NCBI GenBank assembly: GCA_020161065.1
Contig: JAIUPH010000019.1
Coordinates: forward strand, 62,001 to 126,000
Direction of reading: 5' to 3'
Length of the DNA stretch: 64,000 bases
Source: Pseudomonadota bacterium
GTDB lineage: Bacteria; Pseudomonadota; Gammaproteobacteria; Burkholderiales; Burkholderiaceae_C
This document shows, in pieces, positions 1 to 64,000 of this stretch. Positions within the stretch are counted from its first letter, which is position 1. Each line of letters opens with the position of its first letter. The position numbers and the translations under genes were made by a program. The notes beneath the pieces are model-generated. The model did no database searches, had not been told where the DNA came from, and saw nothing but the letters and a program-made list of their open reading frames with translations.

Positions 1-684
1 CATGAACGAGCGCGTCATGCGGCTGATGTAGGCCATCGAGAACGCGCCCAGCAGCGCCGCCGGCAGCGCCAGGTGCGACAGCGCGTTGCGAAAAGCCTCC
101 CACTCGCCGGCCCACGCGGTGTCCAGCAGCAGCAGCCCGGTGACGGGCGTCAGCGTGTACTCGTACGTCACGTCGATGCGCCCCGGCCCGGCCACCCAGC
201 CCAGCTTGGCGTAGAACACCACCAGCGCCATCAGGCCCAGCCAGAACACCGGCACCGAGTAGCCGGCCAGCCCCAGCACGCGCACCGCCTGGTCGACCCA
301 GCCGCCGCGCCGCACCGCCGCCCACACGCCCAGCGGCACGCCGAGGCCGGCGCCGATCAGGATGCCGGCGGTGGCCAGCTCCAGCGTCGCCGGAAAGGCG
401 CGCAGCAGGTCTTGCAGCACCGGGCGGCTGGTCAGCACCGACGTGCCGAAGTCGCCGGCCGACACCTTCTGCAGATAACGCCAGAACTGCTGGTAGCGCG
501 GCAGGTCCAACCCCAGCTCGGCGCGTACGCGCTGCACCACGTGCTCCGGCGCGCGGTCGCCGGCGATGGCGATCACCGGGTCGATCGGCACCACGCGGCC
601 GATGAAGAAGGTGACCGCCAGCAGCCCCAGGTAGGTGACGGCGATCACGGCGGCGAAGCTCGCCGCCGCGCGCAGCCGACGCAT
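1..684 (-). CDS. ABC transporter permease, DppB/OppB type (3' end outside window)
   Basis: The minus strand reads open from an ATG at 684 to the window edge, giving the first 228 residues of an inner-membrane permease of the peptide (DppB/OppB) family. It has a TM helix near residues 10-30 (LGLLAVTFFIGRVVPIDPV), then the periplasmic stretch ending in GDFGTSVLTSRPV, followed by the conserved core with ATLELATAGILIG and GYSVPVFWLGLM. DppB-type proteins are usually about 310-335 aa, so roughly 100 residues are missing. The start codon overlaps the stop of the upstream binding-protein gene (TGATG), so the two are one translationally coupled operon; DppC/D/F partners would lie to the left. Next to a murein-recycling cluster, import of murein peptides is a reasonable guess but not shown. 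Confidence 0.9.
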   Translation of the reverse strand, partial: MRRLRAAASFAAVIAVTYLGLLAVTFFIGRVVPIDPVIAIAGDRAPEHVVQRVRAELGLDLPRYQQFWRYLQKVSAGDFGTSVLTSRPVLQDLLRAFPATLELATAGILIGAGLGVPLGVWAAVRRGGWVDQAVRVLGLAGYSVPVFWLGLMALVVFYAKLGWVAGPGRIDVTYEYTLTPVTGLLLLDTAWAGEWEAFRNALSHLALPAALLGAFSMAYISRMTRSFM

Positions 685-2303
685 CAGCGTTTGGTCACCT
701 TGAAGAGATAGGTGGAATCGGACGTTGGGCCGAGCTGCAGCCCTTCGACGTTGTTGCGGAACGCCGCCACCTCGATCTGCTGGAACAGCATCACGAAGGG
801 GCTGCTGCGGCGGAACTCGGCCTGGATCTCGTCGTACATCGCTTTGCGCTTGTTGGCGTCGCGCTCCAGCACCGCAGCGTCGCTTTGCCGGGTCAGCTCG
901 GGAATCGCCCAGGCGTTGCGCCAGGCCAGCGGCTTGCTTTTGGCGTCGTCGCCGTTGTCGGGGTTGCGCGCGAAGGTGTCGGCGTTGGTATGCGGGTCCC
1001 AGTAGTCGGCGCCCCAGGTGCCGATGTAGATGTCGTGCTGGCGGGCGCGGTACTTGGTCAGTGTCTGCTTGCCGTCGCCGGGGATCAGCTCCAGCTCGAT
1101 GCCGCCGCGCTTGAGGCTTTGCTGCATCGCCTCGGCGATGGCGGTGATCGGCTGCACGCTGCGCGTGTCCATCGTCACCTTGAAGCCGTTGGGGAACCCC
1201 GCTTTCGCCAGCAAGGCTTTGGCCTTGTCGACGTCCAGCTTGTAGGGCTTGGCGCTGGACGCGCCCAGCATCCCCGCGGGCAGGAAGTTCTGGTGCACGA
1301 CGCCGATGTTCTTCATGATGGTGTCGCCGATCGCCTGGTAGTCGACCAGCCACTTGAAGGCCTCGCGCACCTCGGGCTTGGCCAGCGTCGCGTTCTTCTG
1401 GTTCAGGCTGAAGTAGTAAAGCGTGCCCTTGGCGGTGGCGGTGGTCTTCACCTCCTTGTGGACCGACAGCGCCTGCAGGTCCTGCGGGCCCAGGTTGCGC
1501 GCGATGTCGACGTCGCCCTTTTCCAGCAGCAGGCGTTGCGTGGCCGGCTCCTTCAGGTGGCGGTAGAGCACGCGCGCCAGCGCCGGCTTCGGGCCCCAGT
1601 AGTTGTCGTTGCGCTCCATCGCGACGACCTCGTTGGCGCGCCATTCGCGGATCTTCAGCGGCCCCGATCCGGCGTACGCCGTCTTCAGCCAGCCGTAGCC
1701 CATGTCGCCGTTGGCTTCCTTGGACAGCACCAGCTTCTTGTCCACCACCGCGGCGACGTTGGCGGTCAGGCAGTTGAGCACGAAGCTGGGCGCGAACACC
1801 TTGTCGGTGGTGAGCGTCAGCGTCAGCGCGCCGGTCTGCTTGATGCGCTCGCGCACGTTGTCCTTGGCGAAGCCGAACTGCGTCAGGATGAAGGCCGGCG
1901 TCTTGTCCAGCAGCACGGCGCGCTGCAGCGACCACACCACGTCTTCGGCCGTCAGCGCGTTGCCGCTGGCGAACTTCAGCCCCGGCTTCAGCTCGAAGCT
2001 GAAGGTCTTGCCGTCGGCGCTGACGCTCCAGCTCTTGGCGAGGTCGCCCACCAGCTTGGACGGGTCGGAGACGTCGAAGCGCAGCAGCCGGTCGTAGGCG
2101 TTGCCCATCACCTCGCCGGCCGAGATCTCGAAGGCCTCGGCCGGGTCCAGCGTGATGATGTCGTCGAAGGCGGCGGCGACGACCAGCGTGTCCTTGGGCG
2201 TGGCCGCCTGCAGCGGCGGCGCGCCGGCGGCGGCCAGCAGGGTGAGCAGGGCGGCGGCGGCGGCCGCGCGGCGGTTCAGCGGTGGAAGCGGTGGAAACGA
2301 CAT
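684..2303 (-). CDS. ABC transporter substrate-binding protein, family 5 (DppA/OppA-like)
   Basis: A 539-aa periplasmic solute-binding protein of extracellular family 5 (SBP_bac_5). The N-terminus is a cleavable signal peptide ending near GAPPLQAATPKD. Family features follow: an FDDIITLDPAEAFEISAGE start of the mature protein, KSWSVSADGKTFSFELKPG, and LTAEDVVWSLQRAV. The ATG at 2303 is chosen over the longer reading (2408) because the signal peptide starts there and AAGGA lies 8 nt upstream; the extra 35 residues would be Pro/Arg-rich non-family sequence. It is first in an operon with the permease. Only 44 nt separate it from the divergent serine hydrolase, so the two promoters must overlap. 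It probably binds peptides; murein tripeptide (MppA-like role) is possible from context only. Confidence 0.92.
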   Translation of the reverse strand: MSFPPLPPLNRRAAAAAALLTLLAAAGAPPLQAATPKDTLVVAAAFDDIITLDPAEAFEISAGEVMGNAYDRLLRFDVSDPSKLVGDLAKSWSVSADGKTFSFELKPGLKFASGNALTAEDVVWSLQRAVLLDKTPAFILTQFGFAKDNVRERIKQTGALTLTLTTDKVFAPSFVLNCLTANVAAVVDKKLVLSKEANGDMGYGWLKTAYAGSGPLKIREWRANEVVAMERNDNYWGPKPALARVLYRHLKEPATQRLLLEKGDVDIARNLGPQDLQALSVHKEVKTTATAKGTLYYFSLNQKNATLAKPEVREAFKWLVDYQAIGDTIMKNIGVVHQNFLPAGMLGASSAKPYKLDVDKAKALLAKAGFPNGFKVTMDTRSVQPITAIAEAMQQSLKRGGIELELIPGDGKQTLTKYRARQHDIYIGTWGADYWDPHTNADTFARNPDNGDDAKSKPLAWRNAWAIPELTRQSDAAVLERDANKRKAMYDEIQAEFRRSSPFVMLFQQIEVAAFRNNVEGLQLGPTSDSTYLFKVTKR

Positions 2304-2347
2304 GGGGGAGGTCCTTGGGTGGGGCCTGTGAGGCGGCGCAACATACC

Positions 2348-3730
2348 ATGCAGCCCATGCGTGCCGCTCTCCTCGCCCCGACGCTGGCCCTCTTGTTGGC
2401 CCCCACACTGGCCCCGACGCTGGCCCTCGCGCTGGCCTTGCTCACCGGATGCTCGACGATGCAGCCCCTCCCCGCCCTTGACCGTGAACTGGCCGCGCTG
2501 GTCGGCGACCCCCAGGCCACGGTGGCGCCGGTGGCCGCGGTCGCCGCGCTGGCCATCCGCGACGGCCGCGTCGTCTACGCCAACCAGTTCGGCATCCGCC
2601 ACCCGGCCGCGCCGGCGTTGCCGGTGACCGCGGCCACGCGCTTTCGCGTCGCGTCGATCTCCAAGCTGGTGGTGGCACTCGGCGTGCTGCGCCTGGTCGA
2701 GGCCGGCCGGCTCGACCTGGACGCCGACGTCAGCGCCGTGCTGGGCTGGACGCTGCGCCACCCGCAGTTCCCCGAGCTGCCGATCACGCTGCGCCTGCTG
2801 CTCAGCCACCGCTCGGGCCTGTCCGACGGCGGCGAGCGATATGGGTTCGACGGCCGCACCAAACTGCAGGACGTGCTGCAGCCGCAAGGCGCGCTCTATG
2901 CCGACGGCCTGAACTGGCGCCGCGACACGCGGCCGGGCAGCGACTTCGAGTACGTCAACCTGAACTACGGCGTGATCGCCCAGGTGATGGAGCGCGCCGG
3001 CGGCGAGCGCTTCGACCGCCTGATGCAGCGCCTGGTGCTGCAGCCCTTGGGCCTGCAAGGCGGCTTCGACCCGTCGCAATGGCCGCGCGCCGAACAACTC
3101 GACGTGGCCGCGATGCTGCGCAAGCGCAGCGACGACGGCGTTTGGAACCCCGCCGGCCTCTGGGTGCTGCAGGCCGACGACTTCCGCGACCGGCCGGCGC
3201 CAGCGCCCGCCGGACTGGATGGTTATGTGGTGGGCAGCAACGGCACGCTGTTCGGCCCGCAGGGGCGGCTGCGCATCTCGGTGCAAGGCCTGGGCGTGGT
3301 GATGCAGATGCTGCTGGACCGGGGCCGGCACCAGGGCCAGGCCTTTCTGCGGCCCGAGTCGGTGGCGCTGCTGGCCAGCGAGCAATGGCGGCGCACGGGG
3401 CCGCCGCCGAAAGACGGCGAGAACGTCGGCGCCTGCGCCTGGGGCCTGGGCGTGCAGATCTTCACCGACCGCGCCGAGCCCGGCTGCGGCGACCGCCTGG
3501 TCGACGGCGGCGGCTTCCAGGGCTTCGGCCACACCGGCGACGCCTACGGCCTGATGGGCCTGTTCGCGCTGGACCCGGCCACGCGGCGCGGCATGGTGGT
3601 CATCGTCAACGGTCCCGGCGTCGACCCGCAAGCGTTTCCGCCGCACTACTCGGCGCTGTACCGCTGGCAGGAGATTGCCGCCACCGCGGTGTGGCGGCAT
3701 GCGCTGCAGGGCGCATCATTGCAGCCATGA
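2348..3730 (+). CDS. Serine hydrolase lipoprotein, beta-lactamase/PBP-like (class C fold)
   Basis: A 460-aa member of the serine beta-lactamase/transpeptidase-like family. The N-terminus is a lipoprotein signal with an unusually long, repetitive hydrophobic core and lipobox LTGC (Cys about residue 35). The three catalytic motifs are visible: SISK (Ser103, Lys106), YVN in EYVNLNYG, and HTG in GFGHTGDAYG near the C-terminus. Such proteins act on D-Ala-containing peptides or other esters and amides in the periplasm; many are not true beta-lactamases. The start at 2348 is preferred (2357 also possible); upstream codons overlap the divergent gene. Its stop overlaps the murQ start (ATGA), so it heads the murein-recycling operon and probably acts on murein peptides. 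Confidence 0.85.
   Translation: MQPMRAALLAPTLALLLAPTLAPTLALALALLTGCSTMQPLPALDRELAALVGDPQATVAPVAAVAALAIRDGRVVYANQFGIRHPAAPALPVTAATRFRVASISKLVVALGVLRLVEAGRLDLDADVSAVLGWTLRHPQFPELPITLRLLLSHRSGLSDGGERYGFDGRTKLQDVLQPQGALYADGLNWRRDTRPGSDFEYVNLNYGVIAQVMERAGGERFDRLMQRLVLQPLGLQGGFDPSQWPRAEQLDVAAMLRKRSDDGVWNPAGLWVLQADDFRDRPAPAPAGLDGYVVGSNGTLFGPQGRLRISVQGLGVVMQMLLDRGRHQGQAFLRPESVALLASEQWRRTGPPPKDGENVGACAWGLGVQIFTDRAEPGCGDRLVDGGGFQGFGHTGDAYGLMGLFALDPATRRGMVVIVNGPGVDPQAFPPHYSALYRWQEIAATAVWRHALQGASLQP
2375..2428 (+). repeat. 18-nt direct repeat inside a signal-peptide coding region
   Basis: GCCCCGACGCTGGCCCTC occurs identically at 2375-2392 and 2411-2428, with a related partial copy between them (about 2399-2413). 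It encodes the reiterated APTLA pattern of the serine hydrolase signal peptide, which suggests replication slippage has lengthened the hydrophobic core. Confidence 0.7.
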
Positions 3731-4653
3731 CGCCCCCGACGCCCCTGACGCCCGTGACGCCCCTGAAGCCTGGCACCGAGACCCCGCACGGCGAGCACGC
3801 CGAACTCGACCGTTATCCCACCGACCGATTGCTGCGCACGCTGGTCGACGACCAGGCGCAGGCGCTGGCCGCGGTGCAGGCCGCGGCGCCGCAGCTGGCG
3901 CGCGCGGTGGACGCGGCGCTGCCGCGCATCAACGCCGGCGGGCGGCTGGTCTACGTGGGCGCCGGCACCTCGGGGCGGCTGGGGCTGCTGGACAGCGTGG
4001 AGCTGAACCCCACCTTCAGCTGGCCGGCCGAGCGCGCGCTGGCGTTGATCGCCGGCGGCCGCGGCGCGCTGTTCGAAGCGGTGGAAGGCGCCGAAGACGA
4101 GCGCGAGCAAGGCGCGATCGACATCCGCCTGCACGAGCTGGGCAGCGACGACGTGGCGCTGCTGCTCGCCGCCTCGGGCAGCACGCCCTACGTGCTGGGC
4201 GCCTGCGAGGCGGCGCGCGCGGCCGGCGCGCTGACGCTGGGCTTTTCCAACAACCCCGGCGCGCCGCTGGTGCAGGCCGCCGAGATCGGCATCGTGCTGG
4301 ACACCGGGCCCGAGCTGGTGTCGGGCAGCACGCGGCTGAAGGCCGGCACGGCGCAGAAGATCGCGCTCAACAGCTTCTCGACCGCGCTGATGGTGCGGCT
4401 GCACAAGGTCTACGGCAACCTGATGGTCGACCTGCGCGCCACCAACGCCAAGCTGCGCCGCCGCGCGCTGGCGCTGACGATGCGCGCCAGCGGCGCCGAC
4501 GAGCTGGCCGCCGAGCGCGCGCTGCGCGACAGCGGCTTTCGCGTGAAGGTGGCCATCGTCGCGCTGCGCCAGAACGTCTCGGTCCATGAAGCCGCGGCGC
4601 GGCTGCAAGCGCACGACGGCGACTTGCGCGCCGCGTTGGCCGCTGCCGGTTGA
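3727..4653 (+). CDS. murQ: N-acetylmuramic acid 6-phosphate etherase
   Basis: A 308-aa MurQ, which cleaves the D-lactyl ether of MurNAc-6-phosphate to give GlcNAc-6-phosphate and D-lactate in the cytoplasm, the key step of MurNAc recycling. It carries the SIS sugar-phosphate-binding domain with GAGTSGRLGLLDSVE (residues ~78-92), the catalytic-region signature VEGAEDE, ASGSTPYVLGA, and the family hallmark LKAGTAQKIALNSFSTALM. The length matches the family (about 300). The first ~20 residues are Pro/Thr-rich (PTPLTPVTPLKP), probably disordered. The ATG overlaps the stop of the serine hydrolase gene (ATGA). It is followed by an AmpG/MurT-like transporter, a typical partner. Confidence 0.97.
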   Translation: MTPPTPLTPVTPLKPGTETPHGEHAELDRYPTDRLLRTLVDDQAQALAAVQAAAPQLARAVDAALPRINAGGRLVYVGAGTSGRLGLLDSVELNPTFSWPAERALALIAGGRGALFEAVEGAEDEREQGAIDIRLHELGSDDVALLLAASGSTPYVLGACEAARAAGALTLGFSNNPGAPLVQAAEIGIVLDTGPELVSGSTRLKAGTAQKIALNSFSTALMVRLHKVYGNLMVDLRATNAKLRRRALALTMRASGADELAAERALRDSGFRVKVAIVALRQNVSVHEAAARLQAHDGDLRAALAAAG

Positions 4654-4657
4654 GCCG

Positions 4658-6019
4658 GTGTCAGGTCGTCTTCCGCGGGCCGAGCGCCGGGCCGCTCCCA
4701 AGCCGGCCCGCATCCCCTCGGGGGATCGGCCGACGTACCCGTCGGCCGAGGGGCTCTCATCCCCATGGTGGTGGGTGCCCAGCCTGTATTACGGCCAGGG
4801 CCTGCCCTATGTCGTGGTGATGACGCTGGCGGTCGTCCTCTACAAGAACCTCGGCCTCGACAACGCGGCGATCGCGCTCTACACGAGCTGGCTCTACCTG
4901 CCCTGGGTGATCAAGCCGCTGTGGTCGCCGCTCGTCGACCTGCTGCGCAGCAAGCGCTGGTGGATCGTCACGCTGCAGCTCGTCATCGGCGCGGCGCTGG
5001 CCGCGGTGGCGCTGACGCTGCCGACGAGCGGCTTCTTCCGCCTCAGCCTGGCGGTGTTCTGGCTGCTGGCCTTCGCGTCGGCCACGCACGACATCGCGGC
5101 CGACGGCTTCTACATGCTGGCGCTGCCGCAGCACCAGCAGGCGGCCTTCGTCGGCGTGCGCAGCCTGTTCTACCGGGTGGCGATGATCAGCGGCCAGGGC
5201 GGCCTGGTCTACGCCGCCGGCCGGCTGACCGAGCGGCTCGGCGGCCCGGTGCCGGCCTGGCAGGCGGTGTTCTTCGGCCTGGCCGCGATCTTCGGCGGAC
5301 TGTTCCTGTGGCACCAGTGGCGGCTGCCGCGGCCGGCGGCCGACCACGCCACCACCGCCGGCGGGCAGGACCTGTGGCGCGGCTTCGGGGAGACCTTCGC
5401 GTCGTTCTTCCGCCGGCCCGACATCGGCCTCGTGCTGGCCTTCCTGCTGCTGTTCCGCCTGGGCGAGGCGCAGCTCGTCAAGCTGGTCACGCCCTTTTTG
5501 CTGGACCCGCGGGCGCAAGGCGGGCTGGCGCTGTCCACCGCCGACGTCGGCCTGGTCTACGGCACCGTGGGCGTCGGCGCGCTCACGGCCGGCGGGCTGC
5601 TGGGCGGCTGGGTGATCTCGCGCCACGGCCTGATGCGCTGGCTGTGGCCGATGGTGGCGGCGATCCACCTGCCCAACCTGTTGTTCGTCGCGCTGGCGGC
5701 CTGGCAGCCGCAAAGCCTGGCCCTCATCACCGCCGCGGTGGCCTGCGAGCAGTTCGGCTACGGCTTCGGCTTCGCGGCCTACCTGATGTTCATGATCTGG
5801 GTGGCCGACGGCCCCGCCAAGACCGCGCACTACGCCTTGTGCACCGGCTTCATGGCGCTGGGCATGATGCTGCCCGGCATGTCGAGCGGCTGGCTGCAGC
5901 AGCAGATGGGCTACGCGCCGTTCTTCGGCTGGGTGTGCCTGTGCACGCTGCCCTCGGTGTGGGTGGCGGCGAAGCTGCGCATCCCGGCGGACTTCGGCCG
6001 CAAGGAAGCGCAGACGTGA
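4658..6019 (+). CDS. MFS transporter, AmpG/MurT-like (PAT family)
   Basis: A polytopic inner-membrane major-facilitator protein (about 12 TM) resembling AmpG, the anhydromuropeptide permease, and MurT-type MurNAc transporters. The family pattern is visible at the start: LYYGQGLPYVVVMTLAVVLY, TSWLYLPWVIKPLWSPLVD and RSKRWW, followed by SATHDIAADGFYM. The start is uncertain: no in-frame ATG precedes TM1 except one deep in murQ (4586). GTG at 4658 lies just after the murQ stop but would translate the intergenic repeat; GTG at 4775 would start directly in TM1. ATG 4765 is out of frame. Its stop overlaps the next start (GTGA). With murQ upstream and a kinase downstream, import of MurNAc or anhydromuropeptides is the likely job. 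Confidence 0.85.
   Translation: MSGRLPRAERRAAPKPARIPSGDRPTYPSAEGLSSPWWWVPSLYYGQGLPYVVVMTLAVVLYKNLGLDNAAIALYTSWLYLPWVIKPLWSPLVDLLRSKRWWIVTLQLVIGAALAAVALTLPTSGFFRLSLAVFWLLAFASATHDIAADGFYMLALPQHQQAAFVGVRSLFYRVAMISGQGGLVYAAGRLTERLGGPVPAWQAVFFGLAAIFGGLFLWHQWRLPRPAADHATTAGGQDLWRGFGETFASFFRRPDIGLVLAFLLLFRLGEAQLVKLVTPFLLDPRAQGGLALSTADVGLVYGTVGVGALTAGGLLGGWVISRHGLMRWLWPMVAAIHLPNLLFVALAAWQPQSLALITAAVACEQFGYGFGFAAYLMFMIWVADGPAKTAHYALCTGFMALGMMLPGMSSGWLQQQMGYAPFFGWVCLCTLPSVWVAAKLRIPADFGRKEAQT
4676..4753 (+). repeat. Two-hairpin intergenic repeat, copy 1
   Basis: 58 nt (4676-4733) are identical to 43865-43922. The 5' half can form CGGGCCG/CGGCCCG. The 3' half forms a longer hairpin at 4714-4753: CCCCTCGG and TCGGCCGACG on the 5' side, loop TACC, then CGTCGGCCGAGGGG, with an 8-nt bulge on the 5' side. 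The second copy differs in the stem by paired changes (ACG/CGT here, ATG/CAT there), so base pairing is conserved. The 3' arm supplies GAGGGG, a potential ribosome-binding site in front of the following gene. Confidence 0.85.
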
Positions 6020-7167
6020 GCGCCCGACCGACTCTCCAACGTCTGGCATCACTGGACGCCTTCCGCGGCTTCGCCATCGCCGGCATGGTGCTGGTCAACA
6101 ACCCCGGCGACTGGAACGCGCTGTACGCGCCGCTGGCCCACGCGGCCTGGAACGGCTGGACCTTCACCGACTGGATCTTCCCGTTCTTCCTGTTCATCGC
6201 CGGCGTCTCGATGACGATCTCGCTCGACGCCCGCGCCGCCGCCGGCGCCTCGCGTCGAACGTTGGCGCTGACGATGGCGCGCCGCGCCGCGCTGATCATC
6301 GCCATCGGCCTGCTGCTCAACTGGGTGCCGCGCTTCGACCTCGCCACCGTTCGCATCCCCGGCGTGCTGCAACGCATCGGCCTGTGCGTGCTGCTGGCCG
6401 CGCCCATCGTGCTGGCCTGGCGCTGGCGCGGCGTGCTGGCCTGGATCGTCGGCCTGTGCGCGCTGTACGCGCTGCTGATGCTGGCGGTGCCGGTGCCCGA
6501 CGCGCAAGGCGTGGTCGCCGCCGGCGCGCTGGAGCCCGGCCGCGACTTCGGCGCCTGGCTGGACCGCCTGCTGCTGGGCCCCCATCTGTGGGCGGCGTCC
6601 AAGACCTGGGACCCCGAAGGCCTGGTCAGCACGCTGCCGGCGCTGGGCACGCTGCTCTCGGGCGTGCTGGCCGGGCGCTTCCTGGCCGCGCCGCGACCGG
6701 CGGCCGAGCGCACGGTGTGGCTGCTGCTGGCCGGGCTGGCGCTGCTGGCGCTGGGCGAGGCGATGGACCGGCTCTTCATGCCCATCAACAAGAGCCTGTG
6801 GACGCCGTCGTACATGGTCTTCATGGACGGCTGGGCCTTGCTGGTGTTCGGCGCCTTCTACTGGCTGCTGGACGCAGCGCCGCAAGCCCGGCTGCGCGCG
6901 GCCAGCGCGCGCGCCTTCGAGCCGCTGGTCATCTACGGCATGAACGCGCTCTTGATCTTTGCCGTCTCGGGCCTGGTCGCCAAGCTGATGCTGTTCTTCA
7001 AGGCGGGCGACCCGCCGCAGTCGTTGAAGGCCTGGACTTACGCGCCGATCCAGGCGCTGCCGCTGGCGCCGCGCGACGCTTCGCTGCTGTGGGCGCTGCT
7101 GTTCAACGGCGCGATGTTCGCGCTGGCCTGGTGGCTGTGGCGCCGCCGCTGGTTCTTCAAGGCCTGA
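6016..7167 (+). CDS. nagX: DUF5009/NagX-like membrane protein (HGSNAT-related acyltransferase fold)
   Basis: A 383-aa multi-spanning membrane protein (about 10 TM) of the family that includes bacterial NagX and human heparan-alpha-glucosaminide N-acetyltransferase. The N-terminus has the signature RLASLDAFRGFAIAGMVLVN and DWIFPFFLFIAGVSM. VPRFDLATVRIPGVLQRIGL, GLVSTLPALGTLLSGVLAG and VIYGMNALLIFAVSG also match the family. nagX genes sit in GlcNAc-utilisation loci of other proteobacteria, where transport or acetylation of amino sugars at the membrane is proposed; the biochemical role remains uncertain. The GTG start at 6016 overlaps the transporter's TGA (GTGA), and only 7 nt separate it from the glycosidase gene, so it is part of the murQ operon. 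Confidence 0.85.
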   Translation: MSARPTLQRLASLDAFRGFAIAGMVLVNNPGDWNALYAPLAHAAWNGWTFTDWIFPFFLFIAGVSMTISLDARAAAGASRRTLALTMARRAALIIAIGLLLNWVPRFDLATVRIPGVLQRIGLCVLLAAPIVLAWRWRGVLAWIVGLCALYALLMLAVPVPDAQGVVAAGALEPGRDFGAWLDRLLLGPHLWAASKTWDPEGLVSTLPALGTLLSGVLAGRFLAAPRPAAERTVWLLLAGLALLALGEAMDRLFMPINKSLWTPSYMVFMDGWALLVFGAFYWLLDAAPQARLRAASARAFEPLVIYGMNALLIFAVSGLVAKLMLFFKAGDPPQSLKAWTYAPIQALPLAPRDASLLWALLFNGAMFALAWWLWRRRWFFKA

Positions 7168-7174
7168 TCGACGC

Positions 7175-8677
7175 ATGAAGCGCCGTTGGGCATTGGCGTT
7201 ATTGCCGGCGCTGGGCTCGTGCAGCCTGTGGCCGCCGGTCGGCCCGCCGCCGGCTCCGCCTCCGCTGCCGCGCGAGTTCCGCGCCGCCTGGGTGGCCAGC
7301 GTCGCCCACATCGACTGGCCCAGCCGCGCCGGCCTCACCAGCGCCGCGCAGCGCGCCGAGATGCTGACGCTGCTCGACCGCGCCGCGGCCATCGGCCTCA
7401 ACGCGCTGGTGCTGCAGGTGCGGCCGGCCGCCGATGCGCTGTACCGATCGGCGCTGGAGCCCTGGAGCGAGTACCTCACCGGCGCCAGCGGCCGCGCGCC
7501 CGACGAAGACTGGGACCCGCTGGCCGAATGGGTGGACGGCGCGCACCGCCGCGGCCTGGAGCTGCACGCCTGGTTCAACCCCTACCGCGCGCGCCACCCC
7601 TCGGCGCGCAGCGAGCTGGCCGCCAATCACGTGGCCAATGCCGAGCCGGCCATCGTCAAGGCCTACGGCGACTACCTGTGGCTGGACCCCGGCGAGCCTC
7701 TCGCCGCCGAGCGCACGCGCGCCGTCGTGCTGGACGTGGTGCAGCGCTACGACATCGACGGCGTTCACCTCGACGACTACTTCTACCCCTACCCCGTCGA
7801 CGATGCGCAAGGCGCGGCGATCGACTTCCCCGATGACGCGTCGTGGCAGCGTTATGCCGACGGCGGCGGCACGCTCGCGCGCGCCGATTGGCGGCGCGAC
7901 AACGTCGACCGTTTGATCGAGACGCTGCAGCGCGAGGTGCACGCCGCCAAGCCCTGGCTGCGCTTCGGCATCAGCCCTTTCGGGCTGCCGCGGCCCGACC
8001 GCCGGCCGCCGGGCATCCGCGGCTTCAGCCAGTACGACAAGCTCTACGCCAACGTCGAGCGCTGGTGGGACGAAGGCTGGATGGACTACCTCGCGCCGCA
8101 GCTCTACTGGGCGATCGGCAAGACCGAGCAGGCCTTCGCGCCGCTGCAGGCCGCCTGGCGCGCCGGCAATGCGCAAGGCCGGCACCTGTGGCCGGGGCTG
8201 TTCACCAGCCGGCTGCAGGCCGAGCGCGATGCCTACGATGCCGCCGAGGTGCTGGCCCAGGTGGCGCTGACCCGCGGGCCGCGCGCCGACAACGGCCACC
8301 TGCACTTCAGCATGGCCGCGCTGCTGCAGGACCGCGACGGCATCGCCACGCGGCTGCGCGAAGGCCCTTACGCGCAAGCCGCGCTGACGCCGGCCACCCC
8401 CTGGCTGGCCGAGCCGGCGCCGCAGCCGCCGCACGTCGAGCGGCTGCCGCAGTCCGACGGCTCGCGCGCGCTGTGGCCGCGCCAGGGCGACGGCGCGCCG
8501 CTGCGCCAGGCCGTGCTGTGGCAATGGCGCCGCGGCGCCTGGCACTGGCAGGCGCAACCGCTGCCGGCCACCGCGCCGCTGACACTGGCCGCCGACGCGC
8601 AAGCCGCCTGGGTGCTGGGCATCGGCCGCAGCGGGCTGGAGAGCGCGGCGGTGGCCGTCGGCCTATCCGCTCCATGA
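7175..8677 (+). CDS. Glycoside hydrolase-like lipoprotein, GHL10 family (DigH/YddW-like)
   Basis: A 500-aa protein with a lipoprotein signal peptide (MKRRWALALLPALGSCS, Cys about residue 16) and a GHL10/DUF187 TIM-barrel. Motifs: PREFRAAWVASVAHIDWPS, ALVLQVRPAADALY, HAWFNPYRARHP, YDIDGVHLDDYFYPY (likely catalytic acidic residues), FGISPFGLPRPDRRPPGI and WMDYLAPQLYWAIG. E. coli DigH (YddW) of this family cleaves denuded peptidoglycan glycan strands, so a periplasmic or outer-membrane murein glycosidase fits the locus. The start ATG 7175 follows the nagX stop by 7 nt. The C-terminal ~100 residues (after LAEPAPQPPH) are a small beta-rich domain common in the family. It is last in the murQ operon before the 163-nt promoter-bearing gap. 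Confidence 0.87.
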   Translation: MKRRWALALLPALGSCSLWPPVGPPPAPPPLPREFRAAWVASVAHIDWPSRAGLTSAAQRAEMLTLLDRAAAIGLNALVLQVRPAADALYRSALEPWSEYLTGASGRAPDEDWDPLAEWVDGAHRRGLELHAWFNPYRARHPSARSELAANHVANAEPAIVKAYGDYLWLDPGEPLAAERTRAVVLDVVQRYDIDGVHLDDYFYPYPVDDAQGAAIDFPDDASWQRYADGGGTLARADWRRDNVDRLIETLQREVHAAKPWLRFGISPFGLPRPDRRPPGIRGFSQYDKLYANVERWWDEGWMDYLAPQLYWAIGKTEQAFAPLQAAWRAGNAQGRHLWPGLFTSRLQAERDAYDAAEVLAQVALTRGPRADNGHLHFSMAALLQDRDGIATRLREGPYAQAALTPATPWLAEPAPQPPHVERLPQSDGSRALWPRQGDGAPLRQAVLWQWRRGAWHWQAQPLPATAPLTLAADAQAAWVLGIGRSGLESAAVAVGLSAP

Positions 8678-8737
8678 CCATGAAAAGGCGCCATCGAATG
8701 CAGGATCTTCAAGCCGGCCCACCGCGCGGAGCGTCCG

Positions 8738-8808
8738 CGCATTCCCCCCGGTTATGTACGCCGCACGAGCTTTCATTGGCCGCGGCCGCGGCCGGTGGCC
8801 TAACCTGC
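8738..8808 (+). promoter_or_regulatory. Conserved promoter/operator element upstream of amino-sugar kinase
   Basis: This stretch aligns without gaps for its first ~45 nt with 15521-15565 upstream of the TonB receptor. Shared blocks are GCATTCC, CGGTTATG, and TTCATTGGCCGC after 15 variable nt, then a C-CTA-CCTGC block about 15 nt further on. A sigma-70-like reading is -35 TTGGCC (8777-8782) and -10 around CTAACC (8800-8805). CGGTTATG and CATTGGCCG form an imperfect dyad that could be a regulator site. The apparent ATG at 8754 lies inside the element. Confidence 0.7.
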
Positions 8809-8840
8809 GCGTTCTGGCAGCAGACGCAGACGGGACGGAC

Positions 8841-9782
8841 TTGAACGCGGTGGCAGCACGGCAAGGCGGGGCCGCCCTCGGCCTGGGCATCGATGCCGGC
8901 GGTACGCAGACCCGCTGGGCGCTGGCCACGCCGGCCGGCGAGTTGCTGGCCGAAGGCAGCGTGGCCGGCTTGAGCGCCATGCAACTGGCCAGCCGCAACG
9001 GCCAGCAGGCGGTGCGCGACACGCTGGCCGCGCTGGCCAGCGACGTGCTGGCCGTCGGCCGGCCGAGCCAGGTGCACGCCGGCCTCACCGGCTACGGCGG
9101 CGTGCGCGAGCCGCTGTCGGGCCTGATCCGCGCGCCGCTGGGCCTGGGCGCCGAAGCGGTGACCATCGTCACCGACATCGAGGTGGCCTACCTCGACGTC
9201 TTCCGCCGCGGCGAGGGCTACCTGGTCTACGCCGGCACCGGATCGATCGCCGCCTTCATCGACGCCGACGGCGGCTTCCACCGCGTGGGCGGCCGCGGCG
9301 GCTTGCTGGACGACGGCGGCAGCGGCTTCTGGATCGCGCGCGAGGCGCTGCGCCACATCTGGCGGCAGGAAGACGAAGAGCCCGGCGCCTGGCAGCGCTC
9401 GGCGATGGCGCGCGAGGTGCTGGAGCACGTGGGCGGCAGCGACTGGAGCCACAGCCGGCAGTTCATCTACACCGTCGATCGTGGCGAGATGGGCAAGCTG
9501 GCGCTGGCCGTCGCCGCGGCGGCCGGCAGCGACCCCGTGGCGCTGCGCCTGCTGGAGGCCGCGGGCAGCGAACTGGGCCGGCTGGCGCGCCTGCTCGTGC
9601 AACGCTTCGGCCCGCGCCCGGTGGCGCTGGCCGGGCGCGTGTTCCAGCTGCACCCGGTGATCGAGCAGGCCTGCCGTGCCGCGGTGCCCGAGGCGGCCGC
9701 GCTGCACCTGCGCGTCAGCCACGGCCACCACGCGGCGGCACGCATCGCGGCGCGCGCCGTCGTGCAGCCCGGCGCGTCATGA
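8841..9782 (+). CDS. N-acetylhexosamine kinase, BadF/BadG/BcrA/BcrD family (NagK/MurK-like)
   Basis: A ~313-aa cytoplasmic sugar kinase of the BadF/BadG ATPase fold. ATP-binding motifs: GLGIDAGGTQTRW (phosphate 1), VTDIEVAYLDVF, GEGYLVYAGTGSIAAF (phosphate 2), and GRGGLLDDGGSGFWIAREALR; VALAGRVFQLHPV is the C-terminal adenosine region. Members phosphorylate GlcNAc and/or MurNAc (MurK). With murQ nearby, MurNAc to MurNAc-6-P is an attractive role, which would feed MurQ directly. The TTG at 8841 (or GTG 8850) is chosen because the only upstream in-frame ATG (8754) falls inside the promoter element shared with the TonB receptor gene. Its stop overlaps the amidase start (ATGA). Substrate is inferred. 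Confidence 0.85.
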   Translation: MNAVAARQGGAALGLGIDAGGTQTRWALATPAGELLAEGSVAGLSAMQLASRNGQQAVRDTLAALASDVLAVGRPSQVHAGLTGYGGVREPLSGLIRAPLGLGAEAVTIVTDIEVAYLDVFRRGEGYLVYAGTGSIAAFIDADGGFHRVGGRGGLLDDGGSGFWIAREALRHIWRQEDEEPGAWQRSAMAREVLEHVGGSDWSHSRQFIYTVDRGEMGKLALAVAAAAGSDPVALRLLEAAGSELGRLARLLVQRFGPRPVALAGRVFQLHPVIEQACRAAVPEAAALHLRVSHGHHAAARIAARAVVQPGAS

Positions 9783-10576
9783 CGATGAGCCGACGATTCG
9801 CCTGGCTGCTGGCGGCCGCGGCGCTGCTGCTGGCCGGCTGCGCCGGCGGCCCGCGGCTGACGATCGACGGCAGCCACCGCGCCGTCAGCCAGGGCCCGCG
9901 GGTGGACCTGCTGGTGCTGCACTACACGGTGCTGGACCAGCCCACCTCGCTGCGCGTGCTGACGCAGCAGGAGGTGTCCAGCCACTACCTGGTGGGCGAC
10001 GACGACCCGCCCACCATCTACCGCCTGGTGGACGAAGACCAGCGCGCCAACCACGCCGGCGTCAGCAACTGGGCGCGGCGGGTGCTGGTCAACATGTCGT
10101 CGATCGGCATCGAGATCGTCAACCCCGGCTACGTCGACACGCCCGAGGGCCGCCGCTACGCGCCGTATCCGGCCAAGCAGATCGACGCCGTCGTCGCACT
10201 GGTGCGGGATATCGTCAAACGTTGGGGCATCCCGCCCGAGCGCGTGGTCGGCCATGCCGACGTGGCGCCCGGCCGCAAGCAGGACCCGGGGCCGCTCTTC
10301 CCGTGGAAGCGCCTGGCCCAGGAAGGCCTGGCCCAGTGGTTCGACGAAAGCCGCGCCGCCGCGCTGCAGCCGCGCTACGCGGCCAGCCTGCCCGACACCT
10401 TGTGGTTCCAGCAGCGGCTGGCGCGCGTGGGCTACGGCGTGCCGCAGGACGGCGTGCTCGACACCGCCACGCTCGACGTGCTGACCTCGTTCCAGATGCG
10501 CTTTCGCCCCGCGCGCTACGACGGCGTGCCCGACGCCGAGACCGCCGCCATCCTGGCGGTGCTGACCACCCCGTGA
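9779..10576 (+). CDS. amiD: N-acetylmuramoyl-L-alanine amidase lipoprotein, AmiD-like
   Basis: A 265-aa zinc amidase that removes the peptide from MurNAc or anhydro-MurNAc. It has a lipoprotein signal with lipobox LLAGC (Cys about 21), so it is probably anchored to the outer membrane like E. coli AmiD. The Amidase_2 domain follows: LLVLHYTVLD (Zn His), SSHYLVGDD, NHAGVSNW, SIGIEIVNPG, and GHADVAPGRKQDPGPLFPW (Zn His and Asp). The C-terminal ~70 residues (LPDTLWFQQRLARVGYGVPQ onward) form a peptidoglycan-binding-1 domain. ATG 9779 overlaps the kinase stop; 9785 is an alternative. It shares an operon with the kinase and likely feeds the AmpG-like importer. Confidence 0.92.
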   Translation: MTMSRRFAWLLAAAALLLAGCAGGPRLTIDGSHRAVSQGPRVDLLVLHYTVLDQPTSLRVLTQQEVSSHYLVGDDDPPTIYRLVDEDQRANHAGVSNWARRVLVNMSSIGIEIVNPGYVDTPEGRRYAPYPAKQIDAVVALVRDIVKRWGIPPERVVGHADVAPGRKQDPGPLFPWKRLAQEGLAQWFDESRAAALQPRYAASLPDTLWFQQRLARVGYGVPQDGVLDTATLDVLTSFQMRFRPARYDGVPDAETAAILAVLTTP

Positions 10577-10602
10577 CGGGCCGCCGCGCCTTGCCACGTT
10601 CC

Positions 10603-10608
10603 TAGAAT
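10603..10608 (+). promoter_or_regulatory. Putative -10 box of the LysR gene
   Basis: TAGAAT ends 8 nt before the LysR ATG at 10617. No convincing -35 is visible at the right distance. The position implies a leaderless or nearly leaderless transcript. Confidence 0.4.
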
Positions 10609-10616
10609 CGCGCCCC

Positions 10617-11522
10617 ATGCGGCTGCGCCACATCGAAGTCTTCCACGCCGTGATGCAGGCCGGCACCATCAGCGGCGCGGCGCAGGTGCTGCACATCTCG
10701 CAGCCGGCGGTCACCAAGGTGCTGCAGCATTGCGAGCTGCAGCTCGGGCTGCCGCTGTTCGAGCGCATCCGCGGCAAGCTCTACCCGCGGCCCGAGGCGC
10801 ACCGCCTGTTCGCCGAGACCGAGAAGCTTGCGCGCGACCTCGCCGGCATCCGCCGCCTGGCGGCCTCGCTGAAGAGCAAGTCGGTGGAGACCATCCGCAT
10901 CGTGGCCACGCCCTCGCTGGGCCTGAGCCTGCTGCCGGCGGCAATGGCCGCCTGGCGGCGCGACTTTCCGCAGACGCAATGCGAGCTGGCGACCCAGCAC
11001 ACCGAGGAGATCGTCAACATCCTGCGCATCGGCGAGGCCGACCTCGGCCTGTCGCTGTGCGACCCGCGCCACCCCACCATCGTCGCCGAGCCGCTGGCCG
11101 AAGGCCCGCTGGTGGCGCTGGCGCGCGCCGGCACCTGGCCGGACGCGCCGCGCGGCCAGCCCATCGCCGTGGCCGAGCTGCCCGACGACCTGATCGGACT
11201 GCCCAACGCCGACCCGCTGGGCGAGCTGATCGCCGGCGCCTTCGAGGCCGCCGACCGCCAGCCGGTGTACGGCACCGTCGTGCAGACCTACCAGCTGGCG
11301 CGCGCGCTGGTGGAAGCCGGCGGCGGCGTGGCCGTGGTCGACCCCTTCAGCGCCGCGCTGCCGCCGGCCGAACGGCTGCAGCGGCGGCCGCTGCAGCCGG
11401 CGCTGCCGGTGCGCCTGTACGTGCTGAGCGCCAGCCAGGCGCCGCTGTCGCACGGCGCGCGCGAACTGGTCAAGCACGTCACCCAGGTGGCGCGGCGGGC
11501 GCTGGACGCCGGCTGGGCATGA
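10617..11522 (+). CDS. LysR-family transcriptional regulator
   Basis: A 301-aa LysR-type regulator. The N-terminal winged HTH is clear: MRLRHIEVFHAVMQAGTISG, AAQVLHISQPAVTKVLQ and LGLPLFERIRGKLYP. The C-terminal effector-binding domain runs from about residue 90 (VETIRIVATPSLGLSLLP). It lies in the same direction between the amidase and the D-Ala-D-Ala dipeptidase, and its stop overlaps the dipeptidase start (ATGA), so it is probably the pathway-specific regulator of the murein-fragment genes. The inducer is unknown; an amino sugar or muropeptide would suit the context. It could also control the shared promoter element found upstream of the kinase and TonB receptor, but nothing in the sequence proves this. 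Confidence 0.93.
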   Translation: MRLRHIEVFHAVMQAGTISGAAQVLHISQPAVTKVLQHCELQLGLPLFERIRGKLYPRPEAHRLFAETEKLARDLAGIRRLAASLKSKSVETIRIVATPSLGLSLLPAAMAAWRRDFPQTQCELATQHTEEIVNILRIGEADLGLSLCDPRHPTIVAEPLAEGPLVALARAGTWPDAPRGQPIAVAELPDDLIGLPNADPLGELIAGAFEAADRQPVYGTVVQTYQLARALVEAGGGVAVVDPFSAALPPAERLQRRPLQPALPVRLYVLSASQAPLSHGARELVKHVTQVARRALDAGWA

Positions 11523-12139
11523 CGACCGAAGTGCGCACCATCGGCATCGACGAGCTGCCGGCCCATGCCGACTACCGCGCGCTGGCCGCCATCGCCGGGC
11601 TGCAGGTCGACCTGCGCTACGCCAGCCCGCGCAACCTGCTGGGCCGCGACCTTTATTCGCCGCACGACTGCGCCTGGCTGCACCGCGAGGCGGCCGATGC
11701 ACTGCAGCAGGCCGTGCACTGGCTGCAGCGCGAACGGCCCGACTTGCGCCTGTGCGTGCTGGACGCCGCGCGCCCGCAACGCGTGCAGGAACGGTTCTGG
11801 GCCCACGTGCAAGGCACGCCGATGGAGCCCTATTTCGCGCCGCCCGAGCGCGGCTCGATCCACAGCTACGGCATGGCCGTCGACATCACGCTGGCCGACG
11901 CGCAAGGGCAAGAGCTGGACATGGGCACGCCCTTCGACGACACCACCGAGCGGTCGCACCCGGCGCTGGAGCACCGGCATGCGGCGGCCGGGCTGCTGAG
12001 CGAGGCCCAACTCGCCAACCGCCGCCTGCTGCGCACGGCACTGCTGCAAGCCGGCTGGCAGGCCATCAGCACCGAGTGGTGGCACTTCGACTTCGGCGAC
12101 CGCGACGAAGTAAGGCGGCGGCTGCCGCGGATCGTTTGA
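11519..12139 (+). CDS. ddpX: D-alanyl-D-alanine dipeptidase, M15D (DdpX/VanX-like)
   Basis: A 206-aa zinc metallopeptidase hydrolysing D-Ala-D-Ala. The family motifs are present: LQVDLRYASPRNLLGRDLYS near the N-terminus, LDAARPQRVQERFW, the zinc motif SIHSYGMAVDIT (SxHxxGxAxD), DMGTPFDD, and the catalytic/zinc motif STEWWHFDFGD (ExxWH). No signal peptide, so it acts in the cytoplasm, as E. coli DdpX does when D-Ala-D-Ala from murein turnover serves as carbon and nitrogen source. It overlaps the LysR gene by 4 nt. In this locus it would degrade D-Ala-D-Ala released by turnover and imported by the peptide ABC transporter, rather than confer glycopeptide resistance. Confidence 0.93.
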   Translation: MTTEVRTIGIDELPAHADYRALAAIAGLQVDLRYASPRNLLGRDLYSPHDCAWLHREAADALQQAVHWLQRERPDLRLCVLDAARPQRVQERFWAHVQGTPMEPYFAPPERGSIHSYGMAVDITLADAQGQELDMGTPFDDTTERSHPALEHRHAAAGLLSEAQLANRRLLRTALLQAGWQAISTEWWHFDFGDRDEVRRRLPRIV

Positions 12140-12158
12140 TCTGCCGCGCCCTGGAACA

Positions 12159-12245
12159 CAGGCTCAAGCCGCGGCCAAAGCCAGCGAAGGCAGCTTGGCC
12201 CGGGTGTGGGACAACAACGAGGACGCCGCTTACGACCGGATGTGA
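12159..12245 (+). pseudogene. Remnant of an antitoxin C-terminus
   Basis: The frame ending in TGA at 12243-12245 reads KASEGSLARVWDNNEDAAYD followed by RM. This strongly resembles the C-terminal tail (S-x-x-xVWDNxEDAxYD) of AbrB/MazE- and DUF2281-like antitoxins. Upstream of about 12159 the frame no longer looks like that family, and there is no start codon with a DNA-binding domain, so only the last ~28 codons survive. It is directly followed by a broken toxin-like start. Confidence 0.6.
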
Positions 12246-12250
12246 CCACG

Positions 12251-12319
12251 ATGGCCAATGCTTCGAGGTTCAGCTTCGGAGACGTGGTGAAGAAGTTCAA
12301 ACCGCAGCCAATCCACTGA
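12251..12319 (+). pseudogene. Remnant of a MazF/PemK-like toxin start
   Basis: A 22-codon reading frame begins 6 nt after the antitoxin remnant, reads MANASRFSFGDVVKKFK and stops at 12317. The FxFGDVV start is typical of MazF/PemK toxins, and its position right behind an antitoxin tail supports a decayed type II module. It is too short to be functional. Confidence 0.5.
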
Positions 12320-12399
12320 TCTCAGGCCGCTGCATGTTCAAAGAAGCGGAGCCGGCTCTGTGTGCGATGTCCGGGACTCTCCTGGGGCTAAAACCTGTC

Positions 12400-12416
12400 A
12401 ACACCCTTATAGTGTT
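12400..12416 (+). promoter_or_regulatory. Dyad operator overlapping a -10 box, upstream of Xre regulator
   Basis: AACAC-CCTTATA-GTGTT is a perfect 5-bp inverted repeat around a 7-nt centre. It contains TATAGT (12408-12413), a good -10 box, and lies 84 nt before the Xre start codon. Such dyads are typical autorepression sites of Xre/HigA-like regulators. The surrounding sequence is also more AT-rich than the rest of the window. Confidence 0.5.
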
Positions 12417-12500
12417 TTTTCATGCTACCCGATAAGATCGCATCAGCCAACAGTTTCAGGATGCCGTGACGTCCTTCAAGAGTTCGCTCGACTCCTTGTC

Positions 12501-12896
12501 ATGCCTACCGCAGCCACCCCATCTGCCGCACCCGAGCCCGCCGCACCCGTCGCACGCTTTGCGGCGCGCCTGAGCCAGATTCGCCGGCAGGCGTCCATGA
12601 CGCAGCAGGCGCTGGCAGACATTGCCGGCGTTCATGTGAACCAGATTCGCCGCTACGAGGCCGGCAGCGCACAACCTACGCTCGAGGCCCTGGTCGGCCT
12701 GGCGCGGGCGCTGCACGTGAGCCTGGATCAACTCGTGTTCGACGAGGGCGAGCGTGGGCCGTCGGACGATCTGCGTTTGCAGTTCGAGGCGGTGAGCCAC
12801 ATGTCCGATGACGACCGGCGGATCATCAAGGCGCTGCTCGACGGGATGATCGTCAAGCATCAGACCAAGCAGATGGTCGGCAACCTCAGCAGCTAA
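12501..12896 (+). CDS. Xre-family helix-turn-helix regulator
   Basis: A 131-aa cytoplasmic DNA-binding protein. Residues ~25-80 form a Cro/C1-type HTH: RFAARLSQIRRQASMTQQAL, ADIAGVHVNQIRRYEAGSAQ, PTLEALVGLARALHVSLDQL. The C-terminal part (LRLQFEAVSHMSDDDRRIIK, ALLDGMIVKHQ) is a short helical region often seen in stand-alone Xre regulators near toxin-antitoxin genes. ATG 12501 starts a Pro/Ala-rich leader without a clear Shine-Dalgarno; the frame is open further upstream, but those codons are not HTH-like. It is followed after 23 nt by an antitoxin/PIN pair, and an operator-like dyad lies upstream. Confidence 0.85.
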   Translation: MPTAATPSAAPEPAAPVARFAARLSQIRRQASMTQQALADIAGVHVNQIRRYEAGSAQPTLEALVGLARALHVSLDQLVFDEGERGPSDDLRLQFEAVSHMSDDDRRIIKALLDGMIVKHQTKQMVGNLSS

Positions 12897-12919
12897 GCGC
12901 AGAACCCAAGGAACACACG

Positions 12920-13162
12920 ATGACGACCGTACAAATCAACTTGCCCGACGAACTGGCGCAGAAGGCGGCCAGTGCGGGCCTGCTGTCGGCCGAGGCGATG
13001 GAGGCGATGCTGCGCGAGCAGCTACGCCGCCGCGCGGGCGACGCGCTGCAAGCGATGTGGCAGCGGGGGCCGCAAGAGGAACTCACGCCCGAGATCGAGC
13101 AGGAGATCGTCGAGGAGGTGCGCAAGGTGCGCGCCGAGCGGCGCATGCGCGGGGCGAGTTGA
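12920..13162 (+). CDS. Putative antitoxin of a PIN-toxin module
   Basis: An 80-aa charged protein beginning MTTVQINLPDELAQKAASAG, a pattern seen in ribbon-helix-helix type antitoxins (short beta strand then helices), followed by a long acidic helix EELTPEIEQEIVEEVRKVRA that would wrap the toxin. Its stop overlaps the start of the PIN gene (TGATG), the standard antitoxin-toxin arrangement. The antitoxin would neutralise the PIN ribonuclease and autoregulate the pair. The family is not recognised with certainty. Confidence 0.75.
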   Translation: MTTVQINLPDELAQKAASAGLLSAEAMEAMLREQLRRRAGDALQAMWQRGPQEELTPEIEQEIVEEVRKVRAERRMRGAS

Positions 13163-13617
13163 TGCCGGGTTTAACGCACCCGCCGCTGCGGCTGGTACTC
13201 GATACGAATGTCGTGATGGCCGGGCTGCTGTGGAATGGGCCACCTCGTCGGCTGTTGCAGGCGGCCATCGACGGCGAGGTCGATCTCTTCAGCAGCGCGG
13301 TGCTGCTCGATGAACTGGCCCATACGCTGGGCTATTCGAAGTTCACCAAGCGCATCGAGAGCTTCGGCACCAGCATCGCGGCGCTGGTGGCGCAGCACAC
13401 GGCGCTCGTCAGCCTGGTCGCGCCGGCCAGCGTGCCGCGCCTGGTCGCCAACGATTCCGACGACGATCACGTCATCGCTGCGGCCGTCGCGGCGCGCGCC
13501 GAGCTGATCGTCACCGGGGATCGCAAGCACCTGCTGCCCATCGGCAGCCATCAGGGCATCGCCATCGTCTCCGCACGGGAGGTCGTCGACAGGCTTGAGG
13601 CAAAAGGCATCGGTTAA
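13162..13617 (+). CDS. PIN-domain toxin (putative toxin-antitoxin ribonuclease)
   Basis: A 151-aa PIN-domain protein. Acidic Mg-binding residues are in place: LRLVLDTNVVMAGLLWNGPP (first Asp), SSAVLLDELAHTLGYSKF (Glu), NDSDDDHVIAAAVAARAELI and IVTGDRKHLLPI (Asp). This is the PRK-like/COG1569 subgroup of putative toxin PIN proteins, which cleave RNA. It overlaps the upstream antitoxin gene by one base. Together with the Xre regulator and decayed module it forms a small accessory island between murein genes. Confidence 0.88.
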   Translation: MPGLTHPPLRLVLDTNVVMAGLLWNGPPRRLLQAAIDGEVDLFSSAVLLDELAHTLGYSKFTKRIESFGTSIAALVAQHTALVSLVAPASVPRLVANDSDDDHVIAAAVAARAELIVTGDRKHLLPIGSHQGIAIVSAREVVDRLEAKGIG

Positions 13618-13909
13618 GGCCAGCCCGCAATACTGGGTCGGATGTCCACCACTCACATGGCTTGTACGTCTGCAGCAAGAAGCGGGTATAGCTCAGGTCA
13701 TCAATGACCTTGTGCGCGAGCCCATCCAGCAACATACCGCGCAGCCTCTCGAACTCGATCTCCCAGCCAGCAGGAGCATCGTGATCAGGGATGCTGAGGT
13801 AGCGCCAATCGAGCGCACGCCCCGCATCGAACAGATTCCAGCAAGGAGAGGCCAGACGACGCGAGCTTTGCCAGTTGCAGAGAAGCTCCCGAATCGTCGG
13901 CAGCGACAT
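13511..13909 (-). CDS. Hypothetical protein or gene fragment
   Basis: An open frame of up to 132 aa on the minus strand. From the ATG at 13909 it reads MSLPTIRELLCNWQSSRRLA and later IDDLSYTRFLLQTYKPCEWW. Composition is protein-like, with many aromatic residues and lower GC than neighbouring genes, so at least the part between 13618 and 13909 may be a genuine coding remnant. The last ~35 codons run antisense to the PIN toxin gene and look like shadow sequence, so the true gene may be truncated. No family recognised. No other gene covers 13618-13984. Confidence 0.3.
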   Translation of the reverse strand: MSLPTIRELLCNWQSSRRLASPCWNLFDAGRALDWRYLSIPDHDAPAGWEIEFERLRGMLLDGLAHKVIDDLSYTRFLLQTYKPCEWWTSDPVLRAGLNRCLLPQACRRPPVRRRWRCPDGCRWAAGACDPR

Positions 13910-13984
13910 CGAATTCGACCTGCTTGGGCCCCCAAATCACCCCATCGCCCGACATAACCGCGCCGCATTACCCACCCCGCAACC

Positions 13985-15478
13985 TCAAGGTCCCGCCGCC
14001 CTGGGCGCAGCAGCAGCGGCCTCGAACCGCGTCCGCCCCACCCAATCGACCAGCGCATCCACCAGCGCCCGCATCTGGCGCGCGGGCAGGCGGTCCTGGT
14101 TGAACATCGCGACGACGATCTGCGGCTGGCCGGTGGCGTCGGGCACGGTGCCGGCCAGGGCGACCACGTTGCGCAGGCTGCCGGTCTTCATGCGCGCCGC
14201 GCCGGCGGCAGGGCCATCCTTCAAGCGGTTGCGCAAGGTGCCGTCGATGCCGGCGATCGGCAGGCTGGCGACGAACTCAGGCGCCCAGCGGCTGGCCAGG
14301 CCGGCGCGCAGCACGCCTTCGAGCTGCGCCGGCGTGACGCGCTCGCTGCGCGACAGGCCCGAGCCGTTGTCCAGCACGAAGCCGGTGTCGTCGATGCCGT
14401 GGCCGCGCAGCCAGCCGCGCAGCGCGCGCTCGGCGCGCTGCAGCGTGGGCTCGGCGGCCTCGCCGGGCGCGGCGCGGCCGATGGCCAGCAGCAGCGTGCG
14501 CGTCAGCGTGTTGTCCGACGGCTTGTTGATCGCGCGCACCAGCTCGGCCAGCGGGCGCGAGCCGTGCTCGGCCAGCAGCCTGGCGTCGGCCGGCGCGCTG
14601 CCTTCGCGCACGCCGCCGCGCCAGCGGCCGCCCAGGCCCGCCCACAGGCCGCGCACGAGGCGGGCGATGTAGTCGTTGCGCTCGATGACGTTGAAGGCCA
14701 CGCTGCGGTCGCAGCGCGCCGGCCAGGTGCCGCGCAGCACCACGTCCATCTGGCGGCCGGGCCGCGGCGGGCGCAGCTCGGGCGTCTTCCAGCCTTCGTC
14801 CCAGCGGCTGCAGTCGCCTTCCACCAGCGTCATCTCGTGCGTCACGCGCACGCCGGCCAGCGGCGTCAACGGCAGCACCTGCAGGCCGCGCTGCTCGTCG
14901 ACGAAGACGTCCACGCGCAGCAGGTTGTCGTTGACCAGCAGCGCATCGGGGATGACGTTGTAGCCGGCCTCGGGCGCGTCGTCGAAAGGCGGCTGGCCGA
15001 GGTCCAGCCGCGGCGGCTGGAAGGCGCTGCGGTCGAGCACGAGGTTGCCGCGCCAGTCCTGCAGGCCGCGGTGGCGGGCGCGCTGCAGCATGGCCTGCAG
15101 CGCCTGCTGCGACAAGTCCATGTCGGCGCCGCCTTGCAGCACGAGGTCGCCCTTCAGCACGCCGTCGACGATGGGGCCGGTGGCCAGCAGCCGCGTGCTG
15201 CCGCGCCAGGCCGGGCCCAGTTGCTCCAATCCCACAAGGGTTGTCACCAACTTCATGGCCGATCCGGGCTGCAGCGGCCGATCGGCCTGGTGCGCCACGT
15301 GGCGCGGCCCGGCGCCCACGGGAGCGACGACCAGGCCCAGCGCGTCGTCCGGCACGCCGGCCTCGGTGAGCAGCCGCGCCAGAGGCGGCGGCAGCTCGGC
15401 GCGGGCATCGAAGGCGCACGCGACCAGGGCGACGGCGGCGGCGAACAACAGGGGTGAGAGCAGCGGTGGGCAGCGCAT
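13985..15478 (-). CDS. dacB: D-alanyl-D-alanine carboxypeptidase/endopeptidase (PBP4)
   Basis: A 497-aa periplasmic penicillin-binding protein of peptidase family S13. It has a signal peptide (MRCPPLLSPLLFAAAVALVA, cleavage near ARAELPP). Active-site motifs: SAMK in PGSAMKLVTTLVGLE (SxxK), SDN in INKPSDNTLTRTLL (SxN), and KTG in ARMKTGSLRNVVAL. DacB cleaves D-Ala-D-Ala ends and D-Ala-mDAP cross-links, releasing peptides from the sacculus. ATG 15478 is chosen because the signal peptide starts there; the longer frame adds Arg-rich sequence. It is divergent from the TonB receptor, with the shared regulatory element in the 196-nt gap. Confidence 0.95.
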   Translation of the reverse strand: MRCPPLLSPLLFAAAVALVACAFDARAELPPPLARLLTEAGVPDDALGLVVAPVGAGPRHVAHQADRPLQPGSAMKLVTTLVGLEQLGPAWRGSTRLLATGPIVDGVLKGDLVLQGGADMDLSQQALQAMLQRARHRGLQDWRGNLVLDRSAFQPPRLDLGQPPFDDAPEAGYNVIPDALLVNDNLLRVDVFVDEQRGLQVLPLTPLAGVRVTHEMTLVEGDCSRWDEGWKTPELRPPRPGRQMDVVLRGTWPARCDRSVAFNVIERNDYIARLVRGLWAGLGGRWRGGVREGSAPADARLLAEHGSRPLAELVRAINKPSDNTLTRTLLLAIGRAAPGEAAEPTLQRAERALRGWLRGHGIDDTGFVLDNGSGLSRSERVTPAQLEGVLRAGLASRWAPEFVASLPIAGIDGTLRNRLKDGPAAGAARMKTGSLRNVVALAGTVPDATGQPQIVVAMFNQDRLPARQMRALVDALVDWVGRTRFEAAAAAPRAAGP

Positions 15479-15520
15479 GGCGGGCGGTCGGCGCAGTCTA
15501 CGGGCGCGGCGCCGGCGGCG

Positions 15521-15591
15521 GGCATTCCGCGCGGTTATGCGACAGGCAAGCCTTTTCATTGGCCGCTCGCGCAAGCGCTGCCTACCCTGCC
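15521..15591 (+). promoter_or_regulatory. Conserved promoter/operator element upstream of TonB receptor
   Basis: Matches 8738-8808 in the same orientation: GCATTCC at 15522, CGGTTATG at 15532-15539, TTCATTGGCCGC at 15555-15566 with identical spacing, then CCTACCCTGC. -35 TTGGCC (15560-15565) and -10 CTACCC (15582-15587) are 16 nt apart. The element lies about 85 nt upstream of the TonB receptor ATG and 45 nt upstream of divergent dacB, so it may serve both. Confidence 0.7.
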
Positions 15592-15674
15592 CCGGTTAAG
15601 CGATGTTGCGGCGCGGTGAAAGCTGTGTCACCGGCACGCCGCACCGGCCCTTCCCACCGCAGGAGAACAACGCC

Positions 15675-18509
15675 ATGAAACTCACGCCCCTGGCCGCCTC
15701 GCTGGCCTTGCTCGGCCTGTCCACCGTCGCGCTGGCGCAGTCCGCGCCGCAGCGCGTGGAGATCACCGGCAGCAGCATCAAGCGCATCGCCGACGAAGGC
15801 GCGGTGCCGATCCAGGTGATCACGCGGCAGGAGCTGGAGCGCCAGGGCATCGTCACCGCCGAGCAGTTGATCAACTCGCTCAGCGCCAACGGCACCGGCC
15901 TCGACAACCTGGCGGCCAACGCCGACGTGGTAGCCGGCGCGGCGCGCGGCAACAACGGCGCCTCGTGCGCCAACCTGCGGCTGCAGGGCTGCGCGGCCAC
16001 GCTGATCCTGCTCAACGGCCGCCGCGTGGCGGCGCACGGCCTGAATGGCGGCGTGGTCGACGTGCAGCAGATTCCGATGGCCGCGGTGGACCGCATCGAG
16101 GTGCTGAAGGACGGCGCCTCGGCCATCTACGGGACGGACGCCATCGGCGGCGTCATCAACTTCATCCTGCGCAAGAACTACCAGGGCCTGGAGGTGCAGG
16201 CCTTCACCGACATCACCGAGGCCGGCGGCGGCAACATCAACCGCGTCAAGCTGACCGGCGGCTTCGGCGACCTCGACAAGGACAACTTCAACGTGCTGCT
16301 GGCCTTGAGCCGCAGCGAGAACAAGGCGCTGCGCGGCGACCAGCGCGACTTCGTCAACACCTTCCAGCCCAACCGCGGCTTGTCGGTGGACACGCGCGGC
16401 ACGCCGATCGCCACGCTGTTCACGCTGAGCTCGCTGTACACCGCGCTCAGCCGCGACAACCTCAACAGCACCGGCCGCGGCACCGGGCCCACGGTGGCCG
16501 GCGGCACCCAGACCTACAACGGCATCAACGTGCTCGACCTGCCCGGCGGCGCCGGCTGCAGCAGCGTGGACGGCATGGCCGCCTACGACGAGGTGCTGTG
16601 GGCCACGCCGGCGGCCAAGTACGGCTGCGCCTGGGACACCGGCCGCGCCGCGGTGCTGCAGCAGCCGGTGACCAACACCAACGCCGTGCTGCGCGGCACG
16701 CTGCGCCTGGGCGAGCACCAGCTCTACGCCGAGTTCACCGGCGCCAAGGTGGAATCGAAGAAGAGCTTCTCGGCCAACCAGATCTCCAGCAGCACCAGCA
16801 CCACCAGCCCGTTCTACAACCTGGCCTACCCCAGCACCGGCAGCTCGTACAACGAGGTCTTCAACGCGCTGGTCGGCACCTTCCCGCAGCTCGAAGCCAA
16901 CCGCGGCCAGCCGCTGGCCTTCCGCTGGCGCTGCATGCCTTGCGGCAACCGCGAGATCGAGACCGAGAGCGAGACCAGCCGCTTCCTGCTGGCCGCCGAC
17001 GGCCCGCTGTTCGGCACCTGGAGCTACCGCGCCGGCGCCTCGCGCGCCACCAGCGAAAGCACCTCGGTGCTGGGCAGCGGCTACTTCTACGGCCGTGAGT
17101 TCGCGGCGCTGATCAACACCGGCGTGCTCAACCCCTTCTCGCTGACGCAGACGCCCGAGGCCATGGCCGCGCTGCAGAACGTGATGGCCTCCGGCGTCAC
17201 GCTGTACGGCGGCAAGTACACGGTGGAGCAGATCGACGCCACCGTCAGCGGCCCGGTCTTCAAGCTGCCCGCCGGCGACGTGATGGCCGCCATCGGCACC
17301 GACATCCGCACCGAGAAGTACCGCTTCAACGGCAACGCCACCGACCTGACGACGCAGACCCGCATCTTCAACGCGCCGTTCGACAGCATCAACACGCTGG
17401 ACACCGTCAAGCGCGACATCAAGGCGGTGTTCGCCGAGCTGCAGGTGCCCATCACCAAGCAGCTGGAGCTGAACCTCGCGGCGCGCTACGACGACTACAC
17501 CGGCTTCGGCAGCACCACCAACCCCAAGGTGTCGCTGCTGTTCAAGCCGCTCAACCAGCTGGCGCTGCGCACCTCGTACAGCACGGGGTTCCGCGTGCCG
17601 ACGTTCAACCAGCTGTTCTTCGGCGTCACCGAGTCCACCTACGCCGGCAAGGACCTGGCCGACCCGGGCAAGTGCGCGTCCGGCGTGGTCAGCGCCACCA
17701 CCGGCTGCGAGTCGATCACGCCCATCATCCTGACCGGCGGCAAGCCCAACCTCGGCCCCGAGGAAAGCAAGCAGTGGAACGCCGGCATCGTGTGGGAGCC
17801 CAACGCCAACTTCAACGTCAGCGTCGACTACTGGGACATCCGTCGCGACGGCACGGTGCAGACACTGGCCTTGAGCGACCTGGTCAAGAACTACACGCTG
17901 TTCCCCGAGAACTTCATCCGCGACGCCAACGGCAACCTGGTGGCCATCGACAACCGCTGGGTCAACGCCGGCCAGACCATCACCAAGGGCGTGGACGTCA
18001 ACGCCCGCGTCAACGGCCGCCTGAGCGACGCGCGCTGGTCGGTCATCCTCGACGGCACCTACCTGCTGGAGAAGAAGTCGCGGCTGCTCGCCAGTTCGCC
18101 TTTCGGCGCCAGCGAGATCGGCAGCTTCACGCGCGCCGGCGACCTGGGCCTGCGCTGGAAGCACACGCTGACCGGCACCTACACCCGCGGCGTGTGGACC
18201 GGCATGCTGCAGAACGTCTACAAGAGCGGCTACACCGACTACGTGCTGCCCGGCGTGGCCAACGGCAGCATCGTGCCGCCGGACTGGAACCCCAAGGTCA
18301 AGGCCTACCAGCTGTGGAACGCCAGCGTCGCCTACTCGGGCGTCAAGAACCTGACGCTCACCGTCGGCGTGAAGAACCTGCTCGACAAGGACCCGCCGTT
18401 CTCCGCCGCCTACGACAGCAACACCGGCGCCGGCAGCTCGTGGGAACCGCGCGTGGCCGATCCGCGCGGCCGTTCGTACACCTTGACCGTCGACTACAAG
18501 TTCTTCTGA
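15675..18509 (+). CDS. TonB-dependent outer-membrane receptor
   Basis: A 944-aa TonB-dependent transporter. The signal peptide is MKLTPLAASLALLGLSTVALA. It is followed by RVEITGSSIKRIADEGAVPI (TonB-box/plug entry), the plug with QELERQGIVTAEQLINSLS, LILLNGRRVAAHG and VLKDGASAIYGTDAIGGVIN, then a 22-stranded barrel ending in aromatic YTLTVDYKFF, as outer-membrane proteins do. AGGAG at 15661 is 9 nt before the ATG. It belongs to the oligosaccharide/peptide type with KDGASAIYGTDAIGGV rather than a known siderophore or cobalamin group. Placed among murein genes and sharing the kinase promoter element, uptake of cell-wall fragments is the leading hypothesis; substrate unproven. Confidence 0.95.
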   Translation: MKLTPLAASLALLGLSTVALAQSAPQRVEITGSSIKRIADEGAVPIQVITRQELERQGIVTAEQLINSLSANGTGLDNLAANADVVAGAARGNNGASCANLRLQGCAATLILLNGRRVAAHGLNGGVVDVQQIPMAAVDRIEVLKDGASAIYGTDAIGGVINFILRKNYQGLEVQAFTDITEAGGGNINRVKLTGGFGDLDKDNFNVLLALSRSENKALRGDQRDFVNTFQPNRGLSVDTRGTPIATLFTLSSLYTALSRDNLNSTGRGTGPTVAGGTQTYNGINVLDLPGGAGCSSVDGMAAYDEVLWATPAAKYGCAWDTGRAAVLQQPVTNTNAVLRGTLRLGEHQLYAEFTGAKVESKKSFSANQISSSTSTTSPFYNLAYPSTGSSYNEVFNALVGTFPQLEANRGQPLAFRWRCMPCGNREIETESETSRFLLAADGPLFGTWSYRAGASRATSESTSVLGSGYFYGREFAALINTGVLNPFSLTQTPEAMAALQNVMASGVTLYGGKYTVEQIDATVSGPVFKLPAGDVMAAIGTDIRTEKYRFNGNATDLTTQTRIFNAPFDSINTLDTVKRDIKAVFAELQVPITKQLELNLAARYDDYTGFGSTTNPKVSLLFKPLNQLALRTSYSTGFRVPTFNQLFFGVTESTYAGKDLADPGKCASGVVSATTGCESITPIILTGGKPNLGPEESKQWNAGIVWEPNANFNVSVDYWDIRRDGTVQTLALSDLVKNYTLFPENFIRDANGNLVAIDNRWVNAGQTITKGVDVNARVNGRLSDARWSVILDGTYLLEKKSRLLASSPFGASEIGSFTRAGDLGLRWKHTLTGTYTRGVWTGMLQNVYKSGYTDYVLPGVANGSIVPPDWNPKVKAYQLWNASVAYSGVKNLTLTVGVKNLLDKDPPFSAAYDSNTGAGSSWEPRVADPRGRSYTLTVDYKFF

Positions 18510-18517
18510 CCCGGCTC

Positions 18518-18539
18518 CCTCTCCCGCCCGCGGGAGAGG
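18518..18539 (+). terminator. Hairpin after TonB receptor (CCCTCTCCCG-type repeat)
   Basis: CCTCTCCCG (18518-18526), loop CCCG, CGGGAGAGG (18531-18539): a 9-bp GC hairpin 8 nt after the stop codon, followed by CTTGGGGTGAGGG. This is the widespread proteobacterial CTCTCCC/GGGAGAG intergenic repeat. No U-tract, so termination would be imperfect or attenuator-like before the LD-carboxypeptidase gene. Confidence 0.6.
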
Positions 18540-18567
18540 CTTGGGGTGAGGGCTGAGAACCAAGGCC

Positions 18568-19602
18568 ATGCAGCGCCGCCATTGCCTGAGCGCCGCGCTG
18601 GCCGCGGCCGTGGCCGGCTGCGCGACGCCGCCCTTGGCGATGCCGCCGCCGCCGCCGCGGCGCCCGCCGCGGCTGCGGCCGGGCGACACCATCGGCCTGT
18701 TCGCGCCGAGTTCGCGGCTGCAGCCCGAGCACGTGGCGCGCGCGCTCGACGCCGTGCGCTCGCTGGGCTTCGAGCCGCGGCTGGGCCGCCACGTGCTGGC
18801 GGCGCAAGGGCACTACGCCGGCAGCGCCGAGCAGCGCGCCGAAGACTTCAACGCGCTGTGGCGCGACGGCGAAGTGCGTGCGCTGTGGGCGCTGCGCGGT
18901 GGCGCCGGCGCGGCGGCCCTGCTGCCGCTGCTGGACTGGGCCGCGTTGCGCGCCGACGCCAAGGCGGTGATCGGCTACTCCGACCTCACGGCCTTGCTGC
19001 TGGGCCTGCGCGCCGGCGCCGCGCTGGTGTGCTTCCATGGGCCGTCGGCGGTGTCGCGCCTCACGCCGTTCAGCGCGGCGGCGCTGCAAGCCGTGTTGAT
19101 GCAAGCGCAGCGCGAGACGGTGCTGACGCGATCGCCCGAACACCGCCGGCGCGCCGAGGCCGAGCCGCAGTTCCGCGAGCGCGCCATCCGCGCCGGCGTG
19201 GCCGAAGGGCCGCTGATCGGCGGCAACCTGTCGGTGCTGGCCGCGCTGGTCGGCACGCCCTGGGCCGCCGATTGGCGCGGCGCGCTGCTGTGCCTGGAGG
19301 AGGTAGACGAAGAGCCTTACCGCATCGACCGCCTGCTCACCCAGTTGCAGCAAAGCCAGGGCCTGCAGCGCGCTGCGGGGCTGGTGGGCGGCGTGTTCGA
19401 GCGCTGCGAGGCCGGCCCCGATTCAACGCCGATGCCGTTGGCCGAGGTGCTGGACCGCCAGTTCGCCAGCGCCGGCGTGCCCGCCGTCTACGGCTACAGC
19501 TTCGGCCACGTGCGCGACCAGCTGACGCTGCCGCTGGGCGTGCGCGCGCGGCTGGACACGACGGCCGAGACGCTGACGCTGCTGGCGCCGGCGGTGGATT
19601 GA
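18568..19602 (+). CDS. ldcA: Muramoyltetrapeptide LD-carboxypeptidase (S66), exported form
   Basis: A 344-aa S66 peptidase that removes the terminal D-Ala from the murein tetrapeptide. The S66 core starts at PPRLRPGDTIGLFAPSS. The catalytic Ser is in AKAVIGYSDLTALL, the Glu in LLCLEEVDEEPYRIDRLL, and the His in VYGYSFGHVRDQLTLPLG. Unusually for LdcA, which is cytoplasmic in E. coli, the N-terminus is a lipoprotein-like signal (MQRRHCLSAALAAAVAGCA, lipobox VAGC), so it probably works in the periplasm. It follows the TonB receptor by 58 nt in the same direction, across a hairpin. This supports a murein-fragment function for the receptor. Confidence 0.9.
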   Translation: MQRRHCLSAALAAAVAGCATPPLAMPPPPPRRPPRLRPGDTIGLFAPSSRLQPEHVARALDAVRSLGFEPRLGRHVLAAQGHYAGSAEQRAEDFNALWRDGEVRALWALRGGAGAAALLPLLDWAALRADAKAVIGYSDLTALLLGLRAGAALVCFHGPSAVSRLTPFSAAALQAVLMQAQRETVLTRSPEHRRRAEAEPQFRERAIRAGVAEGPLIGGNLSVLAALVGTPWAADWRGALLCLEEVDEEPYRIDRLLTQLQQSQGLQRAAGLVGGVFERCEAGPDSTPMPLAEVLDRQFASAGVPAVYGYSFGHVRDQLTLPLGVRARLDTTAETLTLLAPAVD

Positions 19603-19607
19603 TGCGC

Positions 19608-20591
19608 TCAGGCCAGCGCGCGGCCGCTGGGCTTGGCGAAGTAGAACCATTCGTGGCCCGGCTCGGCCTTCGCGTTGGGGAAGACGATGCGGCCGTCGGC
19701 CGGCGCGGCGACGATGTGGCCGTCGTGCCGCACCGCGATCGGCTCGCCGGCCTTCACCGCGTCGAAGCTGGCCCATTCGCGCACGAAGCGGTCGTCGGCG
19801 TGCAGCCGGTCGGTCACCTCCGCCAGGCGCAGCACTTCGTGGTCGGTGCGCGGTGGCAGCAGGGGCAGATCGGCCGCCAGGCCCAATAACGCCAATGCCT
19901 GACGGATGGCGCGCTCGGCCACGTCGGGCGCCTTGGGGTCGGCGTGCTGGCCGCATTCCAGCGTCATCGCCCAGCCGCCGCGCGAGCGCATGTACTCCGT
20001 CGTGCCGACGCCGTAGTTGGGGTCGGCGTCGAGCAGCGTGCCGATGCGCTGGGCGCGCGCGCGGCGGCGCGCCACGCCGGCCTCGTAGACCGGCAGCCAG
20101 CCGTCGACGATGCGGCGCACGCCCACGTGGCGGGCCAGCCGCTCTTCGCTGGCCGCGTGGGCGAAAGGCTCCAGCGCGCCGCGGTTGTCGGCGGGGCCGA
20201 TCATCGCGAAGGCCTCGCCGCCGCCCTGGAACGAATGCAGGTCGAGCAGCGCATCGTGCGCGTCGAGCAGCGGGCACAGCACGTTGGCGATGCGGTCCTC
20301 GAAGTCCTGCGGCACCGCGCTCGGCCGCAGGTTGCGGTTGAGGTTGCGATCGCCCATGCGCTGGCCGCGCTCGTGCGCCAGCGGGTTGGTGATGGGCAGC
20401 AGGCTCACGCTGCCGTGGCTGATGCGCAGCTCGCCGCGGTCGAGCGCGGCCACCACGCGGCCGATACCTTGCGTGCCGGCCAGCTCGTTGCCGTGCACCG
20501 CGCCCAGCACCAGCAGCCGCGGCCCCGGCCGCAGGCCGTGGAACTGGTGCAGGCGCAGCTGGTGGCGGTTCAGCGCGTCGTCGTCGCTCAT
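19608..20591 (-). CDS. Zinc hydrolase of the succinylglutamate desuccinylase/aspartoacylase family (M14-like)
   Basis: A 327-aa cytoplasmic metalloenzyme. Zinc ligands are visible: VLGAVHGNELAGTQG (HxxE) and ALLDLHSFQGGG (His), with MGDRNLNRNLRPS and WAMTLECGQHADP (catalytic Glu) as family landmarks. The C-terminal ~100 residues form the usual beta domain ending PNAKAEPGHEWFYFAKPSGR. Members remove acyl groups from amino acids (AstE, aspartoacylase), and some relatives cleave murein peptides (MpaA is a distant M14 member). No arginine-catabolism genes are nearby, so a role on a murein peptide is possible but speculative. The ATG at 20591 is used; upstream codons belong to the GGDEF gene's antisense. 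It converges on ldcA with a 5-nt gap. Confidence 0.82.
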   Translation of the reverse strand: MSDDDALNRHQLRLHQFHGLRPGPRLLVLGAVHGNELAGTQGIGRVVAALDRGELRISHGSVSLLPITNPLAHERGQRMGDRNLNRNLRPSAVPQDFEDRIANVLCPLLDAHDALLDLHSFQGGGEAFAMIGPADNRGALEPFAHAASEERLARHVGVRRIVDGWLPVYEAGVARRRARAQRIGTLLDADPNYGVGTTEYMRSRGGWAMTLECGQHADPKAPDVAERAIRQALALLGLAADLPLLPPRTDHEVLRLAEVTDRLHADDRFVREWASFDAVKAGEPIAVRHDGHIVAAPADGRIVFPNAKAEPGHEWFYFAKPSGRALA

Positions 20592-20637
20592 CGCGGAAGG
20601 TCCTCGTCGTCGGCGGGACCGGCAGGATAAGGTCTGA

Positions 20638-21741
20638 TCAGCCCAGGCACACCAGCCGGTCGCGCCCCTGCTGCTTGGCTTCGGCCAGCGCGCGCTCGGC
20701 GCGGTCCAGCGTCTGCTCCACCGTCTCGCCGGCGTGGTGCTCGGCAAGGCCGGCCGACAGCGTGAGCTGCAGGTCGCCCGCGGCCACCGCCACGCGCATG
20801 CTGCCGACGCCGCTGCGCACGCGCTCCAGCCCGCCCTTGGCCAGCGGCGCGCGGGCGTCGGCCAGCAGCAGCACGAAGCGGTCGCCGCTCCAGCGGCCGA
20901 AGGCGTCGGACACGCGCACGCGGCGCAGCGCCTCGTGCGCCACGCTGCGCAGCACGGCGTCGCCGGCGCTGCGGCCATGCTGCTCGTTGATGTCGCGGAA
21001 GCGGTCGATGTCGAGCACGCCCAGGCAGAAGGTGCGGCCCGAGCGGATGCAGCGCTGGTGCTCCTGGCTCATCAGCTCGCGCATCTGGCGGCGGTTGACC
21101 AGGCCGGTCAGCTCGTCGCGCGTGGCCAGCTCGCGGATGCGCACCAGCGCCGCCTGCAGGTCCTGCTGCTGGCGCTGGCTGCGCGCGCGCATGCGCGCCC
21201 AGCGCGACGCCAGCAGCGGCGCCGCCGGCAGCAGCGCGGCCAGCAGCGCCAGGTGCACCGCCTCCACCCACGGCCCCCAGGGCCAGCCGCCGTTGCGCCG
21301 CAGCGCGGCGTCGACCATCGCCAGCCCCAGCAGCACGGCGGCGGCGATGCAGCCCTGGCGCATCTGCCGCGGCGTGGCCGACAGCATGGTGGCCAGCAGC
21401 AGCGCCATCAGCACCAGGAACACGCCGCCGCGCGCGGCGCCGGCCAGGCTGTAGGCCAGCGCGCAGGCGGCACCGCCGCCGACCATCTGCACCAGCGTCA
21501 GCGCCGGGTCGGCGAAGCGCCGCGTCCAGCCGCTGCGCACCAGCGCGAACAGCGCCAGCGAGCCGCCGGGCGCCAGCAGCGCCCACCACAGCACCGGCCG
21601 CCGCGGCGCGTGCCCGGCCAGCGCCAGCAGCACCAGCGCCAGTGCTAGCGCGGCCAGTGCCGCCGTCACCATGGCGGCCTGCACCAGCCGCGCGCGCTGG
21701 GCGACGTCGGTGGTCAGCAGCAGGTCCAGCAGGTGGCGCAT
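20638..21741 (-). CDS. Membrane GGDEF-domain protein with degenerate active site
   Basis: A 367-aa protein with about six TM helices in the first ~200 residues, then a GGDEF domain from ELATRDELTGLVNRRQMREL onward. The catalytic GG(D/E)EF motif is replaced by SGDRF (in AFGRWSGDRFVLLL), so diguanylate cyclase activity is doubtful. However, the RxxD inhibitory-site motif (RVSD) is retained exactly five residues upstream, so it may bind c-di-GMP as a receptor. Start ATG 21741 is chosen; ATGs at 21759 and 21792 are also in frame, but 21759 lies within a hairpin. It sits downstream of the lrp gene on the same strand. Confidence 0.85.
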   Translation of the reverse strand: MRHLLDLLLTTDVAQRARLVQAAMVTAALAALALALVLLALAGHAPRRPVLWWALLAPGGSLALFALVRSGWTRRFADPALTLVQMVGGGAACALAYSLAGAARGGVFLVLMALLLATMLSATPRQMRQGCIAAAVLLGLAMVDAALRRNGGWPWGPWVEAVHLALLAALLPAAPLLASRWARMRARSQRQQQDLQAALVRIRELATRDELTGLVNRRQMRELMSQEHQRCIRSGRTFCLGVLDIDRFRDINEQHGRSAGDAVLRSVAHEALRRVRVSDAFGRWSGDRFVLLLADARAPLAKGGLERVRSGVGSMRVAVAAGDLQLTLSAGLAEHHAGETVEQTLDRAERALAEAKQQGRDRLVCLG

Positions 21742-21749
21742 CGCTCGGT

Positions 21750-21780
21750 CGGCCCCCATCGCCCCGGGGGGCAAGGGCCG
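21750..21780 (-). terminator. GC-rich hairpin between lrp and GGDEF genes
   Basis: CGGCCC (21750-21755) pairs with GGGCCG (21775-21780), with inner GCCCC/GGGGG adding a second stem. It lies just after the lrp stop on the minus strand and before the GGDEF start, so it could end or attenuate lrp transcription. No T-run is visible. Confidence 0.4.
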
Positions 21781-21801
21781 AGGGTAGCGCATCGCCGGAC
21801 G

Positions 21802-22344
21802 TCAGAACCCCAGGTGGCGCAGGGGCAGCGCGGCGCCTTCCTTGACGTCGCCGAGTGCGAAGCTGGTGTGCAGGTCTTTCACGTTGGGCAGCGAGAACAG
21901 CCGCTCCATCGCCCAGCGCGCATAGGCGTCGAGATCGGTGGCCACCACCTGCAGCTCGAAGGTGCCGGTGCCGCTGATGTAGTGGCAGGAGATGACCTCG
22001 GGCAGCGCGCGCACCGCGTCTTCCAGCGTCCGCGTGGCTTCGGCGTTATTGCGCTCGGCGTCGACGCGCACGAAGGCCAGCACGCCCAGGCCGACGCGGC
22101 GGCGGTCGATCTCGGCGCGGTAGCCGGTGATGTAGCCCTGCTGCTCCAGCCACTTGGTGCGCCGCCACGTCGGCGCGGCCGACAAGCCGATGCGCAGCGC
22201 CAGCTCGGTGTTGGTCAGCCGCGCGTCGGCCTGCAGTTCGCGCAGGATGGCCACGTCGTAGCGGTCGAGCGTCGCGCCATGCGGTTCGTCGGCGTCGGGC
22301 TCGGGCTTGCGGGTTTTCCCTGTCGATGGCTTCTTGAGCGTCAT
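21802..22344 (-). CDS. Lrp/AsnC-family transcriptional regulator
   Basis: A 180-aa regulator. After a ~22-residue charged N-terminal tail comes the HTH: LDRYDVAILRELQADARLTN, TELALRIGLSAAPTWRRTKW, LEQQGYITGYRAEIDRRRVG. The C-terminal RAM ligand-binding domain includes VISCHYISGTGTFELQVVAT and LPNVKDLHTSFALGDVKEG. Start ATG 22344 is chosen (22374 also possible). It is divergent from the indolepyruvate oxidoreductase gene across about 140 nt, an arrangement common for Lrp-type regulators of that enzyme, so it probably controls aromatic amino-acid breakdown in response to an amino acid. Confidence 0.93.
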   Translation of the reverse strand: MTLKKPSTGKTRKPEPDADEPHGATLDRYDVAILRELQADARLTNTELALRIGLSAAPTWRRTKWLEQQGYITGYRAEIDRRRVGLGVLAFVRVDAERNNAEATRTLEDAVRALPEVISCHYISGTGTFELQVVATDLDAYARWAMERLFSLPNVKDLHTSFALGDVKEGAALPLRHLGF

Positions 22345-22483
22345 TCTTTCGCCGATGGGGGCCAGGCGTTTCATTCCTTGCGCGAAGCATGCCTGCGCGG
22401 GCATCAAAAGAAAAGACTTGAACGGGCCTTCGTCCTAAACTGCCCGCCCATCGCCAGCCCACGGTTCCCATCCGACGCCCGCC

Positions 22484-25400
22484 ATGAATGCTCCGTTGCC
22501 CGACGCGATCCGCAAGGCCCTGGAATCGGTCACGCTCGACGACAAGTACGCGCTCGAAGTCGGCCGCGCCTTCATGAGCGGCACGCAGGCGCTGGTGCGC
22601 TTGCCGATGCTGCAGCGCCAGCGCGACGCGCGCGCCGGCGCCAGCACGGCCGGCTTCATCAGCGGCTACCGCGGCAGCCCGCTGGGCGGCTACGACCAGG
22701 CCATGTGGCAGGCCAAGAAGCACATGGCGGCGCAGAACATCGTGTTCCAGCCTGGCGTCAACGAAGAGCTGGCGGCCACCGCGGTGTGGGGCTCGCAGAT
22801 GCTGGACCTGTTCCCGCAGCAGAAGAAGTTCGACGGCGTGTTCGGCATCTGGTACGGCAAGGGCCCCGGCGTCGACCGCTGCAGCGACGTCTTCAAGCAC
22901 GCCAACATGGCCGGCACCGCCAAGCTGGGCGGCGTGATCGCCGTGGCCGGCGACGACCACGTGGCCAAGAGCAGCACCGCCGCGCACCAGAGCGACCACA
23001 TCTTCAAGGCCTGCGGGCTGCCGGTGTTCTTTCCGAGCAGCGTGCAGGACATCCTGGACATGGGGTTGCACGCCTTCGCGATGAGCCGCTTCGCCGGCGT
23101 GTGGACGGCGATGAAGACCATCCAGGAAGTGGTGGAGTCGTCGGCCTCGGTGCTGGTCGACCCCGGCCGCGTCGACATCGTGCTGCCCGAGGACTTCCAG
23201 ATGCCGCCCGGCGGCGTGCACATGCGCTGGCCCGACCACGCGCTGGAGCAGGAGGCGCGGCTGTTCGACTACAAGTGGTACGCGGCGCTGGCCTACGTGC
23301 GCGCCAACAAGCTCAACCACGACGTCATCCGCTCGGCGCAAGACCGCTTCGGCATCATCGCCAGCGGCAAGGCCTTCAACGACACGCGTCAAGCGTTGTT
23401 CGACCTCGGCCTCGACGACGAGGCCTGCCACCGCCTGGGCATCCGGCTGCACAAGGTCAACGTGGTGTGGCCGCTGGAAGCCACCATCACGCGCCACTTC
23501 GCCGAGGGGCTGCAGGAGATCCTGGTCGTCGAGGAGAAGCGCCAGGTCATCGAGTACCAGCTCAAGGAGGAGCTGTACAACTGGCGCGCCGACGTGCGGC
23601 CCAACGTGCTGGGCAAGTTCGACGAAGGCGAGGGCGAGGGCGACGCCAGCGGCGGCGAATGGAGCCGCCCCAACCCCAGCCAGAACTGGCTGCTGCGCGC
23701 CAACGCCGACCTGTCGCCGGCCATCATCGCGCGCGCCATCGCCAAACGTTTGAAGAAACTCGGCGTCGACGCCGACACCGCGCGCCGCATGGACGAGCGC
23801 GTCGCGCTGATCGACGCGCGCGCGCAAGGCCTGGCGCAGATTCCCTCCGGCGGCGACCGCCAGCCCTGGTTCTGCAGCGGCTGCCCGCACAACACCAGCA
23901 CCCGCGTGCCCGAAGGCTCGCGCGCGGCGGCCGGCATCGGCTGCCACTTCATGGCCACCTGGATGGACCGCAGCACCGTCACCTTCAGCCAGATGGGCGG
24001 CGAAGGCGTCAGCTGGGTCGGCCAGGCGCCGTTCACCAACGAGCGCCACATCTTCTCCAACCTCGGCGATGGCACCTACTACCACAGCGGCGTGCTCGCG
24101 GTGCGCCAAAGCATCGCGGCCAAGGTCAACATCACCTACAAGATCCTGTTCAACGACGCCGTCGCGATGACCGGCGGCCAGCCGGTGGACGGCACGCTGA
24201 AGGTGCCCGAGATGACGCGCGAACTGGACGCCGAAGGCGCGCGGCAGATCGTCGTCGTCACCGACGAGCCCGAGAAGTACGACGACGGCGCCGTCAAGGC
24301 GCGCCTGGCCCCCGGCGTGACCGTGCGCCACCGCGACGAGCTGGACGCCGTGCAGCGCGAGCTGCGCGAGGTGGAAGGCTGCACCGTGCTGATCTACGAC
24401 CAGACCTGCGCCACCGAGAAGCGCCGCCGCCGCAAGCGCGGCACGATGGCCACGCCGTCGAAAACCGTCGTCATCAACGAGCTGGTCTGCGAAGGCTGCG
24501 GCGACTGCAGCGTGCAGAGCAACTGCCTCAGCGTGGAGCCGGTGGAGACCGAGTTCGGCCGCAAGCGCCGCATCAACCAGAGCACCTGCAACAAGGACTT
24601 CAGCTGCGTGAAGGGCTTCTGCCCCAGCTTCGTGACGATCGAGGGCGGCACGCTGAAGAAGGCCAAGAAGGAAAAGCGCGAGCTCGCGCTGCCGCCGGTG
24701 CCCGAGCCGGCCATCCCCGCGGCCGAGACGGCCTGGGGCATCCTGGTGGCCGGCGTCGGCGGCACCGGCGTCATCACCATCGGCCAGCTGCTGGGCATGG
24801 CCGCGCACCTCGAAGGCAAGGGCATCGTCACGCAGGACGCCGGCGGCCTGGCGCAAAAAGGCGGCGCCGCCTGGAGCCACGTGCAGATCGCCAACCGGCC
24901 CGAGGCCATCCACACCACCAAGGTCGACACCGCCAAGGCCGACCTCGTGATCGCCTGCGACGCCATCGTCGGCGCCGCCAAGCCGACGCTGCAGGTGATG
25001 ATGCCCGGGCGCACCTTCGTCGCGCTGAACAGCCACGGCACGCCGACGGCGGCGATGATCCGCAACCCCGACTGGCAGTTCCCGGCCGGCAGCTGCGAAT
25101 CGGCGCTGGCCGCCGCCGTCGGGGCCGAGCGGCTGGGCGCCTTCGACGCCGAGGAAGCGGCCACCCAGCTGCTGGGCGACTCGATCTACACCAACCCGCT
25201 GCTGCTGGGCTACGCCTGGCAGCAGGGCCGCATCCCGCTGACGCACGCGGCGCTGATGCGCGCGATGGAACTCAACGGCGTGCAGGTGGCCAACAACCAG
25301 GCCGCCTTCGAATGGGGCCGGCGCTGCGCGCACGACCTCGCCGCGGTGCGCGCGCTGTACGCCGCGCAGCAGGTGATCCGCATCGTCAAGAAGCCCTCGG

Positions 25401-26029
25401 TCGACGAGCTGGTGGCGCGCCGCGTCGACTTCCTCACCGGCTACCAGGACGCGGCCTACGCCGCGCGCTACCGCGCCGCCGTCGAGCGCGTGCGCCAGGC
25501 CGAGGCGGCGCTGGGCAGCGGCACGGCCTTCAGCGAGGCGGTGGCCAGGTACCTGTTCAAGCTGATGGCCTACAAGGACGAGTACGAAGTGGCGCGCTTG
25601 CACACCGACCCGGCCTTCGTGGCGCGCATCGAATCGATGTTCGAGGGCGACTACAAGATCGTCCACCACCTCGCGCCGCCGCTCACCGCGAAGAAGAACG
25701 CCAAGGGCGAGCTGGTCAAGCAGCCGTTCGGCCCCTGGGTGCGCAAAGCCTTCGACGTGCTGGCCAGGATGAAGGGCCTGCGCGGCGGCGCCCTCGACGT
25801 CTTCGGCCGCACCGACGAGCGGCGCGGCGAACGCCAGCTCATCGTCGACTACGAGGCCTGCATCGACGAGCTGCTGCGCGGCCTGACCGCGGAGAAGCTG
25901 CCGCTGGCCGCCGAGATCGCGCGCGTCCCCGAAGAGATCCGCGGCTACGGCCACGTGAAGGAACGGCACCTGAAAGCGGCGCGCGCCAAGTGGGACGGCT
26001 TGATGGCGAAGTGGCGGGCAGCGGCCTGA
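22484..26029 (+). CDS. iorA: Indolepyruvate ferredoxin oxidoreductase, fused alpha/beta subunits
   Basis: An 1181-aa enzyme oxidatively decarboxylating aryl pyruvates (from Trp, Phe, Tyr) to aryl-acetyl-CoA, reducing ferredoxin. Order: TPP-dependent N-terminal pyrimidine domain (FISGYRGSPLGGYDQAMWQA), a central segment with the cysteines WFCSGCPHNTSTRVPEGS, a TPP-binding domain with AGIGCHFMATWMDRS, a ferredoxin-like segment with CEGCGDCSVQSNCLSV and later cysteines, and a C-terminal gamma-type domain (GILVAGVGGTGVITIGQLLG) equivalent to IorB. The single-chain form is usual in beta-proteobacteria. A -10-like TAAACT lies at 22436. The divergent Lrp gene is the likely regulator. Confidence 0.95.
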   Translation: MNAPLPDAIRKALESVTLDDKYALEVGRAFMSGTQALVRLPMLQRQRDARAGASTAGFISGYRGSPLGGYDQAMWQAKKHMAAQNIVFQPGVNEELAATAVWGSQMLDLFPQQKKFDGVFGIWYGKGPGVDRCSDVFKHANMAGTAKLGGVIAVAGDDHVAKSSTAAHQSDHIFKACGLPVFFPSSVQDILDMGLHAFAMSRFAGVWTAMKTIQEVVESSASVLVDPGRVDIVLPEDFQMPPGGVHMRWPDHALEQEARLFDYKWYAALAYVRANKLNHDVIRSAQDRFGIIASGKAFNDTRQALFDLGLDDEACHRLGIRLHKVNVVWPLEATITRHFAEGLQEILVVEEKRQVIEYQLKEELYNWRADVRPNVLGKFDEGEGEGDASGGEWSRPNPSQNWLLRANADLSPAIIARAIAKRLKKLGVDADTARRMDERVALIDARAQGLAQIPSGGDRQPWFCSGCPHNTSTRVPEGSRAAAGIGCHFMATWMDRSTVTFSQMGGEGVSWVGQAPFTNERHIFSNLGDGTYYHSGVLAVRQSIAAKVNITYKILFNDAVAMTGGQPVDGTLKVPEMTRELDAEGARQIVVVTDEPEKYDDGAVKARLAPGVTVRHRDELDAVQRELREVEGCTVLIYDQTCATEKRRRRKRGTMATPSKTVVINELVCEGCGDCSVQSNCLSVEPVETEFGRKRRINQSTCNKDFSCVKGFCPSFVTIEGGTLKKAKKEKRELALPPVPEPAIPAAETAWGILVAGVGGTGVITIGQLLGMAAHLEGKGIVTQDAGGLAQKGGAAWSHVQIANRPEAIHTTKVDTAKADLVIACDAIVGAAKPTLQVMMPGRTFVALNSHGTPTAAMIRNPDWQFPAGSCESALAAAVGAERLGAFDAEEAATQLLGDSIYTNPLLLGYAWQQGRIPLTHAALMRAMELNGVQVANNQAAFEWGRRCAHDLAAVRALYAAQQVIRIVKKPSVDELVARRVDFLTGYQDAAYAARYRAAVERVRQAEAALGSGTAFSEAVARYLFKLMAYKDEYEVARLHTDPAFVARIESMFEGDYKIVHHLAPPLTAKKNAKGELVKQPFGPWVRKAFDVLARMKGLRGGALDVFGRTDERRGERQLIVDYEACIDELLRGLTAEKLPLAAEIARVPEEIRGYGHVKERHLKAARAKWDGLMAKWRAAA

Positions 26030-26054
26030 GGGCCGGCGCCGGCGCGCAGGTCGC

Positions 26055-27053
26055 TTAGCGCGCCACGCGAAAACCGCAGTTGCTGGACGTGCTGTCGGGC
26101 GCGTTGCCGTTGCGCGCGGCGACGCGGTAGCGGTGGCAGTACGAGGCGTGGCACAGGAACGAGCCGCCGCGCAGTGAACGCCGGCCGCTCGGCTGTTGCT
26201 GCAGCGGGTCTTGCGCGTCGGTGTCCAGGTGGTAGCGCGGGCTGAACCAGTCGGCGCACCACTGCCAGACGTTGCCGGTGGCGTGGTGCAGGCCGTGGCC
26301 GTTGGGCGGCAGGCTGTCCACCGGCATCGGGCCGGGGCGCCAGCCGGGGGCCGGGTGCGACGGAAACTCGCCGCGCCAGACGTTGCAGTGCGTGGCCAGC
26401 CGCGCCTCGTCGTCGCCCCAGGGGAAGCGCCGGCCCTGCAGGCCGCCGCGCGCGGCCACTTCCCATTCGGCCTCGGTCGGCAGGCGCAGGCCGGCCCAGT
26501 CGCAATAGGCTTGCGCGTCGTGCCAGGAGACGTGCACCACCGGGTGGCCGGGCCGGCCGATGATCGTCGAGCCCGCGCCCTCGGGCCGTTGCCAGCAGGC
26601 GAACTCGATCGGCAGCCACCACGGCAGGCCGCGCGGCACGTGGCGCACGCGGCGGCGCACGGCCTCGTCGACCTGCAGCCAGAAGACGTGCGAATGGCCG
26701 ATGCGCTCGGCCTCGGTGACGTGGCGGGTGGCGCGCACGAAGGCGGCGAACTCGGCGTTGCTGACCGCCGTGGCGGCGATGGCGTAGGCGCTCAAGCGCA
26801 CGCGGCGGCGCGGGCCTTCGCCGTCGGCGACATAACCGTCGACATCGTCGGTGCCGATGTCGTGCTCGCCGCCGGCCAGCTCGACCCAGCGCACGGCGGC
26901 GGCGGCCGCGGCACCGCCATCCGCACCACCCGCACGATCCGCACCACCCTCACCAGGCGCCCGTGCGGCCGGCGCGCGACCGCGGTCGCCGCCGCTGCCG
27001 CCGCCGAAACCAGCATTGGCCGGCAGGCAGCAAGGGCGCGACGGCTCACTCAC
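26055..27053 (-). CDS. Formylglycine-generating enzyme (sulfatase-activating)
   Basis: A 332-aa member of the FGE/SUMF1 family, which oxidises a Cys in sulfatases to formylglycine. The fold is clear from about residue 53: VRWVELAGGEHDIGTDD, ATAVSNAEFAAFVRATRHVT, HPVVHVSWHDAQAYCDWAGL, RLPTEAEWEVAARGG and GNVWQWCADWFSPRY. Both active-site cysteines that bind copper are present in GGSFLCHASYCHRYRVAAR, so it should be active. The first ~50 residues are Gly/Ala-rich low complexity and not a signal peptide. It starts with GTG at 27053, 6 nt after the sulfatase stop, so the two are co-transcribed and the adjacent sulfatase is its evident substrate. Confidence 0.93.
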   Translation of the reverse strand: MSEPSRPCCLPANAGFGGGSGGDRGRAPAARAPGEGGADRAGGADGGAAAAAAVRWVELAGGEHDIGTDDVDGYVADGEGPRRRVRLSAYAIAATAVSNAEFAAFVRATRHVTEAERIGHSHVFWLQVDEAVRRRVRHVPRGLPWWLPIEFACWQRPEGAGSTIIGRPGHPVVHVSWHDAQAYCDWAGLRLPTEAEWEVAARGGLQGRRFPWGDDEARLATHCNVWRGEFPSHPAPGWRPGPMPVDSLPPNGHGLHHATGNVWQWCADWFSPRYHLDTDAQDPLQQQPSGRRSLRGGSFLCHASYCHRYRVAARNGNAPDSTSSNCGFRVAR

Positions 27054-27059
27054 GACGGC

Positions 27060-28682
27060 TCACTCTTCTTCCCAGAACGCGCGCGTCACGCCCTGGCTGC
27101 GCATCAGCGCGACCACTTGGTCGCGGTCGAGCACGCCGCAGCGGCGCGCCCAGGCGGCGTACTGCGCCGCCATCTCGCGCACGCGCTCGGGCTGCTGCGC
27201 CGCCAGGTCGTTCAACTCGGTGCGGTCGGCGTCCAGGTCGTACAGCTCCCAGTCGTGCGGATGGCGTCGCACCAGCTTCCAGCGGCCGATGCGCACGGCG
27301 GCGTTGCCTTCGTGCTCCCAGAACATCGGCGGGCGCGCTTCGATGGCGTCGCGCTCGAACGCCGTCTTCAGCGAATGCCCTTCCAGCGGCAGCACGGCGC
27401 GCCCCTGGTGCTGCGCCGGATAGGGCACGCCGGTGACGTCGAGCAGCGTGGCCATCACGTCGGGCAGGTAGCCGGGGGTGTGGCGGATCTGGCCGCGCTG
27501 CGTGATGCCCAGCGGCCAGTGGAAGATCAGCGGCGTCGAGATGCCGCCTTCATGGATCCAGTGCTTGTACAGCCGGAACGGCGTGTTCGACAGGTTGGCC
27601 CAGGCCGTGCCGTAGCTCTGGTAGGTGTTCTCGGGGCCGGGCATGCGATCGACGTCGTTGCCGATGTGCACCGGCTCGCCGCGGCGCGTGGTGGCGCGCG
27701 CGATCATCAGCTTGTCGACCAGCTCCTCGATGCTGACGCCTTGCGGGATGTCTTCGGCGCAGGCGCCGTTGTCGGCCAGGAAGATGATCAGCGTGTTGTC
27801 GAAGCGGCCGGTGTCCTTGAGCGCCTGCACGATGCGCGCGATGCCCTGGTCCATGCGGTCGATCTGCGCCGCGTACACCTCCATGCAGCGCAGCAGCCAG
27901 CCCTTGTGCTCGGCCGCGGTCCAGGGCGGCTGGCTGGGGTCGCGGCCGCTGAGCTTCCAGTGCGCGGCGAGCAGGCCGTCGGCCACCAGCCGCTCCAGCC
28001 GCTCTTCGCGCAATTGGTCCCAGCCGGCGTCGAAGCGGCCCTTGTACTTGGCGATGTCTTCGTCGTGCGCGTGCAGCGGCCAGTGCGGCGCGGTGTAGGC
28101 GACGTACTGGAACAGCGGCCGCTCGGGATGCTCGGCATGGTGCTCGCGGATGTAGGCGGCGGCCTGGTCGCTGATGGCGTCGGTGTAGAAGAAGCCGTCG
28201 GCATGCGCCTCGTGCTCGACGTTGTCGTTGCCGCGCGTCAGCGTGTTGGGGTCGTAGAAGCTGCCGGCGCCGATGATGGTGCCGTAGAAGCGGTCGAAGC
28301 CGCGCTGCATGGGCCACGAGTCGGTGGGCGTCTTCAGGTTGCTCGACACGTGCCACTTGCCGCTCATGCAGGTGCGGTAGCCGCCGCTGCGCAGCACCTC
28401 GGCGATGGTCACGCACTGCTGGTTCAGGTTGCCGGCATAGCCCTCGGGGCCCGAGTCGTAGGTGAGGATGCCGATGCCGGTCTGGTGCGGGTGCAGCCCG
28501 GTCAGCAGCGAGGCGCGCGACGGGCTGCAGCGCGCCGTGTTGTAGAACTGGCTGAAGCGCAGGCCGTCGGCGGCCAGGCGGTCCAGCGTGGGCGTGTGCA
28601 CCTCGCCGCCGTAGCAGCCGAGGTCGGAGTAGCCCATGTCGTCGTTGAGGATCAGGACGATGTCGGGGCGTGCGTTGCTCAT
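27060..28682 (-). CDS. Arylsulfatase-type sulfatase (cytoplasmic)
   Basis: A 540-aa type I sulfatase hydrolysing sulfate esters. The metal-binding start RPDIVLILNDDMGYSDLGCY (Asp14, Asp15) is followed by ARCSPSRASLLTG with Cys52 in the C-x-P-S-R motif converted to formylglycine. HQTGIG, MSGKWHVS, APHWPLHAHDEDI and LIIFLADNGACAEDI continue the alkaline-phosphatase-superfamily metal site. Length and HHxxGIG-like region resemble Pseudomonas AtsA. There is no signal peptide, so it acts on substrates imported by the adjacent ABC transporter. AAAGG is 9 nt upstream of the ATG. Co-encoded with its own FGE. Confidence 0.95.
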   Translation of the reverse strand: MSNARPDIVLILNDDMGYSDLGCYGGEVHTPTLDRLAADGLRFSQFYNTARCSPSRASLLTGLHPHQTGIGILTYDSGPEGYAGNLNQQCVTIAEVLRSGGYRTCMSGKWHVSSNLKTPTDSWPMQRGFDRFYGTIIGAGSFYDPNTLTRGNDNVEHEAHADGFFYTDAISDQAAAYIREHHAEHPERPLFQYVAYTAPHWPLHAHDEDIAKYKGRFDAGWDQLREERLERLVADGLLAAHWKLSGRDPSQPPWTAAEHKGWLLRCMEVYAAQIDRMDQGIARIVQALKDTGRFDNTLIIFLADNGACAEDIPQGVSIEELVDKLMIARATTRRGEPVHIGNDVDRMPGPENTYQSYGTAWANLSNTPFRLYKHWIHEGGISTPLIFHWPLGITQRGQIRHTPGYLPDVMATLLDVTGVPYPAQHQGRAVLPLEGHSLKTAFERDAIEARPPMFWEHEGNAAVRIGRWKLVRRHPHDWELYDLDADRTELNDLAAQQPERVREMAAQYAAWARRCGVLDRDQVVALMRSQGVTRAFWEEE

Positions 28683-28702
28683 CGCGCTTGGCCTTTCTTC
28701 GT

Positions 28703-29782
28703 TCAGTTCAATCGCCCGCCGCGCTCGCGGTCGAACAGGTGCGCGGCCGCGGGCTCGAAGCCCAGCCGCACGGTGGCGCCTTCGTGCAGCTCGCCGGCCG
28801 TGTCGCTGCGCAGCTTGACGCTGTGGCCGCCGACCGTCAGGTCGACGATGCGGCTGTCGCCCAGCTCTTCGACCAGCTCGACACGGGCCGTCAGTGCACG
28901 GTCGGCCGATGCCTCGTCCGCCAGCAGCCGCAGGTCGCCCGGCCGCAGCCCAAGCGTGACCGGGCGCTCGGCTGGCGCCGCCGCGGCCACCGCCGCGCTG
29001 CCGGCGCCGTCGACCACCACCGTGGCGCCGCGCCACACGGCGGGCAGCAGGTTCATCGGCGGCGTGCCGATGAAGCCGGCCACGCTGGCCGTGGCCGGGC
29101 GGCCGAACAGCGCGCGCGGCGCGGCCACCTGCACGATGCGGCCGTCCATGAACACCGCCACGCGGTCGGCCAGCGTCATCGCCTCTTCCTGGTCGTGGGT
29201 GACGTAGACGGTGGTCACGCCCAGCGCGCGCTGCAGCTTCTTCAGCTCGAGCCGGGTGTCCAGGCGCAGCTTGGCGTCGAGGTTGGACAGCGGTTCGTCC
29301 AGCAGGAACAGCCGCGGCTGGCGCACGATGGCGCGCGCCAGCGCCACGCGCTGCTGCTGGCCGCCGGACAACTGGCCCGGCCGCCGCGCCAGCAGGTGGT
29401 CGATGCCGACCTTGCGCGCCGCGTCGGCCACCGCCGCTTCGACGCGCGCCGCCGGCGTGCCCACCATGCGCAGCGGAAAGCCGACGTTCTGCGCCACCGT
29501 CATGTGCGGGTACAGCGCATAACTCTGGAACACCATGGCCACGTCGCGCTCGCCGGGCTCGGCCTGGGTGACGTCGACGCCGTCCATCAGCACCTGCCCG
29601 GCGCTCACCGACTCCAGCCCCGCCAGCACGCGCAGCGTGGTGGTCTTGCCCGAGCCTGACGGGCCCAGCAGCACGAAGAACTCGCCGGCGGCGATGTCGA
29701 GGTCGACGCCGTGCAGCACCGTGGTGGCGCCATGGCGCTTGACGACGCCCCGCAGCGAGACGGCGCCCGATGCCGCATTCAT
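28703..29782 (-). CDS. Sugar ABC transporter ATP-binding protein (MalK/UgpC type)
   Basis: A 359-aa CUT1 ATPase. Walker A is LLGPSGSGKTTTLRVLAG, the Q-loop lies in VAMVFQSYALYPHMTVAQNV, the signature is PGQLSGGQQQRVALARAIVR, Walker B is PRLFLLDEPLSNLDAKLR, and the switch His is in VYVTHDQEEAMTLADRV. The C-terminal TOBE-type regulatory domain runs from about residue 240 to the end (GFEPAAAHLFDRERGGRLN). The ATG overlaps the stop of the upstream permease (ATGA). It powers the importer made of the two permeases and binding protein encoded upstream. Confidence 0.95.
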   Translation of the reverse strand: MNAASGAVSLRGVVKRHGATTVLHGVDLDIAAGEFFVLLGPSGSGKTTTLRVLAGLESVSAGQVLMDGVDVTQAEPGERDVAMVFQSYALYPHMTVAQNVGFPLRMVGTPAARVEAAVADAARKVGIDHLLARRPGQLSGGQQQRVALARAIVRQPRLFLLDEPLSNLDAKLRLDTRLELKKLQRALGVTTVYVTHDQEEAMTLADRVAVFMDGRIVQVAAPRALFGRPATASVAGFIGTPPMNLLPAVWRGATVVVDGAGSAAVAAAAPAERPVTLGLRPGDLRLLADEASADRALTARVELVEELGDSRIVDLTVGGHSVKLRSDTAGELHEGATVRLGFEPAAAHLFDRERGGRLN

Positions 29783-30624
29783 CGCCGCCCCCCGCCCTTC
29801 ACGGCACCGACCGTCAGGCCTTTCACGATGTGGCGCTGCGCCAGCAGGCCGATCAGGATCACCGGTGCCATCGCCACCATCGCCCCCGCGGCCAGCTTCG
29901 CCCATTGCGTCTGCTCGACCGAGATGAAGTTGAACATCGCCACCGTCACCGGCCGCACGCGGTTGCCGCCCAGCACGACGGCGAAGAGAAACTCGTTCCA
30001 GGCGTTGAGGAAGACGAACACCGTCGTCACCGCGATGCCGCCGCGCACCTGCGGCAGCACCACGTGCCACAGCGCGCCCCAGCGGCCGGCGCGGTCGAGC
30101 AGCGCGGCCTCTTCCATCTCCAGCGGCACGTCCTCGAAGTAGGTCACCAGCAGCCAGATGGCGAACGGCAGCGAGAAGGTCAGGTAGATCAGCACCAGCC
30201 CGAAGTAGCTGTCGAGCGCACCGATGCGCTGCAGCGCCAGGTAGTACGGAATGATCAGCCCCACCGGCGGCAGCATCTGCGTGGCCAGCACGTAAAAGCC
30301 GCTGGCGCGCCGCCCCGGGTAGCGCAGCCGCGCCAGCGCGTAGGCCGCCGGCACCGCGAACAGCAGCGTCAGCGCCGTGGTGGCAACCGTGACGATGAGG
30401 CTGGACAGCAGGTTGGGCACGATCGACGAAGGCCCCGTCAGCACCTCGCGGTAATGCGCCAGCGTCGGCGTGAACCACCACACCGGCGGGTAGGCCAGCA
30501 CGTCGCGCTCGCTCTTGAACGAGGTCAGCAGCGCCCACAGCACCGGAAAGGCCCACACCGAAAGCATCAGCCCGGCCAGCGCGTACAGCGCCAGCTCGCG
30601 CGGCAGGCGGCGGCGCGCCGTCAT
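29779..30624 (-). CDS. Sugar ABC transporter permease, MalG type
   Basis: A 281-aa inner-membrane permease with six TM helices. Family landmarks: TSFKSERDVLAYPPVWWFTP near the N-terminus and the EAA loop MEEAALLDRAGRWGALWHVV followed by LPQVRGGIAV, which contacts the ATPase. The C-terminus ends QRHIVKGLTVGAVKG, the MalG-type tail. It overlaps both neighbours by 4 nt (ATGA), so the transporter genes are translated as a coupled set. Confidence 0.95.
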   Translation of the reverse strand: MTARRRLPRELALYALAGLMLSVWAFPVLWALLTSFKSERDVLAYPPVWWFTPTLAHYREVLTGPSSIVPNLLSSLIVTVATTALTLLFAVPAAYALARLRYPGRRASGFYVLATQMLPPVGLIIPYYLALQRIGALDSYFGLVLIYLTFSLPFAIWLLVTYFEDVPLEMEEAALLDRAGRWGALWHVVLPQVRGGIAVTTVFVFLNAWNEFLFAVVLGGNRVRPVTVAMFNFISVEQTQWAKLAAGAMVAMAPVILIGLLAQRHIVKGLTVGAVKGGGRR

Positions 30625-31508
30625 GCCGCCGCCTGCCGGCGCCGGAACAGCAGCCACGACACCGCCAGCGTGAGGGCCAGCAGCGCGGTGGCCAGCGCCG
30701 CGCCGTAGCCGAGGTTGAGCTCGGTGAACGAGGTGCGGTAGGCGTAGAGGTTGAGGATCTCGGTGGCCGAGCCGGGCCCGCCGCCGGTGGCCGCGAAGAT
30801 GGCGGCAAAGGCCGACAGCGCCGTCATCGTGCGCAGGATGATCACCATCACCACGGCCGGCCGGATCAGCGGCAGCGTCAGGTGGCGAAAGCGCTGCCAG
30901 GCGCCGGCGCGGTCGATGCGCGCCGCCTCGTAGACGTCGGGCGGCAAGGTGGCCAGCGTCGCCAGCAGCACCAGGAAGGCGAACGGCGTCCACTGCCAGG
31001 TGTGGATGGCAATCACCGAGATCAGCGCGAGCTGCGGGTCGCCCAGCCAGTTGTGGCTGCCCAGGCCGAGCGCGCGCGTCACCAGGTCGACCAGGCCGAA
31101 GTCGGGCGCCAGCACCAGCGTGCGCCAGAACAGGCCCACCACCACCGGCGCCAGCACGATGGGCAGGATGGCGGCCACGCGCAGCAGCCCCTGGCCGCGC
31201 GGGATCTGCAGCACCAGCAGCGCCAGCCCGAGGCCCACCAGCACCTGCAGCAGCACCGTGCAGCCGGTGTAGATGGCGGTGAGCAGCAGCGAATTCCAGA
31301 AGCGCGGGTCGTCGCCCATCTTGGCGAAGTTGCCCAGGCCGGCAAAGCCCTGCAGCCAGGGCATGCTCATGTCCAGCCGCTGCAGGCTGGTCCACAGCAG
31401 GTAGACCAGCGGCGCGGTGGTGGTCAGCAGCAGCAGCGCCAGCGCCGGGCCCAACAGCAGCAGCGCGAAGCGGCGCTCGCGCTGCTCGATGGTCGGCGCT
31501 CGCCGCAT
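30621..31508 (-). CDS. Sugar ABC transporter permease, MalF type
   Basis: A 295-aa inner-membrane permease with about six TM helices. Landmarks: FALLLLGPALALLLLTTTAP (TM1), LGNFAKMGDDPRFWNSLLLT, and the EAA loop DVYEAARIDRAGAWQRFRHL followed by TLPLIRPAVVMVII. It is smaller than E. coli MalF because it lacks the large periplasmic P2 loop, as is normal for CUT1 systems. ATG 31508; 14 nt separate it from the binding-protein stop. It pairs with the MalG-type protein as the channel. Confidence 0.95.
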   Translation of the reverse strand: MRRAPTIEQRERRFALLLLGPALALLLLTTTAPLVYLLWTSLQRLDMSMPWLQGFAGLGNFAKMGDDPRFWNSLLLTAIYTGCTVLLQVLVGLGLALLVLQIPRGQGLLRVAAILPIVLAPVVVGLFWRTLVLAPDFGLVDLVTRALGLGSHNWLGDPQLALISVIAIHTWQWTPFAFLVLLATLATLPPDVYEAARIDRAGAWQRFRHLTLPLIRPAVVMVIILRTMTALSAFAAIFAATGGGPGSATEILNLYAYRTSFTELNLGYGAALATALLALTLAVSWLLFRRRQAAA

Positions 31509-31522
31509 CGCCGCCGCCGGCG

Positions 31523-32923
31523 TCAGGACTTGAGGATCTGCTGGATGCGCGCCTGCGCCTCGTCCAGCGCTTCCTTGGGCTTCTTCTGGCCGACCAGCGC
31601 GGCCTGGATGGCGGTGGCCATGGCCTCGCCGACGGCCGGCCACTGCGGCACGCGCGGGCGCCAGTCGACGTCGGTGTCCTGCTCCAGCGATTCGAGCGCG
31701 GCGGGGATGAAGTTGTCGCCCGCGCCCTTCATCGCGGCGGCGAACTCGGGCGACTTCCACAGCGAGCTGCGGTTGAGCCCCGAACGCTTGGCCGGCCCGG
31801 CGAACTTCCACGAGGTGCGCGCCTGCGTCTCGGCCGACGCCGCCCAGCTGATGAACAGCCAGGTGGCGCGGCGCGCCTTGTCCGACAGCGCGGCGTTGAT
31901 CGGGAAGCCCCAGTTCCAGATCGAGGTCACGCGCTTGCCGTTGGGACCCTTGGGCCAGCGCGCATAGGCCACCTTGCCGACGACCTTGGACTTCTCGGGG
32001 TTGGTGATGACGGCGGCCGACGAATGCGCATCCAGGTAGCAGGCCACGGTGCCTTGCGAGAAGGCGTCGGCGATGTCGGGCCAGTTCCAGTTGCGCACCG
32101 CCGGCGGCGCGTACTGCGTGAGCGCGCTCACGTACCACTCCAGCGCCTTCACGGCCTCGGGCGAGTTGACCACCAGCTCCTTGCCGTTGAACCACTGGCC
32201 GCCGAAGCCGCGCAGGATCGACGGGTAGATGTACATGTTCTGCCCGGCGCCGGCAAAGCCGCGCAGCGCCAGGCCCCACTGCCGCTCGGCCGGGTCGGTC
32301 AGCGCCTTGGCGTTGGCCAGCAGCTGGTCGTAGGTGTCGGCCGGCTTCAGGCCCTTGGCGTCGTACAAGTCCCGGCGGTAGACCTGCACCGTCACCTCGC
32401 CGTCGTAGGGAATGCCGTAGGGCTTGCCGTCCACCGAATCGGCGTCGCGCCAGGCCTTCAGGATGTCGTCGTAGTTGAACCAGGCCTTGTCGGTCAGCGC
32501 CGGGTCGTTGAGGTACTTGTCCAGCGGCTCCACCCACTTGTTGGACACGTACAGCGGGTAGTACATCGGGTCGGCCGCGTGGGTGGCGAAGGTGGCGGTG
32601 CGCGACGACAGGTCGAGCATGGCCTTCTGGCGGATCTGCCCCGGCGGCACCTTCTCGACGCGCACCTTCACGCCGCTGAGCGCCTCGAACTGCGGCAGCA
32701 GGCCGACCAGGTTGTCGAAGTAGCTGGCCGGAATCACCGCGATGGCGATCTCCTGCCCCTCGGCCTGGCGCCAGTTGATGCGCGCCGCCTTGTACGGCGC
32801 CAGGTCGTCGGCCTGGGCCCAGGCGGCGGGCGCCGCGGCCAGCGTGCCCAAGGCCGCGGCCTGCTGCAGCAGGCTGCGGCGGCGGCCATCGAAACCCGGG
32901 GTCGTCGCGTCGTCTCGCGTCAT
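31523..32923 (-). CDS. Sugar ABC transporter substrate-binding protein (extracellular family 1)
   Basis: A 466-aa periplasmic binding protein with a twin-arginine-like signal (GRRRSLLQQAAALGTLAAAP, cleavage near AWAQA). SBP_bac_1 features: VKVRVEKVPPGQIRQKAMLD, DGKPYGIPYDGEVTVQVYRR, and WNWGFPINAALSDKARRATW. It would recognise a sugar, probably sulfated given the sulfatase and FGE genes in the same operon. ATG 32923 is used; the longer frame would run into the LacI operator region. The palindrome TGTAATCGATTGCA at 32940-32953 lies 17 nt upstream, where LacI binding would block the promoter or initiation. Confidence 0.93.
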   Translation of the reverse strand: MTRDDATTPGFDGRRRSLLQQAAALGTLAAAPAAWAQADDLAPYKAARINWRQAEGQEIAIAVIPASYFDNLVGLLPQFEALSGVKVRVEKVPPGQIRQKAMLDLSSRTATFATHAADPMYYPLYVSNKWVEPLDKYLNDPALTDKAWFNYDDILKAWRDADSVDGKPYGIPYDGEVTVQVYRRDLYDAKGLKPADTYDQLLANAKALTDPAERQWGLALRGFAGAGQNMYIYPSILRGFGGQWFNGKELVVNSPEAVKALEWYVSALTQYAPPAVRNWNWPDIADAFSQGTVACYLDAHSSAAVITNPEKSKVVGKVAYARWPKGPNGKRVTSIWNWGFPINAALSDKARRATWLFISWAASAETQARTSWKFAGPAKRSGLNRSSLWKSPEFAAAMKGAGDNFIPAALESLEQDTDVDWRPRVPQWPAVGEAMATAIQAALVGQKKPKEALDEAQARIQQILKS

Positions 32924-32939
32924 GGATCGAACTCCTCGA

Positions 32940-32953
32940 TGTAATCGATTGCA
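32940..32953. promoter_or_regulatory. LacI-type operator O1
   Basis: TGTAATCGATTGCA is a nearly perfect palindrome (12 of 14 positions), of the AATCGATT-centred type bound by LacI/GalR proteins. It matches the second site at 33069 (TG-AATCG-TTGCA shared) and lies just upstream of the sugar transporter operon. Confidence 0.75.
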
Positions 32954-33067
32954 GTCGGGCAATCTAACACCCGTCGGGGCTCGCCGGGCGCCCGACATCG
33001 CCCGTGCTTTCCCTAGATCATCGCGGCTTGCGCGCGGGCCCGCTCATGCCAAACTGCAGATGCATAT

Positions 33068-34126
33068 ATGAAATCGGTTGCACCCGAACCCCGCGGTTCG
33101 GCCGGCGAGAGCGCCGGCCGCAGCGGCGCCAAGCACGTGGCGCAACTGGCGGGCGTCTCCACGGCCACCGTCTCGCGCGTGCTCAACAACACCGGGCCGG
33201 TGGACCCGGCCACGCGCCAGCGCGTGCTGGACGCCGCGGCCAAGCTGCGCTACGTGCCGCACGGCGCGGCGCGCGCGCTGCGCAGCCACCGCAGCCGCAT
33301 GGTCGGCGCCATCGTGCCGTCGTTCGACTACGCGCTTTACGCGCGCACCACCAGCGCCTTGCAGCGGCGGCTGGACGAGCATGGCTACTCGCTGGTGCTG
33401 GCCGAGCACCACTACGACCTGGCGGCCGAGTTGCGCATCGCCGGCCAGCTGGTGCAGCACGGCGTGGATGCCTTCGTCTTCGTCGGGCTCGACCACGAGC
33501 AGGCGCTGTTCTCGCTGCTGCAGGACTACGGCCGCCCCTACGTGCTGACCTGGGGCGTCGACCCGCTGGGCCGCCACCCGAGCATCGGCTTCGACAACCG
33601 CGCCGCCACGCATGCGATGGCGCGCCACCTGCTGGCGCTGGGGCATCGCCGCATCGGGCTGTTGAGCGCGCCGGTGGAAGGCAACGACCGCGCCCGCGCG
33701 CGCGGCGAAGGCCTGCGCGCGGCGCTGGCCGAGGCGGGGCTGACGATCGCGCCCGGCCATGCGCAGTACGCGCCGATCTCGCTGCAGGCCGCCGACGAGG
33801 CGATGACGCGGCTGCTGGCGCAGCCCGAGCGGCCGACCGCGGTGCTGGCCACCAACGACGTGTTCGCCGTCGGCGGCATGCTGGCGTGCCGGCGCCTGGG
33901 CCTGCGCATCCCGCAGGACTTGTCGATCAGCGGCGTCGACAACACCGACCTCGGCGCGACGCAGACGCCGGGCCTGACCAGCCTGCGCACGCCGATCATC
34001 GAGATCGGCGCGGCGGCGGCCGAACAGCTCATCGCGCGGCTGGAGGGGCGGCCCTACGAGGCCTTGCAGACCTTCGGCTTTGAGCTGGTGGAGCGCGCGT
34101 CGACGGCGCCGCCGCCGCCGTCATGA
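33068..34126 (+). CDS. LacI-family transcriptional repressor
   Basis: A 352-aa regulator. After a ~20-residue tail, the HTH and hinge are clear: AKHVAQLAGVSTATVSRVLN, VDPATRQRVLDAAAKLRYVP, HGAARALRSHRS. The periplasmic-binding-like effector domain follows (MVGAIVPSFDYALYARTTSA, IGFDNRAATHAMARHLLALG, HRRIGLLSAPVEGNDRARAR, AVLATNDVFAVGGM). It is divergent from the sugar transporter/sulfatase operon and two matching operator sites lie in between, so it is the probable local repressor, induced by the imported sugar. The ATG at 33068 sits inside one operator. Confidence 0.95.
   Translation: MKSVAPEPRGSAGESAGRSGAKHVAQLAGVSTATVSRVLNNTGPVDPATRQRVLDAAAKLRYVPHGAARALRSHRSRMVGAIVPSFDYALYARTTSALQRRLDEHGYSLVLAEHHYDLAAELRIAGQLVQHGVDAFVFVGLDHEQALFSLLQDYGRPYVLTWGVDPLGRHPSIGFDNRAATHAMARHLLALGHRRIGLLSAPVEGNDRARARGEGLRAALAEAGLTIAPGHAQYAPISLQAADEAMTRLLAQPERPTAVLATNDVFAVGGMLACRRLGLRIPQDLSISGVDNTDLGATQTPGLTSLRTPIIEIGAAAAEQLIARLEGRPYEALQTFGFELVERASTAPPPPS
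33069..33082. promoter_or_regulatory. LacI-type operator O2 overlapping the lacI-family start codon
   Basis: TGAAATCGGTTGCA shares 12 of 14 positions with the operator at 32940. It overlaps the start codon of the LacI-family gene (ATG 33068), which fits autoregulation; the 129-bp spacing would allow looping between the two sites. Confidence 0.65.
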
Positions 34127-34151
34127 CGCGCGCTGATCGCAAGCGAGGTCG

Positions 34152-34442
34152 TCAGTGCGCCACCAGCGGCTGCTGCGCCAGCGCGGTGTAGCGGCCGATG
34201 AACTCCTCGAAGGCTTCGGGGCTGGGGTTGTGATCGACGATCTGCTGCACGCCGGCCTTGAAGCTTTCGGCCAGCAGCCCTTCGATGTAGATCTCCTTGC
34301 GCGCGGCCTTGTCGACGATCTCGAAGCCGCCGCGGCCGATCGTCGGCGCGGCGCTGCCGCCATCGGCCGCCGCATCGGCGCCTTCGGGGGCGATGTCGAA
34401 CTGCACGACGATGAAATTGTCCGAGTTGTAGAGCATCTGCAT
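34152..34442 (-). CDS. DUF3567 family protein
   Basis: A 96-aa protein of the beta-proteobacterial DUF3567 family. The hallmark start MQMLYNSDNFIVVQFDIAPE is followed by FEIVDKAARKEIYIEGLLAE and SFKAGVQQIV, and a C-terminal IGRYTALAQQP. Function unknown; no signal or TM segment. It lies downstream of the DUF3108 gene on the same strand (109-nt gap with a short tandem repeat). A low-complexity Ala/Gly insert (ADAAADGGSAAP) interrupts the usually shorter N-terminal half. Confidence 0.88.
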   Translation of the reverse strand: MQMLYNSDNFIVVQFDIAPEGADAAADGGSAAPTIGRGGFEIVDKAARKEIYIEGLLAESFKAGVQQIVDHNPSPEAFEEFIGRYTALAQQPLVAH

Positions 34443-34515
34443 GAGCGGTGACTCCTTCGCGCCCAGGTGGGTGCCGGCGGGCGGCATTTCAAGCCCGGGG
34501 GCGCCCGAACGACCT

Positions 34516-34550
34516 GTCGATGGGGCCCGTCGATGGGGCCCGTCGATGGA
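34516..34550 (+). repeat. 13-nt tandem repeat, 2.7 copies
   Basis: GTCGATGGGGCCC at 34516-34528, again at 34529-34541, then GTCGATGGA. It is an intergenic micro-repeat between the DUF3108 stop and the DUF3567 start, and could vary in copy number between strains. Confidence 0.75.
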
Positions 34551-34551
34551 C

Positions 34552-35766
34552 TCAGGGCTGCAGCAACAGTTCCAGCGCGTCGTTGCCGTTGGCGCTGGCC
34601 AGCTTGATGCGCACCGGCAGGTGGTGGCGCTTGGGGTCGAGCCAGACTTCCACCCGCGTGTCGTAGGGCTTGCGCGGCTCGCGGCGCAGCGCCAGCGCGT
34701 CGTCGACGCGGGTGCCGCCGGCCACCTCCACCGTCTCGCGGCCGACCACGCCGAAGCTCCACACGTCGACGTCGCCGCGCACGCCGGTGACCTGCATCGC
34801 GATGCGGTCGCCCGCGCCGTGGCGGGCCGGCGCCGCCTCGACGATGGCAGCGAGCTGCAGCATCCACGACAGCCGGTCCTGCGCGCCGGGCAGCAGCGGA
34901 AACTCGTCGCTGGTCGCCGAGAAGCTGATGACGCCGCGGTCGCGCTGGAAGTTGGCGGCGCGCTGCTCGCGCGCACGCCGGCGCTCGACGAAGCGCTGCG
35001 GCGCCAGCCCGGCGGCGTCGAAGCCGCCGCTGCTGGTCTGCGACAGCAGCGACAAGCCGAGCACGCCGCCCTCGATCTGCAGCTCGTAGTGCCGGCCCTC
35101 AGGGCGCCAGTGCACCTCACCCTCGCCGCGCAGCGCGCCGCGGCGCAGCTCGTAGCGCAGCGCGGCGGCCGGCGGCACCTTGGTCGGATAGGTGGGCGGC
35201 GGCGCGTCGGCGGTGCCGGCGGTTGCGGTCGCCGCGGCCTGGGCGACCAGCGCGACGGGCACCAGCGCCACCGCGGCTTCGGGCGCGCGCGGCGGTGGCA
35301 AGTCGGCTTCCGCTTCGACCAGCGCCGGCGGCGGCGTTACGGCGGCCAGCGCCGGCCACGGCGCGGGTGTCGGTGCGCGCCGCGCGGCGGGGCGCGGCGC
35401 GGGTCGTGGCGTCGGCCGGAGCGCGAGTCGGGGCGCGATTCGGGGCGGTACGGGCGCCGCCTGCGGCACCGCCGTCGCAGCAGCCGCATCGGGCGTGGCG
35501 GCGGAAGCCTCATCGGGCGCGGGGGCATCGACGGGCAGCGGCGCCACCCGCGCGATCTGCCGCACCTGCATGGCCGGCACCGCGGACCGCGGCGCCGCGC
35601 TCCAGCCCGCCGGCAGCCCCGCCAGCAGCAGGCCATGCGCCAGCAGCACCAGCGCCACCAGCAGCGCCCAGGGCAGCGCGCGCCGCCGGCGCGGCAGCGG
35701 GGTCAGCGGGCTGAGCGCGATTGGCGGGGTTGGCGGAGTTGGCGGCGATCGGCGGTGCGGGCTCAC
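34552..35766 (-). CDS. DUF3108 domain-containing membrane-anchored protein
   Basis: A ~404-aa protein. N-terminal cytoplasmic Pro-rich tail, one TM helix (RRALPWALLVALVLLAHGLL, residues ~25-45), a ~130-residue Pro/Ala/Arg-rich linker, then a DUF3108 beta domain from about residue 185 (ALRYELRRGALRGEGEVHWR, YELQIEGGVLGLSLLSQTSS, DRLSWMLQLAAIVEA, DVDVWSFGVVGRETVEV, YDTRVEVWLDPKRHHLPVRI). The layout resembles a TonB-like spacer carrying a periplasmic domain; the function of DUF3108 is unknown. GTG 35766 is chosen since an upstream ATG (35830) would overlap the divergent FAH gene; the gap is 61 nt. Confidence 0.82.
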   Translation of the reverse strand: MSPHRRSPPTPPTPPIALSPLTPLPRRRRALPWALLVALVLLAHGLLLAGLPAGWSAAPRSAVPAMQVRQIARVAPLPVDAPAPDEASAATPDAAAATAVPQAAPVPPRIAPRLALRPTPRPAPRPAARRAPTPAPWPALAAVTPPPALVEAEADLPPPRAPEAAVALVPVALVAQAAATATAGTADAPPPTYPTKVPPAAALRYELRRGALRGEGEVHWRPEGRHYELQIEGGVLGLSLLSQTSSGGFDAAGLAPQRFVERRRAREQRAANFQRDRGVISFSATSDEFPLLPGAQDRLSWMLQLAAIVEAAPARHGAGDRIAMQVTGVRGDVDVWSFGVVGRETVEVAGGTRVDDALALRREPRKPYDTRVEVWLDPKRHHLPVRIKLASANGNDALELLLQP

Positions 35767-35827
35767 CGGACAATGGTGCCACCGGCGCGCCGGCGCCGCC
35801 CATCCTTGCACTCGAACCCCCGCATTC

Positions 35828-36778
35828 ATGAAACTCGCCACCCTGAAGGACGGCTCGCGCGACGGGCAGTTGATCGTCGTCTCGCGCGACCTGGCGCTGG
35901 CCCACCTCGCCAGCGGCATCGCCACGCGGCTGCAGCAGGCGCTGGACGACTGGAACTTCATCGCCCCGCAGCTCGAAGATCTGTCGGCCACGCTCAACGG
36001 CGGCAAGGCGCGGCATGCCTTCGCCTTCGACCCGCGGCAGTGCATGGCGCCGCTGCCGCGCAGCTACCAATGGTCGCTGGCCGGCGCCGCGGCGCCGGCG
36101 GCCGAGGCGCGCAGCGGCGACGCCTGGCTGGGCGCGCACGACGACGCCTTCTTCTTCGACGCCGACGCCGGCATCGACCTCGGCGCCGGGCTGGCCGTGA
36201 TCACCGGCGACGTGCCGATGGGCGCCACGCCCGAGCAGGCGCTGGAAGGCGTGCGGCTGCTGCTGCTGGTCAACGCCTGGGCGCTGCGCGAGGCGCCGGC
36301 GCTGCCGCCGCCGGCCAGCGCCGCTGGCCCGGTGGCCGTCACGCCCGACGAGCTGGGCGCGGCCTGGTCCGGCGGCCTGCTGCGGCTGCCGCTGGCCAGC
36401 CACGTGAACGAGCGCCTGCTCGGCGCGCCCGATGCCGGCCAGGGCCCCGATGGCGGCTTCGGCGCCGTGCTGTCGCGCCTGGCGCGCACGCGCGGCCTGC
36501 GCGCCGGCAGCGTGGTCGGCGCCGGCACGGTCGGCGAGGCTGGCGCGGCCGACGCGACGCGCGGCTTCGGCAGCCTCGCCGACAAGCGGGCGCATGCAGC
36601 GGGCAGCGACGGCGGTGCGCCGCGCAGCGCCTGGCTGCGCTTCGGCGACCGCGTGCGAATCGAGATGAAGGGCCGCGACGGCCAGAGCGTGTTCGGCGCG
36701 ATCGAGCAGACGGTGACCGGGCCGGCCGCCGCGATGGCAGCCGCCGATGGCGCGCCGCCATCGGCCGCCGCGGCCTGA
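35828..36778 (+). CDS. Fumarylacetoacetate hydrolase family protein
   Basis: A 316-aa FAH-superfamily enzyme (DUF2437-type N-terminus MKLATLKDGSRDGQLIVVSR). Metal-binding and core features: FDADAGIDLGAGLAVITGDV (the usual acidic triad region), VRLLLLVNAWALRE, and VVGAGTVGEAGAADATRGFG. In aromatic degradation such enzymes hydrolyse acylpyruvates or diketo acids. Note the low-complexity Ala/Gly stretches in the C-terminal half (SLADKRAHAAGSDGGA). Monocistronic between DUF3108 (divergent) and phaM. Exact substrate not deducible. Confidence 0.85.
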   Translation: MKLATLKDGSRDGQLIVVSRDLALAHLASGIATRLQQALDDWNFIAPQLEDLSATLNGGKARHAFAFDPRQCMAPLPRSYQWSLAGAAAPAAEARSGDAWLGAHDDAFFFDADAGIDLGAGLAVITGDVPMGATPEQALEGVRLLLLVNAWALREAPALPPPASAAGPVAVTPDELGAAWSGGLLRLPLASHVNERLLGAPDAGQGPDGGFGAVLSRLARTRGLRAGSVVGAGTVGEAGAADATRGFGSLADKRAHAAGSDGGAPRSAWLRFGDRVRIEMKGRDGQSVFGAIEQTVTGPAAAMAAADGAPPSAAAA

Positions 36779-36839
36779 CGGCAAAGCCGCGCGGCCGGCG
36801 CACAATGCCGGCGCCCTCCACTCACCCTCTCGTGTCGCC

Positions 36840-37514
36840 ATGGCAACCCCCGACTTCACCAAGATGGTCCCCGGCTTCGACTTCCTGCAAGGCTTGATGA
36901 AAGGCGCCGGCTCGGCGATGCCCAGCATGAGCCAGTGGATCGCGCCGACGCTGGACGCCGAGGAAGTCGACAAGCGCATCCAGGAGCTGCGCACCGTGCA
37001 GTTCTGGCTGGAGCAGAACGCCAAGATGCTGGGCGCCACCATCCAGGCGCTGGAGGTGCAGCGCATGTCGCTGGCCACGCTGCAGGCGCTGAACCTGCCG
37101 ATGAGCGACCTGCGCGATTCGCTCAAGCTCGGCGCGCGCAAGCCCGCCGCGCCGCCGCCACCGCCGCCGGCACCCCCGAAAGCCGAGGCGCCCGCCCCGG
37201 CGCCGCGCGCCGCGCGCAAGAAGGCCGAAGACGACGACGAGGCCGAAGCCGCGCCACCGGCCGCCGCCGCCGGCATGGTCGACCCGCTGCAGTGGTGGGG
37301 CGCGCTGACGCGCCAGTTCACCGAGCTGGCCGCCAACGCGGTGAAGGACACGCCGGCCGAGGCCGTGACGCAGATGGCCGGCGCCGCCTTCAAGCAGGCG
37401 GTGCAGCCGATGGCCAGCGCCGCCGGCGCGGTGGTCAAGGCCGTCAAGGCGCCGGTGGCGCGCCGCGCCGCCGTAGCACCCAAGCCGGCGGCCAAGACCC
37501 GCGCGCGCCGATGA
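36840..37514 (+). CDS. PhaM-like polyhydroxyalkanoate granule-associated protein
   Basis: A 224-aa protein resembling PhaM, which activates PHA synthase and links granules to the nucleoid. N-terminal FDFLQGLMKGAGSAM and WIAPTLDAEEVDKRIQELRT lead into a helix VQFWLEQNAKMLGATIQALE typical of the family. The middle is Pro/Ala-rich (APPPPPPAPPKAEAPAPAP) with an acidic patch, and the C-terminus is basic Ala/Lys/Arg-rich (RRAAVAPKPAAKTRARR), as expected for DNA binding. Together with the FAH gene just upstream, nothing ties it to an operon; 7 nt separate it from the FIST gene. Confidence 0.85.
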   Translation: MATPDFTKMVPGFDFLQGLMKGAGSAMPSMSQWIAPTLDAEEVDKRIQELRTVQFWLEQNAKMLGATIQALEVQRMSLATLQALNLPMSDLRDSLKLGARKPAAPPPPPPAPPKAEAPAPAPRAARKKAEDDDEAEAAPPAAAAGMVDPLQWWGALTRQFTELAANAVKDTPAEAVTQMAGAAFKQAVQPMASAAGAVVKAVKAPVARRAAVAPKPAAKTRARR

Positions 37515-37521
37515 CGCGGCG

Positions 37522-38673
37522 ATGAGCGCCTTCGCCGCCGGCCACGCCACCCATCCCGACTGGCGGATGGCGCTGGCCCTGGCCGCGGCGCAGGTCGACG
37601 CCCAGCGCCCGCGGCCGCCGCAGCCGCCGTGGCGGCTGGGGCTGGTGTACTTCACCGACGCCTACGCGCCGCACGCCAAGCCGCTGCTGGCCGAGCTGCA
37701 GCAGCGCTGGCCCGGCGTCGCCTGGGCCGGCTGCGTGGGCGTGGGCGTGGCCGCCACCGGCGTGGAATACATCGACGAGCCGGCGCTGGTGCTGCTGCTG
37801 TGCGGCCTGCCGCCGCAGGCCTTCGAGGTGTTCTCCGGCGCGCGGCCGCTGTCGCGCATCAAGCCCTTCACGGCGCTGGTGCACGCCGATTCCGGCACGC
37901 CCGACATCGGCGAGCTGATCGTCGAGATGAGCGAGCGCACGCACAGCGGCTACCTGTTCGGCGGCCTGGCGGCGTCGCGCGCCGGCGTGCTGACGGTGGC
38001 CGACGGCGTCTGGCAGGGCGGGCTCTCGGGCGTGGCTTTCGCGGCCGATCTGCCGCTCGTTTCGCGCGTGACGCAGGGCTGCCAGCCGGTCGGCCCCACG
38101 CGCACCATCACCGCCTGCCAGGACCACGTGGTGCTGGCGCTCGACGGCGAGCCGGCGCTGCCGCTGCTGCTGCGCGACCTCGGCCTGCGCGAAGGCGAGC
38201 TGGGCCGCGACCATCGCGGCGCGCTGCCACGGCTGCGCGCCACGCTGGCCGGCCTGGTCGATGCCGACGACGCCGCGCTCGACCGCGGCGGCCGCTTCGG
38301 CGCCGACGTGCGCGTGCGCCACCTCGTCGGCCTGGACCCAGGGCGCCGGGCGGTGGCGCTGGCCGAGCGCGTGCAGCCCGGCATGCAGCTGGCGTTCTGC
38401 GGCCGCGACGTGCAGGCCGCACGGCGCGACCTGGTGCGCATCTGCAGCGAGATCCGCGACGAGCTCGACGGCCGCCCGATGCGCGGCGCCGTCTACGTCA
38501 GCTGCGCCGTCCGCGGCGGGCCGCACTTCGGCGCGCCGTCGGCCGAGTTGCAGATCGTGCAGCACGCGCTGGGCGAGGTGCCGCTGGCCGGCTTCTTCGC
38601 CGGCGGCGAGATCGCCCACCGCCACCTCTACGGCTACACCGGCGTGCTGACGGTGTTCGCCGCCGACCATTGA
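37522..38673 (+). CDS. FIST domain-containing sensory protein
   Basis: A 383-aa protein with FIST-N and FIST-C domains, predicted small-ligand sensing modules. N-terminal half: LGLVYFTDAYAPHAKPLLAE, WAGCVGVGVAATGVEYIDEP, GYLFGGLAASRAGVLTVADG. C-terminal half: AVYVSCAVRGGPHFGAPSAE and GEVPLAGFFAGGEIAHRHLY, the FIST-C signature. No kinase or TM domain is attached, so it would act as a stand-alone sensor. It lies 7 nt after the PhaM gene and 4 nt before the Nudix gene, in one likely operon. Confidence 0.9.
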   Translation: MSAFAAGHATHPDWRMALALAAAQVDAQRPRPPQPPWRLGLVYFTDAYAPHAKPLLAELQQRWPGVAWAGCVGVGVAATGVEYIDEPALVLLLCGLPPQAFEVFSGARPLSRIKPFTALVHADSGTPDIGELIVEMSERTHSGYLFGGLAASRAGVLTVADGVWQGGLSGVAFAADLPLVSRVTQGCQPVGPTRTITACQDHVVLALDGEPALPLLLRDLGLREGELGRDHRGALPRLRATLAGLVDADDAALDRGGRFGADVRVRHLVGLDPGRRAVALAERVQPGMQLAFCGRDVQAARRDLVRICSEIRDELDGRPMRGAVYVSCAVRGGPHFGAPSAELQIVQHALGEVPLAGFFAGGEIAHRHLYGYTGVLTVFAADH

Positions 38674-38677
38674 GGTT

Positions 38678-39544
38678 ATGAGCGGCGCGCCGCCGGACTG
38701 GCCCGCGCTGGCCGCCGCAGCGCAGCGGCGCGTGCCGCGGCTGCCGTTCGTCATCGACGGCATCGAGGTCGGCTCGGTCGCCGTCGAGCACCTGGGCGCG
38801 CTGCAGGCCTTCGCGCCGCGGCCGCTGCGCATCGAACCGGCGCGCGTGCGGCTGGACGTGCCGGCCGCGGCGCGCGACGCGGCGCTCGCCGACATTCACC
38901 AGCGCCTGCGCGCGCAAGGCCTGATCAAGGCCTGGCGCGACGAGACCTACCCGCTGCCCGACCCGGCCAGCGGGCGCGTGCTGGCGCACATCGAACGCGC
39001 GGCCTCGCGCTTCTGGGGCACGCTGACCTTCGGCGCCCACGCCAACGGCTGGGTGGCCGGCGCCGATGGCCGCCCGGCGCGGCTGTGGATCGCGCAGCGC
39101 GCCTTCGACAAGGCCACCGACCCCGGCGCCTTCGACAACCTGGTGGGCGGCGGCGTGCCGGCCGATCAAAGCCCGTTCGAGACGCTGCTGCGCGAAGGCT
39201 GGGAGGAAGCCGGCCTGGCCGCCGCGGTGATGCGCCGCGCCAGCGCCGGCCGCGTGGTGCGGCTGCTGCGCGACATCCCCGAAGGCCTGCAGCACGAACG
39301 GCTGCACGTCTACGACCTGCGGCTCGACGCCGCCGAAACCCCCGTCAACCAGGACGGCGAAGTGCACGCCTTCCGCTGCCTGCCCATCGCCGAGGCCTTG
39401 GCGCTGGCCGCCGGCGCGACGATGACGGTCGACGCCGCGCTGGTGACGCTGGACTTCGCGCTGCGCCACCGGCTGCTGGCCGACGACGCCGCCGCCGCGC
39501 TGGCCGCGCGCAGCGCTGCGCTATGGGCACCAGCAACCGCGTGA
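38678..39544 (+). CDS. Nudix hydrolase with DUF4743 N-terminal domain
   Basis: A 288-aa protein: N-terminal DUF4743 domain (residues ~15-120) and a C-terminal Nudix domain similar to yeast Tnr3-like phosphatases. The Nudix box reads GGVPADQSPFETLLREGWEE with AGL following; the first conserved Glu is replaced by Gln, as often in this subfamily, while REGWEEAG is intact. RFWGTLTFGAHANGWVA and LWIAQRAFDKATDPGAFDNL match the family. It may dephosphorylate a nucleoside diphosphate derivative or thiamine diphosphate analogue. It overlaps the cytochrome b561 gene by 22 nt. Confidence 0.9.
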   Translation: MSGAPPDWPALAAAAQRRVPRLPFVIDGIEVGSVAVEHLGALQAFAPRPLRIEPARVRLDVPAAARDAALADIHQRLRAQGLIKAWRDETYPLPDPASGRVLAHIERAASRFWGTLTFGAHANGWVAGADGRPARLWIAQRAFDKATDPGAFDNLVGGGVPADQSPFETLLREGWEEAGLAAAVMRRASAGRVVRLLRDIPEGLQHERLHVYDLRLDAAETPVNQDGEVHAFRCLPIAEALALAAGATMTVDAALVTLDFALRHRLLADDAAAALAARSAALWAPATA

Positions 39545-40083
39545 AAGCCACGCCGCCGGCGCGCTACACGGCCACCGCGATCGCCTTGCACTGGGTGGTG
39601 GCCGCGCTGCTGGTGGCCGGCATCGGCATCGGCCTGGTGATGACCGGGCTGCCCAACGGCATCACCAAGCTCAAGCTCTACAACTGGCACAAGTGGCTGG
39701 GCGCCAGCGTGCTGGCGCTGACGCTGCTGCGCCTGGCCTGGCGCCTGGGCCACGCGCCACCGCCGCTGCCGCCGATGGCGGCCTGGCAGCGCCGCGCGGC
39801 GGCCACGCTGCAGGCGGCGCTGTACGCGCTGTGCCTGGCGGTGCCGCTGCTCGGCTGGGCCTACAGCTCGGCGCTCGGCTTCCCGCTGGTGTGGCTGGGC
39901 GTGCTGCCGCTGCCCGACTGGGTGCCGCAAGACCGCGCGCTGGCGCAGGCCATCAAGCCCTGGCACGCGGCCGGCGCCTGGCTGCTGGTGCTGCTGGCCG
40001 GCGGCCACGTGGCGGCCGCGCTCAAGCACCAGTGGCTGGACCGCGACGGCCTGCTGCGCCGCATGGCACCATGGCGCCGATGA
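39523..40083 (+). CDS. Cytochrome b561
   Basis: A 186-aa four-TM diheme cytochrome b561. Heme-ligand histidines are visible in AIALHWVVAALLVAGI, LYNWHKWLGASVLALTLLRL, IKPWHAAGAWLLVLLAGGHV and LKHQWLDRDG. The ATG at 39523 lies within the end of the Nudix gene; the stop overlaps the first YceI gene (ATGA). The b561-yceI pairing is common and may deliver electrons to a quinone-like lipid bound by YceI proteins. Confidence 0.92.
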   Translation: MGTSNRVKATPPARYTATAIALHWVVAALLVAGIGIGLVMTGLPNGITKLKLYNWHKWLGASVLALTLLRLAWRLGHAPPPLPPMAAWQRRAAATLQAALYALCLAVPLLGWAYSSALGFPLVWLGVLPLPDWVPQDRALAQAIKPWHAAGAWLLVLLAGGHVAAALKHQWLDRDGLLRRMAPWRR

Positions 40084-40646
40084 AAGCCGCGCCCGCGCTC
40101 CTCGCCTGGCTGCTGGCCGCGGCGTGCGCGCCGGCCGCCGCGCAGACGGTGGTGCCCGCCGGCAGCGAGATCCGTTTCGTCTCCAAGCAGATGGGCGTGC
40201 CGGTGGAAGGCCGCTTCGAGCGCTGGCAGGCCGAGCTGCAGTTCGATCCGGCGCAGCCGCAGGCGGCGCGCGTGGCGATCACCATCGACACCCGCAGCAT
40301 CGCCTTCGGCGCCGCCGAGACCGAGGCCGAAGCGGCCAAGCCGGCGTGGTTCGACAGCGCGCGCTTCGCGCAGGCGCAGTTCCGCGCCAGCGGCGTCAAG
40401 GCCCTGGGCGCCGGCCGCTACGAGGTGGCCGGCAGCCTGACGCTGAAGGGCCAGACGCGCGAGCTGCAGCTGCCGGTGACGCTGGCCGCCGGCCCGGCGC
40501 CGGGCCAGGCCACGGCCAGCGGCAGCTTCACGCTCAAGCGCATGGACTTCAAGCTGGGCGAAGGCGAATGGGCCGACCTCTCGGTGGTGGCCAACGAGGT
40601 GCAGGTGCGCTTCAAGCTGCTGCTGGCGGGCGTGAAGCTGCCGTGA
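40080..40646 (+). CDS. YceI family periplasmic protein (1 of 3)
   Basis: A 188-aa protein with signal peptide (MKAAPALLAWLLAAACAPAA, cleavage near AAAQT) and a YceI lipocalin-like beta barrel that binds polyisoprenoids. Landmarks: AGSEIRFVSKQMGVPVEGRF, ARVAITIDTRSIAFGAAETE, GSLTLKGQTRELQLPVTL, FTLKRMDFKLGEGEWAD and VVANEVQVRF, typical. It overlaps the cytochrome b561 stop and touches the next YceI start (TGATG). Confidence 0.93.
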   Translation: MKAAPALLAWLLAAACAPAAAQTVVPAGSEIRFVSKQMGVPVEGRFERWQAELQFDPAQPQAARVAITIDTRSIAFGAAETEAEAAKPAWFDSARFAQAQFRASGVKALGAGRYEVAGSLTLKGQTRELQLPVTLAAGPAPGQATASGSFTLKRMDFKLGEGEWADLSVVANEVQVRFKLLLAGVKLP

Positions 40647-41257
40647 TGGCGCGCCCGGCGGTGGCCGCGCTGCTGCTGGTGCTTGCCACCGCCGCGCCGG
40701 CCATCGCCGCCCCGCAGGACTACCAGCTCACGCCGACGCACAGCTTCGTGCACTTCGAGTGGTCGCACCGCGGCTTGAGCACGCTCAGCGGCCGCTTCGA
40801 CGTGGTGCGCGGCCAGCTGCGCATGGACCGCGCGGCGCGCAGCGGCGGCGGGCTCGTCACGATCCGGCTCGACCGCGTGAACACCGGCCGCCCGGCGCTC
40901 GACGCGGCGCTGCGCCAGGCGCTGGACGCCGATGGCGGCGAGGCGCCGTCGACCTTCCGCATCGACGGCTTGCGCTTCGCCGGCGACGCGCCGGCGGCCG
41001 CGCAAGGCCACTGGTCGTGGCGCGGCCGCGAGCTGGACCTGACGTTGCAAGCCGTTCACTTCAACTGTTATCTCAACCCGCTGCTGCGGCGCGAGGTCTG
41101 CGGCGGCGACTTCGAAGCGACGGTCGACCCGGCCGCCATCGGCGTGGCGCTGCCGGCAAGCTTCGGGCTGCAAGGGCCGATCCGCCTGCGCGTGCAGGTG
41201 GAGGCCATCCGGCAGGAGCCGGGCGAGCCGCAGGAGCCGCAGGAGGCTGGCTCGTGA
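40646..41257 (+). CDS. YceI family periplasmic protein (2 of 3)
   Basis: A 203-aa second YceI paralog with signal peptide (MARPAVAALLLVLATAAPAI). The barrel start YQLTPTHSFVHFEWSHRGLS and VTIRLDRVNTGRPALDAALR follow the family, but a Cys-containing segment AVHFNCYLNPLLRREVCGGD (two Cys, shared with the third paralog) replaces the usual HxxMNKxA-like region. The tail QEPGEPQEPQEAGS is low complexity. It overlaps its downstream neighbour (GTGA). Confidence 0.9.
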   Translation: MARPAVAALLLVLATAAPAIAAPQDYQLTPTHSFVHFEWSHRGLSTLSGRFDVVRGQLRMDRAARSGGGLVTIRLDRVNTGRPALDAALRQALDADGGEAPSTFRIDGLRFAGDAPAAAQGHWSWRGRELDLTLQAVHFNCYLNPLLRREVCGGDFEATVDPAAIGVALPASFGLQGPIRLRVQVEAIRQEPGEPQEPQEAGS

Positions 41258-41877
41258 GGCGAACGCTGGCCGCCGCAGTGGCTGCACTCACGCCACTCGC
41301 CGCGCTGCCGCTGGCCGCCGCGGCCGCGCCGCAGCTCTTCGACCTCGACCCCGAGCAGACCTTCGTGCAGTTCGAGGTGCGGCACTTCGGCGCTTCCACG
41401 CTGCGCGGGCGCATCGGTCCGATCCGCGGCGAGGTGATGCTCGACGCCGAGGCCGGCCGCGGCCGCCTGGGGCTGGTGATCGACCTGCGCACGCTCGACA
41501 CCGGGCTCAAGCTGCTCGACGCGCGCTTGCGCCAGGCCGACCTGCTGGACGTGGCCGGCCAGCCCGCGGCCTACTTCGTCGCCGAGCGCTTCCGCTTCGA
41601 GCAGGGCCGGCCGGTGGAAGTGACCGGCGAGTTCACGCTGCGCGGCACCGGCGTGGCGCTGACGCTGCGCGCGCTGCGCTTCGCCTGCCTGAATGACGCG
41701 ATCGATGCGATCAACGCGAGTGCTACGGGCGATGCAGGCCGGCGCCGCTGCGGCGGCGACTTCGAAGGCGAGGTGTCGCGCAGCGCCTTCGGCGCCAGCT
41801 TCGGCGTGCCGCTGGTGGCCGACCGCGTGCGCCTGCGGGTGCAGGTGGAAGCGCTGCAGCGGCCGCAGCCCAGGTAA
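41254..41877 (+). CDS. YceI family periplasmic protein (3 of 3)
   Basis: A 207-aa third YceI paralog, GTG start overlapping the previous stop. Signal peptide region TLAAAVAALTPLAALPLAAA. The barrel includes FDLDPEQTFVQFEVRHFGAS, LGLVIDLRTLDTGLKLLDAR and GEFTLRGTGVALTLRALRFA. Like paralog 2 it carries a pair of cysteines (RFACLND and RRRCGGDFEGEV), with a small Asp/Ala insertion between them. It ends the cytochrome b561-yceI operon. Confidence 0.9.
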   Translation: MRRTLAAAVAALTPLAALPLAAAAAPQLFDLDPEQTFVQFEVRHFGASTLRGRIGPIRGEVMLDAEAGRGRLGLVIDLRTLDTGLKLLDARLRQADLLDVAGQPAAYFVAERFRFEQGRPVEVTGEFTLRGTGVALTLRALRFACLNDAIDAINASATGDAGRRRCGGDFEGEVSRSAFGASFGVPLVADRVRLRVQVEALQRPQPR

Positions 41878-41982
41878 GCCCCCATTGCGGCGACGCGGCC
41901 TTCGCGTCGATAGTCGCGCGGCTTTTCCGGCCGCCGCGCGCACGACGGCGGCCGATCAAAACCACCTCCGGAGACACCAGCC

Positions 41983-43098
41983 ATGACCACCGATTCGAAG
42001 CCGGCGCCGCAGCGCCGCCGATTCCTGCGCAGCGGCGCCGCCGCCGGCGTGGGCGCGATGGCCGCGCCGATGATTGCCGTCGCGCAGTCGACCGTCAGCT
42101 TCCGCTTTCAGAGCACCTGGCCGGCCAAGGACATCTTCCACGAGTACGCGCAAGACTTCGCCAAGAAGGTCAACGACATGGCCGGCAACCGGCTGAAGAT
42201 CGAGGTGCTGCCCGCCGGCGCCGTGGTGCCGGCCTTCCAGCTGCTGGACGCGGTGAACAAGGGCACGCTCGACGGCGGCCACGGCGTGGTGGCCTACCAC
42301 TACGGCAAGAACTCGGCGCTGGCGCTGTGGGGCAGCGGCCCGGGCTACGGCATGGACCCCAACATGCTGCTGTCGTGGCACTACTACGGCGACGGCGAGA
42401 AGCTGCTGCAGGAGATCTACAAGGCCACCAACATGGACGTGGTCTCGTTCCTGTACGGCCCGATGCCGACGCAGCCCTTCGGCTGGTTCAAGAAGCCGGT
42501 GGCCAACCTGGAGCAGATGAAGGGCATCAAGTTCCGCACCGTCGGCCTGGCGGTGGACATCTACACCGAGCAGGGCGCCGCGGTGAACCCGCTGCCCGGC
42601 GGCGAGATCGTCGCCGCGCTCGACCGCGGGCTGATCGACGCGGCCGAGTTCAACAACGCCAGCTCCGACCGCGTGCTGGGCTTCCCCGACGTGGCCAAGA
42701 ACTGCATGCTGCAAAGCTTCCACCAGAGCACCGAGCAGTTCGAGATCCTGTTCAACAAGGCCAAGTACAACGCGCTGGCGCCCGACCTGAAGAAGATCAT
42801 CGACTACGCGGTGGAAGCCGCCAGCGCCGACATGAGCTGGAAGGCGATCGACCGCAACAGCAAGGACTACATCGAGCTGAAGAAGGCCGGCATCAACTTC
42901 TTCAAGACGCCCGACGCCATCCTGCGCAACCAGCTCGACGTGTGGGACAAGGTGTGCACGAAGAAGAGCGCCGAGAACCCGCTGTTCAAGAAGGTGCTCG
43001 ACAGCCAGAAGGCCTTTGCCCAGCGCGCCGGCGCCTGGCAGAACGACTACCTGGTCGACTTCCGCATGGCCTACAACCACTACTTCGGCCGGAAGTAG
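41983..43098 (+). CDS. TRAP transporter substrate-binding protein (DctP family)
   Basis: A 371-aa periplasmic TRAP solute-binding protein with a Tat signal (PQRRRFLRSGAAAGVGAMAA, cleavage near AVAQS). TRAP landmarks: FRFQSTWPAKDIFHEYAQDF, LLDAVNKGTLDGGHGVVAYH, MKGIKFRTVGLAVDIYTEQG, PLPGGEIVAALDRGLIDAAE and YHQST-like QSFHQSTEQFEILFNKAKY, resembling the TakP/2-oxoacid subgroup. GGAG lies 8-9 nt upstream of the ATG. It is followed by the small and large membrane subunits; a 107-nt gap without recognisable features separates it from dctQ. Confidence 0.95.
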   Translation: MTTDSKPAPQRRRFLRSGAAAGVGAMAAPMIAVAQSTVSFRFQSTWPAKDIFHEYAQDFAKKVNDMAGNRLKIEVLPAGAVVPAFQLLDAVNKGTLDGGHGVVAYHYGKNSALALWGSGPGYGMDPNMLLSWHYYGDGEKLLQEIYKATNMDVVSFLYGPMPTQPFGWFKKPVANLEQMKGIKFRTVGLAVDIYTEQGAAVNPLPGGEIVAALDRGLIDAAEFNNASSDRVLGFPDVAKNCMLQSFHQSTEQFEILFNKAKYNALAPDLKKIIDYAVEAASADMSWKAIDRNSKDYIELKKAGINFFKTPDAILRNQLDVWDKVCTKKSAENPLFKKVLDSQKAFAQRAGAWQNDYLVDFRMAYNHYFGRK

Positions 43099-43205
43099 GC
43101 TCAAGCCTCGCAGCGGCGTCGCGGCTTCGCCGCTCACCTTCAAGCGGGCACCGCCAGCGGACCGGCAGCGCCGGATCCGCGGCGCGGGCCTGACGCTCAA
43201 GTTCC

Positions 43206-43859
43206 ATGCAACGCATCCTGCACACCGCCGAGAGCATCAGCACCTGGGTCGGCAAGGCCTTCGCGTGGCTGATCGTCGCGCTGATGCTGCTGGTGGTGGT
43301 CGAGGTCTTCAAGCGCTACGCGCTGAACATGCCCACCGCCTGGGTGTTCGACGCCAGCAACATGCTCTACGGCACGCTGTTCATGATGGCCGGCGCCTAC
43401 GCGCTGGCGCACGACGCGCACGTGCGCGGCGACTTCCTCTACGGCCGCTTCAAGCCGCGCACGCAGGCGGCGCTGGACCTCGTGCTGTACGTGGTGTTCT
43501 TCCTGCCCGGCATCGCCGCGCTGACCTGGAGCGGCTGGACCTATTTCCGCGAATCGTGGGCCATCCACGAGACCACCTTCAACGCCACGCCGCTGCCGAT
43601 CTACCCCTTCAAGTTCATGATCCCGCTGGCCGGCGCGCTGGTGCTGATGCAAGGCCTGTCGGAGATGCTGCGCTGCGTGCTGTGCCTGCGCACCGGCGTC
43701 TGGGCCGAGCGGCTGAAGGACGCCGAGGAGATCGACGTCGTCGAGCAGCAGCTTGCCTCCAGCGAGCACGTCGACGACGAGGCGCGCCGCCAGGCGATCG
43801 AGCGCGCCAAATCCATCGACGACGACGCGCGCCAGCGCAGCGCGGGAGGAACGTCGTGA
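43206..43859 (+). CDS. TRAP transporter small membrane subunit (DctQ)
   Basis: A 217-aa, four-TM DctQ protein. WVGKAFAWLIVALMLLVVVE, AWVFDASNMLYGTLFMMAGA, YALAHDAHVRGDFLYGRFKP, and FKFMIPLAGALVLMQGLSEM are standard. The C-terminal ~45 residues form a charged cytoplasmic tail (EEIDVVEQQLASSEHVDDEA) longer than usual. Its stop is followed immediately by copy 2 of the two-hairpin repeat and then dctM. Confidence 0.93.
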   Translation: MQRILHTAESISTWVGKAFAWLIVALMLLVVVEVFKRYALNMPTAWVFDASNMLYGTLFMMAGAYALAHDAHVRGDFLYGRFKPRTQAALDLVLYVVFFLPGIAALTWSGWTYFRESWAIHETTFNATPLPIYPFKFMIPLAGALVLMQGLSEMLRCVLCLRTGVWAERLKDAEEIDVVEQQLASSEHVDDEARRQAIERAKSIDDDARQRSAGGTS

Positions 43860-43864
43860 GCCGC

Positions 43865-43942
43865 CGGGCCGAGCGCCGGGCCGCTCCCAAGCCGGCCCGC
43901 ATCCCCTCGGGGGATCGGCCGATGGACTCATCGGACGAGGGG
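43865..43942 (+). repeat. Two-hairpin intergenic repeat, copy 2
   Basis: 43865-43922 is identical over 58 nt to 4676-4733. The second hairpin (43904-43942) has the stem TCGGCCGATG, loop GACT, CATCGG-CGAGGGG, carrying compensatory changes relative to copy 1. The terminal GAGGGG (43937-43942) is 4 nt before the dctM start codon and may serve as its ribosome-binding site, so a folded stem would hide it. Confidence 0.85.
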
Positions 43943-43946
43943 CTCC

Positions 43947-45944
43947 ATGTCTAATGCGGCGCTGGGCATGACGATGCTGAGTCTCATCGTCGTCGTCATC
44001 ATGCTCGGCTTTCCGACGGCGTTCACGCTGATGGGGCTGGGCATGCTGTTCGGCTTCGTCGCCTTCTACGATCCCGCGCAGCCCTGGCTGGACAACCGCG
44101 TCTTCGACCTGATGGTGCAGCGCGCCTTCGGTGCGATGAACAACGACACGCTGCTGTCGATTCCGCTGTTCGTGCTGATGGGCTACGTGATGGAACGCGG
44201 CGCGCTGGTGGACAAGATGTTCCACAGCGTGCAGCTCGCGTTCCGCCGGCTGCCGGGCTCGCTGGCCGTCACCACGCTGGTGATCTGCACCTTCTGGGGC
44301 ATCGCCAGCGGGCTGGTCGGCGCGGTGGTGGTGCTGATGGGCGTGATCGCGATGCGGCCGATGCTCAACGCCGGCTACGACGTGCGGCTGGCCTCGGGCG
44401 TCATCACCGCCGGCGGCACGCTGGGCATCCTGATCCCGCCTTCGGTGATGATCATCGTCTACGCCGCGGTGGCCGGGCAAAGCGTGGTCAAGCTGTACGC
44501 GGCGGCGATGTTCCCCGGCTTCTTCCTGGCCTTTCTGTACCTGGTGTACGTGATCGGTTGGGCGCTGCTCAACCCCAAGGTCGCGCCCAAGCTGCCGCTG
44601 GACCAGCAGCGCGCCCCCGTCTCGCCCTGGGTGGCGCACCTGGCGGCGCAGTATTCGCCGCGCCTGCTGGGCGGCCTGCTGCTGGCGCTGCTGGCGCCCA
44701 GCCGCGCGCTGGCGCACCGGCGCGGCAACGCGCCCGGCGACCGCAGCATCGGCTACGGCCTGCTGCTGCGCTCGCTGCTGACGGCGCTGGCGCCGGTGTG
44801 GCTGGCGCTGGTCTGCCTGGGCTCGGCGTGGTGGTACGTGACGATCTACTCGCAGAAGGTCGACGAGCCCTCGGCGCCACCGGCCGCGGTGTCGGCCGCG
44901 CTGTCCGCACCCTCAGGCCCGGCCGCACCGCCCGCCGCCGGCGGGCTGCAGGAACCGCCTGGCGCCGGGCGCGCCAGTGGCGGCCTGCAAGAGCCGCCGG
45001 GGGCCGGTGGGCTGCAAGCGCCGCCCAGCGCCGGCGGCCTGCAGGAGCCGCCTGGCGCCAGCCGTTCAAGCGGCGGCTTGAAAGAACCGCCCGGCGCCGC
45101 GCCCGATGCTGCGCCGGCGCGCGAAGATACGCTGCAGCGCATGGGCGACGGCCCGGCCGAGGTGCACCACCCGGACGCCGTGCCGCAGGCCTTCTACAGC
45201 GGCTTCTGGATCACCTGCGCCTTCGTGCTGGCGCTGCTGGCCTGGTACTACTGGCACTTCGACGCCGAGCAGTACGAGATCCTCTCGATGCTGGTGTCGT
45301 CGGTCGCGCCGCTGGGCATCCTGACGCTGGTGGTGCTGGGCGTCATCCTGTTCGGCATCACCACGGCCACCGAAAGCGCCGCGGTCGGCGCCGCCGGCGC
45401 CTTCATCATGGCCTTCCAGGCGCGCACGCTGACCTTCCAGCGCATCAAGGAAGCCGTGTTCCTGACCGCCAAGACCACCGCGATGGTGTGCTGGCTGTTC
45501 GTCGGCTCGGCGCTGTTCTCGGCGGTGTTCGCCATCCTCGGCGGCCAGGCGCTGGTCGAGCAGTGGGTGATGAAGCTCGACCTGACGCCGCTGCAGTTCA
45601 TGCTGCTGTCGCAGGCCATCATCTTCGTGCTGGGCTGGCCGCTGGAATGGACCGAGATCATCGTGATCTTCGTGCCCATCTTCCTGCCGCTGCTGCAGCA
45701 CTTCCAGATCGACCCGCTGCTGTGGGGCACGCTGGTGTTCGTCAACCTGCAGGCGGCCTTCCTGTCGCCGCCGGTGGCGATGTCGGCCTTCTACCTGAAG
45801 GGCGTGTCGCCGCCGCACGTCACGCTGAACCAGATCTTCGCCGGCATGATGCCGTACATGCTGATCGTCATCCTGTGCATGGTGTTCATGTACCTCTGGC
45901 CGGGGATGACCGTGTGGCTGCCGAACTACCTGTACGGGCGCTGA
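43947..45944 (+). CDS. TRAP transporter large membrane subunit (DctM) with a large central insertion
   Basis: A 665-aa DctM; the family is normally about 425-450 aa. N-terminal half is standard: IVVVIMLGFPTAFTLMGLGM, LSIPLFVLMGYVMERGALVD, TFWGIASGLVGAVVVLMGVI, GTLGILIPPSVMIIVYAAVA. From about residue 210 to 430 there is extra sequence: Arg-rich loops, one or two added TM helices (LLTALAPVWLALVCLGSAWW), and a Pro/Gly stretch with five GGLQEPPGA-like units (residues ~332-381). The C-terminal half resumes normally (GVILFGITTATESAAVGAAG, FVLGWPLEWTEIIVIFVPIF). The frame is intact, so it is an insertion rather than a disruption. Substrate unknown. Confidence 0.93.
   Translation: MSNAALGMTMLSLIVVVIMLGFPTAFTLMGLGMLFGFVAFYDPAQPWLDNRVFDLMVQRAFGAMNNDTLLSIPLFVLMGYVMERGALVDKMFHSVQLAFRRLPGSLAVTTLVICTFWGIASGLVGAVVVLMGVIAMRPMLNAGYDVRLASGVITAGGTLGILIPPSVMIIVYAAVAGQSVVKLYAAAMFPGFFLAFLYLVYVIGWALLNPKVAPKLPLDQQRAPVSPWVAHLAAQYSPRLLGGLLLALLAPSRALAHRRGNAPGDRSIGYGLLLRSLLTALAPVWLALVCLGSAWWYVTIYSQKVDEPSAPPAAVSAALSAPSGPAAPPAAGGLQEPPGAGRASGGLQEPPGAGGLQAPPSAGGLQEPPGASRSSGGLKEPPGAAPDAAPAREDTLQRMGDGPAEVHHPDAVPQAFYSGFWITCAFVLALLAWYYWHFDAEQYEILSMLVSSVAPLGILTLVVLGVILFGITTATESAAVGAAGAFIMAFQARTLTFQRIKEAVFLTAKTTAMVCWLFVGSALFSAVFAILGGQALVEQWVMKLDLTPLQFMLLSQAIIFVLGWPLEWTEIIVIFVPIFLPLLQHFQIDPLLWGTLVFVNLQAAFLSPPVAMSAFYLKGVSPPHVTLNQIFAGMMPYMLIVILCMVFMYLWPGMTVWLPNYLYGR
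44940..45090 (+). repeat. Five palindromic coding repeats inside dctM
   Basis: Five ~20-nt units of form GGCGGCCTGCAGGAGCCGCC occur at about 44940, 44979, 45007, 45032 and 45071. Each is close to a perfect palindrome (GGCGGC outside, CTGCAG centre). Translated they give GGLQEPPGA variants. Spacing varies (28-39 nt), so it is not a simple tandem array. Confidence 0.8.
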
Positions 45945-45956
45945 CGAGCGGCGCAT

Positions 45957-45991
45957 CCCCTCGGGGACCGGTCGCCGCAGGCGACCAGGGG
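45957..45991 (+). repeat. Hairpin repeat, copy 3 (3' of dctM)
   Basis: CCCCTCGGGGACC then GGTCGCC, loop GCA, GGCGACCAGGGG: the same layout as copies 1 and 2, that is CCCCTCGG start, an 8-nt 5' bulge and a matching 3' arm ending AGGGG, with different but complementary stem bases. Lies 13 nt after the dctM stop and may aid termination. Confidence 0.7.
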
Positions 45992-46011
45992 GAGAGGCGG
46001 CGTCAGCGCCC

Positions 46012-46043
46012 TGAGCCCGATCCGGCTCTGCCGGTCGGGCTCA
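46012..46043. terminator. Hairpin between convergent dctM and rrf2
   Basis: TGAGCCCGA (46012-46020) pairs perfectly with TCGGGCTCA (46035-46043); CCGG repeats inside the 14-nt loop can extend it. A 9-bp stem between convergent genes is a plausible bidirectional terminator, though without a T-tract. Confidence 0.6.
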
Positions 46044-46047
46044 GCAG

Positions 46048-46082
46048 CCCCCTCGGGGGGCGGCCGCCCCAGCGGCCGGGGG
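46048..46082. repeat. Hairpin repeat, copy 4 (3' of rrf2)
   Basis: CCCCCTCGGGGGGC, then GGCCGC, loop CCCA, GCGGCCGGGGG: again the CCCC-TCGGGG start, a bulged 5' arm and a complementary 3' arm. It ends 3 nt before the rrf2 stop codon and so also acts at the 3' end of that minus-strand gene. Confidence 0.65.
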
Positions 46083-46085
46083 CGG

Positions 46086-46607
46086 TCATTTCGCGAAGGA
46101 CTGGCCGAAAGCAAACACCGAGTTGGGCGCGCGGCTGCGCGTCGGCTGCGGCACCGGCGCCGGGGCGGGCGTTACGCTGCGGCGCGGCAGCGCCGGCTCG
46201 GCGATGACCGCGGCCGTGCCGCCGCGGCTGCGGTGGTCGTCGACGAGTTGCTGCAGCGGCACCGCCGCCATGTGGCGCAGCATCACCTGGTCCAGCTCGG
46301 CCCACAGGTCGCGGGTGAGTTGCAGGCGCTCGCCTTCGTCGCCGCCGGTCTCGTCTTCCACCGCGGCCACGATGTCGGCCACCGAGATCTCCGGCGCGCG
46401 CCGGCCCAGCGTGTAGCCGCCGCCGGGGCCGCGCGTGCTGTCCACCAGCCCGGCGCGGCGCAGCCGGCTGAACAACTGTTCCAGGTACGACAGCGACACG
46501 CCCTGGCGGCCGGCGATCAACGCCAGCGCCACCGGTCCGGAACGCTCGCGCAGGGCCAGGTCGATCAGGGCCTGGACGGCAAAACGGCTCTTCGTGCTCA
46601 TGCGCAT
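46086..46607 (-). CDS. Rrf2-family transcriptional regulator without Fe-S cysteines
   Basis: A 173-aa Rrf2 protein. The winged HTH is clear: MSTKSRFAVQALIDLALRER, ALIAGRQGVSLSYLEQLFSR, AGLVDSTRGPGGGYTLGRRA. The cluster-ligating cysteines of IscR/NsrR (expected after EDETGG) are absent; that region is GDEGERLQLTRDLWAELDQV. The C-terminal ~40 residues (PALPRRSVTPAPAPVPQPTR) are an atypical Pro/Ala tail. Start ATG 46607 (46601 also possible). Convergent with dctM and divergent from nhaR; target unknown. Confidence 0.9.
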   Translation of the reverse strand: MRMSTKSRFAVQALIDLALRERSGPVALALIAGRQGVSLSYLEQLFSRLRRAGLVDSTRGPGGGYTLGRRAPEISVADIVAAVEDETGGDEGERLQLTRDLWAELDQVMLRHMAAVPLQQLVDDHRSRGGTAAVIAEPALPRRSVTPAPAPVPQPTRSRAPNSVFAFGQSFAK

Positions 46608-46727
46608 GGTGACTCTCCTGCGAAGCGGCCAGCAACGGTGCTGACCGTGGGGACTTTAGGGACCGCATGACCTCGCGTAAATTCGAACGTTTGGCGCTAT
46701 CACTTCGGGAAACTCGAAGCGAAAAGA

Positions 46728-47645
46728 ATGAACTTCAAGCACCTCCATTACTTCTGGGCGACCGCCCACGCCGGCGGCATCGTGAAGGCCGGCGAGCAGC
46801 TCCACACCTCGCCGCAAACGCTGTCCGGCCAGATCAAGCTGCTCGAAGATCGATTGGGGCGCAAGCTGTTCCGCAAGAGTGGGCGCAAACTTGAGTTGAC
46901 CGAGGACGGCCGCGTCGCGCTCGGCTACGCCGACGACATCTTCCAGCTCGGCAGCGAGCTGGAAGCCACGCTGCGCGAGCGGCGCAAGGCCCGCCGGTCG
47001 ATCGACTTCCGCGTCGGCGTGGCCGATTCGGTGGCCAAGACGGTGGTCTACCGGCTGCTCGAGCCGGCGCTGCAGCTCGACGACCCGGTGCACCTGGTGT
47101 GCAGCGAAGGGAGCTTCGCGGAACTGCTGGGCCAGCTGGCGCTGCGCCGGGTGGACCTGGTGATCGCCGACGAGCCGCTGACGCGCCGCGTCAGCATCAA
47201 GGCCTTCAACCACCCGCTGGGGCGCTCGACGATGAGCTTCTTCGCCACCGCGGCGGTGCGCGCCGGGCTGCGCGGCGGCTTTCCGCAGTGCCTGGACGGC
47301 GCGCCGATGCTGATCCCCGGGCCGGCCTCGTCGGTGCGCGCGCCGTTCGACGCCTGGCTGTCGCGGCTGCGGCTGCTGCCGCGCGTGGTGGGCGAGTTCG
47401 ACGACCTGGCGCTGATGGCCACCTTCGGCCGCGAAGGGCGCGGCGTGTTCGTCTCGCCCACCGCGCTGGAGATCGAGACCGAGGCCTTGCACGGCGTGCA
47501 GACCATCGGCCGCGCCGACGAGCTGGTGGAGGAGTTCTACGCGATCTCGGTCGAACGCCGCATCAGCCACCCCTGCGTGGTGGCCATCACGACGGCAGCG
47601 CGCGTCAAGCTGTTCGAGCCGATCGGCCACGCCACCGGGCATTGA
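46728..47645 (+). CDS. nhaR: LysR-family regulator NhaR
   Basis: A 305-aa LysR-type activator of the NhaR subgroup. The N-terminus MNFKHLHYFWATAHAGGIVK with AGEQLHTSPQTLSGQIKLLE and DRLGRKLFRKSGRKLELTED is diagnostic, and the effector domain contains FRVGVADSVAKTVVYRLLEP and SFFATAAVRAGLRGGFPQCL. NhaR responds to Na+/Li+ and controls antiporter or biofilm genes in E. coli; no nhaA lies in the window. It is divergent from rrf2 across 120 nt, where the AT-richer stretch just before 46728 likely carries its promoter. Confidence 0.93.
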   Translation: MNFKHLHYFWATAHAGGIVKAGEQLHTSPQTLSGQIKLLEDRLGRKLFRKSGRKLELTEDGRVALGYADDIFQLGSELEATLRERRKARRSIDFRVGVADSVAKTVVYRLLEPALQLDDPVHLVCSEGSFAELLGQLALRRVDLVIADEPLTRRVSIKAFNHPLGRSTMSFFATAAVRAGLRGGFPQCLDGAPMLIPGPASSVRAPFDAWLSRLRLLPRVVGEFDDLALMATFGREGRGVFVSPTALEIETEALHGVQTIGRADELVEEFYAISVERRISHPCVVAITTAARVKLFEPIGHATGH

Positions 47646-47813
47646 GCGCCGGCGCCGCGCGCCGCGCCGCGCCTGGCCACTGCGGCCCGCCGCCGTTCGT
47701 CGGCAGCGCCGGCAGACTGTGGCCGCCAGGCTGCAGGGCGTCGGCCGCCGCTCGCGCAGCGGCCGGCGGCCTGCGTACAGTGCCGGCCAGACCGATCCCC
47801 CGCCGAGCCACCG

Positions 47814-49415
47814 ATGCCTTCCGCCTCCACCCTGCCGCCGCCCTGGGCCGAGCGCTGGCAGCGCCTGTCGACGGCCTTCCTGCGGGCCTTCCACCGCTAC
47901 GCCAACTGGCTGGTGAGCATCAGTTGGAAGCGCTTCATCGTGCTGTCGCTGGCGCTGCTGATCATCGCGGCCATCCTGTCGGAGCTGCCGCCCTTCAGCT
48001 GGCGGGTGACCGAGACCATCGAGGACAGCGGCGCCACGCCGGCAGTCACCTCGAAAGCGCCGAAGGCGCCGAAAGCGCCGAAGACGCCGCAGGCGTCGAC
48101 CGGCCCGCAACCGCCGCCAGCGCCTGACGCGCCGGCGCCGCCTTCCGACGGCACGCAGATCATCATCGGCGGCAAGCCGGTGTTCAAGATCGATGCCCCG
48201 GCCAGCGGCGCCGATGCCGGCAAGGGCGTGGACATCTCGATCGACGAGCGCGGCATCCGCATCAAGCGGCGCAGCGCGGCGCCGGCCGACGCGGCGTCGG
48301 CGGCCTCGGCGGCGGCGGCCGCAGCCGCTTCGGCCGCGTCGGCGGCTTCGGCGGCGGCCAGCCGGGCCGCGGCCAGCGCCGACGAGGGCGAGGTGCGCAT
48401 CCCGCTGGCCCGCGGCGTCGACCGCGAGACCGCGCGCGAAGCGCTGAAAGATGCCCGCGAGGCGATCGAGGATGCGCTGCGCAGCAAGCGCGAGGCCGCC
48501 GAAGAAGCCGCCCAGGCCGCGCGCGAAGCCGAGCGCGATGCCCGCGAGGCCGAGCGCGACGCGCGCGAAGCCATCGCCGAGGCCGGCTCGATCGTCGTCA
48601 GCCCCAGCGGCCGCATCAAGCGCACGCGCAAGGTGCACTGGGGCGACTTCCTGACCGACCTGGCGCTGGTCTGGATCCTCGCCTCGGCCATCGTCAAGGC
48701 CACCTACAAGGGCCGCATCCAGGCCGAGGTGAAGGCCGCGCAGGCCACCGAGACGGCCGAGGCCGAATCGCTCAAGCGCCAGGTGGTCGAGGCGCGCATG
48801 GCGGCGATGCAGGCGCAGGTGGAGCCGCATTTCCTGTTCAACACGCTGGCCTCGATCGACCACCTGATCGAGACCGACCCGCAGCGCGCCAGCCAGATGC
48901 AGAAGAACCTGATCGCGCTGCTGCGCGCCAGCATGCCGACGATGCGCGAGGCCAATGCCGACGGCGCCGGCAACGGCCTGCGCGACCTGGCGCGCGAGCT
49001 GCAGGTGATCCGCCCCTACCTAGAGATCCTGAAGGTGCGCATGGAAGAGCGGCTGGCCACGCAGATCGACGTGCCCGACGGCCTGCTGTCGGCCGAGTTC
49101 CCGCCGATGATGCTGCAGACCCTGGTCGAGAACGCCATCAAGCACGGCCTGGAGCCCAAGGCCGAGGGCGGCACGCTGGCCGTCAAGGCCGAGATCGTGC
49201 ACGGCAAGCTGCAGGTGACGGTGGCCGACACGGGCCTCGGCTTCAGCAAGGCGGCCACCGCCGGCACCGGCGTGGGGCTGGCCAACATCCGCGAGCGGCT
49301 GCAGCTTCTCTACGGCCCCAAGGCCGCGCTGGCCATCGCCGAGAACCCCGGCGGCGGCACGCGCGTGAGCATCACCGTGCCCTACCGCAGCGTGGCGGCC
49401 GAAGCCGCGGCCTGA
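47814..49415 (+). CDS. LytS/AlgZ-type sensor histidine kinase with Ala-rich sensor region
   Basis: A 533-aa membrane histidine kinase (His_kinase + HATPase). TM1 is at residues ~40-60 (KRFIVLSLALLIIAAILSEL) and TM2 at ~276-298 (DFLTDLALVWILASAIVKAT). Between them lies a periplasmic region: a KAPKAPKAPK repeat, a Pro stretch, a ~39-residue Ala/Ser run (residues ~153-191), and a charged helical segment (REAEEAAQAAREAERDAREA-like, ~205-255). The phospho-His is His339 in AQVEPHFLFNTLASIDHLIE, with N box LQTLVENAIKHGLEPKAEGG and GLGFSK/GVGLANIRERL. Its LytTR partner is 1.16 kb downstream beyond an opposite-strand gene. Confidence 0.92.
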   Translation: MPSASTLPPPWAERWQRLSTAFLRAFHRYANWLVSISWKRFIVLSLALLIIAAILSELPPFSWRVTETIEDSGATPAVTSKAPKAPKAPKTPQASTGPQPPPAPDAPAPPSDGTQIIIGGKPVFKIDAPASGADAGKGVDISIDERGIRIKRRSAAPADAASAASAAAAAAASAASAASAAASRAAASADEGEVRIPLARGVDRETAREALKDAREAIEDALRSKREAAEEAAQAAREAERDAREAERDAREAIAEAGSIVVSPSGRIKRTRKVHWGDFLTDLALVWILASAIVKATYKGRIQAEVKAAQATETAEAESLKRQVVEARMAAMQAQVEPHFLFNTLASIDHLIETDPQRASQMQKNLIALLRASMPTMREANADGAGNGLRDLARELQVIRPYLEILKVRMEERLATQIDVPDGLLSAEFPPMMLQTLVENAIKHGLEPKAEGGTLAVKAEIVHGKLQVTVADTGLGFSKAATAGTGVGLANIRERLQLLYGPKAALAIAENPGGGTRVSITVPYRSVAAEAAA

Positions 49416-49424
49416 CGTGCCGTG

Positions 49425-50513
49425 TCAGACCAGCGCCGCGATCGCCGCGCCCATCTGCGGGGTGCTGGCGCTGCCGCCGAGGTCGCGCGTGACCGGGCCG
49501 CGCGGGCCCTGGGCCAGCACCTGTTCGATGGCCTTCAGGATCGCGTCGTGCGCCGCGTGCTCGCCCAGGAACTGCAGCATCAGCGCCGCGCTCCAGATCA
49601 TCGCCACCGGGTTGGCGATGTTCTGGCCGTAGATGTCGGGCGCCGAGCCGTGCACCGGCTCGAACAGCGACGGGAACTTCCGCTCGGGGTTCAGGTTGGC
49701 CGACGGCGCCAGGCCGATGGTGCCGGTGCAGGCCGGCCCCAGGTCGGACAGGATGTCGCCGAACAGGTTGCTGGCCACCACCACGTCGAAGCGCTGCGGC
49801 TGCAGCACGAAGCGGGCGCTGAGGATGTCGATGTGCTGCTTGTCCACCGTGATGCCCGGGTAGCCCTGCGCCACCGCGTCGGCGCGGCCGTCCCACCACG
49901 GCATGCTGATGGCGATGCCGTTGCTCTTGGTGGCCACCGTCAGGTGGCGGCGCGGCCGCTCCCGCGCGCGCTCGAAGGCATAACGCAGCACCCGGTCGGC
50001 ACCGAAGCGGCTCATCACCGTCTCCTGCACGACGATCTCGCGCTCGGTGCCGGCGTACATCACGCCGCCGAGGTTGGTGTACTCGCCCTCGGTGTTCTCG
50101 CGCACGATCAGGAAGTCGATCTCGCCGGGCCGGCGCGGCCGGCCTTGCGCATCCACCAGCGGGCAGGGCACGCCCTCGAACAGGCGCACCGGGCGCAGGT
50201 TGACGTACTGGTCGAACTCGCGGCGGAACTTCAACAGGCTGCCCCACAGCGAGACGTTGTCGGGCACCGTCGCCGGCCAGCCGACGGCGCCGAACAGCAG
50301 CGCGTCCTGGCCCTGCAGCTGCGCCTTCCAGTCGGGCGGCATCATCTCGCCGTGCGCGGCGTACCAGTCGCAGCTTGCCCATTCGATGGGCGTGGCGTCG
50401 AGCTCGAAGCCGAAGCGCGCCTGCGCCTTCTTCAGCACGCGCAGCGCCTCGGGCATCACTTCCTTGCCGATGCCGTCGCCGGCGATCACCGCGATGCGAT
50501 GGGTCTTGGTCAT
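49425..50513 (-). CDS. Tartrate/D-malate dehydrogenase-like isopropylmalate dehydrogenase family protein
   Basis: A 362-aa NAD-dependent beta-decarboxylating dehydrogenase (tartrate dehydrogenase TtuC/DmlA subgroup). Motifs: RIAVIAGDGIGKEVMPEALR, WPATVPDNVSLWGSLLKFRR (the substrate loop of the tartrate/malate type rather than LeuB), NLRPVRLFEGVPCP, DFLIVRENTEGEYTNLGG, VVASNLFGDILSDLGPACTG and EPVHGSAPDIYGQNIANPVA with metal Asp ligands. It acts in the cytoplasm. It sits on the minus strand between the two halves of a two-component system, with a 9-nt gap to the kinase stop. Confidence 0.93.
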   Translation of the reverse strand: MTKTHRIAVIAGDGIGKEVMPEALRVLKKAQARFGFELDATPIEWASCDWYAAHGEMMPPDWKAQLQGQDALLFGAVGWPATVPDNVSLWGSLLKFRREFDQYVNLRPVRLFEGVPCPLVDAQGRPRRPGEIDFLIVRENTEGEYTNLGGVMYAGTEREIVVQETVMSRFGADRVLRYAFERARERPRRHLTVATKSNGIAISMPWWDGRADAVAQGYPGITVDKQHIDILSARFVLQPQRFDVVVASNLFGDILSDLGPACTGTIGLAPSANLNPERKFPSLFEPVHGSAPDIYGQNIANPVAMIWSAALMLQFLGEHAAHDAILKAIEQVLAQGPRGPVTRDLGGSASTPQMGAAIAALV

Positions 50514-50561
50514 TCGCGAGGTCCTCGTCAGAGGCTTCAGTATTCCACGCCGCCCCCGCCC

Positions 50562-50567
50562 TAGGAT
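50562..50567 (+). promoter_or_regulatory. Putative -10 box of the LytTR regulator gene
   Basis: TAGGAT ends 6 nt before the ATG at 50574, implying a near-leaderless transcript. This would give the response regulator its own promoter, separate from the kinase. No clear -35. Confidence 0.4.
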
Positions 50568-50573
50568 TTGCCG

Positions 50574-51458
50574 ATGAACGACGCCGCCCCCGACACCACC
50601 GCCGACCCCGCCGCCGCGCCGCGCGCCATCCTGGCCGACGACGAGCGCCTGATGCGCGAACAGCTGCGCGCGCGGCTGGCCGAGGCCTGGCCCGAGCTGC
50701 AGATCGTCGCCGAGGCGCGCAACGGCCAGGAGGCGGTGGACCTGGTGGCCGAGCACCGGCCCGACATCGTGTTCCTCGACATCCGCATGCCGGGGCTGAC
50801 CGGCGTCGACGCGGCGCGCCGCATCGCCCAGCTGCCGCCGCGCGAGGGCCATGACGACGACGACGAACCGCTGCCCGAGATCGTCTTCATCACCGCCTAC
50901 GACCAGTACGCGGTGGAGGCCTTCGAGCAAGGCGTGGTCGACTACGTGCTCAAGCCGGCCGAACGCGAGCGGCTGCAGCTCACCGCCGAGCGCCTGCAGC
51001 GCCGGCTGGACGCCCGCCGCCGCGGCGCCGCGCCGGCCGACGAAGACCGCCCGGCGCAGCCGCTGCAGCAGTTGCTGCACCAGCTGTCGGCGCACCTCGG
51101 CGCGGCCGGCGGCGGCGGCAGCGCGCCGGCGCCCTACCTGCAGTGGATCCAGGCCAACGTCGGCGCCACCATCCAGATGATCGCCGTCGACGAGGTGCTG
51201 TTCTTCGTCAGCGACGAGAAGTACACGCGCGTGCAGACGGCGCAGGTCGAGGCGCTGATCCGCAAGCCGATCAAGGAGCTGGTCGACGAACTCGACCCGC
51301 AGGCCTTCTGGCAGATCCACCGCAGCACGCTGGTCAACGTGAAGGCCATCGCCGGCATCACGCGCGACTTCCGCGGCCGCCAGATCGTCAGCGTGCGCGG
51401 CCATCCGCAGAAGTTGGAAGTCAGCCGCAGCTACAGCGGGCTGTTCAAGGGCATGTAA
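50574..51458 (+). CDS. LytTR-family response regulator (AlgR/LytR-like)
   Basis: A 294-aa response regulator. The receiver domain is at residues ~18-140: RAILADDERLMREQLRARLA (acidic pocket), HRPDIVFLDIRMPGLTGVDA (phospho-Asp), IVFITAYDQYAVEAFEQGVV and DYVLKPAERERLQL (Lys). An acidic insertion GHDDDDEPLP interrupts the receiver. The LytTR DNA-binding domain is at ~190-294: IQMIAVDEVLFFVSDEKYTR, IKELVDELDPQAFWQIHRST, LVNVKAIAGITRDFRGRQI. ATG 50574 is preferred to a TTG 6 nt earlier. Likely partner of the LytS-type kinase at 47814. Confidence 0.93.
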   Translation: MNDAAPDTTADPAAAPRAILADDERLMREQLRARLAEAWPELQIVAEARNGQEAVDLVAEHRPDIVFLDIRMPGLTGVDAARRIAQLPPREGHDDDDEPLPEIVFITAYDQYAVEAFEQGVVDYVLKPAERERLQLTAERLQRRLDARRRGAAPADEDRPAQPLQQLLHQLSAHLGAAGGGGSAPAPYLQWIQANVGATIQMIAVDEVLFFVSDEKYTRVQTAQVEALIRKPIKELVDELDPQAFWQIHRSTLVNVKAIAGITRDFRGRQIVSVRGHPQKLEVSRSYSGLFKGM

Positions 51459-51466
51459 CGCGCCCA

Positions 51467-51481
51467 CCCCCCACTCGGGGG
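51467..51481 (+). terminator. Weak GC hairpin after response regulator
   Basis: CCCCCC, ACTC, GGGGG: a 5-bp stem 9 nt after the stop codon, immediately before the next gene's promoter (GATAGT, 51524). Confidence 0.35.
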
Positions 51482-51546
51482 CCCCGAAACGAGCGCCTTC
51501 CCGGCCGCTGCCGGCTCCGGCACGATAGTCCACCGAGGAGGCAGCG

Positions 51547-51870
51547 ATGGGACGCTTCGTGATCGCCGGCTATCGACCCAAGCCCGGCATGGCCGCCGCG
51601 CTGGAACTGCTGGCCCTGCGCCACTGGGAGGTGCTGCACCGCGAGGCGCTGGTGACCGACCGCCCGGCCCACCTGATGCGCGCCAGCGATGGCACGGTGG
51701 TGGAGGTGTTCGAGTGGCTGTCGACGCACTCGATCGCGCGCGCCCACAACAGCGCCGCGGTGCAGGCGCTGTGGGCCGAGTTCGCCGCCGTCTGCGAACA
51801 CGTGCCGCTGTCGCAGCTTCCCGGCGCCGACGTGCCGTTCGCCGAGTTCGACGCGCTGCCGCCCGGCTGA
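51547..51870 (+). CDS. Hypothetical protein, possible dimeric alpha-beta barrel
   Basis: A 107-aa protein with a strong Shine-Dalgarno (GAGGAG 6 nt upstream) and a -10-like GATAGT at 51524. The sequence MGRFVIAGYRPKPGMAAALE, HWEVLHREALVTDRPAHLMR, ASDGTVVEVFEWLS and EFAAVCEHVPLSQLPGADVP is compatible with an antibiotic-biosynthesis-monooxygenase (ferredoxin-like) fold, with beta strands and a central helix. No catalytic motif recognised. Monocistronic; 40 nt before the convergent J-domain gene. Confidence 0.75.
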   Translation: MGRFVIAGYRPKPGMAAALELLALRHWEVLHREALVTDRPAHLMRASDGTVVEVFEWLSTHSIARAHNSAAVQALWAEFAAVCEHVPLSQLPGADVPFAEFDALPPG

Positions 51871-51910
51871 GCGCGCGCCCGCCGGCGCGCGCCGACGCGC
51901 GTCGCAACGT

Positions 51911-52681
51911 TCAGGCGCTGGCCGAGACGAACACGCCTTGGCTGCGCAGCAGCCGCAGTGTCAGCAGCTCGCCGTGCAGCAGCCAGTCGCCGCCCTGGCG
52001 GCGGCAGCCCACCACCACGGCCACGGCGTCGAAGTCGGCGGTGATGACGCGCATCGCGCTGCGCTCGGGCGCCGGCACCGGCGACAGCAGGCACAGGCCG
52101 CTGAGCGAGAGGTCGCGCAGCCGCGCCGGGTGGTCGCCCGGCCGGCCCGGCAGGCGCAGCGCGGCGGCCAGCGGCCGCGCACTGCGCGGGCTGCGGCGGC
52201 GGCCCAGCAGTTCGCCGCGGTCGAAGTGCGGGCGCGGGAACAGCGGGCTGTCGCAGCCGGCGCAGCGGCTGTCGGCCTGCAGCGCCGCCGGCAACGCGTG
52301 GCGGCAGAACGGGCAGGCGCGGTCGGCGCGCCAGGTGGCGGCATCGTGCGGCACCACCACCGGCGGGGACGGCGGCGGCGGGGCCGGGCGAGGCGGCGGC
52401 GCGGCGGCCGCCGCCGGCTTGGGCGGCGCCGACCTCGCCGCGCCCGGCGCCGCCGCGCGGCCGGCAGCGCGCAGCTGCTGGTCGTAGGCGCGGCGGCGCG
52501 CCGGGTCGGTCAGCACCGCGTAGGCGGCGTTGATGCGCGCGGCGGCCTCGGGGTCGCCGCCGAGGTCGGGGTGGGCGCGCAGCGTGCTCATCAGCGTGCG
52601 GTAGCTGGCGCGGATGACTTCCAGCGGCGCCTCGGGCTGCACGTGCAGGATGCGGTAATGGTTGCGGCGTTCCGGCGCCAT
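51911..52681 (-). CDS. J-domain protein with zinc ribbon and PilZ-like C-terminal domain
   Basis: A 256-aa protein. Residues ~6-70 are a J domain: HYRILHVQPEAPLEVIRASY, RAHPDLGGDPEAAARINAAY with an HPD tripeptide, and DPARRRAYDQQL. A Pro/Ala linker follows (~75-110). A CxxC...CxxC zinc-ribbon-like element occurs at ~125-146 (CPFCRHALP and CAGCDSPLF). The C-terminal ~105 residues carry PilZ c-di-GMP motifs: RRSPR (RxxxR) and DLSLSGLCLL (DxSxxG). This could link an Hsp70 partner to c-di-GMP. No signal peptide or TM. Its targets are unknown. Confidence 0.8.
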   Translation of the reverse strand: MAPERRNHYRILHVQPEAPLEVIRASYRTLMSTLRAHPDLGGDPEAAARINAAYAVLTDPARRRAYDQQLRAAGRAAAPGAARSAPPKPAAAAAPPPRPAPPPPSPPVVVPHDAATWRADRACPFCRHALPAALQADSRCAGCDSPLFPRPHFDRGELLGRRRSPRSARPLAAALRLPGRPGDHPARLRDLSLSGLCLLSPVPAPERSAMRVITADFDAVAVVVGCRRQGGDWLLHGELLTLRLLRSQGVFVSASA

Positions 52682-52742
52682 CGGCTGGACTCCTCGTTCT
52701 TCGTTCGACGGTTATCGGCCGTCGCGCGCCGGACTTGAGCCC

Positions 52743-53447
52743 TCAATTGCCCTCTTCGCTGGCCGGCGGCGCCAGCCACGAGGCGATGCACCACTGCGCC
52801 GCCCAGTAGCTGGCCAGGATCCACAGCGAAGCCAGCGGCAGCGGCGCCGCGAAGCGGTTGGTGGCGAGCAGCGCATCGCTCAGCAGGAACAGCGCGCCGC
52901 CCAGCGCCAGCCGGCGGCCGGCGGCCGCCGCCGCGTCCGTCGCCGGCGCCGCACCCGCCCGCCAGACCACGGCCGCCTGCGCCGCCATTGCCGCCAGGCA
53001 GGCCACGTAGGCCAGCACCGGAGCGCGCAGCGCCGCCGGCACGCCGGGCCACAGCCCCGCCAGCACCACGGCCGCCAGCGTGGCGTAGGCGGCGAACGGC
53101 CAGCGCCGCGCCGCCAGCGGCTGCACGCGGGTGAAGGCCATCAGGTAGGCCAGGTGCGCCAGCAGAAAGCTCACCAGCCCGGGCAGGAAGCCGCGCTGCG
53201 GCCACAGCAAGGCCACGTCGCCGGCCAGCGACAGCAGCAGCCCGGCCAGCACCCAGCGCCGCGCGGCCGGCGTGGCGCGGCCGCGCCGCCAGGCGTAGGC
53301 GATGATCAGCACGGTGGCCAGCGGCTTGAACGCGACGTTCAGCCACGGCCGGTCCAGCGCCCACGGCGCCGAGGCGATGGCCAGCGCCGCGCTGGCCAGC
53401 AGCGCCAGCGCGTGCAGGGGATGCAGCGGGTGCAGGGCGTGCCGCAT
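52743..53447 (-). CDS. YhhN family membrane protein (lysoplasmalogenase-like)
   Basis: A 234-aa integral membrane protein with about eight TM helices of the YhhN/TMEM86 family. FKPLATVLIIAYAWRRGRAT, SLAGDVALLWPQRGFLPGLV, HLAYLMAFTRVQPLAARRWP and GGALFLLSDALLATNRFAAP are family signatures (conserved KPLxT, GD and SD pairs). Bacterial members hydrolyse vinyl-ether lysophospholipids or related substrates. The N-terminus has a HPLHPLHALALL mini-repeat. It lies 5 nt after the helicase stop on the same strand. Confidence 0.88.
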   Translation of the reverse strand: MRHALHPLHPLHALALLASAALAIASAPWALDRPWLNVAFKPLATVLIIAYAWRRGRATPAARRWVLAGLLLSLAGDVALLWPQRGFLPGLVSFLLAHLAYLMAFTRVQPLAARRWPFAAYATLAAVVLAGLWPGVPAALRAPVLAYVACLAAMAAQAAVVWRAGAAPATDAAAAAGRRLALGGALFLLSDALLATNRFAAPLPLASLWILASYWAAQWCIASWLAPPASEEGN

Positions 53448-53452
53448 CGTCG

Positions 53453-55495
53453 TCAGCCCAGCGGCGGCGCGGCGGTGGCCTTGGCGGCCAGCTCGGCGCG
53501 CAGGCGCTTCAGGCGTTCGCGCGGGTCTTCCTTGGCGCCGGCCACTTCGTCGAGCTTCATCTCGGCGATGAAGCGGCTGGGCACGCCGGCCACGTAGTCG
53601 CGCCCGCGCTTGCGCCGGCGCAGGCTGCTGACCACCAGCGTCTGGCGCGCGCGGGTGATGCCCACGTACATCAGCCGGCGCTCTTCTTGCAGCCGCTCGG
53701 CGCTCAGCTCCTCGTCGCCGCTGCGGAACGGCAGCAGCCCTTCGTTGACGCCCGCCAGCCAGACATGCGGCCACTCCAGCCCCTTGGCGGCGTGCAGCGT
53801 CGACAGCGTGACCACGTCCTGCTCGTCGCCGCGCTCGGCCAGGCTGATGATCAGGCTGATGGTCTGCGCCACCTGCAGCAGGGTCTGCGGCTCGTCGCCG
53901 CCTTCGCTTGCGCCATCGCCTTCGCCGCCGCAACGTTTGGCGATCCAGTCGACGAAGTCGAGCACGTTGCGCCAGCGCGCGGCGGCGAGCTTGTCGCTGT
54001 CTTCGCCGTCGAGCAAATGCTGCTCGTAGGCGATGGCTTTCAGCCAGCCGAGCAGCAGCGCGCGCGCCGCCTCGCCGCCCTGGGCGTGGCGGGCGCGGTG
54101 CTCGAGGTCGTTGACCTCGCGGCCGAAGGCGTGCAGCGCGTCGACGGCCTTGCCTTTCAGCGCCATGCCGAGGCTGGGCGCGAACAGCGCCTCGAACAGG
54201 CTCAGCTTCCACCGTGCGGCGAACTCGCCAAGGGAAGCCAGCGTCTGGTGGCCGATGCCGCGCTTGGGCGTGGTCGCCGCGCGCAGGAAGGCGGGGTCGT
54301 CGTCGGGGTTGACCAGCAGGCGCAGCCAGGCGCACAGGTCCTTGATCTCGGCGCGGTCGAAGAAGCTCTGCCCGCCCGACACCTTGTACGGAATCTGCGC
54401 GGCGCGCAGCTTCTGCTCGAACACGCGCGCCTGGTGGTTGGCGCGGTACAGCACCGCCAGGTCGCGCCAGCGCACCGCGCCGCCGGCGCGCAGCGTCTGG
54501 ATGCGGGCGACCGCGCGCTCGGCTTCGTGCTCCTCGCCGTCGCAGTCGATCACGCGCACCGGCTCGCCGTCGCCGAAGGCGCTCCACAGCTTCTTCTCGA
54601 ACAGCTTGGGGTTCTTGGCGATCACCGCATTGGCGGCGCGCAGGATGTGGCCGGTGCTGCGGTAGTTCTGCTCCAGCGCAATGATCTTCAAGCGCGCGAA
54701 GTCTTCGGGCAGGCGCTTGAGGTTGTCGATGGTCGCGCCGCGCCAGCCGTAGATGCTCTGGTCGTCGTCGCCCACCGCGGTGAACGGCGTGCGCGCGCCG
54801 ACCAGGACCTTGAGCAGCTCGTACTGCACGGCGTTGGTGTCCTGGTATTCGTCGACCAGCACGTGGCCAAAGCGCGCCTGCCATTGCGCGCGCGCCTCGG
54901 CGTCGCGTTGCAGCAGCTTGAGCGGCAGGCCGATCAGGTCGTCGAAGTCCACCGCCTGGTAGGCCGCCAGCCGCTCCTGGTACAGCCGCATCACGCGCGC
55001 CGCGGCGCGCTGCGGCTCGTCGGCGGCGGCGCCTTCGGCGGCGTCGGCGTCCAGGCCCTGGTTCTTCCACAGGCTGATGGCCCATTGCCAGCGCCGCGCC
55101 TGCGCGTTGTCGCTGCAGCCGCCGGCGTCGCGCAGCACGCCCAGCACGTCGTCGCTGTCGAGGATGCTGAACTGCGGCTTCAGCCCCAGGCGCTGGCCGT
55201 CGCTGCGCAGCATGCGCACGCCCAGCGAGTGAAACGTGCTGATCGCCAGGTCTTTGGCGGCGCGCGCGCCGACCAGCGCCTTGGCGCGCTCGCGCATCTC
55301 CTGCGCCGCCTTGTTGGTGAAGGTGATCGCGGCGATCTGCCTGGGCTCCAGCCCGGCCTGCAGCAGCCGCGCGATCTTGTGCACGATGACCCGCGTCTTG
55401 CCCGAGCCGGCGCCGGCCAGCACCAGGCACGGTGCGTCGAGCTGCTGCACCGCGGCCATCTGCGCGGGGTTCAGGGTGTCGGGCGCTTCGGCCAT
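53453..55495 (-). CDS. rep: ATP-dependent DNA helicase Rep/UvrD family
   Basis: A 680-aa superfamily 1A helicase, similar in length to Rep. Motifs: LNPAQMAAVQQLDAPCLVLA (Q), GAGSGKTRVIVHKIA (Walker A), AAITFTNKAAQEMRERA (Ia), FGHVLVDEYQDTNAVQYELL (II), VGDDDQSIYGWRGATIDNL (III), ALEQNYRSTGHILRAANAVI (IV), VTLSTLHAAKGLEWPHVWLA (V), RRLMYVGITRARQTLVVSSL (VI). It unwinds DNA 3' to 5' in replication restart. Monocistronic with the downstream YhhN gene. Confidence 0.95.
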   Translation of the reverse strand: MAEAPDTLNPAQMAAVQQLDAPCLVLAGAGSGKTRVIVHKIARLLQAGLEPRQIAAITFTNKAAQEMRERAKALVGARAAKDLAISTFHSLGVRMLRSDGQRLGLKPQFSILDSDDVLGVLRDAGGCSDNAQARRWQWAISLWKNQGLDADAAEGAAADEPQRAAARVMRLYQERLAAYQAVDFDDLIGLPLKLLQRDAEARAQWQARFGHVLVDEYQDTNAVQYELLKVLVGARTPFTAVGDDDQSIYGWRGATIDNLKRLPEDFARLKIIALEQNYRSTGHILRAANAVIAKNPKLFEKKLWSAFGDGEPVRVIDCDGEEHEAERAVARIQTLRAGGAVRWRDLAVLYRANHQARVFEQKLRAAQIPYKVSGGQSFFDRAEIKDLCAWLRLLVNPDDDPAFLRAATTPKRGIGHQTLASLGEFAARWKLSLFEALFAPSLGMALKGKAVDALHAFGREVNDLEHRARHAQGGEAARALLLGWLKAIAYEQHLLDGEDSDKLAAARWRNVLDFVDWIAKRCGGEGDGASEGGDEPQTLLQVAQTISLIISLAERGDEQDVVTLSTLHAAKGLEWPHVWLAGVNEGLLPFRSGDEELSAERLQEERRLMYVGITRARQTLVVSSLRRRKRGRDYVAGVPSRFIAEMKLDEVAGAKEDPRERLKRLRAELAAKATAAPPLG

Positions 55496-55499
55496 CGAC

Positions 55500-56897
55500 T
55501 CAATCGCTCAAGGCGCGGCGCTCGCGCTCGATCAACCGCGCCTGCCACGAGGCCGGCAGCCAGGCCAGCAGGCGGCGCAGGCGCTGCGTCAGCCGCGCGT
55601 GGCGCTGCTGCAGCGCGTCGAGGGCCTGCTCGGCCGCATCCAGGCGCTGCTGCAGCGCGGCCTGGCGGGCCGCCGCGTCGTCCAGCGCGCGCGCCAGGTC
55701 GGTCACCTCGCGGCGCATGAAGGCGCTGTCGAGGTGGCCCTGGGCCAGTGCCTGCAGGCCTTCGTCGGCGGCCGGCGGCGCTACGCCTGTCGATGCCTGC
55801 GGGACCGGCAGCGTCGCGTAGATCTCATTCATCGTCGCCATCATCGTCTCCATCGCCGGCAGCGGCGGCGCCAGCGGCACGCCGCCGTCGTGGCGCCGCG
55901 CCGCGCGCAAGGCCTGGTCGACGCGCGCCGCCAGTTCGGCCGGCGCGATGCCGGGGTCGTACAAGGCGCCGCCGCCGTGGCGGCGCACGCGCTCGGCCAG
56001 CGCGCCGTGGTCGGGCGCCAGCACCGTGAGGCCGCTCATCCAGGCGTCGCTCAAGGCATAGCAATGGCTTTCGGGCATGCCGGGCGGGAACAGCGCCAGC
56101 CGCGCGCCGTAGTGGCGGACCAGCGCCGGCAACTCGTCGGGGCCGAACATGCCGTGCACGCGGATGCGACCCTCGGCGGTCCAGCCCGGGCGCAGCTGGC
56201 GCTCGGTGTAGCCCAGCACGACGATGCGATGCGGCGGCGGCAGCAGCGCCGACAACGCCTCCAGCGCCACCAGGCCCTTGTGCGCGCCGATGGCGCCGAT
56301 CACCGCGACGGCGTACTCGCCATCGGGCGGCGGCAGCGCCACGGCCGACGATACGAACGGCAAGAACGGCACGAACGGCCGCGCCCCCATCGGCACCAGC
56401 CGGCAGTCGAAGCCGGCGCCGAGTGCCTGGCGCGCGTGCTCGACGATGAAGCGGCTGGGCGCCGTGCAGCGCGCCGCGCCGCGCACGAAGGCCAGCCGCG
56501 CGGCGCGTTCGTCGGCGGGCAGCGCCGGGTCGGCGAACCAGATGTCGTGCAGCGTCAGCAAATAGGGCGCGCCGCTGGCGGCGCCGATGCGCGCGCAGGC
56601 CGCGCGTACGGCCGGCACGGTGCCGTGCGCGTGCAGCGCTTGCAGCGAGTGCTGCGCGAGTGGCGCGCCGGGCGCCGCGTCGGCCAAGCCAGCGGCGACC
56701 CAACGCACGAGATCATCCGGCGCCAGTGGCGTGAAGCGCGGCACGGCGCCGGGCCGCTCCAGCACCCACTGCGCCTGCGCGACGTGCAGCACGCAATCTC
56801 CGGGGCGTTCCGCCAGCAGCTCGCGCACGCAGCGCTCGACGCCGCCACCGCCCGGCGGCATCACGTGCAGCACCCGCGGGCCGGCCAATGCGTTCAC
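55500..56897 (-). CDS. Glycosyltransferase with C-terminal coiled coil
   Basis: A 465-aa GT4-type glycosyltransferase. N-terminal Rossmann half has PRVLHVMPPGGGGVERCVRE and PYLLTLHDIWFADPALPADE; the second half has GEYAVAVIGAIGAHKGLVAL and PESHCYALSDAWMSGLTVLA, the nucleotide-sugar site region. The last ~90 residues are a coiled coil (ALDDAAARQAALQQRLDAAE). GTG 56897 overlaps the stop of the ABC ATPase gene (GTGA), tying it to polysaccharide export. Donor and acceptor unknown. Confidence 0.85.
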   Translation of the reverse strand: MNALAGPRVLHVMPPGGGGVERCVRELLAERPGDCVLHVAQAQWVLERPGAVPRFTPLAPDDLVRWVAAGLADAAPGAPLAQHSLQALHAHGTVPAVRAACARIGAASGAPYLLTLHDIWFADPALPADERAARLAFVRGAARCTAPSRFIVEHARQALGAGFDCRLVPMGARPFVPFLPFVSSAVALPPPDGEYAVAVIGAIGAHKGLVALEALSALLPPPHRIVVLGYTERQLRPGWTAEGRIRVHGMFGPDELPALVRHYGARLALFPPGMPESHCYALSDAWMSGLTVLAPDHGALAERVRRHGGGALYDPGIAPAELAARVDQALRAARRHDGGVPLAPPLPAMETMMATMNEIYATLPVPQASTGVAPPAADEGLQALAQGHLDSAFMRREVTDLARALDDAAARQAALQQRLDAAEQALDALQQRHARLTQRLRRLLAWLPASWQARLIERERRALSD

Positions 56898-58096
56898 GAC
56901 CAGCGGTGGTCGAGCTTGACGAAGCCGGTCTCGCGCGAGCGGCCGGCGATGTCGAAGCGCAACTCGACGTGGTCGAACATGCGCATGCCTTCGGGGTCCA
57001 TCGCATGGCTGCGCGCGACGTAGGGCCCGGGCAGCAGCGGCAGCTCGGGCAGCACCAGCGTGTAGGCGTAGAGATGCGGTTCGAGCTTGCGCAGCGCGAA
57101 GCCGTCCATCTCGGAATAGCAGCCGGCGACCGGCGTGCCGTCGAGCCGCACCATGCCCACCGCCACCTGCGGCACGCGGTCGTCGGGCGAGTACACGGTG
57201 CCGCTGACGGTGAGCGTGCCTTTCTCGGGCAGCACCAGCGGCTCGTCGTCGGCGCGGTCGTTGAGCCGCATGCTGCGCACCTGGTACAGGCTGCCGCCGG
57301 CGGCCTGCGCCACGGGCTGCAGCTTGCGCGCCGCGGCGCTGCGCTCGTCGTGCCAGGTGAGGTATTGGCGCGTGACCTCGGCGGCATCGTCGGCCATGCG
57401 CACGCGGCCGCCGTCGATCCACAGCGCCCGCGAGCACAGCTTCTGCACGTGGTACATGCTGTGCGAGCACAGCAGCAGCGTGCCGCCGCCTTCCAGGTAG
57501 CGCTCCATCCAGGCGATGCACTTGCGCTGGAACGATTCGTCGCCGACCGACAGCACCTCGTCGGTGATCAGCACGTCGGGCGTCAGCGCGGTGGCCACCG
57601 CGAAGCCCAGCCGCACCACCATGCCCGACGAGTAGTGCTTGACCGGCTGCTCGATATGGGCGCCGATGTCGGCGAACTCGACGATGCGGCCCACGTGCTG
57701 GCGCGTCTCGGCCGGCGACAAGCCCATCAGCGCGCAGCTCAGGCCGATGTTCTCGCGCCCGGTGTACTCGGGGTGGAAGCCGGCGCCCAGCTCCAGCAGC
57801 GCGCCGACGCGGCCGCGCGTCACCATCTCGCCGCTGCTGGGCTTGACGACGCCGGCGATCACCTTCAGCAGCGTGGACTTGCCGGCGCCGTTGACGCCCA
57901 CCAGCGCCGTCGATTCGCCGCGCCGCACGTCGAAGGAGATGTCCTGCAGCGCCTGGAAGCTGGACGCCGCATGCGGCACGCCGCGCAGCTTGGCCCACAG
58001 CGACGCCAGCTGGCTGGCCGCCGAGGCGTGCACCGGGTAGGCCTTGCCGACCTTGCGCAGCGAGATCAGCGGCGGCTCATCGGGCACGGCACTCAC
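56894..58096 (-). CDS. Polysaccharide ABC transporter ATP-binding protein (Wzt-like)
   Basis: A 400-aa ATPase of an O-antigen/capsule exporter. Walker A is ALVGVNGAGKSTLLKVIAGV, followed by ALLELGAGFHPEYTGRENIG, signature VKHYSSGMVVRLGFAVATAL and Walker B DVLITDEVLSVGDESFQRKC. A Wzt-type C-terminal carbohydrate-recognition domain runs from about residue 255 (SMRLNDRADDEPLVLPEKGT to the end). GTG start 58096 overlaps the permease stop (GTGA). It exports a lipid-linked polysaccharide with the adjacent permease; the C-terminal domain would recognise the finished chain. Confidence 0.92.
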   Translation of the reverse strand: MSAVPDEPPLISLRKVGKAYPVHASAASQLASLWAKLRGVPHAASSFQALQDISFDVRRGESTALVGVNGAGKSTLLKVIAGVVKPSSGEMVTRGRVGALLELGAGFHPEYTGRENIGLSCALMGLSPAETRQHVGRIVEFADIGAHIEQPVKHYSSGMVVRLGFAVATALTPDVLITDEVLSVGDESFQRKCIAWMERYLEGGGTLLLCSHSMYHVQKLCSRALWIDGGRVRMADDAAEVTRQYLTWHDERSAAARKLQPVAQAAGGSLYQVRSMRLNDRADDEPLVLPEKGTLTVSGTVYSPDDRVPQVAVGMVRLDGTPVAGCYSEMDGFALRKLEPHLYAYTLVLPELPLLPGPYVARSHAMDPEGMRMFDHVELRFDIAGRSRETGFVKLDHRWS

Positions 58097-58869
58097 AGCG
58101 CTTCCTCGAAATGCGGCGACAGGCGGCGGAACACCAGCCGCCCCGCCAACAGCAGCGCCAGGCACAGCCCGCCGGCTTGCCACTCGGCGGCGCTGGGCAG
58201 CAGGCGGCCTTGCAGCAGCGCCTCGCGCACCGCCTCGATCAGCACCGCCACCGGGTTGAGCCACATCCATTCGCGCATCCACGGCGGCACCATGCTCACG
58301 GTGTAGAGGATGGGGCAGAGGTAGAAGAGGATGCCCATCAGCGGCACCAGGCCCTGCTCGACGTCGCGCACGAAGACCTGCAGCGCGCCCAGCAGCAGCG
58401 CCATGCCGGTGCCCAGGCAGGCCAGCGCCAGCAGGCCGTACAGCACCAGCGGCAGCCCGCTCCAGTGCAGCGCATGGCCGGTGAAGGCCAGGAACGCCAG
58501 CACCACCGCGAAGCCGGTGAGCTGCAGCACGAAGCTCGCCGCCACCGCCGCGTAGACCACCAGCTCGTGCGCGAACGGGATCTTCTTGACCAGCGCGGCA
58601 TTGCCCACCACCGACATGGTGCCGCGCATCACCGATTCGGAAAACGCCAGCCAGGGCCACAGCGCCAGCGCCAGGAAGACGAGGAAGGGCACCGCCGTCT
58701 CCGGCGGCGGCCGGATCTTCAGCACCGAGGTGAAGACGAAGTTGTAGATCAGCAGCAGCGCCAGCGGATGCAGCAGCGCCCACAGCCCGCCGAGCAGCGA
58801 GCCGGCGAAGCGGTTCGTGACTTCGCGCTGCGCAAAGCGCAGGAACAGCCACCAGGACGAGGGATTCAT
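58093..58869 (-). CDS. ABC-2 polysaccharide exporter permease (Wzm-like)
   Basis: A 258-aa membrane protein with six TM helices. It begins MNPSSWWLFLRFAQREVTNR with FAGSLLGGLWALLHPLALLL (the conserved RYxxS/LG-W-PL region of ABC-2 O-antigen permeases), and has GILFYLCPILYTVSMVPPWM and WMWLNPVAVLIEAVREALLQ near the end. It starts the three-gene minus-strand operon wzm-wzt-glycosyltransferase. The 185-nt gap to the divergent antitoxin gene carries the promoters. Confidence 0.92.
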   Translation of the reverse strand: MNPSSWWLFLRFAQREVTNRFAGSLLGGLWALLHPLALLLIYNFVFTSVLKIRPPPETAVPFLVFLALALWPWLAFSESVMRGTMSVVGNAALVKKIPFAHELVVYAAVAASFVLQLTGFAVVLAFLAFTGHALHWSGLPLVLYGLLALACLGTGMALLLGALQVFVRDVEQGLVPLMGILFYLCPILYTVSMVPPWMREWMWLNPVAVLIEAVREALLQGRLLPSAAEWQAGGLCLALLLAGRLVFRRLSPHFEEAL

Positions 58870-59054
58870 GCGGCGCGGGAACGGGTGAAGACGGGATCGG
58901 CGGGCAAGTCGCAGGGTCGGGGAAGAGCGCCGTGGAACCGGCGGCGCGCAGGCAGCGCGGGCGGGGGCTGCGATGATATCGGCGCCGGCGGTGGCGGCTG
59001 GACGCGCGGTCCGCAGCCAGACTAGACTTGGTCAACTCCGGCGAGGCCCGCTTC

Positions 59055-59291
59055 ATGGCAACCGTCAACATCTACGACGCCAAGACCCGTTTGTCGCAGC
59101 TCGTGGACGAGGCTGCCGCGGGCGATGACGTGGTCGTCAGCCGCAACGGCAAGCCGGTGGCGCGCATCACGCAACTGGCCCCGCCGAAGCGGCAGGTCCG
59201 GTTCGGCGTGCTCAAGGGCAAGCTGAGCATCGCGCCAGACTTCGACGCGCCGCTGCCGGCCGACGTACTGGCCGGCTTCGAAGGGCGCTGA
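59055..59291 (+). CDS. Antitoxin, Phd/YefM family (VapB-like)
   Basis: A 78-aa antitoxin. ATVNIYDAKTRLSQLVDEAA and GDDVVVSRNGKPVARITQLA are the hallmark Phd/YefM fold; the C-terminal tail FDAPLPADVLAGFEGR binds the toxin. GAGG is about 8 nt upstream of ATG 59055, and a TAGACT -10-like box lies at 59023. The stop overlaps the toxin ATG (TGATG). It would neutralise the PIN nuclease and repress the promoter. Confidence 0.93.
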   Translation: MATVNIYDAKTRLSQLVDEAAAGDDVVVSRNGKPVARITQLAPPKRQVRFGVLKGKLSIAPDFDAPLPADVLAGFEGR

Positions 59292-59668
59292 TGCGCCTGC
59301 TGCTGGACACGCAGGTCTTCCTGTGGGCCGTGGCGGGGTCGCCGCTGCTCAAGCCGGCGACGCGCCGCGTCATCGAGGGCGCCGAAGAAGTCCACGTCTC
59401 GGCCGCTTCGCTGTGGGAGATCGCCCTCAAGACCCGCCTCGGCAAGCTGAAGGCCGACCCTGCCGCACTGGCAGCCGCCATCGACGCCAGCGGCTTCATC
59501 GAGCTGCCGGTCAGCGCGGCGCATGCCGCGGGGATCGTGCAACTGCCTTTGCATCATCGCGATCCGTTCGACCGGATGCTGGTGGCCCAGGCCTTGGCCG
59601 AGCCGCTGCGGCTGCTGACGGCCGACGCCGCCCTGGCCGCCTACGGCGAGATCGTGCTGCCGGCGTGA
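59291..59668 (+). CDS. PIN-domain toxin VapC-like
   Basis: A 125-aa PIN ribonuclease of the type paired with Phd antitoxins. Acidic residues: MRLLLDTQVFLWAVAGSPLL (Asp), VSAASLWEIALKTRLGKLKA (Glu), HHRDPFDRMLVAQALAEPLR and LLTADAALAAYG (Asp). It would cleave RNA such as initiator tRNA. Its stop overlaps the glycosyltransferase start (GTGA), so toxin and polysaccharide gene are translationally coupled. Confidence 0.93.
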   Translation: MRLLLDTQVFLWAVAGSPLLKPATRRVIEGAEEVHVSAASLWEIALKTRLGKLKADPAALAAAIDASGFIELPVSAAHAAGIVQLPLHHRDPFDRMLVAQALAEPLRLLTADAALAAYGEIVLPA

Positions 59669-60561
59669 CCACGCCCACGGTCGCCGCCGTGGTGGTGAGC
59701 TACCACCCCGACGCCGGCGCGCTGGCCGCGCTGCTGGCGGCGTTGCAGGCCGCGCCACTGCACGCGGTGATCGTGGTCGACAACGCCAGCCCGCAGCCGC
59801 CGGTGGTGGCCGGCGGCATGCAACTGATCCGGCTCGACCGCAACCTCGGCGTCGGCGCGGCGCAGAACGTCGGCATCCGCGCCGCGCTGCAGGGCGGCGC
59901 CGCCCAGGTGCTGCTGCTCGACCAGGACAGCCTGCCGCAGCCGGGCATGGTGGCGGCGCTGCAAGCCGCGCTGCAGGCCGCCGCCGCGGCGGGGCTGCGG
60001 CCGGCGGCCGCCGGGCCGCTGATCGTCGACGAGCAAGGCCACAGCGACGGCTTCGTGCGCTTTCGCCGCGGGCGCTACGAGGCGCTGCTGCCGGCGGCCG
60101 GCGAGGCCTGGATCGACTGCGACCTGCTGATCGCCTCGGGCACGCTGATCCCGGCCGCCGCGCTGCGGGCCGTCGGCGAGATGGACGAGGGCTTGTTCAT
60201 CGACAAGGTCGACACCGAGTGGTGCCTGCGCGCCGCCGCCGCCGGCTGGCAACTGCTCGGCGTGCCGGCGGCGCGGCTGCACCACCGGCTGGGGCAGCGG
60301 CAACTGCGGCTGTGGTTCTTCGGCTGGCGGCGGCTGGCGCTGCACGCGCCGTTTCGCTACTACTACATGTGGCGCAACGGCCTGCTGCTGCGCCGGCGCG
60401 CCCATGCCACCGCCGCCTGGAAGCGTGCCGATGCGCGGCAATTGCGGTCGCTGCTGCTGTACTTCGGGCTGTTGGCGCCGGGGCGCTGGGCGCGCTTGCG
60501 GATGATGGGGCGCGGCCTGGCCGACGGCTGGCGCGGGCACACGGGGGCGCTGGATCGGTGA
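59665..60561 (+). CDS. Family 2 glycosyltransferase (rhamnosyltransferase-like)
   Basis: A 298-aa GT2 enzyme. VAAVVVSYHPDAGALAALLA, VIVVDNASPQPP, RNLGVGAAQNVGIRAAL and VLLLDQDSLPQPGMV (DxD-like) form the nucleotide-sugar site; ALRAVGEMDEGLFIDKVDTE and WCLRAAAAGWQLLGVPAARL match rhamnosyltransferases of O-antigen synthesis. GTG 59665 overlaps the VapC stop. Likely adds a sugar to a surface polysaccharide exported by the adjacent Wzm/Wzt system. Confidence 0.9.
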   Translation: MTTPTVAAVVVSYHPDAGALAALLAALQAAPLHAVIVVDNASPQPPVVAGGMQLIRLDRNLGVGAAQNVGIRAALQGGAAQVLLLDQDSLPQPGMVAALQAALQAAAAAGLRPAAAGPLIVDEQGHSDGFVRFRRGRYEALLPAAGEAWIDCDLLIASGTLIPAAALRAVGEMDEGLFIDKVDTEWCLRAAAAGWQLLGVPAARLHHRLGQRQLRLWFFGWRRLALHAPFRYYYMWRNGLLLRRRAHATAAWKRADARQLRSLLLYFGLLAPGRWARLRMMGRGLADGWRGHTGALDR

Positions 60562-60584
60562 CCGGCCGCCCTGCAGCGCGACAG

Positions 60585-60590
60585 TAGAAT
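60585..60590 (+). promoter_or_regulatory. Putative -10 box in the glycosyltransferase gap
   Basis: TAGAAT lies 24 nt after the GT2 stop and 43 nt before the next start, in a locally AT-rich patch (TAGAATTTTCGG). It would drive the downstream genes independently of the toxin-antitoxin operon. Confidence 0.4.
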
Positions 60591-60633
60591 TTTCGGTTCT
60601 GCACTCGACGCCGCGCCGGCCGCCTTCCGCACC

Positions 60634-61977
60634 TTGCCCTCTCACGCCTTGCAGCAGCTGGCCAAGCTGCAGTCCTACCGTCGGCGACTGGGTTGGCGTG
60701 CGACCTTGTCGAGGCTGGCGCTGGAAGCCCGGCGCCGGCTCGCGGCACCGGGGCATGCCGAAGCGCCGCCCGCCGCGGCGCCGCGCCTCGGGCCCGACTG
60801 GGCACCGGCCGCAGGGCCGCTGTCGGGCAGGCCATCGGCACCGCTCTTCTATCGCACGCCGCGCGCCAGCCGCCGGCGCGTCACGCTGCTGTGCCAGCGC
60901 ATCGACCCGCCCGGCCAGCGCGATGGCATGCAAGCCGCGTTGGCGCTCGCGGTGCTGAGCGCGAACCGGCTGCAGGCCGACCTGCGCCTGATCGCCACGC
61001 AACAGGCCATCGACCCCTGCGCGCTGAACGAGTGGCTGCGCGGCCAGGGCCTGGCCGTGCAGGGCGAGTGCATCCTCGGCGGGCCGGCGCTGCCGGGTTC
61101 CAGCCAGGAGTTCGATCGCTTCGACGGCGAACTGATGCTGGCGGCCTGCAGTCGCTGCGCCGCCGACGCCCTTGCCGAACTGCCCGTCGAAGACCTGGTG
61201 TGCCTGCTGCACCCCGATGACCCCGGCCTGCGCGACGCCGCGCCGGGCGACGGCGGCAGCGCCGCGCTGCTGGCGCGCACCGACCTGCGCTTCGCGGTCG
61301 GCACGCAGCGGTTCCAGCAGCACCTGGTGGGCCGCGGCTTCCCGCATCTGGCGCAGCAGGCCACCAGCTTCGAGCCGGCTGACCGGCAAGCAGCGGCCGC
61401 CATGCCGCCGCCGCCCGCCAGCGGCCGCGACGTCTTCCTGTTCGAGGTGATGGCGCCGGTCGACCGGCAACGCTTCGCGATCGGCCTGGACGCCATCGAG
61501 CAGGCGCTGGCCCTCGGCGTGCTGGATCCGCAGCGCTGGGACTTCCTGTTCGCGGCGCCAGGCCTGCCGCAGGTCACGCTGCGCCAAGGCCAACGCCCGA
61601 CGTCGCTCGATCACCTCGATGCCGGCGCCGCCTGGCAGGCACGGCAGCAGGCGTTGCTGGCCCTGCGGCTGCCGCCGCCCGGCGCGGCATTGCCGCCGCC
61701 CCTGGGCGTGGCGGCGGAGCACGCCGTCGTCGTGGTTGCCACGGCCGTGCCGGCCGACGCGGCACCCGGCGCGATACATGGCGCGATCCCCGGCGCGATC
61801 CCCGGCGCGCTGGTCTGCGCTCTGCAGCGCGACGCCGTCGTGCAAGCCTTGCGCCAGGCCGTCGAACGGCTGGGCGGCGACGCGCACCCCAGCCGCCGCC
61901 AGCCCGGCGCCGCGCCGGCCCGCGACGACGCGCCCGGCCTGGCGGCCACCGCGGCACTGCTGACCGCGGGCCGCTGA
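60634..61977 (+). CDS. Hypothetical protein, possibly glycosyltransferase-related
   Basis: A 447-aa protein starting with TTG at 60634 (no in-frame ATG/GTG nearby). N-terminal basic helix (LAKLQSYRRRLGWRATLSRL) then ASRRRVTLLCQRIDPPGQRD and GMQAALALAVLSANRLQADL, which resembles the N-terminal Rossmann half of WsaF-like glycosyltransferases. DLVCLLHPDDPGLRDAAPGD and RDVFLFEVMAPVDRQRFAIG follow. No catalytic motif is certain. The last ~100 residues are low complexity with a GAIHGAIPGAIPGA repeat. Its stop overlaps the next glycosyltransferase (TGATG), implying a shared pathway. Confidence 0.75.
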   Translation: MPSHALQQLAKLQSYRRRLGWRATLSRLALEARRRLAAPGHAEAPPAAAPRLGPDWAPAAGPLSGRPSAPLFYRTPRASRRRVTLLCQRIDPPGQRDGMQAALALAVLSANRLQADLRLIATQQAIDPCALNEWLRGQGLAVQGECILGGPALPGSSQEFDRFDGELMLAACSRCAADALAELPVEDLVCLLHPDDPGLRDAAPGDGGSAALLARTDLRFAVGTQRFQQHLVGRGFPHLAQQATSFEPADRQAAAAMPPPPASGRDVFLFEVMAPVDRQRFAIGLDAIEQALALGVLDPQRWDFLFAAPGLPQVTLRQGQRPTSLDHLDAGAAWQARQQALLALRLPPPGAALPPPLGVAAEHAVVVVATAVPADAAPGAIHGAIPGAIPGALVCALQRDAVVQALRQAVERLGGDAHPSRRQPGAAPARDDAPGLAATAALLTAGR

Positions 61978-63143
61978 TGTTCGCCACGCCGATTCCCGAG
62001 CAGCCGTACGCGGACCCCTGGCTCTCGCCGACGCCCGACCGCCTGGCCATGCTCGCCCGCGGCGAGCACCGCGTCGCCTACTACTACGAGGAACCCAACA
62101 CCAGCACCTTCCGCTACCGCGCCTACAACATGGCGCAGTTGCTCAACGCCCAGCCGGGGGCCCACTACTCGGCGAGCTGGTTCTTCCGCCGCGACCTCGG
62201 GGCGACGCACGAGATCGCCGAGCGCGCCGACGTGCTGGTGGTGTGCCGCTCGGGCTACGAACACCGGCTGGTGCGGCTGATCGACCGCTTCACGCGCCTG
62301 GGCAAGCCGGTGCTGTTCGACGTCGACGACCTGGTCATCGACACGCGGCATGTCCACCTGCTGATCAGCACGCTGGGCCTGGACAAGGACGATCCCCGCG
62401 TCTGGGACCATTGGTTCGGCACCGTCGCCCGGTGGCGCGCCACGGTGGAGCGCTGCGACGGCGTCATCACCACCAACGCCTTCCTGGCCGAGCGCATCCG
62501 CGAGTTCACCGGCAAGCCGGCGGTGGTGGTGCCCAACTTCATGAACCGCGAGCAGCTGGCCATCTCGCAGCGCCTGTGGTCGGCCAAGCACGACGCCGGG
62601 TTCGCGGCCGATGGCCTGCCGATGCTGGGTTATTTCAGCGGCACGCCGTCGCACCAGTTCGACTACGCCACGGTGGAGCCGGCCATCGCCCGGCTGATGG
62701 CGCGCCGGCCCACGCTGGGCCTGATGCTGGTCGGCTTCATCGCGCCGGGCCCGGCGCTGGCGCGCTTCGACGGACGCATCCGGCGCCAGCCCTTCACCGA
62801 CTGGATCAACCTGCAGCGGCTGGTGGCATCGGTGGAGGTCAACCTGATGCCGCTGCAGGCCAACGTCTTCACCGACTGCAAGTCGCCCTTGAAGTACTTC
62901 GAGGCAGCCGCGGTCGGCACCGTCAGCGTCGCATCGCCGACGGTCAACCATCTGGCGTGCATCGACGACGGCGTCAACGGCCGCATTGCGCGCGGCCACG
63001 AGTGGGAGCAGCAGATCGAAGCGGTGCTCGCGTCGCCCGACGCCTATCGGGCCATGGCCGAAAACGCCCACGCCGACGCCATCCGGCACCACGCCTGGAC
63101 CGAGCAGTTGCCGCTGCTCCTGCAGGCCCTCGGATGGCGATGA
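61977..63143 (+). CDS. Glycosyltransferase, GT1/GT4-like
   Basis: A 388-aa protein with a two-domain GT-B glycosyltransferase look. YYYEEPNTSTFRYRAYNMAQ and FDVDDLVIDTRHVHLL occupy the N-terminal half; PMLGYFSGTPSHQFDYATVE, VNLMPLQANVFTDCKSPLKY and FEAAAVGTVSVASPTVNHLA mark the C-terminal nucleotide-binding half, with the usual FEAAAxGT motif. It overlaps neighbours at both ends, consistent with stepwise assembly of one glycan. Confidence 0.88.
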   Translation: MFATPIPEQPYADPWLSPTPDRLAMLARGEHRVAYYYEEPNTSTFRYRAYNMAQLLNAQPGAHYSASWFFRRDLGATHEIAERADVLVVCRSGYEHRLVRLIDRFTRLGKPVLFDVDDLVIDTRHVHLLISTLGLDKDDPRVWDHWFGTVARWRATVERCDGVITTNAFLAERIREFTGKPAVVVPNFMNREQLAISQRLWSAKHDAGFAADGLPMLGYFSGTPSHQFDYATVEPAIARLMARRPTLGLMLVGFIAPGPALARFDGRIRRQPFTDWINLQRLVASVEVNLMPLQANVFTDCKSPLKYFEAAAVGTVSVASPTVNHLACIDDGVNGRIARGHEWEQQIEAVLASPDAYRAMAENAHADAIRHHAWTEQLPLLLQALGWR

Positions 63144-63154
63144 GGACCCCCGAC

Positions 63155-64000
63155 ATGAACGACACCGCCGCCTCGCCGCTGGTCAGCATCATCGTGCGCA
63201 GCATGGACCGGCCCAGCCTCGACGAGGCCTTGCAGTCGGTGGCCGACCAGACCTATGCCGCGGTCGAGATCGTCGTCGTCAACGCCAAGGGGCCGGGGCA
63301 CCGGCCGCTCGGCGAGCGCTGGGGCCGGCGGCCGATCCGCTGGGTGGACTTCGGCATGCCCTTGACGCGCGCCCAAGCCGCCAACGCCGGGCTGGACGCC
63401 GCCACGGGACACTGGGTCGGCTTTCTCGACGACGACGACGTCCTGTTTCCCGACCATCTGCAGGCCTTGACTCAAGGACTCGCCGCGCAGCCATCGCTGC
63501 GCGCCGCGTACGCCAACACGCGCGTGGAGTTCTATCAGGATGGCCGCTGCACCAGCGTCCACGAACAGCGCCAGGCCTTCGACCGCCATCGGCTGTGGGG
63601 GCGCAACTTCCTGCCCATCCACGCGGTGCTTTTCGAGCGCAGCCTGCTGGCGCAGGGCGTCCGGGTCGACGAGAGCCTGGCGGTCTACGAAGACTGGGAT
63701 TTCTGGACCCAGTTGTCGCGCCACACCGACTTCCTGCATGTCGACCGGACGACCTGCTGTTACCGCAATGCCGGCCAGTCGGGCTTTGGCGCGCGGCCGG
63801 CCGCCGAAGTGGTCCGGCAGGGCATGGCGCGCTACTTCGACAAGTGGCGCCAGCGCTGGTCGGGCGCCGAGCTGCACCAGGTCGTCGCCTGCCGGGAAGC
63901 GGCGATGGAGGCCGGCCAGCAGGCGCTGCTGCAACTGCAGCGGCAGCTCGGCGACGAGCGCTCGGCCGCGGCGCAGCAGGCAAGCGAGCTGGCCGCCAGG
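63155..64000 (+). CDS. Family 2 glycosyltransferase (3' end outside window)
   Basis: An open frame running to the window edge, 282 codons. PLVSIIVRSMDRPSLDEALQ, VEIVVVNAKGPGHRPLGERW, LTRAQAANAGLDAATGHWVG and FLDDDDVLFPDHLQALTQGL (DDDD acceptor of metal and nucleotide) define a GT2 domain; FDRHRLWGRNFLPIHAVLFE and DESLAVYEDWDFWTQLSRHT continue it. From about residue 245 a coiled coil begins (AMEAGQQALLQLQRQLGDER), so the full protein is probably a longer multi-domain glycosyltransferase. AGGA lies 8 nt before ATG 63155; ATG 63140, overlapping the previous stop, is an alternative. Confidence 0.9.
   Translation, partial: MNDTAASPLVSIIVRSMDRPSLDEALQSVADQTYAAVEIVVVNAKGPGHRPLGERWGRRPIRWVDFGMPLTRAQAANAGLDAATGHWVGFLDDDDVLFPDHLQALTQGLAAQPSLRAAYANTRVEFYQDGRCTSVHEQRQAFDRHRLWGRNFLPIHAVLFERSLLAQGVRVDESLAVYEDWDFWTQLSRHTDFLHVDRTTCCYRNAGQSGFGARPAAEVVRQGMARYFDKWRQRWSGAELHQVVACREAAMEAGQQALLQLQRQLGDERSAAAQQASELAAR

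Follow-up and report, generated by a model that had tools for sequence, protein, structure and literature searches.

A TonB-dependent receptor clade associated with a putative peptidoglycan-scavenging locus in Burkholderiales and other Proteobacteria

Dead bacteria leave behind a large pool of nutrients in their peptidoglycan, and muropeptides also act as signals for hosts and neighbouring cells. How fragments pass the inner membrane has been explained by work on recycling, while the entry of outside muropeptides through the outer membrane has, to our knowledge, gone largely unexplained so far. In Bacillus subtilis, the murein-peptide operon ykfABCD encodes an S66 peptidase, an L-Ala-D/L-Glu epimerase, an NlpC/P60 endopeptidase and an Opp-type ATPase, and these kinds of protein occur piecewise beside the receptor clade described here; unlike our locus, the operon belongs to a Gram-positive bacterium without outer membrane or TonB-dependent receptor (TBDR). 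In Tannerella forsythia, the neighbouring murTKQ genes, which encode MurNAc transport and phosphorylation functions together with MurQ, lie alongside ampG and are described as serving environmental muropeptides, and TonB, SusC and porin have no mention in the main text of that paper (PMC5388701). For the AmpG of T. forsythia, complementation of an ampG-deficient E. coli reporter has been described (PMC7670621). Peptidoglycan receptors have been predicted from gene context in Bacteroidota, in the available passages of two reports, for a TonB-dependent transporter of Pedobacter heparinus and for a PUL of a Urechidicola symbiont (PMC3400609, PMC10199937), the latter locus carrying murQ, ampG, an L-Ala-D/L-Glu epimerase gene, ampD, dacA and SusC/SusD pairs. 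For Caulobacter, passages of two papers present NagA as a TBDR for GlcNAc/chitooligosaccharide that feeds the amino-sugar pathway (PMC13046382, PMC11658791).

The locus analysed here lies at the left end of a window of 64,000 nucleotides (contig JAIUPH010000019.1 of assembly GCA_020161065.1, positions 62,001 to 126,000). Like murTKQ and ampG, as far as the available text of the T. forsythia paper goes (PMC5388701), it gathers transporter, kinase and MurQ genes with an AmpG-type carrier; unlike them, it has another gene order and adds a TBDR, Opp, DdpX, DacB and an exported-type S66 peptidase. As in the predicted Bacteroidota loci, a TonB-dependent transporter adjoins murein genes (PMC3400609, PMC10199937), but in contrast to the Urechidicola SusC/SusD locus, as given in the passages available, our TBDR falls outside the SusC model, no SusD was found among the scanned proteins, import is of the Opp type and the host belongs to the Proteobacteria. 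The TBDR would serve an amino-sugar pathway, as does the Caulobacter NagA receptor (PMC13046382, PMC11658791), whose linked genes, in the passages available, encode a PTS permease and NagA/NagB enzymes instead of murein peptide enzymes. Our literature searches listed no similar loci for Proteobacteria. The claim that a muropeptide TonB receptor had not been described needs qualification, since such receptors have been predicted for Bacteroidota (PMC3400609, PMC10199937).

Genes were identified through profile searches (Pfam, NCBIfam/TIGR/PRK models) and tblastn matches, and export and lipoprotein-type signals were judged by eye. The profile searches confirmed the families of the murein-acting gene set that had been proposed within about 20 kb. 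An oppB-like permease gene (1..636, minus strand; 42.5% to a relative's oppB by tblastn) continues to -314 left of the window, where oppD-type (48%) and oppF-type (45%) tblastn matches reach -2816; the peptide ABC importer is therefore represented in the window by part of its permease and by its binding protein, and its remainder lies further left. This binding protein, a peptide-type member of SBP family 5 (SBP_bac_5; 684..2303, minus strand; PF00496, 272 bits), reached none of the NCBIfam cut-offs. On the plus strand follow an S12 hydrolase of the beta-lactamase/D-Ala-D-Ala peptidase fold with a lipoprotein-type signal (2348..3730; PF00144, 153 bits; weak similarity to AmpH and PBP4B in profile searches) and the MurNAc-6-phosphate etherase MurQ (about 3727..4653), which scored 358.6 bits with NF003915 (cut-off 168) and 300.3 with NF009222 (cut-off 255), and 289.6 with TIGR00274, below its cut-off of 302. 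Next comes a second, divergent paralogue of the AmpG family of MFS carriers (4655..6019, plus strand), whose 177 bits with TIGR00901 lie below the curated cut-off of 350 for AmpG, the permease of GlcNAc-anhMurNAc-peptides, followed on the same strand by a NagX-like membrane protein (HGSNAT_cat-like; about 6013..7167; PF07786, 42.6 bits) and a GHL10 glycosidase with a lipoprotein-type signal (7175..8677; PF02638, 198.5 bits), which we take to be DigH-like.

A BadF/NagK/MurK-type sugar kinase (about 8826..9782, plus strand; PF01869, 47.3 bits) has a BadF fold and, as PDB relatives, a GlcNAc kinase and a MurNAc/GlcNAc kinase; its match to the latter (8zo3, E 3.5e-9) is weaker than those to hexokinase and GlcNAc kinase, and NagK_SO3507 gave 69.5 bits against a cut-off of 370. 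It is followed, again on the plus strand, by an AmiD-like amidase with a peptidoglycan-binding domain and a lipoprotein-type signal (9779..10576; PF01510 (Amidase_2), 111.8 bits; PF01471 (PG_binding_1), 39.2 bits), a LysR-type regulator (10617..11522; PF03466, PF00126), whose position and gene order are retained in seven relatives (L089, L105, L109, L112, L118, L221 and L223), and a DdpX-like D-Ala-D-Ala dipeptidase (about 11519..12139; PRK10178, 138.6 bits, under the cut-off of 176). Genes for an RstR-like repressor and a PIN-domain protein (12360..13617) stand between ddpX and dacB, the latter encoding a DacB/PBP4 (S13) D-Ala-D-Ala carboxypeptidase/endopeptidase on the minus strand (13985..15520; PF02113, 266 bits; TIGR00666, 208.9 bits, above the cut-off of 107.8).

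The TBDR itself (15675..18509, plus strand) has both plug and barrel, with PF00593 at 149.1 and PF07715 at 60.2 bits, each above its cut-off, and, as first noticed, it stands beside an LdcA-like S66 peptidase with a lipoprotein-type signal (18568..19602, plus strand; PF02016 and PF17676 above cut-off). The S66 protein scored 156 bits with PRK11253, whose cut-off is 378, and its Ser, Glu and His, presumably the catalytic residues, align with those of solved LD-carboxypeptidases. We rejected a signalling function of the receptor, as profile search did not match an STN signalling domain in it. The SusC/RagA model TIGR04056 gave 31.2 bits against a cut-off of 368, and the SusD family was absent among the cluster proteins scanned. 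Its AF2 model has low confidence (pLDDT 62), and a PDB fold search with that model returned generic TonB-dependent receptors only. Among solved structures, Cir, BtuB and enterobactin receptors come closest to the TBDR, and siderophore carriers of the RhtX/FptX type are relatives of the MFS carrier, which would suit an unrelated siderophore or vitamin receptor standing here by chance; we hold this to be extremely improbable, since the carrier scores 177 bits with the AmpG family and 68.8 with RhtX/FptX, and since the linkage recurs in Burkholderiales and Sphingomonadales loci. Linkage, the clade test and the same-genome control given below led us to reject both chance neighbourhood and a siderophore receptor.

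For the same-genome control, 25 regions around other TBDRs were searched by tblastn at 1e-8, a threshold at which very divergent homologues would escape, and no homologues of murQ, the AmpG-type carrier, NagX, GHL10, the kinase, the amidase, DdpX, DacB or LdcA were found in them. A marker matched in two of the 25, in both cases S12 only and weakly (29-30% identity). The gathering of murein genes around the TBDR thus exceeds chance. Outside the locus, the genome encodes a canonical AmpG (C3:66950-68437, 450 bits), AnmK (C34:67172-68293) and NagA (C17:48490-49572), the last adjoined by a NagB-II-like protein (C17:47453-48463) with 257.6 bits, under the cut-off of 430. The absence of anmK and nagA/nagB from the window, remarked on at the outset, is accordingly matched by an AnmK and by a NagA with a probable nagB on other contigs. 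Since canonical AmpG and AnmK lie elsewhere, housekeeping recycling would be independent of the locus. This bears on whether the cell takes back fragments from its own turnover instead of using other cells as food, a reading that shares the import step and is compatible with scavenging. The enzymes are indeed recycling enzymes, and the sole strong MurQ match of the genome, the window copy, could serve both routes. Nevertheless, besides the outside copies of AmpG and AnmK, AnmK occurs in 78/81 genomes of the genus (53/53 of good quality) as against the receptor in 43/81, and peptidoglycan recycling in E. coli requires no TBDR; we consider recapture a tentative and rather unlikely explanation.

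Among the 81 congeners, the window-type carrier was found in 49, together with the receptor in 42; one has the receptor alone, seven the carrier alone and 31 neither. MurQ is present in 40/43 receptor-bearing congeners versus 13/38 receptor-less ones, although, since members of the genus share ancestry, Fisher p-values for such co-occurrence counts, those of the AstE/AspA-type gene included, overstate the evidence. The carrier lies within 3 kb at 32 of 45 receptor places, and at 31 of them the two are divergent neighbours. We read 35 receptor loci, several of them cut by contig ends and with duplicates removed by hand: a PF13354 serine hydrolase lies within 12 kb of the receptor in 21, LdcA is near it in 14, an oppB match follows directly downstream on the same strand in 10, and murQ, which in most congeners is not close to the receptor, is within 12 kb in two. 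Both murQ and GHL10 were close to the carrier in 10/10 genomes read. In nine Massilia, Pseudoduganella and Janthinobacterium loci the flank holds dacB and ldcA in all nine and ddpX in seven, and the cluster recurs in L043, L203, L089, L105, L109, L112 and L091. Linkage of receptor and murein genes is conserved beyond a single genome, by which we class the locus as a TonB peptidoglycan-utilisation locus.

A tree was built from 85 TBDRs, namely those of 77 named loci, seven congeners and the window, the labels of the last two groups being assigned by hand from their own neighbouring genes. It omits three of 80 named loci (L102, on the same contig as G003, and the partial L116 and L117). The tree comes from a quick search without a mixture model, with a long-branch warning among the outside rows. 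The window TBDR falls in a clade of 37 with a support of 100, and murein-gene homologues occur in the flank of 28/37 clade members versus 2/48 outside, the opposite of the close homologues beside unrelated genes that had been set beforehand as the refuting outcome. Neighbourhood labels change eight times on the tree, compared with a shuffled mean of 24.8, and 0/500 shuffles were as low. The labels of L095 and L100 depend on S12 matches alone. Profile searches, run inside the clade only, added murein neighbours for four further members, leaving five for which none was found (L092, whose receptor is at a contig end, L093, L099, L110 and L137). The record titles of three MAGs (L092, Opitutaceae; L113, Verrucomicrobia; L137, Opitutus) and of a Brevundimonas MAG (L114), in which purC is 81% like that of a Burkholderiales relative, possibly reflect binning errors, and we therefore leave those groups outside our claim.

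An oppB-type permease is also near 16/48 outside receptors and near two other receptors of the same genome, on C26, so the ligand could be peptides not specific to murein. Together with the oppB matches directly downstream of the receptor, this would fit a general oligopeptide importer for nitrogen scavenging, which would handle D-amino-acid peptides as one kind of substrate among many and have murein enzymes nearby for that reason. We judge it quite improbable, as the searches placed murQ, nagX, GHL10 and AmpG-type carrier homologues beside clade members and beside none of the 48 outside rows, and MurQ mostly accompanies the receptor in the genus. Beyond Burkholderiales, Sphingomonadales loci combine the same receptor clade with DacB, AmpG or MurQ-kinase-NagA: in Sphingomonas, AmpG (316 and 324 bits) is divergent to the receptor, and in Allopontixanthobacter the order is DacB-TBDR-GntR-MurQ-kinase-NagA-AmpG. 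An L-Ala-D/L-Glu epimerase-type protein adjoins the receptor in Rheinheimera/Alishewanella. The window-type carrier was found in 0/8 genomes of Sphingomonadales, Rheinheimera, Alishewanella and Lysobacteraceae loci at E <= 1e-25, and the partner of the receptor there would thus be another, canonical-type AmpG, or none; the AmpG of L111 scored 385.5 bits with TIGR00901 (cut-off 350). Scavenging could also concern peptide-free MurNAc or GlcNAc-MurNAc as the ligand, a reading that would suit the genes for MurQ, the kinase, NagX and GHL10, which the window shares with Oxalobacteraceae relatives. As peptide enzymes occur without a detected sugar gene in the flanks of L122, L096/L097 (epimerase-type) and L094/L098 (DacB), a free-sugar ligand seems distinctly unlikely to us.

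Clade test, genus linkage, co-occurrence and same-genome control all support the proposed peptidoglycan scavenging with a dedicated TonB receptor, and we think it probable that the locus is such a system, in which the TBDR imports peptide-bearing fragments (muropeptides and/or stem peptides). Judging from sequence, the TBDR is most likely the outer-membrane importer of such fragments; we infer the ligand, as well as the direction of transport, the order of steps, the location of the enzymes and regulation by LysR. Extracellular fragments with peptide stems would be actively taken up across the outer membrane by the TBDR, and trimmed to sugars and short peptides by the S12 hydrolase, DacB, the LdcA-like S66 peptidase, the AmiD-like amidase and GHL10, which carry export signals, several of lipoprotein type. 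The sugar-containing part could then cross the inner membrane through the divergent second AmpG-type carrier and the peptides through the Opp-type ABC importer. In the cytosol, kinase and MurQ would turn MurNAc into GlcNAc-6-P, for which NagA and the NagB-II-like protein, encoded elsewhere, may open the way into central metabolism; DdpX would cleave D-Ala-D-Ala and the AstE/AspA-type hydrolase one more bond. With somewhat less confidence, we favour the view that Proteobacteria (Burkholderiales, Sphingomonadales, Rheinheimera/Alishewanella) possess a TBDR clade for peptidoglycan fragments, apart from SusC and GlcNAc receptors, which defines a SusD-less peptidoglycan-utilisation locus, and that Burkholderiales have redeployed two recycling components in it, namely a second AmpG-type carrier and an Opp importer, so as to exploit the cell walls of other bacteria as food. 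The clade has a clear gene context and occurs in isolates of Massilia and Janthinobacterium as well, so that the proposal can be tested directly; it also offers an annotation rule for a TBDR group so far named by its general family only.

The AstE/AspA-type zinc hydrolase (19608..20585, minus strand) is a probable member of the cluster. Its earlier label of M14 hydrolase had to be replaced, as the protein matches PF24827 (AstE/AspA catalytic domain, 51.7 bits). Murein peptide amidase MpaA was an identity that we considered for this gene; a PDB search at E <= 0.1 gave four chains, the best being 2qj8 (Mlr6093, 2.7e-7) and the other three uncharacterised, AstE/AspA-like or putative metallopeptidases, with no murein peptide amidase named among the four. 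The gene follows purC in many relatives, with purC close by in 17 of the 19 locus rows where the hydrolase gene occurs, and it was at first considered a housekeeping gene. This was overturned by the genus search, which found it in 43/43 receptor genomes versus 14/38 others, and by its position in L091, between carrier and kinase. No more than 15 kb separates it from the receptor at 31/45 places.

Profile searches of the window proteins bore out the gene list of the original prediction (source genome G000, 6.29 Mb; window G000:C5:62001-126000). Genes for an S12 hydrolase, MurQ, an AmpG-family carrier (4655-6019), a NagX-like protein, a GHL10 protein, a BadF-type kinase, an AmiD-like amidase, a LysR protein and DdpX follow one another in that order on the forward strand. 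Beyond an RstR-like/PIN gene pair come DacB on the reverse strand, the TonB-dependent receptor (TBDR; 15675-18509, forward strand), an LdcA-like S66 peptidase and, again on the reverse strand, a hydrolase that had been labelled M14 and instead matches the AstE/AspA-type family PF24827. A peptide-type binding protein lies to the left of this series on the reverse strand, an Opp permease gene straddles the left boundary of the window, and beyond this gene there are oppD- and oppF-type matches. By eye, the S12, GHL10, amidase and S66 proteins carry lipoprotein-type signals at their N-termini, so that trimming would be periplasmic or at the outer membrane.

The RstR-like repressor (NF041951, over cut-off) and the PIN-domain gene, which is toxin-like, separate ddpX from dacB at 12360-13617, where the G+C content is lower (64%). 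Since ddpX and dacB matches are just 3-81 bases apart in loci L043, L203, L218 and L220, this stretch appears to be an insertion, possibly what is left of a mobile element. Elsewhere in the window, we noted by eye a large indolepyruvate ferredoxin oxidoreductase-like gene followed by a formylglycine-generating-enzyme-like gene adjoining a sulfatase-like gene (22484-29036). ARAGORN gave a tRNA-like match with a two-base anticodon (35378-35470) that lies within a DUF3108 reading frame and is probably spurious.

The central idea, that the receptor is dedicated to muropeptides, withstood the refutation set for it, in which its close homologues would lie beside unrelated genes. Among 85 receptors placed in a quick IQ-TREE phylogeny with SH-aLRT support, 37 form one clade with a support of 100. 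Homologues of the murein genes, scored by tblastn in the available flank (E <= 1e-12, coverage >= 0.6, markers including the broad S12 and BadF families), were found near 28 of the 37 rows inside the clade versus 2 of the 48 outside, the latter (L124 and L135) having an S66 match alone, at 37-39%. This label changes 8 times on the tree, against a mean of 24.8 when shuffled, and none of 500 shuffles was as low. Profile searches on clade members added murein neighbours in L096, L097, L098 and L103, bringing the clade to 32/37; for the comparison with the outside rows, 46 of which are unlabelled by tblastn alone, 28/37 versus 2/48 is the fair figure. The labels of L095 and L100 are based on S12 matches alone, and five clade members (L092, L093, L099, L110, L137) have no murein neighbour by tblastn or profile search. 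As a same-genome control, we examined the surroundings of the 26 remaining TBDR matches in the source genome (25 regions); a weak S12 match (29-30%) occurred in two of them and no other murein marker in any. Contigs titled Brevundimonas (L114), Verrucomicrobia (L113), Opitutaceae (L092) and Opitutus (L137) carry receptors nested among proteobacterial ones, possibly through binning errors in public MAGs or through transfer; L114 also carries a purC 81% like that of a Burkholderiales relative.

This linkage supports the import of peptidoglycan fragments by the receptor, the identity of the fragment being less certain than peptidoglycan import itself. A general peptide ligand is possible, as an oppB-type permease lies near 16 of the 48 rows outside the clade. 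Two adjacent TBDRs elsewhere in the source genome (L226, G000:C26:222500-242499), 31-35% like that of the window and downstream of oppB/oppD/oppF-type matches, may represent a sister receptor group taking peptides. Within the peptidoglycan reading, enzymes of the peptide stem but no sugar gene were detected in the available flank of several loci (L122, L094, L098, L096, L097), which favours a ligand carrying a peptide stem.

Two systems encoded in the window, the AmpG-type carrier and Opp, would serve for passage through the inner membrane; in the cytosol the kinase and MurQ would lead to GlcNAc-6-P. We infer that the kinase acts on MurNAc; it belongs to the same fold family as GlcNAc and MurNAc/GlcNAc kinases but scores below the cut-off of the one curated model that it matched. 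The GHL10 protein is related by family to DigH. DigH is a glycosyl hydrolase of daughter-cell separation in E. coli (PMC12288456). Other pathway genes are encoded in the same genome: AnmK on contig C34, NagA above its cut-off (C17:48490-49572) and, adjoining it, a NagB-II-like protein below the cut-off of 430 (C17:47453-48463, 257.6 bits), while MurQ has one strong match in the whole genome. The genome also encodes a canonical AmpG, which clears the cut-off of 350 with 450 bits (C3:66950-68437), whereas the window carrier reaches 177 bits and is thus a second, divergent paralogue.

The claim that such a receptor had not been described needed correction as to precedent, not as to the genes, and the observation itself is confirmed. 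TonB-receptor loci for peptidoglycan utilisation had already been predicted in Bacteroidota; what is new here is a probable locus of this kind, without SusD, in Proteobacteria. Among the matches listed from the open-access literature, no article describes a TBDR that takes up muropeptides in Proteobacteria, an absence that is not proof since subscription journals fall mostly outside this coverage. A 2024 review of TBDT substrates does not mention 'muropeptide', the available passages on peptidoglycan concerning ExbD or colicin M (PMC11658791), and a survey of sphingomonad TBDTs mentions neither peptidoglycan, murein nor AmpG (PMC7142613).

An initial search took in 24 congeners plus 16 genomes at greater distance, and later searches all 81 available genomes of the genus; the receptor was scored at E <= 1e-110, and four matches of 36-37% identity, one being the sole match of G041, were set aside. 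The receptor was present in 43 of the 81 congeners and the AmpG-type carrier in 49 (together in 42, receptor only in 1, carrier only in 7, neither in 31). MurQ (E < 1e-30; 53/81) occurred in 40/43 receptor genomes versus 13/38 others, and the AstE/AspA gene (E <= 1e-60; 57/81) in 43/43 versus 14/38, all these counts being uncorrected for shared ancestry. The latter gene lies less than 15 kb from the receptor at 31 of 45 receptor places and on other contigs at the remaining 14; we count it as a probable member of the system, and a PDB search returned no characterised close relative of the enzyme. The carrier is within 3 kb of the receptor at 32 of the 45 places (31 of them divergent), at a distance of 6-10 kb, within a cluster resembling that of the window, at three (the window, G076, G011), and on another contig at ten, one of which (G063) belongs to a genome with no carrier match. 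G022 holds two receptor copies, both paired with a divergent AmpG-type carrier of their own (G022:C73:44368-48835; G022:C11:231834-236203), so duplication or acquisition may have involved receptor and carrier together.

The neighbourhood was read in 35 receptor loci, which remained of 40 rows once a 19% fragment and four second halves had been removed; contig ends cut several of these loci short. An oppB match directly follows the receptor in 10, and within 12 kb there is a PF13354 serine hydrolase in 21, LdcA in 14 and murQ in 2. In most congeners, then, the receptor keeps company with the carrier and peptide genes, and murQ lies elsewhere in the genome. The PF13354 hydrolase (class A beta-lactamase-like) follows the receptor at, for example, L045:5871-6920, L041:4191-5309, L046:14129-15208 and L050:1095-2390; nothing in the window matches it.

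Beyond the genus, scanning named genomes with a profile gave at least 80 receptor loci. Nine loci of Massilia, Pseudoduganella and Janthinobacterium (L089, L090, L104-L109, L112) all have dacB and LdcA in the flank; ddpX and lysR occur in 7 of the nine, the amidase and the kinase in 5, and GHL10 in 4. Neither murQ nor the carrier is in any of these flanks because both lie further out: murQ and GHL10 were found near all ten carrier orthologues from these genomes and two others, with receptor and carrier 10-15 kb apart on one contig in five of the ten (L089, L104, L105, L109, L112), on different contigs in L090, L106, L107 and L115, and far apart in L122. The window-type divergent carrier is absent at E <= 1e-25 from all eight genomes of non-Burkholderiales loci, where the carrier beside the receptor, if present, is of the canonical AmpG type. 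In Sphingomonas (L101, L103), the receptor and an AmpG-family carrier (316 and 324 bits) are transcribed divergently, and DacB and S12 proteins are encoded nearby; the Allopontixanthobacter receptor (L111) precedes genes for GntR, MurQ, a BadF kinase, NagA (314 bits) and an AmpG that exceeds the cut-off (385.5 bits). In Rheinheimera (L096), the receptor's neighbours are an enolase-superfamily (MR_MLE) protein, an SH3-domain NlpC/P60 protein and a MurR/RpiR-type regulator. The Alishewanella receptor (L097) adjoins a protein for which L-Ala-D/L-Glu epimerase is the best-scoring model, at 252.6 bits against a cut-off of 500. In an uncultured beta proteobacterium (L091), oppB, oppD and oppF matches, dacB, ddpX, the receptor, GHL10, nagX, murQ, two carriers, S12, AstE/AspA, kinase and amidase genes all fall within 20 kb (L091:2506-22872); its two tandem AmpG-type carriers flank the S12 gene, and it is the most complete compact example among the loci examined.
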